From Paraglomus occultum (taxonomy: Eukaryota; Glomeromycota; Glomeromycetes; Paraglomerales; Paraglomeraceae), in contig CAJVPJ010000176.1 in NCBI GenBank assembly GCA_910592205.1, positions 1 through 37,476 of the forward strand: a stretch of DNA of 37,476 nt. The letters are read 5' to 3'. Made by a program: the position numbers and the translations under genes. Below, piece after piece: positions 1 to 37,476 of this stretch. Position 1 is the stretch's first letter, and each line of letters begins with the position of its first letter. Under the pieces are notes generated by a model. It made no database searches, had not been told where the DNA came from, and worked only from the letters and a program-made list of their open reading frames with translations.

Positions 1-862
1 TTCCAGTCTGAATCACCTGAACTGGTTGACAACTCAAAAGGATTTGATTGAATATCTGTACCATATATCACTTCACACTCATCATCAGATGATAATGATT
101 CATCTGTTACATCTTGATGTTCAGAATCACTGCTAGAGCTTGAGCTAACAGGGAATAATTCCATTGGCTTGACATTCTGTACAATATATTTATTATTAGT
201 TAGGTGCCATCTTATTCAGACATTTGAGTATATTTACCTGTTTCTTATATTTGGGAATGTTTGTATATAATTTTTTCTGACTCTGTGAAAGGGTTGGACA
301 ATAGATGATAGGAGTTTCAGGCTGAACACATAATATATAGATTATATTTTTAAGTGTGAGCAATGTCAAAGCAATTGACATATAAAATCAGGGTTCAAAC
401 TTACACATACACATGTCTCAGGAGTTCTTGGTCGTTTCCGGTTGGTCCTCTAACAAAAAAAAAGCAATAAATCAATAGTTCTTTATATATTAATATAATT
501 ACAATATAATAACCCTTACTATTCTATCTTCAAGGCTGGTCATAGCTGTGTCAAAAACCCCCACACTTTTCTGCACTACATGACAGGCTGCTTCCGTCTA
601 TAATAAAAAAAGAAGCATAGTCAATAAAAATATGATTATCAACATCACATTGATGACCAACCTCAACAACATCAAGCTCTCCGTTTTGATCAAGCTCTCC
701 GTTTTGCTCAATCTCCTCTCAAAATGAAAAAAAAAGCACACTCAATGAAATTCGTTATTCACATCACATTTGATAGTGACCAACCTCAACAGCATCAAGC
801 TCTCTCTTTTGTTCAATCTCCCCCCAAAATATATCAATATCTTTATATTTTTTCCGGTGGCC
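1..862 (-). CDS. Unrecognised multi-exon gene, six 3'-side exons; runs off the window
   Basis: Six exons can be read on the minus strand: 785-862, 662-715, 520-597, 405-449, 238-321 and 1-176. All are joined in phase 0 by GT-AG introns of 61-83 bases (donors GTTGGT, GTTGGT, GTAAGG, GTAAGT, GTAAAT). The combined frame is open throughout. The product starts with charged repeats (motif EIEQ..ELD..VE), continues with a basic stretch (RTNRKRPRTPE), and ends in an acidic Ser/Asp/Glu-rich tail (SSSSSSDSE, SSDDECE) that is cut by the window edge. I see no family I know. The basic patch followed by an acidic tail would suit a nuclear protein, but that is inference. The first two exons and their introns are tandem duplicates. 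The 5' end is unresolved: the 114-codon frame 14 bases upstream may be its first exon, but I find no clean phase-matched donor joining them. Confidence 0.6.
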
Positions 863-875
863 CTAAAATTTTTGA

Positions 876-1220
876 TTAGAAATCGTAATAACAATAAGCA
901 TCTTCAAGAAACTCCATAAAATAGGTTGGTCGCTCACAGAAGCCTTGAGCTTCAATGGATCCCTTAGCACTGCCTGCCAGCTGTAGTAACGGTTTAGAAA
1001 ACTTTCGTATACTTGCCTCGAATTGGCTTTGTAAACGGGCAGCAGCCTGCTTGACTTCACTGGAACCATTCTTGCTTAGACGTTCCAAGCAACGCGAGAG
1101 CCGCGCGGCTTCTACCCGGAAAGAGTATGTGAAGTCGTCTTGTTTTTGTCGATATCGGTAATAACCTATAAAGCGATAATCTTCGGGTGGGGTCTCTTTG
1201 AAATAAGAATCGGTGTCCAT
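876..1220 (-). CDS. 114-residue helical protein of unknown function (or 5' exon of the adjacent gene)
   Basis: A 114-codon ATG frame in good start context (CGTCCATGG). The N-terminus is acidic and aromatic (MDTDSYF, DYRFIGYYRYRQK). From about residue 32 it becomes a long predicted helix rich in Ala, Arg, Leu and Ser (RVEAARLSRCLERL, AAARLQSQFEASIRKF), ending in LLQLAGSAKG. The C-terminus is FLEDAYCYYDF. I do not recognise the family. Evidence that it is or was a gene is a second, decayed copy at 2460-2950 that keeps the same LLQLAGSAKGSIEAQGFC core and the same terminal ...DAYCYYDF-stop. The homology stops near the stop codon, which favours a self-contained short gene over a 5' exon, but both remain possible. 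Confidence 0.55.
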   Translation of the reverse strand: MDTDSYFKETPPEDYRFIGYYRYRQKQDDFTYSFRVEAARLSRCLERLSKNGSSEVKQAAARLQSQFEASIRKFSKPLLQLAGSAKGSIEAQGFCERPTYFMEFLEDAYCYYDF

Positions 1221-2459
1221 GGACGATCTTTTTTGACGGAAAAAGATACGTTAACGATGAGTGTTTGATAGACTTAAGCTATGCACACGTTTTAACGAGT
1301 GCGCGTGACTACAATTTGTGGTCACCTGTTTTAACACAGTATCGGTATCAACTTCATATAAATCATGCAACAGTATTAAGCCATTTATAATTGTTGTAGT
1401 GAAGATTATGCCATGAAAAATTTTGATAGAGAATTTGCGATATCCATTTCTTACGCAAATAACGATGAAAGTTTACATGTGATGAATCCGGTGATATCGT
1501 TATCTATATATATGTGTAGTATGTATATTATTATATGCTGATTTCACGCTTTTCGTGACCGTACCGCTGAATTTAGCATGATGGCATCTTGAATGATCCT
1601 TACGTCTAACTGAGACTAATCTATCAGCTAGAGCTCATAAGATGCTCTCGTTGAATAGGAGTTCACATGACGCAACGTTTGAGTTGGCGCTACCCATCAT
1701 ATGCTACTGAAGGTCAGTTACACCTGCGTAGATGGTGTGTAAATTTCATTAAAAGTGATTGCAGACTTTTGACCCAAATATTAAGATTTGTTGTAATAAA
1801 GACACAACCATATCCACCGTTGATTATGGGAAGATGTTGTTAGCAAGCATTTGTTCTCTATCCTTGAAATAGGAGCGAAGGTAGCATTACCTAAACGTCT
1901 TGGTTCTAAACGATCATTTATTATATGAAAAGAATCATTGATTCTCACACCATCCCAGTTGACTTACTTTATCAATATCGTCTCCAAACCTTTGATTGTT
2001 AATTGAATGCAGCCTCAGAAATCATAGTTCTGTAACATCATCAGAAAGCCATCGTCATAGTTAAGTAACAACTTGGTCCGCCCAACGTCCCATTATGCTC
2101 GACAAGGACACCATTTTGTTGAGATTGAGAAGGCCGGACATCTATTATAATCATAGTTTGATTATTCTTAATAGAACCCTCGTGCCTTAGCGGATTCGCA
2201 AAAAGCCGGGGCGTAACAGTCGGCGTGTCATCTTCTAAATACGTCAGATACATCCAGTCATTTATCAAACTGATCATTAATATTCTGCCCGCGTAAGTCA
2301 AAAATAATTATAACTGCTCATGTTAAGTGGAGGCGTGGATGCGATTATAGTCTCATTATGAAGAATAATTCGAAGATAATGTCTTTAGTGAAAGATCGTT
2401 GTTGCTTTTTAACTACGAACTATTGTGGTCAGCTGTGGCATTCGCCACAGTGAGCTGAT
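1221..2459. other. Intergenic, no supported gene
   Basis: AT-rich sequence between the 114-codon gene and its decayed copy. One minus-strand frame of 86 codons lies at 2041-2301. It has no recognisable motif and no second copy in the window, so I do not call it. No RNA gene or transposon end is evident. Confidence 0.4.
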
Positions 2460-2950
2460 GAGGAGTTTTGATTAAAAATCGTAATAACAATAAGCATCTT
2501 CAAAAAAACTGTCAATAGCTGGCAGACAGGTCACAACGGAAGTCACCATAAAGCGGGTTGGTCGCCCCCGCCGTAGTTGTGTGAGTATGGCACCCCTTCT
2601 CGGGACTCAAACGAAGGATCTCACCTCCACAAGAGCGCTTAATAAAGCGATCTCGTGGATCATGACGGATTCCCCATAAAGCAGGTTGGTCGCCCCCGCC
2701 GTAGTCACAGAAGCCTTGGGCTTCAATGGAACCCTTCGCACTGCCTGCCAGCTGTAGTAACGACTTATATAAAAACTTCCTTACACTTGCCTCGAATTGT
2801 AAATGAGCAGCAAGCCTGTTTGACTTCACTGAAACCATTCTTGCCTAGATGTTCCAGGCAACGCGAGAACCGTGCGGTTTTTATTCAGAAAGAGAATGTG
2901 AAGCTGTCTTTGTTTTTGTCGATGCCGGTAATAACCATATAAAAGCGGCT
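2460..2950 (-). pseudogene. Decayed duplicate of the 114-residue gene at 876-1220, with an internal insertion
   Basis: The minus strand repeats the gene at 876-1220 almost piece by piece. It has a YRYR-like start, the LSRCLERL segment in another frame, QFEASVRKF, LLQLAGSAKGSIEAQGFC, and the terminal DAYCYYDF-stop at 2473 onwards. Frameshifts separate the N-terminal pieces, and about 10 codons are missing around the poly-Ala helix. After EAQGFC, about 160 foreign bases interrupt the frame. This insert is bounded by two near-identical 31-base direct repeats (2545-2575 and 2676-2706, CGCCCCCGCCGTAGT core). The reading frame that crosses the insert is therefore chimeric. The duplicate is non-functional unless translated in pieces. 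Confidence 0.7.
2545..2706. repeat. Direct repeats flanking a tRNA-like/SINE-like insert
   Basis: The segment CATAAAGCRGGTTGGTCGCC... occurs at 2545-2575 and again at 2676-2706, while the intact gene copy at 876-1220 has only one, shorter version. On the minus strand the spacer reads TTAAGCGCTC, then GTGGAGGTGAGATC, then CGTTTGAGTCCC. This resembles the D-arm to B-box stretch of a eukaryotic tRNA (B-box consensus GGTTCGANTCC). I could not fold a full cloverleaf, so a tRNA-derived SINE fragment is more likely than a working tRNA. Confidence 0.35.
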
Positions 2951-2960
2951 CTTTGACGCG

Positions 2961-4149
2961 ATTGTGTGTGACACGAGAAACGCGGGCTCCAATTGACCAA
3001 TTCTTTACGTGATTACACGTGATAATGATTGATTGGTTATAAGTACAATTAGCGAAAGATTAAAAGCTCTTTCTGTTAGCTTTTTTATTAGTTATATTAA
3101 TACGTATAGGACACTCGGAACACACGGCGATGCGATGAATATTGCTTTACAGCAAAAACAGCTGTAAATGGATAAATTAAAGCTTCGAAATTTATCCTTT
3201 GTATGTGTCCATACAGTATATCTTCCACTAATGAGGTCTCAGAAAGCTTTTTTGTAACTATAATTACAAAAGCGTTTAGTTTCTCGTTTTACATCAGTAT
3301 TCGTCCACAGCGATTTCAACCTTTTTGCATTTTAATTAGGGATACGCAAACAATGGCACAGCAATCACAAAATTGAGTAATGAAGAAATGAGGTTTAGAC
3401 TCAATTATTAAGCCGACAATTCGATAGGCTTTCTGTAATAGTAATAGAAAGTTGATATCAGAAATCAGTATTTCTATGTAATCGAGATAATTTAATTACG
3501 CTGAAAAAACATCAAATCGAAACGAAGTCCGATTCGGTTTCAGATCAACGGAACCACCGAACCACCTTAACAAGGAAAGTAGCTTTATCGCAGAAGCCTA
3601 TTAAATTCATCTACCAAGCTTTTGCTGATCGGTCAGTTAAAACATATGAAAAATTCTTCAGAAGTCCTATTATTACATGAGTCACAATCTTCGTTTACTT
3701 TTAAATTGGTTACTGCAACGAAGATCTATGTATACGTAAAACGTATGCCAGTATATGTATAACACATGATGCTGTCACTTCTCTTATAACGGCACTGAGT
3801 ATATCGTTATTTTTCCGAAAAATAGGATTTCTTATGCGTTTTCCTAATAGATCAGAATATGAGTGTATGTATGGTACTCAAAAAATCGTGAATTGATTTG
3901 CAAAGCAACAGACATTGATCATTGGTAAACTGCAACGAGTTAGGGCCATACAGTTAAGTCTGTTACAAGTAATCATAGATGAAACAAAAGCGATATAGTA
4001 ATATTATGATTTGTTTAACTGACGCCTGAATAAATTAGCCATCTTTACTGTGACGCTCATAATATTATATGAACTATTGACAGTCATATTTCTATTACCT
4101 TGATCAAAAACCACACTCTATAACAAAGTTTCGCGCACTACGCCCCTCC
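2961..4149. other. Intergenic, no supported gene
   Basis: AT-rich sequence with stops in all frames. I see no long frame, no repeated block shared with the array, and no transposon end. Confidence 0.4.
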
Positions 4150-4349
4150 TGCTCAACATGTTCAACATCAAATCCTGTGCACCTTTAGCGTTCACTCGTA
4201 GGTGCAGGCAATAAAGAACGCAAACTTCAACATCAAATCCTTATTAACCAAGCCAGAGATTGTTCTGTCCGTTAGCTGCCAGTCTTGTCTCAACGCAAAC
4301 ACGCGTCCGGAAAATAGTTGCTTATTGTTGTCGTTACATGTACATTGAT

Positions 4350-4529
4350 TTATCTTTCGACCAGACGGGTACACGTCAAATCCTCCTGACACGTTTGACA
4401 GGTTTGTATTGCACTCATACGAACGGTGAGCTTTCCAGTGAATCCTCTTGCAGCTTCCGCAAGCTGAATAAACAAATTCACGATTTCTGGAATTTCACAC
4501 TTATACTGAGCTGCAGCTTCTGAAAACAT
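4350..4529 (-). pseudogene. Short relic possibly related to the 114-residue gene
   Basis: A 59-codon ATG frame reading MFSEAAAQYKCE, then NLFIQLAEAARGFTGK, ending in LTCTRLVER and a stop. The middle resembles the QSQFEAS...LLQLAGSAKG segment of the protein at 876-1220, with the same spacing of the Gln-Leu-Ala and Ala-(Lys/Arg)-Gly residues. Upstream minus-strand sequence up to about 5045 is coding-like in scattered frames (for example a 98-codon frame at 4478-4774) but broken. I read this as an old, fragmented relative. The similarity is short and could be chance. Confidence 0.25.
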
Positions 4530-5050
4530 ATCCGTTTTTCCACTTCGTTTTCGCGCAAAAAATTCTCTTCTATGTCATAAAGGCCTTCAGTGGTCGAGCA
4601 ATCGTTGAGAAATCGTTGAATTCTTCCATTGAAAGAATAAGACTCGGAGCCCATACTGCATCTGACCATTCTTATTGATTTGTCATTTATCGGATCGTTT
4701 AAACCGTCGACTATCATCATGGCCCGCGCCCCTTTCGCTTGCTTGTTTTTGACAAGTTGTAGTTTGTGTTTCATTTTTTAGATTGCGCACAAGACATGTC
4801 AGAAATTCTTTCTTCTTGAGGAGGTGCTGTCAACTTTCGGCGGCAATGCGAGATGACTCGGCAGCTGATATTGCGTTGCCTTCACGAGTGAATCTCGCCC
4901 GTATATCTTTTCGATATAGCGTAAACCAATTCTGCAACTTGAGTGAACTGGTGGTTTGCCCATGTCGTATGGGACTGGAGCAAGAGTCTAGTATACTAAA
5001 AGTAGAGTCATCGGCCTTTAATTTCATGAGAGTGCACATGATCATCCGAA

Positions 5051-5985
5051 CACGTGGTTTAGCTTTTAAATGAAGAAATAATTACTGTGTAGTCAGAAAA
5101 TGAACAATAGCCCATCTTGGTTTTTTGCAACCGACGATATGTGTAAAAATTAATAGGATTGGAAATAGTAACCATCTGCTAATGTTAAGAGAACCCGACC
5201 GCTAATATTAGTAATTGCGGTATACCGTGCGAAGTCATTCTGAAAACAGATTAGCTAAAGATGACAGACGGTTTTGTTTAATGTCGCGGCTGATGCTGAT
5301 GCTGAAACCATGACTTTTCATTGGTTGATCAAATTTATTCTTTAATCCCATTGGTGTTTCAGCTTCAGCCGGATTTCAGCACTTTAATAACGCACGTTCA
5401 ACTACATCAAAAGTTTCAATACGGATACGGGATCGCTGGAATAACTCATAGAACTATTAGAGTTCGAACTCAAACTATGTCGATATTAAGGTTAAGAATA
5501 ATGCAGACAGCTTGGTTCAAATTTTATTTAGTAATTGAATATTATGGACTTGAATGGTTCCTTACTTGAGGATTACTGTCATAAAATCAAGTCAATTTAA
5601 CAACGTCTATTACGCTTAAAGTATCTGTAAACAGTTCGGCTACTTCACGTGGCTCAGTTATCGAGGATAGACTTATGATCATTATTCTCCTTGAGCTTTA
5701 TATTTTTAGGTCCCACAATAGATAATTTAAAATAATCTACTACAATCACGCTTTCTTTGCTTGCTTGTGGACCGTACTGCTGTTCCGCATATGTTGTGGC
5801 ATGATATTAATCAAAACAGTAGTTTATGTACTCTTGTGTATAGGACACATCTGTGATAACCAACAATAAGTCAGACATGACGTGACGTCCGATTTATCAA
5901 GGAATCTGACTTATCGAGAGGGCCTTATTGTAATAGAGATTTTGTCCAACTTGTCAAGTTTTCGACTTGAGTGTCCGTTTACCTA
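5051..5985. other. Intergenic with a pogo-like terminal motif
   Basis: No convincing gene. At 5890-5932 the sequence TTTATCAAGGAATCTGACTT followed by ATCGAGAGGGCCTTATTGTA resembles ends found at 17838-17861, 22236-22260 and 22572-22597. It also resembles 34420-34460, which begins CCGATTTATCAAGGAGTT. These look like termini of related pogo-type non-autonomous elements. Confidence 0.35.
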
Positions 5986-6778
5986 TATATTATACTTTGA
6001 TATCAAGCATAGAAAACTACACGACTAATTTGACATAACGCACATTTTGATTTACGTGCAATATAATTGGATAATAATAATTGATCTTTAAATAATTAAA
6101 CTTTAAACCTGGTAAGCTTATATTATTATCTATTATATTGCTAACTTTAACGTTAATGTTCTAGTGGCACAACCCTACAGTAGAAATTTAATTATATCGA
6201 TTCACGATAGAATATTGTATAAGGATCAAAACAATATTATTTATGAGCGGTCAGTATCAAAAAAGTGGATGCCTCAAGTTCTCCACTCAAAGTATAACTC
6301 TGAGACTGAACTTTCGTTTTATATAATCATGATTTTTATTGACAACTACGGAAAACTGCTAAGGCTGCTTTAAGATTGCTAGTACATATACAGACCCAAA
6401 CTGAATTATATAATAAAAAGAACTTCTGATAGTATTAAGTATTATATAATAATAGTAATAGTATAAGTATTAAGAATCATGTTACACAGTAAAATGATCT
6501 GAAGATACATAACCATAGTCAATCATGAGACCGAAACTTTATTATTATGCGATGAACTTACAAGTTGTGATATAATCATAACCCTGTCAATTCTAGCTTG
6601 CAGCGTACCATACGAACACAGCTCCCATTCTAACTATTGCCCGAACTGTCTCCTCATTGCGTCATTGTCACGAAGAACTATGATAAAAGAGTTCGACTTT
6701 ATCTTATCGCTGGAACGAATACTTGTCTGCTATAATACTTTGAAAGGTCTCGGGTGGCGTTAATAAGACCTTTGAGGT

Positions 6779-6868
6779 GGAACGGATAATACCCGAGACC
6801 GAGATGATACCGTACGGATGAGATTTGGATAAAGAAATCTTTGCAATATCACAATGGCGTCTGTAAGA
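6779..6868 (-). repeat. Conserved 3' block of unit 1
   Basis: Downstream of A1 on the minus strand. It contains the GATATTGCAAAGATTTCTTT and CGGGTATTATCC motifs that correspond to the 3' block found after every family A gene (TTGGGCATGATCCAAG in the A3 and A4 units). It is the most diverged of the intact copies. Confidence 0.5.
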
Positions 6869-6956
6869 GTGTTGGTAACAGGAATTAATGAGAGAAATGT
6901 CGAGATCTTTTGAGCACTCATATGATTACACTGAAATGTTGAAACTTACGTATTGT

Positions 6957-7691
6957 TCAGGGCGCATATAGAGAATCGATTACTATATTATAGCCGTCGG
7001 TGTTGGTCTCGGTTGTTGTCAGTTCGAAGCTCGGATTATTCGGACACGGATGCTCTATATGATTGGGTGGCAACAGTTGTGGATCTACTGTTGTTGAAGG
7101 CGACACTTGCCCGTAATTGATAAATCGGAATTGCGGCTCATCGCTGTTCTGTACGTCATTCGGGAATTCTAATACTGTTCCTCCATGCGGGGGAGGTGTG
7201 GCTGGAGTGGGTGGAACGGGAGTTGGAACGGTATTTGCACGTTTGCCGGGTCGCGGTTTCTTAGCCGTCTTGAATGGATCCGTTACTGAGCGGATGGGTC
7301 TTTTTTTAGGATGCCCTGACCTCGTATTTCCAACAAACGATTTATCTTCGACCTCGAGGGGATTGCCGGCAGTGGCGTTGGGATCACGAGATAGATGCTG
7401 CGCAACCAGCTGTTCCAGATCTAATCGTACTCGTTCCTTCGTTGGACTTTCGGCGCACACGTATTTTACAATATTTTGTATACGCTTTGTATCTCTAAAA
7501 AAAGGGCTCAATGGATTGTTTTCGAGTCTGGAGTATAGTAACGCTATTTGGCGGGCTTGTTTGGTTTCATTATCAAGCAATAAGGCAGCGAGTGATTTCA
7601 AAAAGTCCCTCTCCATTTGATGTAGCTTGTGCTCATTCGTAGCGATCTCCTCAATTGTATTTCTCGGTTCGGATATGTCAATTTTATTCAT
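6957..7691 (-). CDS. A1: family A protein, helical N-domain, basic linker, Pro/Thr-rich tail
   Basis: 244 codons from ATG; single exon as read. Residues 20-100 form an amphipathic helical domain (RDFLKSLAALLLD, LYSRLENNPLSPFF, IVKYVCAESPTKERVR, LEQLVAQHLSR) shared with A2-A5. Residues 127-152 are strongly basic with NLS-like clusters (PKKRP, KKPRPGKR). Then come a Pro/Thr run (VPTPVPPTPATPPP) and a Gly/Asn/Pro-rich tail. No signal peptide or membrane segment is visible. I do not recognise the family; a nuclear role is inferred from the basic clusters only. B1 lies 1.4 kb upstream on the same strand, exactly as B2 does to A2. Just after the stop, ACAATAC is followed by the donor-like GTAAGT, matching the position of the 3' intron donor in A3 and A4. 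Confidence 0.75.
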   Translation of the reverse strand: MNKIDISEPRNTIEEIATNEHKLHQMERDFLKSLAALLLDNETKQARQIALLYSRLENNPLSPFFRDTKRIQNIVKYVCAESPTKERVRLDLEQLVAQHLSRDPNATAGNPLEVEDKSFVGNTRSGHPKKRPIRSVTDPFKTAKKPRPGKRANTVPTPVPPTPATPPPHGGTVLEFPNDVQNSDEPQFRFINYGQVSPSTTVDPQLLPPNHIEHPCPNNPSFELTTTETNTDGYNIVIDSLYAP

Positions 7692-8873
7692 CTCTGAAGT
7701 ATGCTAAAAATACTTGAAAAAGCAATCGACAGGGAAAACGTCTTTAAATCAATTAGAATGTTTGTTATACCGACGTCCAACTTCGTCAGAGCATTTCCCA
7801 ATGTGGAAAGCAGGATCTGTTGACCGTTTTGATTCCACCGTTCACATCGTCATATCTTGGCCAATGTCTTCAAACGTTTCATTAGGGAGACATCTTGTTT
7901 CTCTTTTCGAAATAAACACCCCATTTCAATTGAAACGATAGAATTAAACTTTATTTTATTGCTATTTCAAAGTCTTTCCTTACATAATGATATGTTATTC
8001 CAAAAAAATGTATATGCAGTTGATGATGATTAAAAAGGGAAGACACAATCTCAATCTGTACAATGTTTAAAAACAAAAATTCCATTTTAGGATTGACGTC
8101 TTTTTTTCTTTAACGTTAACGTTAAACCCCCACCCACGACACAATACTTGATTAATGAGGTTAGACATATTGTTCGGAATAGCAAAGCATTCTTATTAGG
8201 GACAGCCCGATTTTACCTTATACTTAACATTCATATAATAATAATAGTGATCTAGTCCAAGTTTGACTGTTTGCTTTTATCCCCCCCCCCGATCAGATGA
8301 CAGTAAATGTTGTAAATATTGACATATAAATTAAATCAATTTTACTATTTTGTTTGTTATTGTAAAAGGCTTGTGGCTTAAATAAACATGTTTTCCTTAA
8401 CGAGTTGGCAAGATTACTATATAAATAATGGAGGAGGTTAGAAATTGATCGACGTAAAGTTCCATAATAAGCCGATTACTGGGCATGAATATGTAATCTT
8501 TCCCCCGATCTGAGATTGTCACACTTGTCTCCTTTATTTAGTTAGCCCGATGATATTATTTGAAAGGCAAACTATAGTCTTCTTATTCGAGACGTCACTT
8601 GTTTCTTTAAATAGTTACTCGATTTGAGATTAATCTTACTATTTATTGTAAGAATCTTTTTTTTTATCGGAATGGTGTTTTACAAGAAAATATTTAATAT
8701 AAGAGTTTGTTTTTTTTTTCAAATATACTGCACATTTTGCTATAAGTTACGAAAATAATAAAGACGCATGAATGCAGGCCTACAATCTTTAACAGTACTT
8801 TTTTTTCACAATGATACGCTTACTACTACGCAATTCTGACCCCTTGACCATCAAATTTATAATCACAGTCGAA

Positions 8874-8892
8874 AACAAGCGGAAGGCTTGTT
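8874..8892 (-). terminator. Conserved stem-loop downstream of B1
   Basis: Perfect 7-bp inverted repeat AACAAGC / GCTTGTT with a 5-base loop, about 230 bases after the B1 stop. The same stem recurs after B2 with a changed loop (16199-16217). It may be a 3'-end or RNA stability element; the function is inferred. Confidence 0.45.
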
Positions 8893-9123
8893 GTACGGGG
8901 TGGGTGGGGAAGGGGAAGGGCCAAAATCATGCATAATCCGTGTATGACTGTATAGAAATGGTGTTAAATGATAGTCAGATAAGGCGACAATGGAAAATTT
9001 AAGAAATAAAAAAACTTTACATACACTTTTAATATTGATAAACTGTTCAAACGTTCGCCGAGAAATCAAACTCACGAGTTTGTAGTTTCAATTATTCCTT
9101 GATTTTATCCACGTTGCTAGAAT

Positions 9124-10194
9124 TCAAACATTGTTGTAAGTAAGAACATCCGATGACAAAGTATTTGATGCTGTGGGCTCCACGATACTGTAGCTCATAC
9201 TTCTTGGCGACTTGCAGTAAGTGATCATGGTTGATGAAATGCTATTGATTGGGGCGACGGTACTGTCACCGCTACTTGTCGACCCTCTATCTGACGTATG
9301 CGTGCTCATACTTCTTGGTGACTCACTGATCGGATATCCACCAAGTGTGATCGTGTTTCCATTGACTGAGAGTCCGGCGATAGTACAGTCACTGTTAATT
9401 GTTGACCCTCTATCTGTGCTCATACTTCTTGGTGACTCGCTGATCGGATATCCACTAAGTGTGATCGTGCTCCCATTGACTGAAAGTCCGGCGATAGTAC
9501 AGTCACTGTTAGCTGTTGACCCTCTATCTGGTGTATGCGTGCTCATACTTCCTGGTGAAAATCTGGTAATGACCGTTGAAGCACAGCTATTGTTAATTGT
9601 TGACATGGTGTCCGGAATAGAGAGTTCTTCAGTTTCAGTTATACTTGTAAGCGTGTGCGTGCCACTTGACATTTGCAAAGCTGTATTTCTATGATCCTCA
9701 CTCTCTTTCAAGGAAAACGTTTGATAATACTGATTAAAATCTGCCGGCAGCTTTCTTCCATAAGTGCAAAATGGAGCATTTGAATCTGAAATTTGTTTCG
9801 CTGGTTTACTATACGGTGTATGAGTAATTTTCTTACGAGCTTTTCCTCTACGAGGAGGCTGCGATGTCTGTGGAGAGTCTGATGTGCGTGGTTGCGAGTT
9901 AAAATCGATGCTGACATTAGTTTGAGAAGATCCTTCAGGTATGCTTTGAGAAAGTTCGGACAATTGCGCTAATTTGCACCAAATGTCTTTATTCTCGTGA
10001 ATTATTCTCAAGTAGCCAAAAACTTCTTCAAATTTGTCTTCAACAAGGATTGGATGTGAGGATAAATTGTCGTTAAGTGAATTGTATAACGCACGTAAAA
10101 TATGGTATTCTTCGTAAGTAGTGCGTCGACAAAGGATCTGTCTGAGCAATAAGTTTTTCAAACGTCGCACTTGTTTTAACTTGGTGCCGTCCAT
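9124..10194 (-). CDS. B1: family B protein, helical N-domain, basic linker, repeated Ser/Thr-rich tail
   Basis: 356 codons from ATG (MDGTKLKQVRRL, identical in its first eight residues to B2). Residues 1-92 are a helical domain (LRALYNSLNDN, EEVFGYLRIIHENKDIW). It is reminiscent of the LYSRLENNPL...YVCAES part of family A in order and spacing. Residues about 115-135 are basic (RRGKARKKITHTPYSKP). The rest is Ser/Thr-rich and contains a tandem repeat of 38-41 residues (DRGST..SDCTIAGLSVNG then GYPISESPRSMST), present in two good copies and one degenerate copy. B2 has only one. SPRSMS motifs look like proline-directed kinase sites. No known family; nuclear location is inferred. Single exon as read. 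Downstream lie a conserved donor (GTGAGT) and acceptor (TATACAG) that may define a 3' UTR intron. Confidence 0.75.
   Translation of the reverse strand: MDGTKLKQVRRLKNLLLRQILCRRTTYEEYHILRALYNSLNDNLSSHPILVEDKFEEVFGYLRIIHENKDIWCKLAQLSELSQSIPEGSSQTNVSIDFNSQPRTSDSPQTSQPPRRGKARKKITHTPYSKPAKQISDSNAPFCTYGRKLPADFNQYYQTFSLKESEDHRNTALQMSSGTHTLTSITETEELSIPDTMSTINNSCASTVITRFSPGSMSTHTPDRGSTANSDCTIAGLSVNGSTITLSGYPISESPRSMSTDRGSTINSDCTIAGLSVNGNTITLGGYPISESPRSMSTHTSDRGSTSSGDSTVAPINSISSTMITYCKSPRSMSYSIVEPTASNTLSSDVLTYNNV
9307..9566 (-). repeat. In-frame tandem repeat inside B1
   Basis: The block beginning CATACTTCTTGGTGACTC (plus-strand reading) recurs at 9307, 9421 and 9544, giving periods of 114 and 123 bases, both multiples of three. 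The 9-base difference inserts or removes three codons (THT/THP) without breaking the frame. Confidence 0.8.
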
Positions 10195-10227
10195 TGCTTT
10201 AGTCCATTAGAGGGCAACTTGAGCGTT

Positions 10228-10675
10228 TTATCTTGTCAAGGTTAAGTCATACTTGAATAAGGTTAAACCCTGAAATGAAATGATGTGCCAGTAATCGAGA
10301 CCCATTTCGGCCGATAAAAAAAAAACGGAGAAGACGATCGCCATTTTAGTTGGAGTGGTCGAAGGCCAAAGATATCCTCTAATGGAACTTGCCAAATTTA
10401 GTGCCAATCGACAGACTTTCTTTTCAAATGCCCCAGCACAGATCACAGTGCAGACTCGCCAATCCAAAACATTGGCTCAACACAACACAGTTGAAGAGTT
10501 GTCAGGCGAGATCTCATTCCGTTTTAGCAAAAAGATCGAAAAGTTTTTCGAAAACAAGCGTTTATATAGTGGATTGACCGTTTAGCGTATTAAAGGAGTG
10601 CAGTTCTTTTGAACTTTATGTGATATGGGGACATCCACATTGGTGACTATGAGAATTGCCATATTTATTTGCTAT
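10228..10675 (+). promoter_or_regulatory. Conserved region upstream of B1 (promoter or short divergent gene)
   Basis: About 430 bases upstream of B1 are conserved upstream of B2 (17350-17745): a CGGCCGA(T/C)AAAA stretch, GCCATTTTAGTTG, CCAAATTTAGTG, then CAGGCGAGAT..CATTCCGT or GCGTTCCGT. Plus-strand frames are open in both copies (10355-10585 and 17378-17638; shared residues KFS, then GEI.FR..KK), but neither begins with ATG. The substitutions I compared are not confined to third positions. I therefore favour shared promoter/5' UTR over a gene. Confidence 0.35.
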
Positions 10676-10679
10676 TTAT

Positions 10680-12085
10680 CTCACAGAATTGTGCAATCAC
10701 ACAGATTTGGACATGACATCTTTATCAATAACACTCTTGAAACAAGGCACAAGTGCATCTGAAACACTTGACGAAATCGAGGCAATTCGAATTGGGTCGG
10801 TCCGGATAAATATTTGATTATGCGCCGACAAATAATACGATTACGATGTTTCATTGTGCAAACATCCACAGGCTATTACTATTAAAGTTTTGACAAAAAT
10901 GGATGGGTGCATCATTTGGAATCCCCATACACTTTTTTGCCGAGTGCGTGTAATGGATAATCGCTTCCGAGCGCAGATCGTAAACGGATCATTTGAAGCT
11001 ATAATTAAAATATTGGCATGACAAGCCTCCCTTAATTTGATATTCGTTTGTACCAATATAACATTCAGAACAAAATTGATCAACGGGCCTCCAAAAATGG
11101 TCTCGTTTAAACTGACACAATTCGAAATCGACACCAACGAGAGTGACAATGAGTGGCAGTTCCTTTTATAGCAAAACTTTATTTTATTATGGCAAAATTT
11201 CACATTGTATTTTGTACCACGTTTCCCCTAAAATGACAACAAAAAAGACGTGTTTTCCTTAATCTTATCGACATTCGGGCATTACCGACCATCAGTATCT
11301 GATACGCATATTTATTGTGTAACACATTTCTTATCTACGGCGGACAAAAGTGGTTTGTTTGTTCATATGAAAATTCAAATTCGACTCCTAACTCCAGTTT
11401 TTCGTTTAAAATAGGAAAAATGTTGTACAAAGCATTTATGATTTTGAGTTTCCAACATCTAAATGCTAACAAGAAAAGAAGCTTTGTTTAAAGTCGATAT
11501 ATACGACTCAACAATCATCCCAATAAGCAATGGTACAGTTTTTTTTGCTGTCTGCAACTACGAGTCATAAGGCAGACGTTTCCCGTACAAGATTTACCGA
11601 TATTTTCTATAACAATGTAATTTGTGAAAAGTATTATTGGTTTGGGAGTCCCCAATCTTTTTGTCATCCTATTTGTGCATAAAACATCAATTAAAAATTC
11701 TAAACTCCCTATTACTACTACACAGGATTTTATATAGACAGTAGAACTTACACAACGCTGACTCTATACATAGTTATGAGTTGGCCAACAACTAACGGCT
11801 TAGATATGTCAGCCAACATTAGACATATTGCTCGCTAATTAAACCTCTCGAAATTTCGCATATTAATATACAATCATACTTCGTTTATACTTTAGCTTTG
11901 CTGTGTGGAATGTAGGTAAGAATATATCTTACAAGGACATTTGTTTTGGTAAAGGTTAGGATACCGTGTTTATGTATGACAGATTTAATTATTATAGCTA
12001 ATCTTTTATCTAAACATAAGGATACAATCGAAGAAACCGCATATAAACGAGACGTATATTACTATTACCATATTGCCATCTTTTT
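10680..12085. other. Intergenic, no supported gene
   Basis: Some minus-strand frames are open (for example 10841-11203, 120 codons), but they lack an ATG in the right place and have no second copy. GCTATAAAAGG on the minus strand near 11164-11174 is TATA-like without an obvious gene behind it. The rest is AT-rich. Confidence 0.3.
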
Positions 12086-12345
12086 TGCTCAAGTTAAAAG
12101 GATACTTATACACCTGGGAACTTGTCGTAATATCCGTAATAATATATTACATTAGCTCTTTTGCCGGATGAAACGCCATTCCTACAGTTCTACCCCAATG
12201 ACAACAAGGATAAGGAGTATCTTAAAAGTGAGCAATATTTTACACATAAATTTTCTTAATGTGAAACGATAATAACGAAACCGACAAAGCCTCTTGGCTT
12301 TCGGAAACTATATGGTACCGCGACTCTTACTACTATTATTATAAT
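12086..12345 (-). repeat. Array far-3' block, copy 1
   Basis: It contains CGTAATATCCGTAATAATAT, then CTTAATGTGAAACGATAATAACGAAA and TTCGGAAACTATATGGTACC. It corresponds to blocks at 18490-18760, 27040-27155 and 32160-32320. Each lies beyond the 3' end of an A unit, supporting a unit longer than the gene itself. Confidence 0.5.
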
Positions 12346-12595
12346 TACGTAAGATTTCCGATCAAAGTACATAGCTTGGACAATAAATATATCTTGTTTA
12401 TTGAATATCAATTGTAACGACTATTATAACCAGAGTTCTGATAAGACAGCGACGATCGATGTCTTTACTTCATTGATTAACGTTTGTGATTGAAGGTGAG
12501 CTGCACGTAGATAAGCTAATATGATTATTACTCACTACTCTGCATACGGAATAACTCCGATGTAGTCCTGTGTGGTATATTTGTGGCGGGCATAA

Positions 12596-12838
12596 AACAT
12601 TAAAAAAGAGCTGATGGGTAAAAAAAGATTTGGTAGAATCTGGCAAGGGTTGTTCATGCAGTTGCTGAAGCCATCCCCAGAAGCCGACTATGAAAAGTCT
12701 TTCTAGAATGCTGTGAAGAAGGCTTTCTTGTTAATGGTCCCAAAAGGCTACAAGAATAATGATCTCATGTCAGATTCTACAGGCAGGCATATAAGAGTAA
12801 AAACAGTCTCTACATACCATGTTCATTGATCTTCTCTA
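12596..12838 (+). pseudogene. Degenerate reading frame, origin unknown
   Basis: The plus strand reads MGKKRFGRIWQGLF, LLKPSPEADYEKSF, one TAG stop, then NAVKKAFLLMVPKGYKNN and LMSDSTGRHIRVKTVSTY. The residue pattern is protein-like on both sides of a single stop, so this looks like a decayed gene or transposon piece. I cannot name the family. Confidence 0.3.
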
Positions 12839-12847
12839 TAGACAAAG

Positions 12848-13072
12848 TTACGGAAGACACGATTGTGGAGATGATGGATAGGGAACACAAACATAGATAT
12901 TGCAATAAAGCATGTATAGTAAGCATAGAATATCATCATAACAATAGAGTAACATTGCTGCTTGTAGCTTAGAAGAGAACTGAGCATTTAAGTAAATTTT
13001 GGAAACAAAGTTTTCCTCAAGATTCAATCTTAAATGTCTCACTTTTTCTGGTTCTGTTACAGCACGCCCCAT
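12848..13072 (-). pseudogene. Possible Tc1-like transposase N-terminal relic
   Basis: The frame begins MGRAVTEPEKVRHLRLN. A short second copy lies on the minus strand at 30932-30962 (MGQTATKPDKM, then a stop). The MGR..(T/S)..EKV.. start is reminiscent of Tc1-family N-termini, but the rest (LLYCYDDILCLLYMLYC) is not transposase-like, so the call is weak. Confidence 0.2.
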
Positions 13073-14184
13073 ATCAACACAATTTAAATACTTATAAATT
13101 TATGTTATTTACAACACTTCTTAGCAACTTATATCATGGAAGCTCAGATATCGAGAGGTTTAATATGAACACAAAAAAGAAAAGAACATAAGATTTGCCC
13201 GACTCATTGTTAACTATTGCGAGTTTACCCTATATTATACTTTGATATTAAGCATAAAAACTACGCGGGTAAGGATCCGTATCACACATTTTATTAATTA
13301 AACTTTAAACTTAGTAAGCTTATTATTATTACTATTGCTAACCTTAATGTTCTGTTGTACAAACCTGCAACCGTTATATCGAACAACGAATAGAATTTCA
13401 TTCATTTTACAACGCGGGTTCGCGGTGAGGGGAGTCTTTGCGCGGCGAAGCTCTTAAGATCGAATCTAAATTGAACTAATCAGTATCAAAAACGGTTTTT
13501 CTCGGAAAGTATTTGATGTCTCACGTTAATCAGATTCTCCATTTACAGTAGAGGAGGGACCAAACCACTAACTCCGGGTGACTCGTGAGTATTACTAATG
13601 ATAGGAACCTCACAAATCAGGTTGTTCATTGCCGCCATCTAGCAAAGCTAGATCAGAATCTTTATGAAAGAACAACCAACACTTCTATAAGGGTGCTCTA
13701 TTATAGTGGGACGGAGTTTGTTTTATTGGCTGGCTAGTTGAAAAAGTTTACATTGTCAATCAAGAATTGTCACCGGAGAAACAACGAACTGCTCATTCAT
13801 CAACTTTCGTAAAAAAGTGATATATTGTCAATAAGACAGGACCAGTTTACGATCGTGCGCCTGAAACTTTTTAGGTCAATATTTGCGATTAATTTACCTA
13901 TTGCGATGTAACTATAACTCTATCAGTTCTAACACAACTAAGTAATGCTCCTCTTCTAAACGCGACCCGAACTGTCTCCTCCTATACACAGTCCGCAGTT
14001 ATCGCCACGTAGAACTATGATAGAAGAAGATACGGGTAGTTCGACACTTTATCATATCTTTTCTTATTCGATCGCTGAAGCGAATGCCACCTTTGTACTG
14101 TACTTATTCGCTGTAAAGCTTTGGAAGTACCAGACACAGGTTTCGGTAACCGTTAATAAGCCCCTTTGACATTGTAACAGGAGA

Positions 14185-14282
14185 CTATGGATGATGCCCA
14201 AGACAGCCAAGAGATCGAGATGATATTGTATAGAGGAGATTCAGATGAAGAAATCTGTGCGATATCACCATTGATGTCTATA
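14185..14282 (-). repeat. Conserved 3' block of unit 2
   Basis: On the minus strand GACATCAATGGTGATATCGC, AGATTTCTTC and TTGGGCATCATCCA follow A2. TTGGGCAT(C/G)ATCCA is shared exactly, apart from the one variable base, with the A3 and A4 units. This links the A+B modules to the A-only units. Confidence 0.6.
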
Positions 14283-14387
14283 TGAGTAAGTTGGTGATGG
14301 AAAGAAATGTTAAAATCATTTGAGCGCGCAAAAATCAGACTATACGTTTTGTTATGGAAAACCTACGTACGATTCAGGTTTATATTA

Positions 14388-15089
14388 TCACGGATTTCCG
14401 TCAGTATATGGAGAGCTAACAAACTCACAGAACGGATCATAGTCAGTGTCGGTCAGATCGAGGTTCGGATTATTTGGCAATAACTGATCTACTGTTGTTA
14501 AAAGACTGGAAGATGATGTTCTTTCGCCACGGATTTCCGCCACGTTACTGTTCCATTCATTATGCCAGTCTAATAAGGTTCCTCCCGGTGGAGGTGGATC
14601 AGGCGGAGCGGGTGGAGCGGTGTGTGCTCGTTTACGACGTCGTGGTTTCTTAACTACCTTGGACGGTTCTGTTTCTGAGCGGGAGATTGGTCTCTTGTTC
14701 GGACGCTGAGAATCTGACTTGACACGTTCAACGGACGCTTCAGTATCGTCACCTACAGCGATATCGGGGTTACGAGAGAGATGTTGGGCAACCAATTGTT
14801 TTAAGTCTGAACGCACTCGTTCTTTCGTTGGACTTTCAGCGCACACATACTTTAAATTAGTTTGGATGCGATCAATGTCTTGATAAAGTGGGTCTAGAGG
14901 ATTGTTTTCGAGTATGGAGAATAGAGTCGCTACGTGGAAGACAGGTTCGGTTTCACGATGTCGCCCTAGGTCAACGAATGCTTTCAAAAAGTCTCCCACT
15001 ATTTGATTTAACTTATGCTCATTTGCAGTGATTTCCTCAGTTGTATTGGACGATGTACTGCTCGGTTCGGATATGTCAATTTCACTCAT
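14388..15089 (-). CDS. A2: family A protein, closest relative of A1
   Basis: 233 codons from ATG. It starts MSEIDISEPSST (compare MNKIDISEPRNT in A1). The helical domain covers about residues 22-105 (GDFLKAFVDLGRH, LFSILENNPLDPLYQDIDRI, LKYVCAESPTKERVRSDL, QLVAQHLSRNPD). The segment YVCAESPTKERVR is identical in A1 and A2. Basic linker at about 130-160 (PNKRP, KKPRRRKRAH), a short Pro-rich run (PPAPPDPPPPGG), then an Asn/Asp/Thr tail ending SPYTDGNP with two stop codons in tandem. No membrane segment or signal peptide. Function unknown. After the stops, a donor-like site (GTAC|GTAGGT) lies where A1 has GTAC-type GTAAGT, so a 3' UTR intron or lost last exon is possible. Confidence 0.75.
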   Translation of the reverse strand: MSEIDISEPSSTSSNTTEEITANEHKLNQIVGDFLKAFVDLGRHRETEPVFHVATLFSILENNPLDPLYQDIDRIQTNLKYVCAESPTKERVRSDLKQLVAQHLSRNPDIAVGDDTEASVERVKSDSQRPNKRPISRSETEPSKVVKKPRRRKRAHTAPPAPPDPPPPGGTLLDWHNEWNSNVAEIRGERTSSSSLLTTVDQLLPNNPNLDLTDTDYDPFCEFVSSPYTDGNP

Positions 15090-15099
15090 CGCTAAAGTT

Positions 15100-16190
15100 T
15101 TGGGAAAAGATGGAATAAAAATCAGCCCCTTTTTAAACGTTCGAGTGCTGCTGCTCCCTCATGTCCAAATTTGTCAAGCGTTTCCAATTTGAGCGCAAAG
15201 CATGATTAATAATGTACTTACGGTCAGTAACATTCTGTAGCCCTTTGATTTTATACTTGTCTCTATATCGGGACAATTGATCCCCAAAAAGTTGCTCCAA
15301 AGCCTTTCCACCTTCCTTTCCTCCTTACAGAAGACATACTACTTATTTCGTTATTCAAATATGAACGTAATGGACGTTCTTGGGAAGATAAGCGTTGGGT
15401 TAATTAATTACAGAAGGGAAAAAAACAAACAACTATTTTTAGAATTTTTTGCACTCCCGCTCCCTTTTTGGACTATTACTTAATTAGAATGCAATCTGGC
15501 ATATCGATATATTAAGTAACTGCTTTTGTTTGTTCATGTGATACATGTGACAAACCAACTAGCATTTAACCTGTTCTGAAGTAAAAAAACACGAAGCACA
15601 TAGAGTATCCATAAGCAGGGAAGAAATAATCGATGGCAATCCTCATTTATTGAAAACCATCCTAAAAACCAAAGAAAAGAATTAGAAAATAGTTCCAAAG
15701 ACCTAAGTATTAGTGACACTTTCTGGCTTGAACGTATCATTACGTTCTTCCACAAGACGTACCGATCTTAATCTGTGGCTATAATGCCGAAAGGGGAGAC
15801 TGATTATTACACTTTTTATTGTCAACTGGTTAGCTCGATAATATTTTTAAAGACAAACTATTGTCTCGTCATCTAAGATGTTTTCTGTTTCTTTGAAGAG
15901 CTATTTCATAAGGATCGATCGAGAACAAACTTGAAATTCTGCTATTTATTGTAAGAAATCTTTTTTTTTATTGAAATAGTGTTTTACAAGAGAATATTTG
16001 ATACACAAGTCTTTTTTAAATATATTGTACATTTTGCCATCTTGCAACACATAAGAACAGCCTTTAACAGCAATCGCCCAGTTTTTCGCAATGATACCCA
16101 ATGCTTACGTAAGTGTTTGGCACCTCTCGCATGGCCGCACTCATGGAGATTTATTGACTGGCCTCCAATCCACCCCAACATCAAACTTCA
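15100..16190. other. A2-B2 intergenic region, conserved with unit 1
   Basis: No gene seen. The portion at 15940-16060 (ATTTATTGTAAGAAATC, GTGTTTTACAAGAGAATATTT, then CATTTTGCCAT) matches 8640-8750 in unit 1. It lies in the 3' flank of B2. Confidence 0.5.
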
Positions 16191-16198
16191 GAACTGAC

Positions 16199-16217
16199 AA
16201 CAAGCAAAAGGCTTGTT
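16199..16217 (-). terminator. Conserved stem-loop downstream of B2
   Basis: AACAAGC / GCTTGTT, 7-bp perfect stem with a 5-base loop, about 210 bases after the B2 stop. The stem is identical to that after B1, while the loop and adjacent bases have changed. The upstream context ACACGGATTATG(C/T)ATGATTTTG is shared as well. Confidence 0.45.
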
Positions 16218-16424
16218 CGGGAGTGAAGCAAAATCATACATAATCCGTGTAAATCTGTATAAAACAGTGTTAGCGATAGTTAGAGATAAGAAGACAATGG
16301 AGGAACAAAAGAAAAAAAAAGTCTTTACATACATTTTTAACACTGATAAACTGGCTAGATATTCGCCAAGCAATCAATTCACAAGTTTATAGTTTCAAAT
16401 TATTATCGACTTTATCCGTTCGCA

Positions 16425-17321
16425 TTACCACTCGGATGAACCATTCGGGACGAAATCCGAGCAACGTTGTGCGTAAAAACCATTCGATGATTGAACATTT
16501 GACGTTATTGGCTCCTCGCTACTGAAGCTCATACTTCTCGGCGACTCGCAGTAATGGTTGATGACATTCGACGTACATTCACCGCCAAATGTAAGCATGC
16601 TTGATGCAGACCCATCTAATGGAAGTCCGACAATAGTACAGTTACTGCTAGTTGTCGACGCTCTCTCTGGTGTATGCGCACTCAGTCTTCTTGGTGGCTC
16701 GCAAACTGGAAGTCCGGAAATGGTCGTTGAAGCAAAGTTATCGCTAGTTGTTGACGTTGTATTTGGAATAGGGAGCCCTTCGGTTTCAGTTGTACTTGCG
16801 CGCGTACCAATTGACATTGGTGGAGCATGTGTATTTCCATCACCGTTATTCTTTTCCAAAGGAAAAACTTGAAAAAGATGTTTAACTTCTTCTGGTAAGT
16901 CTTTTCCATAAGAAGACAAGGCAGCATTTGAATCTGACGATTGTTTCTTTGGTCTACTGTACGGCTTACGAGTAATTTTCTTACGAGAATTCCTCTTCCC
17001 TCTACGAGAAGGCTGCAATGTTTGCGGAGATTCCAATGTGCTGGGTTTCGAGCCAGGATCGATTATGACATTAGATTGAGGAGGTTCCGACAGTTCTTCT
17101 AATTCGTGCCATATTTTGCTATTATCGTCAAGAGTTTTCAACCAGACAAAAACGTCATCAAATTTGCCTTCAGTAAAAATTGTATGTGATGGATTGTTAT
17201 TGACTGAATTGAATAGCCTACGTAAAATATCGAACTGTTTGTAGGTAGTGCTTGGACAGACGAACAGTTTGAACAGAAATTCTCTCAAACGTTGTATTTG
17301 TTTCAACTTGGTGCCGTCCAT
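16425..17321 (-). CDS. B2: family B protein, shorter relative of B1
   Basis: 298 codons from ATG (MDGTKLKQIQRLREFL). The N-terminal helical domain covers residues 1-88 (ILRRLFNSVNNNP, DDVFVWLKTLDDNSKIWHEL). The basic linker is at about 108-135 (SRRGKRNSRKKITRKPYSRPKKQ). A Ser/Thr-rich tail follows, with ESPRSMSF near the C-terminus. It carries one copy of the unit that is repeated in B1 (AHTPERASTTSSNCTIVGLPL). The ending (YAQRCSDFVPNGSSEW) differs entirely from B1. No known family; nuclear location inferred from the basic linker. A TATA-like AAATAAATAA lies on the minus strand about 45 bases upstream of the ATG. Confidence 0.75.
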   Translation of the reverse strand: MDGTKLKQIQRLREFLFKLFVCPSTTYKQFDILRRLFNSVNNNPSHTIFTEGKFDDVFVWLKTLDDNSKIWHELEELSEPPQSNVIIDPGSKPSTLESPQTLQPSRRGKRNSRKKITRKPYSRPKKQSSDSNAALSSYGKDLPEEVKHLFQVFPLEKNNGDGNTHAPPMSIGTRASTTETEGLPIPNTTSTTSDNFASTTISGLPVCEPPRRLSAHTPERASTTSSNCTIVGLPLDGSASSMLTFGGECTSNVINHYCESPRSMSFSSEEPITSNVQSSNGFYAQRCSDFVPNGSSEW

Positions 17322-17349
17322 GCTTAATTCACCAGAAGGGAACCGATGT

Positions 17350-17745
17350 TGGACTTATTTATTTTTTCAGGTCATGGTTGAATAAAGTTTCGACGACATG
17401 CAAGCGGTTTATCTCGGCCGACAAAACAGGAGGCGAAAGGGTTTTCCGAAAAGTAGATCAAATTTACTGCCATTTTAGTTGTGGAGAACCCGATGAGACA
17501 AAAGAGTTTACTATTTCGGCCAGCAATGGAACCGTTTTACCCAAATTTAGTGATGCTCCAAGCAATCTTTCCCAAACAGGCGAGATTGCGTTCCGTATTA
17601 ACAAAAAGAGTAAAACGGGTAGTTCCCTTACTGATTGATAACAACTTTTTTTTAAGGGGGGTTCAACATTATTCTTTTAATGAGAAGGGGCGGGTAGGGG
17701 AGCGCCACATTGGGACTATGAGACTGCCTTTATTCGTATTATGCA
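17350..17745 (+). promoter_or_regulatory. Conserved region upstream of B2 (promoter or short divergent gene)
   Basis: Counterpart of 10228-10675. The plus-strand frame 17378-17638 (86 codons, no ATG at its start) ends in SQTGEIAFRINKKSKTG, parallel to LSGEISFRFSKKIEKF upstream of B1. The conservation extends past the frame to CCACATTGGGACTATGAGA. Confidence 0.35.
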
Positions 17746-17778
17746 CTAATCCATTTGCGTTAATTGATGATAACACAC

Positions 17779-17847
17779 GATAAGCCGGCCGCATAATTAT
17801 ATTGTTTGAAGTACTTTATAATATAAATTATGCGGCCGGCTTATCGA
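17779..17847. repeat. Long GC-rich palindrome next to a pogo-like terminus
   Basis: Left arm 17779-17799 and right arm 17827-17847 are perfect reverse complements (21 bp, core ATAAGCCGGCCGCATAATT) around a 27-base spacer. Pairing continues with one bulge. The right arm runs into GAGGCTGACTGTGTA. On the minus strand this is TACACAGTCAGCCTCGATAA, which resembles the ends of pogo-type elements. Probably a tiny MITE or fold-back element. Confidence 0.7.
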
Positions 17848-17861
17848 GGCTGACTGTGTAA

Positions 17862-18296
17862 GTTGACTCAACCCGAAAGTTAATCTTCATTCGTCCTGTC
17901 TCTAGCAATACACAAGATTAAAAATTCACCTTGTTTTTCCGTGTAACAATTTGTGCAATTGTAACGAAGCAAAGCGCATTAAGGTAAAAAGCACAATAAT
18001 TCTTTCGTGTAAATGTCCAATCTGAGTTCTTAACATTACGATTTCCGTTCTATAAGTTGAACGGTCCACTAAGTAATTTTCCATATTCTTTCTTTCGTAT
18101 AAACGTCTCGATTTCTACCCATATGATAATGGTTCAACAGTTGAATAAGAAATATATGACTGACAATACAGCGAGAATAGAAATTTGTGTCATTACACAT
18201 GATGTAAATAATTCTTCTATTGATACAAGTTTATATTTCTATATAGTTTCTTAAGGCAAGTAGTTTCTAAGCCATCGGTAAGAGCTTATCATTACT
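17862..18296. other. Intergenic, no supported gene
   Basis: AT-rich. A plus-strand 65-codon frame at 18057-18254 has no features worth calling. Confidence 0.3.

Positions 18297-18369
<73 letters not shown>
18297..18369 (+). repeat. (TTG)n microsatellite
   Basis: An uninterrupted TTG run of about 24 units over 73 bases, outside any called gene. The run is immediately followed by TCAATAATTCGGAT, a 14-mer that recurs at 19597. Confidence 0.95.
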
Positions 18370-18489
18370 CAATAATTCGGATACTCTTTCCGACATTCGT
18401 CTAAATTAGTCTTTTGTGTTAGGGTCAACAATAATAATATAAAGTGTCGCCTCCTATTCATGGGGCTGATAACCTTTCATCTAATATTA

Positions 18490-18880
18490 CTACATTGCCA
18501 TCTCTTTTGCGCTAGTCAAAAATAGGCACTTCATACGCCTGGGGCGCATAACAAGCTCACTGTGAACCAATATTATTCGTAATTACGCAATAACATATTA
18601 TCTCGATGACAATAAGAGAAACGCGAGTGTTGCTATGTGATATCTTACAAGTAGGAAGCAAATTCTTCTAATGCCAAACGATAGAAAAACTCTGGCTGTC
18701 GAAAGTTATGTTACAAAATAAGGGTAACGTAAAGTGACGATTTGCGCATAGTATACAAGCTCTTCGATTGTCATCAAGCAATTCCCCTCCGGTTTTATAA
18801 AATAAATTGCCATCGGTGTGTGCGCTGTATTAATATGATTTTTTGCTGGAGTAGACACCTTAGACTGTAATATACACTAC
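18490..18880 (-). repeat. Array far-3' block, copy 2 (A3 unit)
   Basis: Aligns with 12086-12345, 27040-27155 and 32160-32410. Shared pieces include CATTGCCATCT, the ATTCGTAATTACGCAATAAC region, AATGCCAAACGATAGAAAAA, GACGATTTGCGCATAGT, CTCCGGTTT and CTTAGACT. The match to the A5 unit is interrupted after about 18880 and resumes near 19990, across the Tc1-like relic. Confidence 0.5.
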
Positions 18881-18959
18881 TTGAAGAGAAGTCTTGTACA
18901 TCGAATTACAACATTCAAATTTTAACAGATCATTAATCAATGAAGTAACAATATTAATA

Positions 18960-19740
18960 TTAATATAAATCAATATTTTGTTGGCTACCCCATTGTTTGC
19001 AATAACAGCTTCTGTCCTCCGTGGCATACTTTCCGTCAAGGCCGTTACTTGAATTTGTGAAATCTTGGCCCATTCTTCTGTAATGGTGTTTCTAATTCTG
19101 CAACTTTTGTTATCTGCATCCTCATTCTTCTTTCCAGCTCCGACTATAAATACTTAATTGAATTTGTTCATTAAATCCATTTCTCACCATCGGCGGTATG
19201 ATTATCTTAAACCAATGCTCTCTGCACTCAAATTCTTCCTTTACGAAAGGTAATAAATGCTTTTCAAGTATTTATGTAGTTTCGTCTACTTTTACTAATA
19301 GCATAATTCTTTATACCAGAAAAGCACCCCATAGTTAACTTCCAAATTTTACCGTTTGAACCGTTTCAATATTAAATCTGGTACCGGAGTTCTCCGTTCA
19401 TCACCGATTGCTCATTTCGAACAGTCCCATTTCAGGTATCGTTCTCTTTGCTAAACTGATATACGAGACAAAATCTGCGTGCAAATTTCAATGTTAGTTT
19501 TTTCCAAGAAATATATATATATATATTTGAATTTCTTCAGCTAATTTCTTATTATTATTTTTAACAATAACCTTTACATTTTGATTTTTTTTTGTCAATA
19601 ATTCGGATGCCTCGGATCGGTAACGTTAAGGTGCTTCTCAATACTACGAATGACAGTTGTTCTATGAACTTTGAGCATTCTACTAATTTTGCTCATTTTG
19701 GTAAAGGCCAATAATTTTACTTCGTTGACTTAGGGATACA
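18960..19740 (-). mobile_element. Decayed Tc1-like DNA transposon
   Basis: The minus strand carries both ends of a Tc1-family transposase. The N-terminal helix-turn-helix is at about 19590-19725 (LAFTKMSKISRMLKV, HRTTVIRSIEKHLN). The C-terminal end is at 18970-19137 (ITEEWAKISQIQ, then ALTESMPRRTEAVIANNG), matching the typical Tc1 ending of W..I followed by ESMPRR..AVI...GG. Between them the frame is broken by stops and deletions, and I could not read the DDE catalytic core. Family knowledge: Tc1 elements cut and paste at TA sites. This copy is dead. It sits in the 3' flank of the A3 unit and interrupts homology to the A5 unit. Confidence 0.75.
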
Positions 19741-20100
19741 TTTTAAGATTAATGAAGTTAGAACGCTTACGAGTTGCTTTGACGTACGTTTGCAAATAAC
19801 ACAAAAATTATCAAATAACATTATGTTAAATTTGAGAGATATCATTATCATGTGTGTTTTGATGTGCAAGACTTTTGTCCAGGTAGCGTATATCCTGTAT
19901 TTGCAATTGTGACCGTATGTCTTAACTTTACTGATTTAATTTAATCTTGATAATTTATGCTAACAGTTTTGCAGACACACGAAAACAATTTTTTGTTTGG
20001 TATTTCTTTCACCACTGGAGCGATATCTTATAATCTACCTGCTATACGTCTCTGGGGACTGCCAGATATGTTTCAAGCCTTGCTAACAATAGCTAATGCC

Positions 20101-20185
20101 AGAATGCTTGGATCATGCCCAAGGCGGGCCCCAAACGATATTGAGTGTAGAAGAAAATCACCTGCGATGTCGCATCATTCCTATA
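20101..20185 (-). repeat. Conserved 3' block of the A3 unit
   Basis: On the minus strand: TATAGGAATGATGCGACATC, GCAGGTGATTTTCTTC, then CGCCTTGGGCATGATCCAAG and CATTCTGG. Nearly identical to 23000-23090 after A4, and recognisable after all other A units. It contains the predicted acceptor and last two codons of the spliced A3 mRNA. Confidence 0.7.
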
Positions 20186-20212
20186 AAAGTAGATGACGAC
20201 AAAAATAATGGA

Positions 20213-21109
20213 TTAGGAAAGGTTAGATAATATGGCCATAATAAAAGCTTTACTCACTTGTGATGCAGCGCCATCCGTATTATAAGATGGCGGAGAGCTA
20301 TAGATGGTCCCAAAACCATCAGCATATAAAGGAGTATAGCCATTGTCGGTTCTCTGTACATAATTTAACTGCTGCAGTTGTCCTCCTCCGATCATATCTG
20401 TGATAAGAATATTACTGACGGTCGGCACATTACCTTCCTGCACTTCGATCAGCCCAGAAGTCAGAGGAGTCTGTTGCATACGACTGAGTTGTAGCAATTG
20501 CTGTTCTTCTGTTGCTGATGGAATAAAAGACACCGCTTGTCCGTCATGGCCATTTGGAGTTGCTAATGTATTACTTTTCTGCATTTCTTTTGTGGAATTT
20601 CCGAAATCCATGACCTTCTCATACGGTCCTACACGTACACGTTTTCCTGATCGTCTGTCAATGACCGTGGGCTCGTAAGAAGCAGATCTTTTCTGAGAAT
20701 TTGACGTGACAGATGCATTGGTACAAGTATTAAGGTTGGGAAGAGAGTTAACGTGGAGATTAGGTCTGGGCAAAAGGTGCTCGACTGCTATTTGTTTTAG
20801 TTCTGACTGCATTCGTTCCTTTGTTGTTGGGTTTTCAGCAGACAGATATGACAAAATGGTCTGGACACGATCGAGATGATCGTAGAGAGAATGTAATGGA
20901 TCGCTTTTGAGTGCGGATTGTAACCTCGCCACTACGACATATAGTTTATCGTCCACTAATATTAAGCCGACAATCGCTTTGAGAAAGCTTCCTTCCATTT
21001 CCTTTAATTTTTTCCTATTCTCGGTTGCTTTCTCTGATGCGCTGGGAAACTGTTTAACAGAAACATTCTTACTAGATGTACGGCTCGATTTAGATTGTGT
21101 TTTACTCAT
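20213..21109 (-). CDS. A3: family A protein
   Basis: 298 codons from ATG if unspliced. A GTGAGT donor after codon CAA (exon end 20258) and a TTTATAG acceptor (exon start 20180) predict a 77-base intron. Splicing would end the protein ...DGAASQE-stop at 20175 in place of the 15 extra codons read through. The helical domain is at about residues 24-110 (SASEKATENRKKLKEMEGSFLK cut here; then LQSALKSDPLHSLYDHLDRV, LSAENPTTKERMQSEL). The linker is less basic than in A1 and A2 (SGKRVRVGPYEKV). The tail is Gln/Ser/Gly-rich (EEQQLLQLSRMQQ, DMIGGGQLQQL). No known family. From about residue 140 to the end it is almost identical to A4, but the N-terminal half is clearly diverged. Confidence 0.75.
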   Translation of the reverse strand: MSKTQSKSSRTSSKNVSVKQFPSASEKATENRKKLKEMEGSFLKAIVGLILVDDKLYVVVARLQSALKSDPLHSLYDHLDRVQTILSYLSAENPTTKERMQSELKQIAVEHLLPRPNLHVNSLPNLNTCTNASVTSNSQKRSASYEPTVIDRRSGKRVRVGPYEKVMDFGNSTKEMQKSNTLATPNGHDGQAVSFIPSATEEQQLLQLSRMQQTPLTSGLIEVQEGNVPTVSNILITDMIGGGQLQQLNYVQRTDNGYTPLYADGFGTIYSSPPSYNTDGAASQVSKAFIMAILSNLS

Positions 21110-21157
21110 TTTACAACAGTTACTGAAAGCAGAATCAGAAATAAGTCGCCACTTTGT

Positions 21158-21170
21158 ACTATTTATTAAC
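21158..21170 (-). promoter_or_regulatory. TATA-like element of A3
   Basis: AATAAATAGTAC on the minus strand, about 50-60 bases before the ATG. It is followed by GGCGACTTATTTCTGATTCT and GCTTTC. The same AATAAATAG...TTTCTGATT..GCTTT string precedes A5 and, decayed, the A pseudogene. Confidence 0.5.
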
Positions 21171-21179
21171 GCTTGACCA

Positions 21180-22235
21180 GGATATGGTCTGTACTTCCTA
21201 TCCCCGAAATTTACCCCTTACATCATACACACTTGACGCGCCAATAATTTTTTCAGAAGATGGTCTTGGTCGCTAAAATAAAGTTTCACAAGGGCGTAAG
21301 AATGCAGTAAATTGTGGTAACACTATTTTGTGATTGAGACAAATGCGTAAAATCAACTTCACACTCAATTAGGAACAGGCCCAATTCGGAATATGACGTT
21401 TTACTATGTGCCACTACTTTATTCACACGATATGGCATGTGAGCTTTTCTTAATACTGATAACAATACAAGTACCTGGTTAACGGGCTCCTCTCACTTGC
21501 TAAATAAAGTTGTAGTGTAAAATTACAAATATAAATCACAGAAAGTATTTATGGTGAACAAAAAATTTTATAATAATATAAGTATCAATAATAAAATACT
21601 ATTTTTAAAAAAACAATAAAAAAAAGTAAAGATAATATTTTTTGAGAACCAAAATTAAAACCTTCCAAAATGCTATCCCGCTTTCAGTGATACCGACAAA
21701 ACAGAAAAATTAATCGTTTTAATCAAAAAATTTCTCTGGAAGAGACAGGGAAAATTGAGTAACTTATCTTAGAACCAATTTTTCTAAATTAAGAAAAAAA
21801 AATAGACAGAGTTATTAACACTCGTAAGGAGTTAGAAAGGTTAGAAAAAATAAACCAAAATATGGCAATACTAACTATACAAATTTTGATGATACTGCGA
21901 AAGGGAAAGAGATTGTGAGAATATGATAAGTTCTGACAAGAATCATTAAAGAAACTTTATAAAACAATTAAAGAAATAGTTGAAAAAATTTACAACCAGT
22001 CTGAATTAAAAAAATCAGTCATGGGACGTTAGAGTTAAGCTAATGTGAAATAAACAATTTCCCTAATTTAGTCGATGACGTTCTGCTCGATAAATGATTA
22101 CAAACTATCGCACTTCCTACTCTTGGTTCTATGAATCATTATCACGAGATTATAAGTAATGTCATTATATTGAGGCCAATTTATTATAATTGACTTGGTT
22201 CCGAGATATTAAGCCCACCACATCTTATCAGAGGA
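21180..22235. other. Intergenic, no supported gene
   Basis: Very AT-rich with A-runs around 21600-21860. I see no gene and no block shared with other units. Confidence 0.35.
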
Positions 22236-22597
22236 TCACTATATCGAGAGTGACTGCGTATGGTTGCTTTTTTTGGATTCTCTTTGACTCGTTTTGCGAT
22301 ATGAAACAATCAAAAAACGTATGAACGCTAGAAGAAGTACAATTGGTAAAAACACTGTTAAGTATGAAGAATTCTTTTTTTTACACTCAACCAAGGCGAA
22401 GAAATAAAGCACTTTATACCCTTTTCTAAAAAGAAGCAAAAATAATGTAATTTAAAGAAAGTGTTAATAAAAGAATTATTAACTGATATAATGACATTTC
22501 ATGTGACTCCAATTTAAAAAGATTTCGTTATAAATAACTTTTGATAATAATTGCTTTGGACCACCTGGCGACTTATCTTATCGAGAGTGATTGTGTA
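22198..22597. mobile_element. Two pogo-like terminal motifs in direct orientation
   Basis: ATATCGAGAGTGACTGCGTA ends at 22260 and TTATCGAGAGTGATTGTGTA ends at 22597. They are related to TTATCGAGGCTGACTGTGTA (17842-17861) and GAGGAGTCTGACTGTACA (27248-27265). They look like one end of a family of pogo-type MITEs, inserted twice or left by solo ends. No opposite end was found with certainty. Confidence 0.4.
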
Positions 22598-22984
22598 TGA
22601 CTAAGAGGTTCTATGTAGACGGTCGAGTAACTTCCTGTACGCTTGAATTTAATCAGAAGTTAAGTGTTGGCCGTAACACTTTTTTGATATTAACGATGTT
22701 CGCGTATCAGGCGTTGAATTTCGTTATCGATACCGAATATGTAAGAGGTATGTGAGAGGCTAGGCCTCACATTTTAAGTGCACAATTTATAACGTCTTTT
22801 AGTTACTATTCCATCATGATCGTACGTTAACTTTATTGGATCAACATTGTGATACACAGCTGAAATAAATATAGTACATGCTTACACTCCATTTCCCGTT
22901 ATAGTTTGGACGCGAGTGATATCTTTAATCTCTGGCACATTTCCGACGTATTTCAGCTTCATGAGTAAGTGGTAATTATGATCC

Positions 22985-23090
22985 TCGAAAGTTAAACCAG
23001 AATGCTTGGATCATGCCCAAGGCGGGCCCCAAGCGATGTTGGATGTAGAAGACAATCACCTGTGATGTCGCTATCATTCCTATAAAGTAG
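22985..23090 (-). repeat. Conserved 3' block of the A4 unit
   Basis: GAATGATAGCGACATCACAG, GTGATTGTCTTC and CTTGGGCATGATCCAAGCAT, then CTTTCGAGGATCATAATTACC on the minus strand. The last piece recurs at 28990-29012 and, altered, at 25474-25498. Confidence 0.7.
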
Positions 23091-23110
23091 ATGGCGACAA
23101 AAATAATAGA

Positions 23111-24004
23111 TTAGGAAAGGTTAGATGATATGGCCATTATAAAAGCTTTACTCACTTGTGATGCAATGCCATCCGTATTATAAGATGGCGGAGAGCTATA
23201 GATGGTCCCAAAACTATCAGCATATAAAGAAGTATAGCCACTGTCGGTTCGCTGCACATAAGGTAACGGCTGCAGTTGTCCTCCTCCGATCATATCTGTG
23301 ATAAGAATACTACCGACGGTCGGCACATTACCTTCCTGCACTTCGATCAGCCCAGAAGTCAGAGGAGTCTGTTGCATACGACTGAGTTGTGGCAATTGCT
23401 GTTCTTCTGTTGCTGATGGAATAAAAGACACCGCTTGTCCGTCATGGCCATTTGGAGTTGCTGATGTATTACCTTTCTGCATTTCTTTTGTGGAATTTCC
23501 GAAATCCATGACCTTCTCATATGGTCCTACACGTGGACGTTTTATAGATCGTTTATCGATGACTGTGGGCTCGCAAGAGGCAGATCTTTTCTGAGAATCT
23601 GACGTGACGGATGTATTGGTATTAGGATTGGGAAGAGAAGTGCTAGTGTAGACATTAGATCTAGGGAAGAGGTGCTCGGCTACTAATTGCATGAGATCAC
23701 ACCCCATGCGTTCCCTAGTTTTTTGATTTTTAGCGCACAAACATGTCAAAATGGCTGGAAAACGGTCGAAGTGTTCATATAACGGGTGTAATGGATCGCT
23801 GTCGAGCTCGAGGTATACTTGTGACACTAGATCGTTTAGTTTATCACCCGATCGTGTCAGTTTGGCTATCGCTTTTAGAAAGCTTCCTTCCGATTGCTTT
23901 AGTTTTTTCCAATTTTCGGTTGCTTTCTCTGATGCGCTGGATGACTGTCTAATATTGACGCTATCATTAGATGCGCCGTTGGGTTTAGATTGCGGTGTAC
24001 ACAT
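23111..24004 (-). CDS. A4: family A protein, 3' half nearly identical to A3
   Basis: 297 codons from ATG if unspliced. As in A3, a GTGAGT donor (exon end 23156) and TTTATAG acceptor (exon start 23080) predict a 75-base intron, giving ...DGIASQE-stop. The N-terminal helical domain (GSFLKAIAKLTRSGDKL, LELDSDPLHPLYEHFDRF, LMQLVAEHLFPR) aligns with A3 and A5 but is clearly diverged. From SQKRSAS onward it matches A3 with only scattered changes. The linker is basic (KRSIKRPRVGPYEK). No domain known to me, no membrane segment. The contrast between the two halves and the shared 3' flank point to gene conversion with A3. An upstream TATAAAG element supports active transcription. Confidence 0.75.
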   Translation of the reverse strand: MCTPQSKPNGASNDSVNIRQSSSASEKATENWKKLKQSEGSFLKAIAKLTRSGDKLNDLVSQVYLELDSDPLHPLYEHFDRFPAILTCLCAKNQKTRERMGCDLMQLVAEHLFPRSNVYTSTSLPNPNTNTSVTSDSQKRSASCEPTVIDKRSIKRPRVGPYEKVMDFGNSTKEMQKGNTSATPNGHDGQAVSFIPSATEEQQLPQLSRMQQTPLTSGLIEVQEGNVPTVGSILITDMIGGGQLQPLPYVQRTDSGYTSLYADSFGTIYSSPPSYNTDGIASQVSKAFIMAISSNLS

Positions 24005-24070
24005 TCCGATATATCCTGATTATGAAGACGAGTAAAGTGCACTCTGAAATCAGTCAGTCACTCCCCGCTA

Positions 24071-24088
24071 GCCCCTTTATATCATATA
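24071..24088 (-). promoter_or_regulatory. TATA-like element of A4
   Basis: TATATGATATAAAGGGGC on the minus strand, about 70-85 bases upstream of the A4 ATG. It contains a TATAAAG core and differs from the AATAAATA type of A3 and A5. Confidence 0.45.
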
Positions 24089-24089
24089 C

Positions 24090-24989
24090 ACACTTACTGA
24101 TAGTCCAATCCCGAAGTTACATCAGAAGTCTATTAAATACAGTTACCCGTGACAGTAAAATACCTGTTACATAGATGACGATTACTTGTTTACTTGTTTG
24201 GCCGTTTTAGCAATGCATTCATATTTGCACATTCTTGATGGTATTTTTCGCAGATAGAATCAAATGGGCAATTTTATGTGACACTGGCCCAAATTGGTCG
24301 CGTTGCAAATGAAGAGTGCAAAAACTCCCAAGTCGAAATCCTTTGTCAGAGTAAACTTGACACACCTTACCTGCTACTGTCTCTATAGTACTACCAACAC
24401 AGTATCCCGACTATGACTTGTTTGGCTTTCCGTCTATTCGATCATTGAATTACCATTTAAGTTCTTCCCCAACGGAGATGCGTGAATCATGTTCTCGGTA
24501 ACAGTTTTTTTGCAGTTTCAAATTCTCTTTATGTTTCATTCTGATATTTTGGGTAGTAGTACAATTTTAGAAGATATAATAGGAAGAGTGTAACGGTCCG
24601 AATAAGAACTATTGTTATTCACATCAACGGAAAAGGTAATTAACGGCTTGCTGCGTATTAACTCTGTAACTGCACCAATTTGAAGACGATGACCTATTTA
24701 ATTCCGAGGCAGTTTTATGTTAATATGAGAGAATATGCGTAACATAGATGCTGGACCAGGAGTGACATACAGCCGAATGAGGCACGGCGCTTTGCCAGAT
24801 TTTATCTGTCATTGAATCTCAGCCGTTGATACGCCATTCAAGGTAGTCCATAAATGCACGCCATACCTATCCCAAGCTCGGGAATTAGATTGTCTATTTG
24901 TATCCCGTGATTTAGCTTATGTTACACTGAATGTCTGTCTGCAAGACAATTGGCTATTCTAATTTTAACGTCCTTACCTATCACAATGG
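24090..24989. other. Intergenic, no supported gene
   Basis: No open frame of note, no array block recognised. Confidence 0.35.
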
Positions 24990-25162
24990 TAGTACAGGTA
25001 AACCCCGTTTAAACCGGCGCTGATTAAACCGGTTTCGGGTGGGTTTAACCGCCTACACCAAATTTTCATTAATTAAAATTTTTTTACTGAACCGGTCATT
25101 GGCTAAACCGGCCAAAAATCAGCAAACCAGGTCCGCCGGTTTAAAAGGTTTTACCTGTACTA
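24990..25162. mobile_element. MITE with terminal inverted repeats and TA target duplication
   Basis: The 173-base element is bounded by TA on both sides. The left end GTACAGGTAAACCCCGTTTA (then AACCGGCG) and the reverse complement of the right end (GTACAGGTAAAACCTTTTAA, then ACCGGCG) form inverted repeats of about 28 bases with few mismatches. The inside carries further AAACCGG copies on both strands. No coding capacity. TA duplication and CAGGTAAA-type ends fit a Tc1/mariner/pogo-mobilised MITE. Confidence 0.85.
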
Positions 25163-25469
25163 TCGCGAGTCTTTGAAGAAAGCTTTTGTTAACAAATGAA
25201 TAAAAATTTCCTGGACATAAAGATTACGTTATTTAGCATTTCATCAATATTAAGGATAGAGTCGTCTTTGTTCATCACTAATAATAGACAATTAAGGCGG
25301 AAATCATACAAAACGCCCAAACCAGAAGCTGTTATGGGAATTTTTTATATTTGCAATCGCACTAGTACATTATTGAATCATAACATAAACTATTGAGTTC
25401 GTTATTGTCTACTTACTGTAAACTCTCTGGGGGCACCGAACACGTTCAGTCTTAGATGCAAGTATTAAT

Positions 25470-25545
25470 TATAGTCTTCGAAAGTTAAACTAAAATGTTA
25501 AAAAATTCCTTTATGTCGCTGTAAATACAAATGGCGATAAGAAAA
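25470..25545 (-). repeat. Decayed 3' block of a lost A unit
   Basis: CTTTCGAAGACTATAATTAA on the minus strand, preceded by TTTAGTTTAA, parallels the A4 3' flank (CTTTCGAGGATCATAATTAC). ATGTCGCTGTAAATACAAAT corresponds to the GATGTCGCTATCATTCCTAT segment. No A gene remains next to it except the pseudogene at 26489. Confidence 0.4.
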
Positions 25546-25799
25546 CGGGAGAAAACTTTCGATGCGAAATTAGTACATTCTATAAATGTACGCACTATGC
25601 AAATTCTCCATAAGTGCACGGTCTTGCACAATCCCAGCTTATAAGAGGTCTATATATTTTGCCTTCTACAAATGCACACCCTCTTTTAAACGCACACTTT
25701 GCCATTTTTTCACTATGTCCGAGGAGGGTGCATCTAGAGATGTTTCTCTGTAGTTAGAATGCATGGACATTATGACAGTTTATTGTGGAAGCATAAAAG

Positions 25800-25935
25800 G
25801 CAAACTTGGTAAGTCGTAAAGGTTGTGAGAAGAGAATTTATTCGCTATTTGCTTTCTCAAAATTTGCACTAATACTAAATTTATATACGGCATCGGACAC
25901 AAGTATTCGAAATTTATTAGTAAAACATAAAAACC
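25800..25935. repeat. Repeat shared with 29190-29320
   Basis: AAGGTTGTG(A/G)G(A/G)A..G.AATTTATTCG, then (C/A)AAATTTGCAC.A followed by AT.GGAATCAAATTTATTAG or ATTCGAAATTTATTAG in both copies. It is a nucleotide-level repeat with no conserved frame. In both places it lies between a decayed 3' block and the next unit. Confidence 0.45.
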
Positions 25936-26488
25936 CCCCCGAAAATCTTTACCGACCGTATTTAGTACGTCCATTTGTACTGTTCGAAGTCACTTGGTCA
26001 TATTTTTTAGGAAAAGATAATGATACGATGTGTAACAAAAAGAACCACTTTTTTTTTCAACAAATAATGTACAGGGATGCTAAACAAGATGCTTGGAGTG
26101 ATTGAAAACGGTGATCTAGAACATACGAGTCGTCTTGCCAGCGATTTTTTGCAGAAAAATGCTCTATACCCAGTCAATCTGTCAATATGAAGGCTTGTTC
26201 ATGAAAATTAATAAATCGCTGAGAGCAAGTAAAATATCTAGTTTGTTTAGGACATATAATATATATATTTTTTTATAGTCAGAAAATCTAAAGAAACTTC
26301 ATACTAATAGGGCCACGCTTTATGCCTGTTCGTAATAATTGCAAATTACAAATTGTGCATCTAGTTCTTGAAACATTCAGGGCTTGGTCATGCCGTACGT
26401 TATATTTCGTTTAGTTCAAAGGCGTATGCACCCATTGTTAAAGCCAGTAAAAATTGTTAACTGGTCGTTCCCACCGCTTCCCCGTAGG

Positions 26489-26763
26489 TCAGAATTCAGT
26501 ACACAGATAGTCAAAATGATTGGACACTCGTAGAGAGGGTGTCTTTCGAGCACGAGGTAGGTATACTTGCGACATTACGGCATATAATTTATTGCCCGCT
26601 AATGTTAGGCTGACCATCGCTTTCAAAAGCTTTCTCTCGGTGGCTTTCTCTGATGCGCTGAATAAAGACGTTCTTGCTTTAGTTGCATTCGTTCTATCCT
26701 CACGACTCACTGATGTCAAAGTGAAAGCATAGGCAGAAATTAGCCACATCCTGTTTATTTATT
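26489..26763 (-). pseudogene. A-pseudo: truncated, frameshifted family A gene
   Basis: The promoter is still recognisable (AATAAATAAACAGG and CTAATTTCTGCC, compare A3 and A5). The frame reads FSASEKATERK, LLKAMVSLTLAGNKLY and AVMSQVYL, matching SASEKATE and the SFLKAI..L...DKLY..V segment of A3 and A4. About 8 residues (KKLKEMEGS equivalent) are deleted. A frameshift after VYL moves the rest to another frame, where LVLERHPLYECP matches LELDSDPLHPLYEH of A4. Homology ends shortly after, near 26490, so basic linker and tail are missing. Clearly non-functional. Confidence 0.8.
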
Positions 26764-27039
26764 AACAGAAACGTTTGATTGTACCGAAACCATATCGCTA
26801 GATTCTACGATCAGAATTGGACAATACTTTAGTTATTCTATTGGCAAAATTAAATTTTCACGTATCTGGTAAGCTGCGTGTATTTAGCGTGGGTTCACTC
26901 TTGAAATATCCGCCTCGATATGGTATTATTACGGTTATCTATTACTATTATAGGCACGACAAAGGGATAATCTTTCATCAACTATAAAACGAACGCCGAG
27001 ACGTACATGCAGATACTCTTTGAATTCGTGAACATCATC

Positions 27040-27270
27040 TGAACGAAACTCACCAAAATATCCGTAATAATATATGGTGTTCAATATGTTCTTCCAAATG
27101 CGAAATGAGACAAAACCTGGCTATGTTACCAAATGGGTAACTTTGCGATATATACGAATGGACATGAACCGTGCTCTATTTAAAGGATGTATGCAATAAT
27201 GATTAAGTCCAATCTCGGGACCAGACAAATAGAGGAGTTATGCTTTAGAGGAGTCTGACTGTACATACAT
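27040..27270. repeat. Array far-3' block, copy 3, abutting a pogo-like terminus
   Basis: ATATCCGTAATAATATATGG, AAATGCGAAATGAGACAAAA and CTGGCTATGTTACC align with the blocks at 12126, 18680 and 32186. From about 27196 the sequence changes to a pogo-like end (GATTAAGTCCAATCTCGGGA through GAGGAGTCTGACTGTACA). Confidence 0.5.
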
Positions 27271-27860
27271 TACTGGCGGGGGCCGTTCAATTAGTCAGAA
27301 AATTACATAAACCCAATAAACATAAACTTCATATTAATGCATATGCAATCGATTTTTATAAATTTCATATAGTATTAGTATTCTAAATGCATATATCACG
27401 TGATATATTACAGCGCCGCCGTTTTCCTTGTGCTGTATAATAATGCGCATACTGTAATATTAAGTCTAATCTAATCTGTCTTTAACAGCCAGTTTAATGC
27501 AAAAAAAAGTTTCTTCATTTAATACTGCTTAATACCCACTCCCTAAATCATTTGCATTCCCTGATTGCAACTCCTATTTCTCGTCTACAACAAAATAATC
27601 ATTCAATATCAAACCTTTTTGTACTAGTGATTTTACCTTTAATATTTTCTAATACACGGCCAACCTTCGTTATATTGCCAACCTTCGTTATATTGCCAAC
27701 CTCTTTTGAATAATTACCTTCCTGCTGCGTTATTCATGTGAACAACACCAACGTCCTTATTGGGGAATGTAAATGCAGCTCATTATTTCAAAACTGATGA
27801 CTGACTGAAGACTCGTACATGCGGTCACGTTACTGTAAGCAATCTGAAGATCTTGGGCTA
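27270..27860. other. Intergenic, no supported gene
   Basis: AT-rich. A short direct repeat CCAACCTTCGTTATATTG occurs twice at 27660-27697, with a third partial copy directly after. No gene seen. Confidence 0.4.
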
Positions 27861-27865
27861 TTATT

Positions 27866-27960
27866 CTGTTTAAATTGTGCTGCACTCATTCTATCTCTCA
27901 CGACGATACTGATGTCAAGGTGAAAGCAAATCGGCCGACTCCTCTGTTCTATTTCATTTG
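27866..27960 (-). pseudogene. Promoter and start-region remnant of a lost family A gene
   Basis: AAATAGAACAGAGG, then TTTGCTTTCACCTTGACATC, AGTATCGTCGTGAGAGATAG and AATGAGTGCAGCA follow the A-pseudo promoter and 5' end base for base, with scattered changes. Homology stops before the helical domain. Confidence 0.6.
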
Positions 27961-28980
27961 GTTGTTTTAGCTTACACTGTAATGCTAATTTTGGAACCAT
28001 CGGTAATGGTGAAAAGGGATGAGAAATTCCACCAAATTGGACAGAATTTGATGTTTGATCCTTTTTCGACTGTTAGTACTACCAAAAAATATTCCTGTTC
28101 TCCCTTTTTTGTATCTGGCCGCCATATTTGCACATTCAACCAAATGAGTAATCAAATTCGGCGAACTCACTATCAAATTGTTCGTATATAGTAATAATCT
28201 CAATTTGGAAATGGTAAATGACGTGCGGCGTAACAAATAAGCTGCCGCATTAGGCAGAGAAAACTTCACCATTGACTGTTGCTACAGTAGATAATGTTAA
28301 GAAGAGCGTTTTTACTTTCGGACAAATTTATTTTACAACAAAACTTTGTTGTTACCTAGTTTGATCGGTGGTCGAGCTTTAAGTGCGCTAACTGATGTAA
28401 CATATTGAATCAATACCTAAGAAGGAAACAACGGCGAATTGTGTAAAGCAATGCTTTCCATATCAAAACAGAACGTATAATGTAGTGACAAATATATTTG
28501 TCTTGTAACGCTAGCTAGAGTACAACCGAATGGAAGATAATTAATTCAAAAAGTTATGCGAAAAGCACTTTACTGTAGCTGTCCAGTTACTATTGAATTT
28601 CTGATCTTGCGTCTTCAATCTCAGAAGTTCCTGGTTAACGAAAAAAGCACTTTGTAAAAACAACGTGTCAAATATTCCTGAAATAACACTTATAGCGTAA
28701 GTATTACTGATAAAGAACGCAAATTTCCAAGCATGACAATATCTTATCGTTTTTATGCTTTTTTATTTAATAGGTTTTTGACATTGAAGCGCGAAAAAAA
28801 AGTTGTAATTATCATGAATAGAAGATCACAGAGTTTATACTCAGGACGATTTCGAATTTGAGTTTAATTTTTTTTCGGACACATTGGCATTACATTGGAT
28901 GCTGTTAAATTTGAACATTAATTGTAACATTACTGTAGATATGGGGTACCAGACATGTTCTGACAGATTTCAACTTTAGA
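27961..28980. other. Intergenic, no supported gene
   Basis: Overlapping short frames on both strands at 27958-28272 show no family features. I see nothing else. Confidence 0.3.
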
Positions 28981-28984
28981 CGTA

Positions 28985-29160
28985 AACGTCAATTATAATC
29001 CTCGAAAGCTAAAACCAAACACTTGAATTATGCCCGACAGTTAAAACGTAAAGAAAAAAAAAGACTGCAATGTTGCTATAAAAGTAGATTACGAAAACTG
29101 TGTAAGCTTTTTGATGGAAAGATTAGACTGTCATAGCCCACTATAAAAGCTTCTTATGGA
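28985..29160 (-). repeat. 3' block of a lost A unit
   Basis: On the minus strand: AAGCTTTTATAGTGGGCTAT and GACAGTCTAATCTTTCC (compare AAGCTTTTATAATGGCCATA..ATCTAACCTTTCC at A4), then TTTTATAGCAACATTGCAG, GGGCATAATTCAAG and AGCTTTCGAGGATTATAATT. The order is the same as in the A3 and A4 units, but the gene body is gone. Confidence 0.65.
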
Positions 29161-29319
29161 CTCTTATCATTCAAGGCAGACTCGATAAGCGTAAGGTTGT
29201 GGGGAAGGCAATTTATTCGTATCAAGATTTTCGCTTTATCAAATTTTGCACCAAGTCGAATTATTATATATGTTTACTGTGAAGATATCGGAATCAAATT
29301 TATTAGCGTATCGTTTCTA

Positions 29320-30100
29320 AGTCACTCGGTTATATTTGTTCAAAATAATGCTGTTAAAATCTTCCACGCGGGATTGGGATAGGTCGGCCATCGCTCGCTT
29401 TTCCCCAGTCGGTGCGACTTCCAAGAAAACTGGGGGCCTCGGGTGCTTGGGGTAATTAATGGTTCAAAGCAGACGACCCAGTTGAGAGCGAATTTCTATT
29501 AATTTGAGCCTTGTATTTATCAAAGTTATCCGATAATATTTTTCTTTTACTATAAAATAAATTTGGCTGTTTTATCTTTCAATTGAAGTCGTTGACGTTG
29601 TCATATTAATATACTGTTTTTAACCAATGATTCAGGCGCTCCCAAATACAATGCAAAATCATGCTCAGTAATATCGGGCGGATAGTAGCGAACATCACCA
29701 ATTACCTTAAACTACAGTCTAAATGCAACGCATCGAGACCATATGGCTAAGTCAGACATTACTTGCATTTACGGAAGTTTGCATTTACAGAGAATAAAAT
29801 ACCTGATGCTCGTATCGAACCAGAGCTTTGTTTATGAAAATTTGTTAAATCGTTGAGCAAAGACAAAACTTAAAATACTTTGTTTATTCTGTATACCAAC
29901 AGTCCTTACGGATGAATTAAATAAGCGGTATTAGAATATACCCAGTTCTCACAATCTCATTTTCTCAATTTCTTAACTTCAGTCATCCCCTAAATAATAT
30001 CATGTCTTACACAAAAGTCTACATACGGTACAGTCACGCCACTTACAGTCTAGATAATCACTACATCCTCGTTGCTCGTTATGCTGTCAGCAGCGACAAA
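29320..30100. other. Intergenic, no supported gene
   Basis: Contains a locally GC-rich stretch at 29365-29450 (GGTCGGCCATCGCTCGCTTT, GGGGGCCTCGGGTGCTTGGG). I could not fold it into a known RNA. Confidence 0.3.
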
Positions 30101-30108
30101 AAAAATCC

Positions 30109-30633
30109 CGTTCACAAATAACTGACAACATTCGTAAAGAAATCTGTGATTATGCGCAGAAGTTTCCTGATAAAAAACACAAATTCATTGCCGATTTCTT
30201 CAATAATCAATATTCAACTCTTAGTATTGACAGGTCTACAATTTCGAAATACTTAAAAACAAGGATCGGTGGCGAAATGTTGTTAAGAATACTTCTTCGA
30301 AAGTTTACCGACACCGTAACATTAAGTGACCATACATTGAGAGAGCTATGGGAATCTGGATTAACCAAGTTACGTCAGCAGGCTTATTCCTCAGTGATCT
30401 TTTAATTAAAGAAAAAAGAAGAGAATTTGCTAAGCTGTTTAACACACCTTCTGACGACATGAAATTCTCTAATTGCAATAACCTGAAAACTTACCGCCTT
30501 CATGGAGAGGCTGCCAGTGTTTCACTCGACATTGTGTTTGACGAAAGGCTGAGGTTGCGCAACTTGTTATCAATATGATCCTAATGACATTTATAATGCA
30601 GACGAAACGGGTTTGTTTTATCGAATGTCTCCT
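30109..30633 (+). pseudogene. Pogo/Tigger-like transposase pseudogene (N-terminal part)
   Basis: The plus strand reads, through several breaks, a CENP-B/pogo-type transposase. The N-terminal HTH is ITDNIRKEICDYAQKF, KFIADFFNNQY, LSIDRSTISKYLK. The second DNA-binding domain is IERAMGIWINQV, SAGLFLSDLLIKEK, REFAKLFNTPSDDMKFSN, NNLKTYRLHGEAASV. After a frameshift comes the first catalytic block YDPNDIYNADETGLFYRM, with the first Asp of DDE_1. There is one in-frame stop before IERAM, a deletion of about 8-9 codons after KFSN (the GWL.RFK.R part usual in the family), and a frameshift near 30575. Everything after YRMSP is absent. It is the only plus-strand coding relic of size in the window and could be the source of the pogo-like terminal motifs, which is inference. 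Confidence 0.88.
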
Positions 30634-30639
30634 ATATGA

Positions 30640-31185
30640 TTGATACCAGCTATCTTAATAACATCAGGGATAACAGCCCTAGTATTTTGGATGCTAAGAA
30701 AGAAAAAAGCCCACCAATAATCAATGTTTTTATATAGAGATAATCCTATATATATCAATCCTGTTCTGGTTTATATTCATCACATTCTGGTATGATAAAG
30801 TGAGCATTAAAATTAACAAGTCCATAAGCACCATTATTACTTTTCAAACGTCATCAGTCACACTGATTATTTTACAATCACATTATAATTAGTCTCTCAT
30901 TTATGTCACATAGTCAAATGTTCATTTTGTCTGGTTTTGTTGCAGTCTGCCCCATATGATCTTACAAGTCACAAAAAATTTTGTGAAAATTCTGTTATGG
31001 ATATCAGGTCTGTAATATGTCATAATTGCAGTAATTACAGTTTGACTTATGAGGTGCATCAAGCATACCCAATTAATAGTGATCATAACTACAATAATAA
31101 CACTTAAAGTATATAATTAACTGAACTATTCAATACATTGCTGTTCAAATATATTAATATAGCACAATACACAACATTTCATACT
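30640..31185. other. Intergenic, repeat-derived, no gene
   Basis: AT-rich. GTCTGGTTTTGTTGCAGTCT and GCCCCATATGATC (30929-30961) resemble 13040-13070, a possible transposon start. Confidence 0.3.
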
Positions 31186-31420
31186 GTCTGTCAATTTTGC
31201 TGCTAACTCAGGAGAGAACAGTAACAGTTCTCTTGTTTTGCAAGGTCTCTCTTTATTAGCTGTATTAATTTTTTTTCTTGTATATTAATTTTTCTTAGGT
31301 GCCACACTTACTCAATAAGATTTTGATCTGGAGACACTGATGGCTGAGGGACTGTACCTTGATGTTATTTTCCTCCTTCCATTTTTTTGCAATTTTTGAA
31401 CAGTGTACTAAATTCATTTA
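31186..31420 (-). mobile_element. Tc1-like transposase C-terminal fragment
   Basis: The minus strand reads PQPSVSPDQNLIE-stop-VWHLRKINIQEKK, then LIKRDLAKQEN. This fits the W(P)..SPDLNPIE..W..LK signature around the last catalytic Asp/Glu of Tc1/mariner DDE transposases. An internal stop and a Leu-to-Gln change mark it as dead. The preceding sequence (INEFSTLFKNCKKMEGGK) is broken. It is separate from the Tc1 relic at 18960-19740. Confidence 0.65.
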
Positions 31421-32044
31421 TAAAAATTATTTTTGATGGATAATATACACCTTACATTCTGGCATAAATTCTGAAATTAAGCCATTCGGGTACACTCAGT
31501 ATAGTAATAGGAAAGACCAAGATTTTATTTCCTAGAAAAGGGAAGACCTAACGAATCAATGGTTTTTTTAAACATGAGGATATAACTATGATATCCAAAT
31601 TAAGTGCTGCTCGCAACACTTTCTACTATTAACAGTGTTCGTGTATTATAGATACTGAACACGTAAAAGACAAAGTCCCACATTTAAACAGAGAGTCTTT
31701 ATTACATTATACATCGGAATAGAACTTTTACAATTGTGATAAAGGTAGAATACTTTCGCAACGTATCTCTGCATCGCGTTGATACGCAAGTAATATTATT
31801 GGACTAAGCCTATAGCCGGTAACCTTTTGCTTCAATAACATTAGATCACATGTTATTTTCCAACAAATCATATTGATGAGATATACGCGGCCAATCATAT
31901 GAAACAATATATCATCACGACGATTGCCATATTCATACCCAAATGTCCCGCTTGTTCTACTAAATTTTACGTGCAATATCCTTCCGTTGAAAGCAGTTAC
32001 CGTCTTTATCGGGCGAGACATTCGCTCGTTTTGAACCGGCTCAC

Positions 32045-32557
32045 TTATTGCAATATTGCCCACATGATTATGACATGGTTATCCGTTATGGACACGATGA
32101 TAGATAGTCTGTCATCCGCGTACAATCCCACATGCTGCCACTTCGTATATACAGACTTTACAAATGTCAAACACAGCACAATGTCCGTAACAGTATATAT
32201 TACTTCATTATGTACATATTTAATACACCAAAGACGAACAAGTGGATAAAGTCGCGATTTGCGAATAGTCACGAAGCGGCGCGCGCGCTCTATTAGTATG
32301 GAGCTCCGGTTTATTAAGTTCACGTAAGATTCGCGACTAGTTAAATAACTTAGACTATATATATCCGCATATCTAATTCGTTCTTCATAATGTTGTAGTG
32401 AAACAATCAATTCTGGTATACCATTTCCTTCTTTCACTCGTTCCATCACTATAGCGAATGATACCTTATAATCGACTAAGTCTCTGGGGATGCCAGACGT
32501 TAATTTATGTCCCCTTGCACTATGCCCAAGTATGAGCAAAACGAGATTATGTGTCAT
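32045..32557 (-). CDS. Doubtful 170-codon frame downstream of A5
   Basis: ATG frame starting MTHNLVLLILGHSARGHKL, 120 bases after the A5 stop. Most of it lies in the 3' flank that is conserved, with stops, after other A genes. For example CCAGAGAC(T/G)TA and GGGCAT align with the A3 3' flank, which is not open there. The protein is rich in Ile, Leu, Val, Arg and Tyr, with no known motif. I consider it more likely a chance frame or 3' UTR than a gene, but its length in AT-rich DNA deserves mention. Confidence 0.2.
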   Translation of the reverse strand: MTHNLVLLILGHSARGHKLTSGIPRDLVDYKVSFAIVMERVKEGNGIPELIVSLQHYEERIRYADIYSLSYLTSRESYVNLINRSSILIERARRFVTIRKSRLYPLVRLWCIKYVHNEVIYTVTDIVLCLTFVKSVYTKWQHVGLYADDRLSIIVSITDNHVIIMWAILQ

Positions 32558-32680
32558 CCTTGTAAGATGTCGTTGTAAATAGATGACAGTGGAAATAACG
32601 GAAAGATTGTAAGAACCTTTCGATAGGAAAGATCTGACTGTATGACTGTTATGAAAACTTATTATACAAACTCACCTGTT
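32160..32680 (-). repeat. 3' flank of the A5 unit, most complete copy
   Basis: Contains in order the GTGAGT donor after A5, CATACAGTCAGATCTTTCCT, the CGACATCTTACAAGGATGAC equivalent of the 3' block, TTGGGCATAGTGCAAG, CTGGCATCCCCAGAGAC, CTTAGACT, CTCCGGTTT and the TGTCCGTAACAGTATATATT far block. It is uninterrupted, so it serves as the reference for the Tc1-split A3 unit. Confidence 0.55.
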
Positions 32681-33476
32681 ACGCAGTGTCATAAGATGTC
32701 GGGGAGGCACAGAAACAACAAGAGTGTACACAAGGTTGCGACGGCAATTGTACTCCGCTGATCATGTCTGCAGCGAGGCTATTTATATTATCGATTACCG
32801 GCACGTTATCTTCCGGGGTTTCATTCAGATCAGAAGTCAGAAACACATCTTCCGTTGATAATGAAACTCTTTGTCCGTCATAGTCATGGCCATTGAGACT
32901 TGTGGACTGATTGCTTTCCTCCACTTCTCCCGTAGGATTTTCGAAACATATTTGTGACTCGTGCGGTCCCATGCGCTTTAGTTCGCGTTCACGGTCACGT
33001 TCAAGTTCTGAACGTTGTCTCTTATTATTATTGCCTTTGGGTTTTGAGTAAGATGCCGGTCTTTTCCTTGAAACCGGCGTAAGACCAGTACAGGTATTAG
33101 GATTGGGCAGGGAGGTACTGGTGCGGGCATTAGGTCTGGGAGAGACATGCTCGGCTGCCAATTGCACTAGATCTGACCGCATCTGTTCTCTAGCTGCCGA
33201 ATTCTCGTCACATACATATGTCAACATGATCTGGATATGATCCAGAAGTTCGTAGAGAGAGTGAAATGGATCACTTTTGAGTGCGTTGTATATTCGCGAC
33301 ACTACGAAGCTTAGATCATCCTTATCTACTCCTAGGTGGCGAAACGCGTTTAGAAAGCTTTCCTCCGTTTGCTTTAGTTTTCTCGCATTCTCGGTGGCTT
33401 TCTTTGATGCGGGGGGTGGCCGGATGACAGTAATATTTTCGTCGGATGTACTAGACAGTTCGGATAGCGTTGTCAT
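32679..33476 (-). CDS. A5: family A protein
   Basis: 265 codons from ATG. The N-terminus is Ser/Thr-rich, then the helical domain covers about residues 22-108 (ASKKATENARKLKQTEESFL, IYNALKSDPFHSLYELLDHI, LTYVCDENSAAREQMRSDL, QLAAEHVSPRP). The basic linker is about 135-170 (SRKRPASYSKPKGNNNKR, ERDRERELKRMGPHE) and is the most highly charged of the family. The tail is Asp/Ser/Asn-rich and shares only traces with A3 and A4 (TSDLNETPEDNVPVI beside TSGLIEVQEGNVPTV). It stops at GCG TAA one codon before the conserved GTGAGT donor, where A3 and A4 have TCA, so the last exon is lost or untranslated. Function unknown; nuclear location inferred. Confidence 0.75.
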   Translation of the reverse strand: MTTLSELSSTSDENITVIRPPPASKKATENARKLKQTEESFLNAFRHLGVDKDDLSFVVSRIYNALKSDPFHSLYELLDHIQIMLTYVCDENSAAREQMRSDLVQLAAEHVSPRPNARTSTSLPNPNTCTGLTPVSRKRPASYSKPKGNNNKRQRSELERDRERELKRMGPHESQICFENPTGEVEESNQSTSLNGHDYDGQRVSLSTEDVFLTSDLNETPEDNVPVIDNINSLAADMISGVQLPSQPCVHSCCFCASPTSYDTA

Positions 33477-33531
33477 TCTGATTCAGGACAGACACTAATG
33501 CCGAGTAAAGCACAATCAGAAACCAGCTGTT

Positions 33532-33542
33532 CTATTTATTGT
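33532..33542 (-). promoter_or_regulatory. TATA-like element of A5
   Basis: AATAAATAGAAC on the minus strand, about 55-65 bases upstream of the ATG, followed by GGTTTCTGATTGTGCTTT. Shared with A3 and A-pseudo. Confidence 0.5.
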
Positions 33543-33919
33543 TAATAAGTGTATGCCTTATACGGTATACCATTTTCAGAACGTTTTAAGTTCAACCCAA
33601 AATAAAAGGTTTAAATATACTCAATTTGGAATCGATACCATAATTTGAGACACTAACACATGATTGTTATGTAAGGTACCAATAGAATTTTTAAGTGAAC
33701 TATAAATAATTAATATGGGTTCGGCTTTTAATGAATATATGCATATGCATAAAAAATATAGAGATAAAACGTCTGGCGTCCATTTTATAATTTATTGGAT
33801 GACGTATGTTGATTAAATCAAATGATGTTTTTATAATAGACAGTTTAAGTTAAATATATATACGAATGTTCTTGGTATGAAAAAGGTTGATATCCTATCA
33901 ATAGGACGGATGATTTTCT

Positions 33920-34095
33920 AATACGCCTCCGGGGTACCTCCGATGGGTTAGGATCAAGCCATTTGGATTATGCCACCTTGGCTAAAACGGGATTGTGGAA
34001 TAGAAATGGGGAAAACGTGTGATGTCGCTATCCCACTTAAAAGAGGTGTTCGATAGGAAAGATTCAGATAGCGTGTCACTGATTATTATGAGAAA
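33920..34095 (-). repeat. 3' block of a further lost A unit (last of the array)
   Basis: The minus strand reads CAGTGACACGCTATCTGAAT, CTTTCCTATCGAACACC, GATAGCGACATCACACG and GGCATAATCCAAATGG. The order and spacing match the A4 and A5 3' blocks. No A gene body lies upstream of it. Confidence 0.55.
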
Positions 34096-34119
34096 CTCTC
34101 TCTCTCTCTCTCTCTCTCT
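34096..34119 (+). repeat. (CT)12 microsatellite
   Basis: Uninterrupted CT run of 24 bases, directly next to the last array 3' block. Confidence 0.95.
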
Positions 34120-36045
34120 ATGTCTTTTCGTAGACAGCATACAGAAGGGGGTAATAGTTAGTAACCCAATTCGGAAATTTTTCAAAGTGACAATTAGGGG
34201 TAGTTCAATGTGTTGCACACATTGTTCAAGTATACCATATGAAATAGTCAAACTAGAACGGGAATCTGTCTATTTCTATCAAAAAGCCCTTTTGTAAACA
34301 TGCAAACAAATCAGCCATATTTACTAGCATTCATATCGTAAGATAATGTTACACAGTTGTCGTAAGGTAAAAAGGAAAGTAACATTATTAATACATACGC
34401 GATTGACTGGCATAATCGTCCGATTTATCAAGGAGTTCGAATTGCCGAGTTATCCTCAACTCAAACGAAAACATCAGCAATAATATTTACTCGTCTCAGG
34501 ACGTTTCGGAATATCCACGGACATTGAAGAACTGCAGCCAGTATTGGCCTTTGAGGATTTAGCCACGCGACGGATAATAATAATGGATTAAGGTTCGCAA
34601 AGTAAAAAAGGATACAGATTTAGAACAGGTCTGTCATAAAGATATTATTTATGACAGATTTTGAATTTTGGGGATGAATCTTTTGCATCCAACTAAAACT
34701 TATGTATTTGACTCGATAAATGTGCTTTAATAATACTGAAACGCGGAAAAGCAAACGAACGTAATTTGATACATACTGTTATACTCTGTTTGATTTGCTC
34801 ACGGAATTTTTCTGTTAATAAAATTTTACGAGATTGCTCGTAAATCTAAACCTTATCACATGAATAAATTTACAGTCTATTTAAATCATAATACTGAAAA
34901 GTATGTCATCTTCTCTTGAAAACCACAAATTGTATTTGACATTACACTGACATTTTTAGACAGTCTGGGCGATGATAATGAAGAAAAAGAAAAAGAAGAT
35001 GCTAAGAGTATTCAGAGAATAGATACAAAATACCGCTATTTTCCAATGTTGAATTCCTCGCTCTACGTCAGTTTCCAACTTGATCAACATTTTATGTCCT
35101 GTCGATACGAATTTGTTAGTGATGTTTTATTGTCTCTATACCCATGTAGTTGTTGTTTCACTGACAGAAGAACACACAGAGAAGAATCAAACTCTCAAAA
35201 TACGGAATAAGTATTTTTTAATGTAGATGATTTATTCCTCTAAAATCATGAAAGATAAACTTCAATGTTAATGGATCAAAGCCAATAGAAAAACTTAAAC
35301 ATTAGTAATATACAAAACTGCCATTTTCCCAAACGTCCTCTAACTTTAAACCTGACATCTAATTAGGATTGATAATAACGTTTCAAACTTTTTTTCCAGT
35401 TTTATGTAATAATGAATGCGTACCAATTGACAACGCCAGTGATTGCATAGTAATTAATAGTGCTGTTATTGTCTGTCTGTAAAAAAAAGTTTGTTGTAAA
35501 TGCCAATGCAAGTTAACCAGACCGTGTATTGATGCTTGCAGTGTGATATATGATAGTGATAGTAATAGGCTTTTAATCTTTAAAAGCCGAACCGGAGTAT
35601 AGAAACTTTAAACTCTGAAACCGATCAGGACTGTCAACGTATTGTTACGAGTGTATTCTTTATTTATTTTCTACAATTACAACTCGTCCATTTCTGCACT
35701 CCAAGGCCCAAACCGTTAACGTAGATACAGTTCAACACGTATCTTATATATCTTATACCCAATCTCATAGAAGCATTTTCGTATATAAAAAAAAAAGGCA
35801 AAAAAAAAATGTACAAATAAAAAAGTTCTCTTGCAATGTATTATATTTGACAAAGAGTATACATAAAGTTCGCCATGCAAACTTTTATGCAATGAATAAT
35901 GTATATAATCTCATTTACAAAGGATTGTAAAGAAGTAATTAACGCGTAAATGATAGCAAATGTTTGGCGGAAGCTTTGAATCATTTGAGTATCGGTAAGA
36001 ACTAAATACAATAAGATATCGTTAATATCGTATTCCAACTCAAAA
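34120..36045. other. Intergenic between the array and the ERT1-like gene
   Basis: No supported gene. At 34420-34460 GTCCGATTTATCAAGGAGTT recalls 5888-5907, a pogo-like end. The rest is AT-rich. The last exon of the ERT1-like gene may lie in the right part, but I could not place it. Confidence 0.35.
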
Positions 36046-36049
36046 GCAT

Positions 36050-36158
36050 CTCCCCCCCCCCAACTCCTCCCCCCCAACTCCTCCTCTCCACTCCTCTCCA
36101 CTCCTCTCCTCTCCACTCCTCTCCACTCCTCTCCTCTCCACTCCTCTCCCTTTTTTCC
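36050..36158 (+). repeat. Pyrimidine-only minisatellite
   Basis: C-runs followed by about ten imperfect copies of CTCCACTCCTCT/CTCCTCT; almost no purines except single A. A mirror-like polypyrimidine tract of this kind can form triplex DNA. It lies in the presumed last intron or 3' end of the ERT1-like gene. Confidence 0.9.
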
Positions 36159-36182
36159 TCATCCTTCATTTATTACACTCAC

Positions 36183-37309
36183 GTTTCCAACTATAGCCAA
36201 CGGAATATCAAATATATCTCGTTTGATAGTAAAGCAGAAAGTACAAAGCACCGGTGTTTGTTGAGGAGTAATTAGTGCGCACGTGGTCATCACGCTCTTC
36301 CCCGAACTCTCAAACGCGTGCGCCGCAAACTTCCCCCAGTATTCCACTGCGCTTTCGTTCGACATTACCTGTGAAAATAATAAGATAATCGAATGCGTTG
36401 TTAAAAAGGTAAAGCTGTAGAAACCCATAATTGAAACAATCAATATGTCTTACATACTTCGTATATATACTTTTTCCCAACTAATTGCTCTTTCGACCAT
36501 TGTGTTAACAATGTAAACTCCTTTCCAACAAGTGTGATTTCTCCTGTACGTCGCCATACGACTGTTGGTGTGCCCGAAAACGATATCAGTTTCTCAAATT
36601 CCTGCAAAGAAAATGTTTAAATGATGAGTGAGCAACGAATTATAATCGTTTTGCATGAAAGCGCAGAAAAAGATTATTGGCAAGCAAACACTCACCAGCA
36701 ACGTCCGCTGAAAACATTTCTCCATGAATATCAGGTCCTCTTCTGTAAGATTCATAATCAATGCAATAAAGGATGGACGAAAAGTCGCTATTGCACGAAC
36801 TATACGCTCTTGATGATCTTTGTCCATCCTAAATATCGATAAAAAGTTCACTAACACTCACCAAGCCTTGCTCTAATATCCTGCTCATGTTATCTTTTCC
36901 CATTTTTTAACAATGATTTTCGCTCTTCTTTCTACTTACCTTTCTCTTACGTATTTAACCAAATAATGAAACCCTTCTATGTACGAAAATGGCTTTGTAA
37001 CTGTTGCGTATATGCTCTCTGGTGTGTTCTTAAATACTTTTCTCTTGCCATTTATGTTTCCATCCTTTTTTAGCATTTGTCCATTCATACACTGAGGAGA
37101 GGTCATCAATGCTGGCGGCCATGCATTGGATTCCACCATTTCCATGTCAGCAAAGCTTACTTGTGGTGCTGCCATGTCTGAGAGAGGAGCCGATGAAGAT
37201 AGCATAGTGGACAGGATAGAGTACTCGCGGTTGACTGCTTCGGAACCAAAACGGAAACCAGATTGTGGATAATTATAGCCGATAAGTGCCGTTGGATCTA
37301 TAAGGTTTG
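36183..37309 (-). CDS. ERT1: ERT1/AcuK-type transcriptional regulator of gluconeogenesis, C-terminal half, four exons
   Basis: Exons on the minus strand are 36940-37309, 36696-36828, 36458-36601 and 36183-36368, with GT-AG introns of 111, 94 and 89 bases. Phases agree and the frame is open. Telltale segments are [57 protein letters not shown] followed by [16 protein letters not shown]; and [16 protein letters not shown], then the PAS-type part ending ...[19 protein letters not shown]. These match the conserved C-terminal region with PAS domain of fungal ERT1/AcuK zinc-cluster activators, which switch on gluconeogenic genes in the nucleus when non-fermentable carbon is used. The Zn2Cys6 N-terminus must lie beyond 37476; an AT-rich intron of more than 165 bases fills the edge. 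The family usually ends a few residues after IVGN (NFLP), but the matching last exon was not found. The symbol is by family resemblance; the assignment is firm. Confidence 0.93.
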
Positions 37310-37476
37310 CTGTAAAGAAAGATTGGAGCGGGAGTGAAAGTGGAAAAGGGTAAACAAAAATTGAAATATAAAATACGGGTTGATTAATATTTTGCCCCTT
37401 GAAAAAAGAAAGTTATAATTTCTAGTAAGAGATAAAAAAATGCGAAATTCATATTTGGACAATCGATATCGAGTCG

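Follow-up and report, generated by a model that had tools for sequence, protein, structure and literature searches.

The window, meaning the whole stretch of DNA analysed here, is a complete contig of 37,476 nt (CAJVPJ010000176.1, assembly GCA_910592205.1; hereafter C176) from Paraglomus occultum, an arbuscular mycorrhizal fungus living in symbiosis with roots. Its minus strand carries an array of five intact genes of a family termed A, accompanied by a decayed A copy, a single 5′ remnant and a pair of stray 3′ blocks. The five intact genes proposed by an earlier, sequence-only reading were recovered as open minus-strand frames: A1 (class A-I, 244 aa, 6957–7691), A2 (class A-I, 233 aa, 14388–15089), A3 (class A-III, 298 aa if unspliced, 20213–21109), A4 (class A-III, 297 aa unspliced, 23111–24004) and A5 (class A-III, 265 aa, 32679–33476). 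A1 groups in class A-I with P0007–P0009 of P. brasilianum. The 3′ end of A3 may contain an intron, and the public model of A4 (P0002) has a C-terminus that is longer than, and different from, that of the unspliced frame. Interleaved in the array is a second single-exon family, B, also on the minus strand, comprising the open frames B1 (356 aa, 9124–10194), whose tail holds two in-frame 114-bp repeats at 9302–9530, and B2 (298 aa, 16425–17321). This second family was absent from the sequence-only reading.

The single A pseudogene and single 5′ remnant of that reading were both located on the minus strand: the former as a truncated and decayed copy of an A-III N-terminus (26766–26467; nhmmer E 1.1e-27) and the latter as the 5′ end of an A-III gene (27936–27865; nhmmer E 0.01). 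The two also match each other in blastn (26684–26729 against 27881–27928; E 4e-6). Two of the three claimed solo 3′ blocks were found, both as minus-strand stray copies of the A4 3′ block, one at 28959–29163 (nhmmer E 2.4e-7; blastn E 1.4e-7) and a short one at 25460–25497 (blastn E 2.5e-4) that could be part of the decayed copy at 26467–26766; the third was not identified. The order, strand and flanking blocks said to be common to the units are clear for A1 plus B1 against A2 plus B2 and for A3/A4. In the former case, 5977–10199 matches 13223–17325 in pieces, with the same order and strand. These pieces include a non-coding block between B1 and A1 (8541–8743), which matches a block between B2 and A2 (15829–16040) at 70% identity (E 2.8e-21) and for which the genome search reported no third copy, and a block downstream of A1 (5977–6154), which matches one downstream of A2 (13223–13351) in two pieces, 81% and 89% identical. 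The whole window gave 27 blastn self-matches at E ≤ 1e-3, some of them outside the array, whereas 20 mononucleotide shuffles yielded none. The tandem array largely holds up; the number of units, put earlier at eight or more, varies with how the pieces are grouped. Such an array would have grown by old tandem duplication, with decay and exchange continuing to change it. Separately, the window holds a helix-turn-helix-like frame at 30058–30402, with seven partial relatives elsewhere.

Architecture and relatives of the A and B proteins

The structure models of A5 and B1 each feature four main helices. Those of A5 span residues 23–50, 55–68, 73–89 and 96–110, with 69 residues at pLDDT ≥ 90. The B1 model is of low confidence overall (mean pLDDT 42.5), with helices at 3–20, 27–42, 55–67 and 69–81, plus a short one at 48–51, where the pLDDT is about 68–85. 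A basic motif lies in the linker of all five A genes and of B2, i.e., six of the seven genes; it is absent from B1 and, among six A and B proteins checked in P. brasilianum, from three (P0007, P0013, P0015). The tails have a S/T/P/Q/N/G fraction of 0.42–0.56 across the seven genes. Models and composition therefore agree with the proposed layout of a helical N-domain, a basic linker and a low-complexity tail. We take the proteins of both families to consist of a compact N-terminal four-helix domain, a basic linker that would probably serve as a nuclear signal, more clearly so in A than in B, followed by a disordered S/T/P/Q/N/G-rich tail.

This layout might instead describe a new type of DNA-binding regulator, with the basic linker touching DNA and the four-helix domain dimerising. 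The helical domain adjoins the basic linker in both families, a short helix (157–166) lies within the A5 linker, and fold searches yielded no confident known fold to contradict such a role. However, the A5 linker is modelled at a pLDDT of only about 40–59, and the linker shows little conservation from one A class to another; we regard this reading as unlikely. A more improbable alternative, drawn by analogy, is that these are secreted effectors that reach the plant nucleus, as is reported for the SP7-like proteins of arbuscular mycorrhizal fungi. Their restriction to one genus of symbionts, their basic motifs and their disordered tails would suit this, and an excerpt of one study (PMC11333574) locates the SP7-like effectors at nuclear condensates. 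Against this, judged by hydropathy alone, no leader-like stretch was found in the first 46 residues of the seven genes, in which the highest 12-residue mean is 1.38.

The description of A as an undescribed family with no recognisable domain has held up. None of the five A genes in the window reached the Pfam cut-off, no known Pfam family scored above it in the seven A and B genes, and the best matches among nine A members were DUF6040 (E 0.066) and FlaG (E 0.072), in one member each. The named relatives in protein searches are all from Paraglomus, the one genus from which the two families are so far known. Gene numbers suggest that the order A-III, B, A-I is the same in P. brasilianum.

The B domain and a zinc-cluster factor

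A search of the genome with B2 retrieved a locus on another contig, C102 (31728–32138; E 6.6e-4), and the reverse search returned B2 (E 0.0014). The C102 frame is 473 aa long and has a Zn_clus match just over the cut-off (21.4 versus 21 bits); a relative of this Zn2Cys6 factor is present in P. brasilianum. With hhalign, the B profile scored 35.6 against C102, the best of 200 column shuffles reaching 21.0, and among 62 ORFs from loci off C176 the C102 frame scored 38.5 and the next one 16.6. In the alignment, B starts about 35 residues after the zinc cluster, and the public C102 model begins at an internal methionine (Met 197) just a few residues from that point. On the strength of these profile comparisons, the four-helix domain of B, including that of B1, is homologous to the domain following the zinc cluster of the C102 factor, from which it descends or with which it shares a common ancestor. 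B accordingly looks like the C102 factor without its DNA-binding N-terminus, although the C102 factor could also have gained its zinc cluster later. The seven A and B genes showed no Zn_clus match at E ≤ 5, none of the 20 matches listed in the PF00172 genome search is on C176, and a scan of the six window frames for the six-cysteine pattern of the zinc cluster found no full instance, an intron inside the motif being able to hide it. The earlier suggestion of a lineage-specific regulator gains support from the B homology.

The relationship of A to B is less distinct. An hhalign comparison of the two profiles scored 23.1 against 20.1 for the best of 200 shuffles (P 0.0015), with a probability of just 16.5%, and the A profile scored 24.7 against B2, the best of 62 background ORFs reaching 18.1. 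Of single B sequences, four of five scored 12.6–15.6 with the A profile, within the background, and one exceeded all 62 background ORFs; none of nine single A sequences stood out with the B profile (6.9–15.4). Direct homology between A and C102 was undetected by hhalign, 63 of 200 shuffles scoring as high. A probably has the same domain as B, the evidence being suggestive only.

The domain common to B and the factor might be a mere contact module, with the array encoding orphan proteins that act outside transcription, e.g., as scaffolds with disordered tails. The want of any known family above the cut-off in the seven genes, the low-complexity tails and a B1 devoid of the basic motif would suit this; the basic motifs of the other six genes and a three-part order identical to that of the C102 factor speak against it, and we hold it to be doubtful.

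Sequence exchange, selection and genomic spread

A3 and A4 form a mosaic. A tract covering the A3 tail and 3′ flank (20124–20723, minus strand) is shared with A4 at about 23022–23620, with 60-column identities of 0.85–1.00 inside it, 0.67 before and 0.69 after. The dS between the two genes is 0.033 in the tail versus 0.84 in the helical domain (Fisher p 3e-11). Near-identical tails behind diverged helical domains are a sign of recent gene conversion, which we infer produced the mosaic. The tail, described earlier as fast-changing, fits that description in A1/A2, whereas in A3/A4 it is the most conserved part and nearly identical. Behind the helical domain, the A3/A4 dN/dS is 0.75, indistinguishable from 1; for the tail alone it is 1.39, on 14 and 3 changes. 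With half a gene homogenised and the other half diverged, the pair offers a good case for contact-domain diversification on shared tails.

Over whole genes, the four unsaturated A pairs have dN/dS values of 0.36 (A1 versus A2), 0.55, 0.55 and 0.48, i.e., below 1. For B1/B2 the value is 0.82, indistinguishable from neutral. Among the best candidates scored, either of two A queries found five of five places on C176 and no dispersed copies in the genome, unlike what a transposon family would give; B had places on C176 and weak single ones on C102 and C945 (E 0.15). Functionless decaying remains or a domesticated mobile element could account for the decayed copy, the remnant and stray blocks, a B pair indistinguishable from neutral and the helix-turn-helix-like frame with its relatives elsewhere. 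The excess of dS over dN in four A pairs, the lack of A matches elsewhere among the candidates scored, and open relatives in P. brasilianum, in the same order by gene number, make this very improbable.

Proposed function and comparison with known systems

We favour, at a probability of roughly 0.45, the reading that the locus is an array of two families of nuclear regulators that lack a DNA-binding domain and act via protein contacts. As B has a regulator's helical domain and not its DNA-binding part, the array may encode proteins that pair with this regulator or block it. The four-helix domains would bind each other or the C102 factor, a concrete candidate partner, and the array proteins would modulate transcription by partnering or competing with DNA-binding factors. 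Should B bind the zinc-cluster factor, the locus would represent a tandem-grown fungal array of one regulator's relatives without DNA binding, in an early-branching root symbiont.

For the conflict or self-recognition role raised earlier, this analysis gave no evidence. It is a long shot that the array serves Paraglomus as a locus for recognition or compatibility, in which each nucleus or strain has its own pairing partners for a transcription factor. Diverged helical contact domains would then sit on tails that gene conversion keeps similar, and variable dimerisation domains work in a comparable manner at fungal mating-type loci. An excerpt of one study (PMC11414155) names a previously undescribed locus as a criterion for a true mating-type locus in arbuscular mycorrhizal fungi; were the recognition reading true, the array would be such a locus.

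Returning to the favoured reading of nuclear regulators, the proteins may be set beside several known systems. B resembles the Zn2Cys6 (PF00172) factors, represented here by the C102 frame, in having a helical domain, a basic stretch and a low-complexity tail in that order; those factors carry a zinc cluster, whereas none was found in A, B or the rest of the window. Also among the closest systems is the helical bundle domain of DAXX, a transcription co-regulator. The array would resemble the putative mating-type locus of Rhizophagus, another arbuscular mycorrhizal fungus, as described in the same excerpt (PMC11414155), in holding nuclear regulators; the latter is a putative homeodomain locus, whereas none of the 10 PF00046 matches listed in the genome is on C176. 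Finally, microProteins are described in an excerpt of a further study (PMC7534434) as regulators that retain a larger relative's contact domain. A microProtein inhibits its multidomain relative by heterodimerising with it. They are small and single-domain, whereas the B proteins are 298–356 aa long with a long tail of their own, and heterodimers of B are putative; by analogy, B would act alike if it paired with the C102 factor via the common domain.

Layout of the array and its relatives

The window holds a real gene array. It is the complete contig C176 (37,476 bases) of a 32.3 Mb genome in 1,408 contigs, and it gave 27 self-matches at E ≤ 1e-3, compared to none in each of 20 mononucleotide shuffles. 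The genome of P. occultum, an arbuscular mycorrhizal fungus, is small and contains few repeats (PMC9453076). Five open frames of family A lie on the minus strand, namely A1 (6957-7691) and A2 (14388-15089) of class A-I, and A3 (20213-21109), A4 (23111-24004) and A5 (32679-33476) of class A-III. Interleaved with them are two frames of family B, B1 (9124-10194) and B2 (16425-17321), which are 49% identical. The array also includes incomplete pieces: the N-terminal part of a decayed A copy at 26766-26467, what remains of the 5' end of an A gene at 27936-27865, and two stray 3' blocks, one at 28959-29163 and the other at 25460-25497. The sequence-only reading had listed three such blocks; the third was not found in the window.

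The public P. occultum protein P0002 equals A4 apart from its C-terminus, which fits splicing at splice-like sequences found just 5' of the open-frame stop in both A3 and A4 (20000-20285 and 22900-23180). The tail of B1 carries two tandem, in-frame 114-bp copies of 38 residues each (9302-9530), absent from B2 and the aligned B proteins of P. brasilianum.

When a tree was built from the N-terminal 150-165 residues, A-I and A-III separated at 100/100 support (five of the six inner branches do not resolve), and P. brasilianum members fell in both. Thus, the split probably predates the separation of the two species. In searches of the P. occultum genome, which score the best candidates alone, A3 and the P. 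brasilianum A-I protein P0009 each recovered five places, every one on C176. B2 recovered C176 and a 473-residue Zn2Cys6 transcription-factor frame on contig C102 (E 6.6e-4), and the P. brasilianum B protein P0013 recovered C176 and one weak place on contig C945 (E 0.15). Among database proteins, A matched at least four from P. brasilianum (P0003, P0007, P0008, P0009) besides those of P. occultum, the set giving P0007-P0009 being incomplete in that it omits A3, A4 and P0003 of its own query. A joint profile of B and the C102 frame matched the P. brasilianum B proteins P0013 and P0015, as well as P0014, which is P0015 plus one stretch missing from the latter, and P0016, the relative of the C102 factor. 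From consecutive gene numbers and contigs of equal size, we infer the P. brasilianum orders 4021 (A-III), 4022 (B), 4023 (A-I) on a 16,904-base contig and 10557 (A-I), 10558 (B) on a 10,091-base contig; in gene order alone, irrespective of strand, these match A3, B2, A2 and A1, B1. The array is so far known from Paraglomus; the protein search relies on common five-residue words, and distant relatives in other fungi could therefore be missed.

Unrelated to the array, a duplicated stretch near the left end (870-1220 and 2466-2943; main pieces 81% identical in DNA) contains a 114-residue frame. Eight further contigs carry weaker relatives of it, partly broken, and the stretch resembles a dispersed family. 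On the plus strand, a 115-residue frame (30058-30402) resembles the helix-turn-helix of pogo/CENP-B-type transposases. Its sole Pfam match, HTH_32, is under the cut-off (E 0.028), and it has seven partial relatives elsewhere, several interrupted by stops.

Selection and probable exchange between copies

Selection is evident in A and not in B. Whole-gene dN/dS (Nei-Gojobori) was 0.36 for A1/A2, 0.55 for both A3/A4 and A3/A5, and 0.48 for A4/A5. In each of these four pairs, dN stayed under dS in no fewer than 999 of 1000 bootstraps; among A genes, the bootstraps cover these pairs, synonymous sites being saturated or nearly so in the other six (A-I versus A-III). By part, the interval spans zero for the helical part of A3/A5 (7.8% of bootstraps) and for A3/A4 beyond the helical domain (dN/dS 0.75; 26%). 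The B1/B2 value of 0.82 did not differ from 1 (12.3%).

The tails had been described as fast-changing, which holds for A1/A2 (dN 0.52 in the tail against 0.24 in the helical domain) and is reversed in A3/A4. In the latter pair, dS falls from 0.84 in the helical domain through 0.28 in the linker to 0.033 in the tail; for the tail, 14 and 3 changes give a dN/dS of 1.39. Identity is 0.85-1.00 over about 20723 to 20124 and drops ~100 bases beyond the stop. Synonymous changes are unevenly split about residue 163 (Fisher p 3e-11), with p of 1e-9 to 7e-9 at three other cuts. These patterns are most simply read as recent ectopic gene conversion affecting the tail. Further, dS is 0.98 for A1/A2 versus 0.41 for B1/B2, so no single clock governs the divergence of the two A-B units, a mismatch that separate duplications, or conversion in B, would account for.

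Between B and A lies a non-coding block (8541-8743 and 15829-16040; 70% identity), and between it and A much of the DNA is no longer alignable. The genome search reported no further copy, and Rfam gave no match. The block may be a promoter common to both genes or may encode an RNA.

Protein architecture and the zinc-cluster factor

No Pfam family reached the cut-off in any of the seven genes, and Foldseek returned no match as good as E 0.001. The AlphaFold2 model of A5 shows a compact four-helix domain (residues 23-110; 69 residues with pLDDT ≥ 90), followed by a low-confidence region with one short helix (157-166). In the B1 model, residues 3-81 form four main helices plus one short helix (block means 68-85), and confidence is low thereafter. 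From residue 161 onward, S/T/P/Q/N/G make up 0.42-0.56 of the seven proteins versus 0.25-0.33 in the domain. The linker contains a simple basic motif (K-K/R-x-K/R or bipartite), a putative nuclear signal, in all five A genes and B2; none was found in that of B1. Of the P. brasilianum A and B proteins, six were checked: P0003, P0008 and P0009 have the motif, and P0007, P0013 and P0015 lack it. By these counts, a nuclear signal is likely in A and less sure in B.

The link of B to a transcription factor is new in this analysis and testable. The C102 frame has a zinc cluster at residues 123-162 (Pfam E 2.8e-4; 21.4 bits, cut-off 21), and B aligns to its residues 202-279. The hhalign score was 35.6, compared to 21.0 for the best of 200 column shuffles and 11.9 on reversal. 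Against a background of 62 ORFs (at least 90 residues, from fetched loci outside C176), C102 ranked first at 38.5, the runner-up scoring 16.6. In P. brasilianum, P0016 reads its N-terminal part in another frame, which carries a stop in C102; in the frame that encodes the cluster in C102, the possible codons allow six of six cysteine positions (by eye, without a control). Hence, the cluster is probably present in the factor of both species.

P0012, the public model of the C102 factor (1093-2514 of the fetched locus), begins at internal Met 197, behind the cluster and a few residues from where B starts in the alignment. Either the annotation is wrong, or it hints at a short isoform with the layout of B. 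About 1 kb upstream of B2 lies a pure (TTG)24 repeat (18297-18369), reading CAA on the minus strand, and the factor has a long glutamine run N-terminal to its zinc cluster; the resemblance is probably coincidence.

Homology between the A and B domains is suggestive: the profiles scored 23.1 against 20.1 for the best of 200 shuffles (P 0.0015; probability 16.5%). Of five single B sequences scored against A, B2 alone (24.7) exceeded the 62-ORF maximum of 18.1, the others lying at 12.6-15.6, and none of nine single A sequences stood out against the B profile (6.9-15.4). A showed no signal against C102, with 63 of 200 shuffles scoring as high.

Possible roles and known systems

The array looks unlike a transposon, and no sign of a conflict system emerged from this analysis. 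The four-helix domain might make protein contacts, with the basic linker mediating nuclear entry and the tail contacting the transcription machinery. B has the factor's helical domain without the zinc cluster; judging from homology and layout, it might compete with the C102 factor or co-regulate with it by pairing, with pairing by the domain itself being putative. We found no description of the Paraglomus array in the literature searched. The nearest concept to B is the microProtein (PMC7534434), from which B differs in being larger and having a tail of its own.
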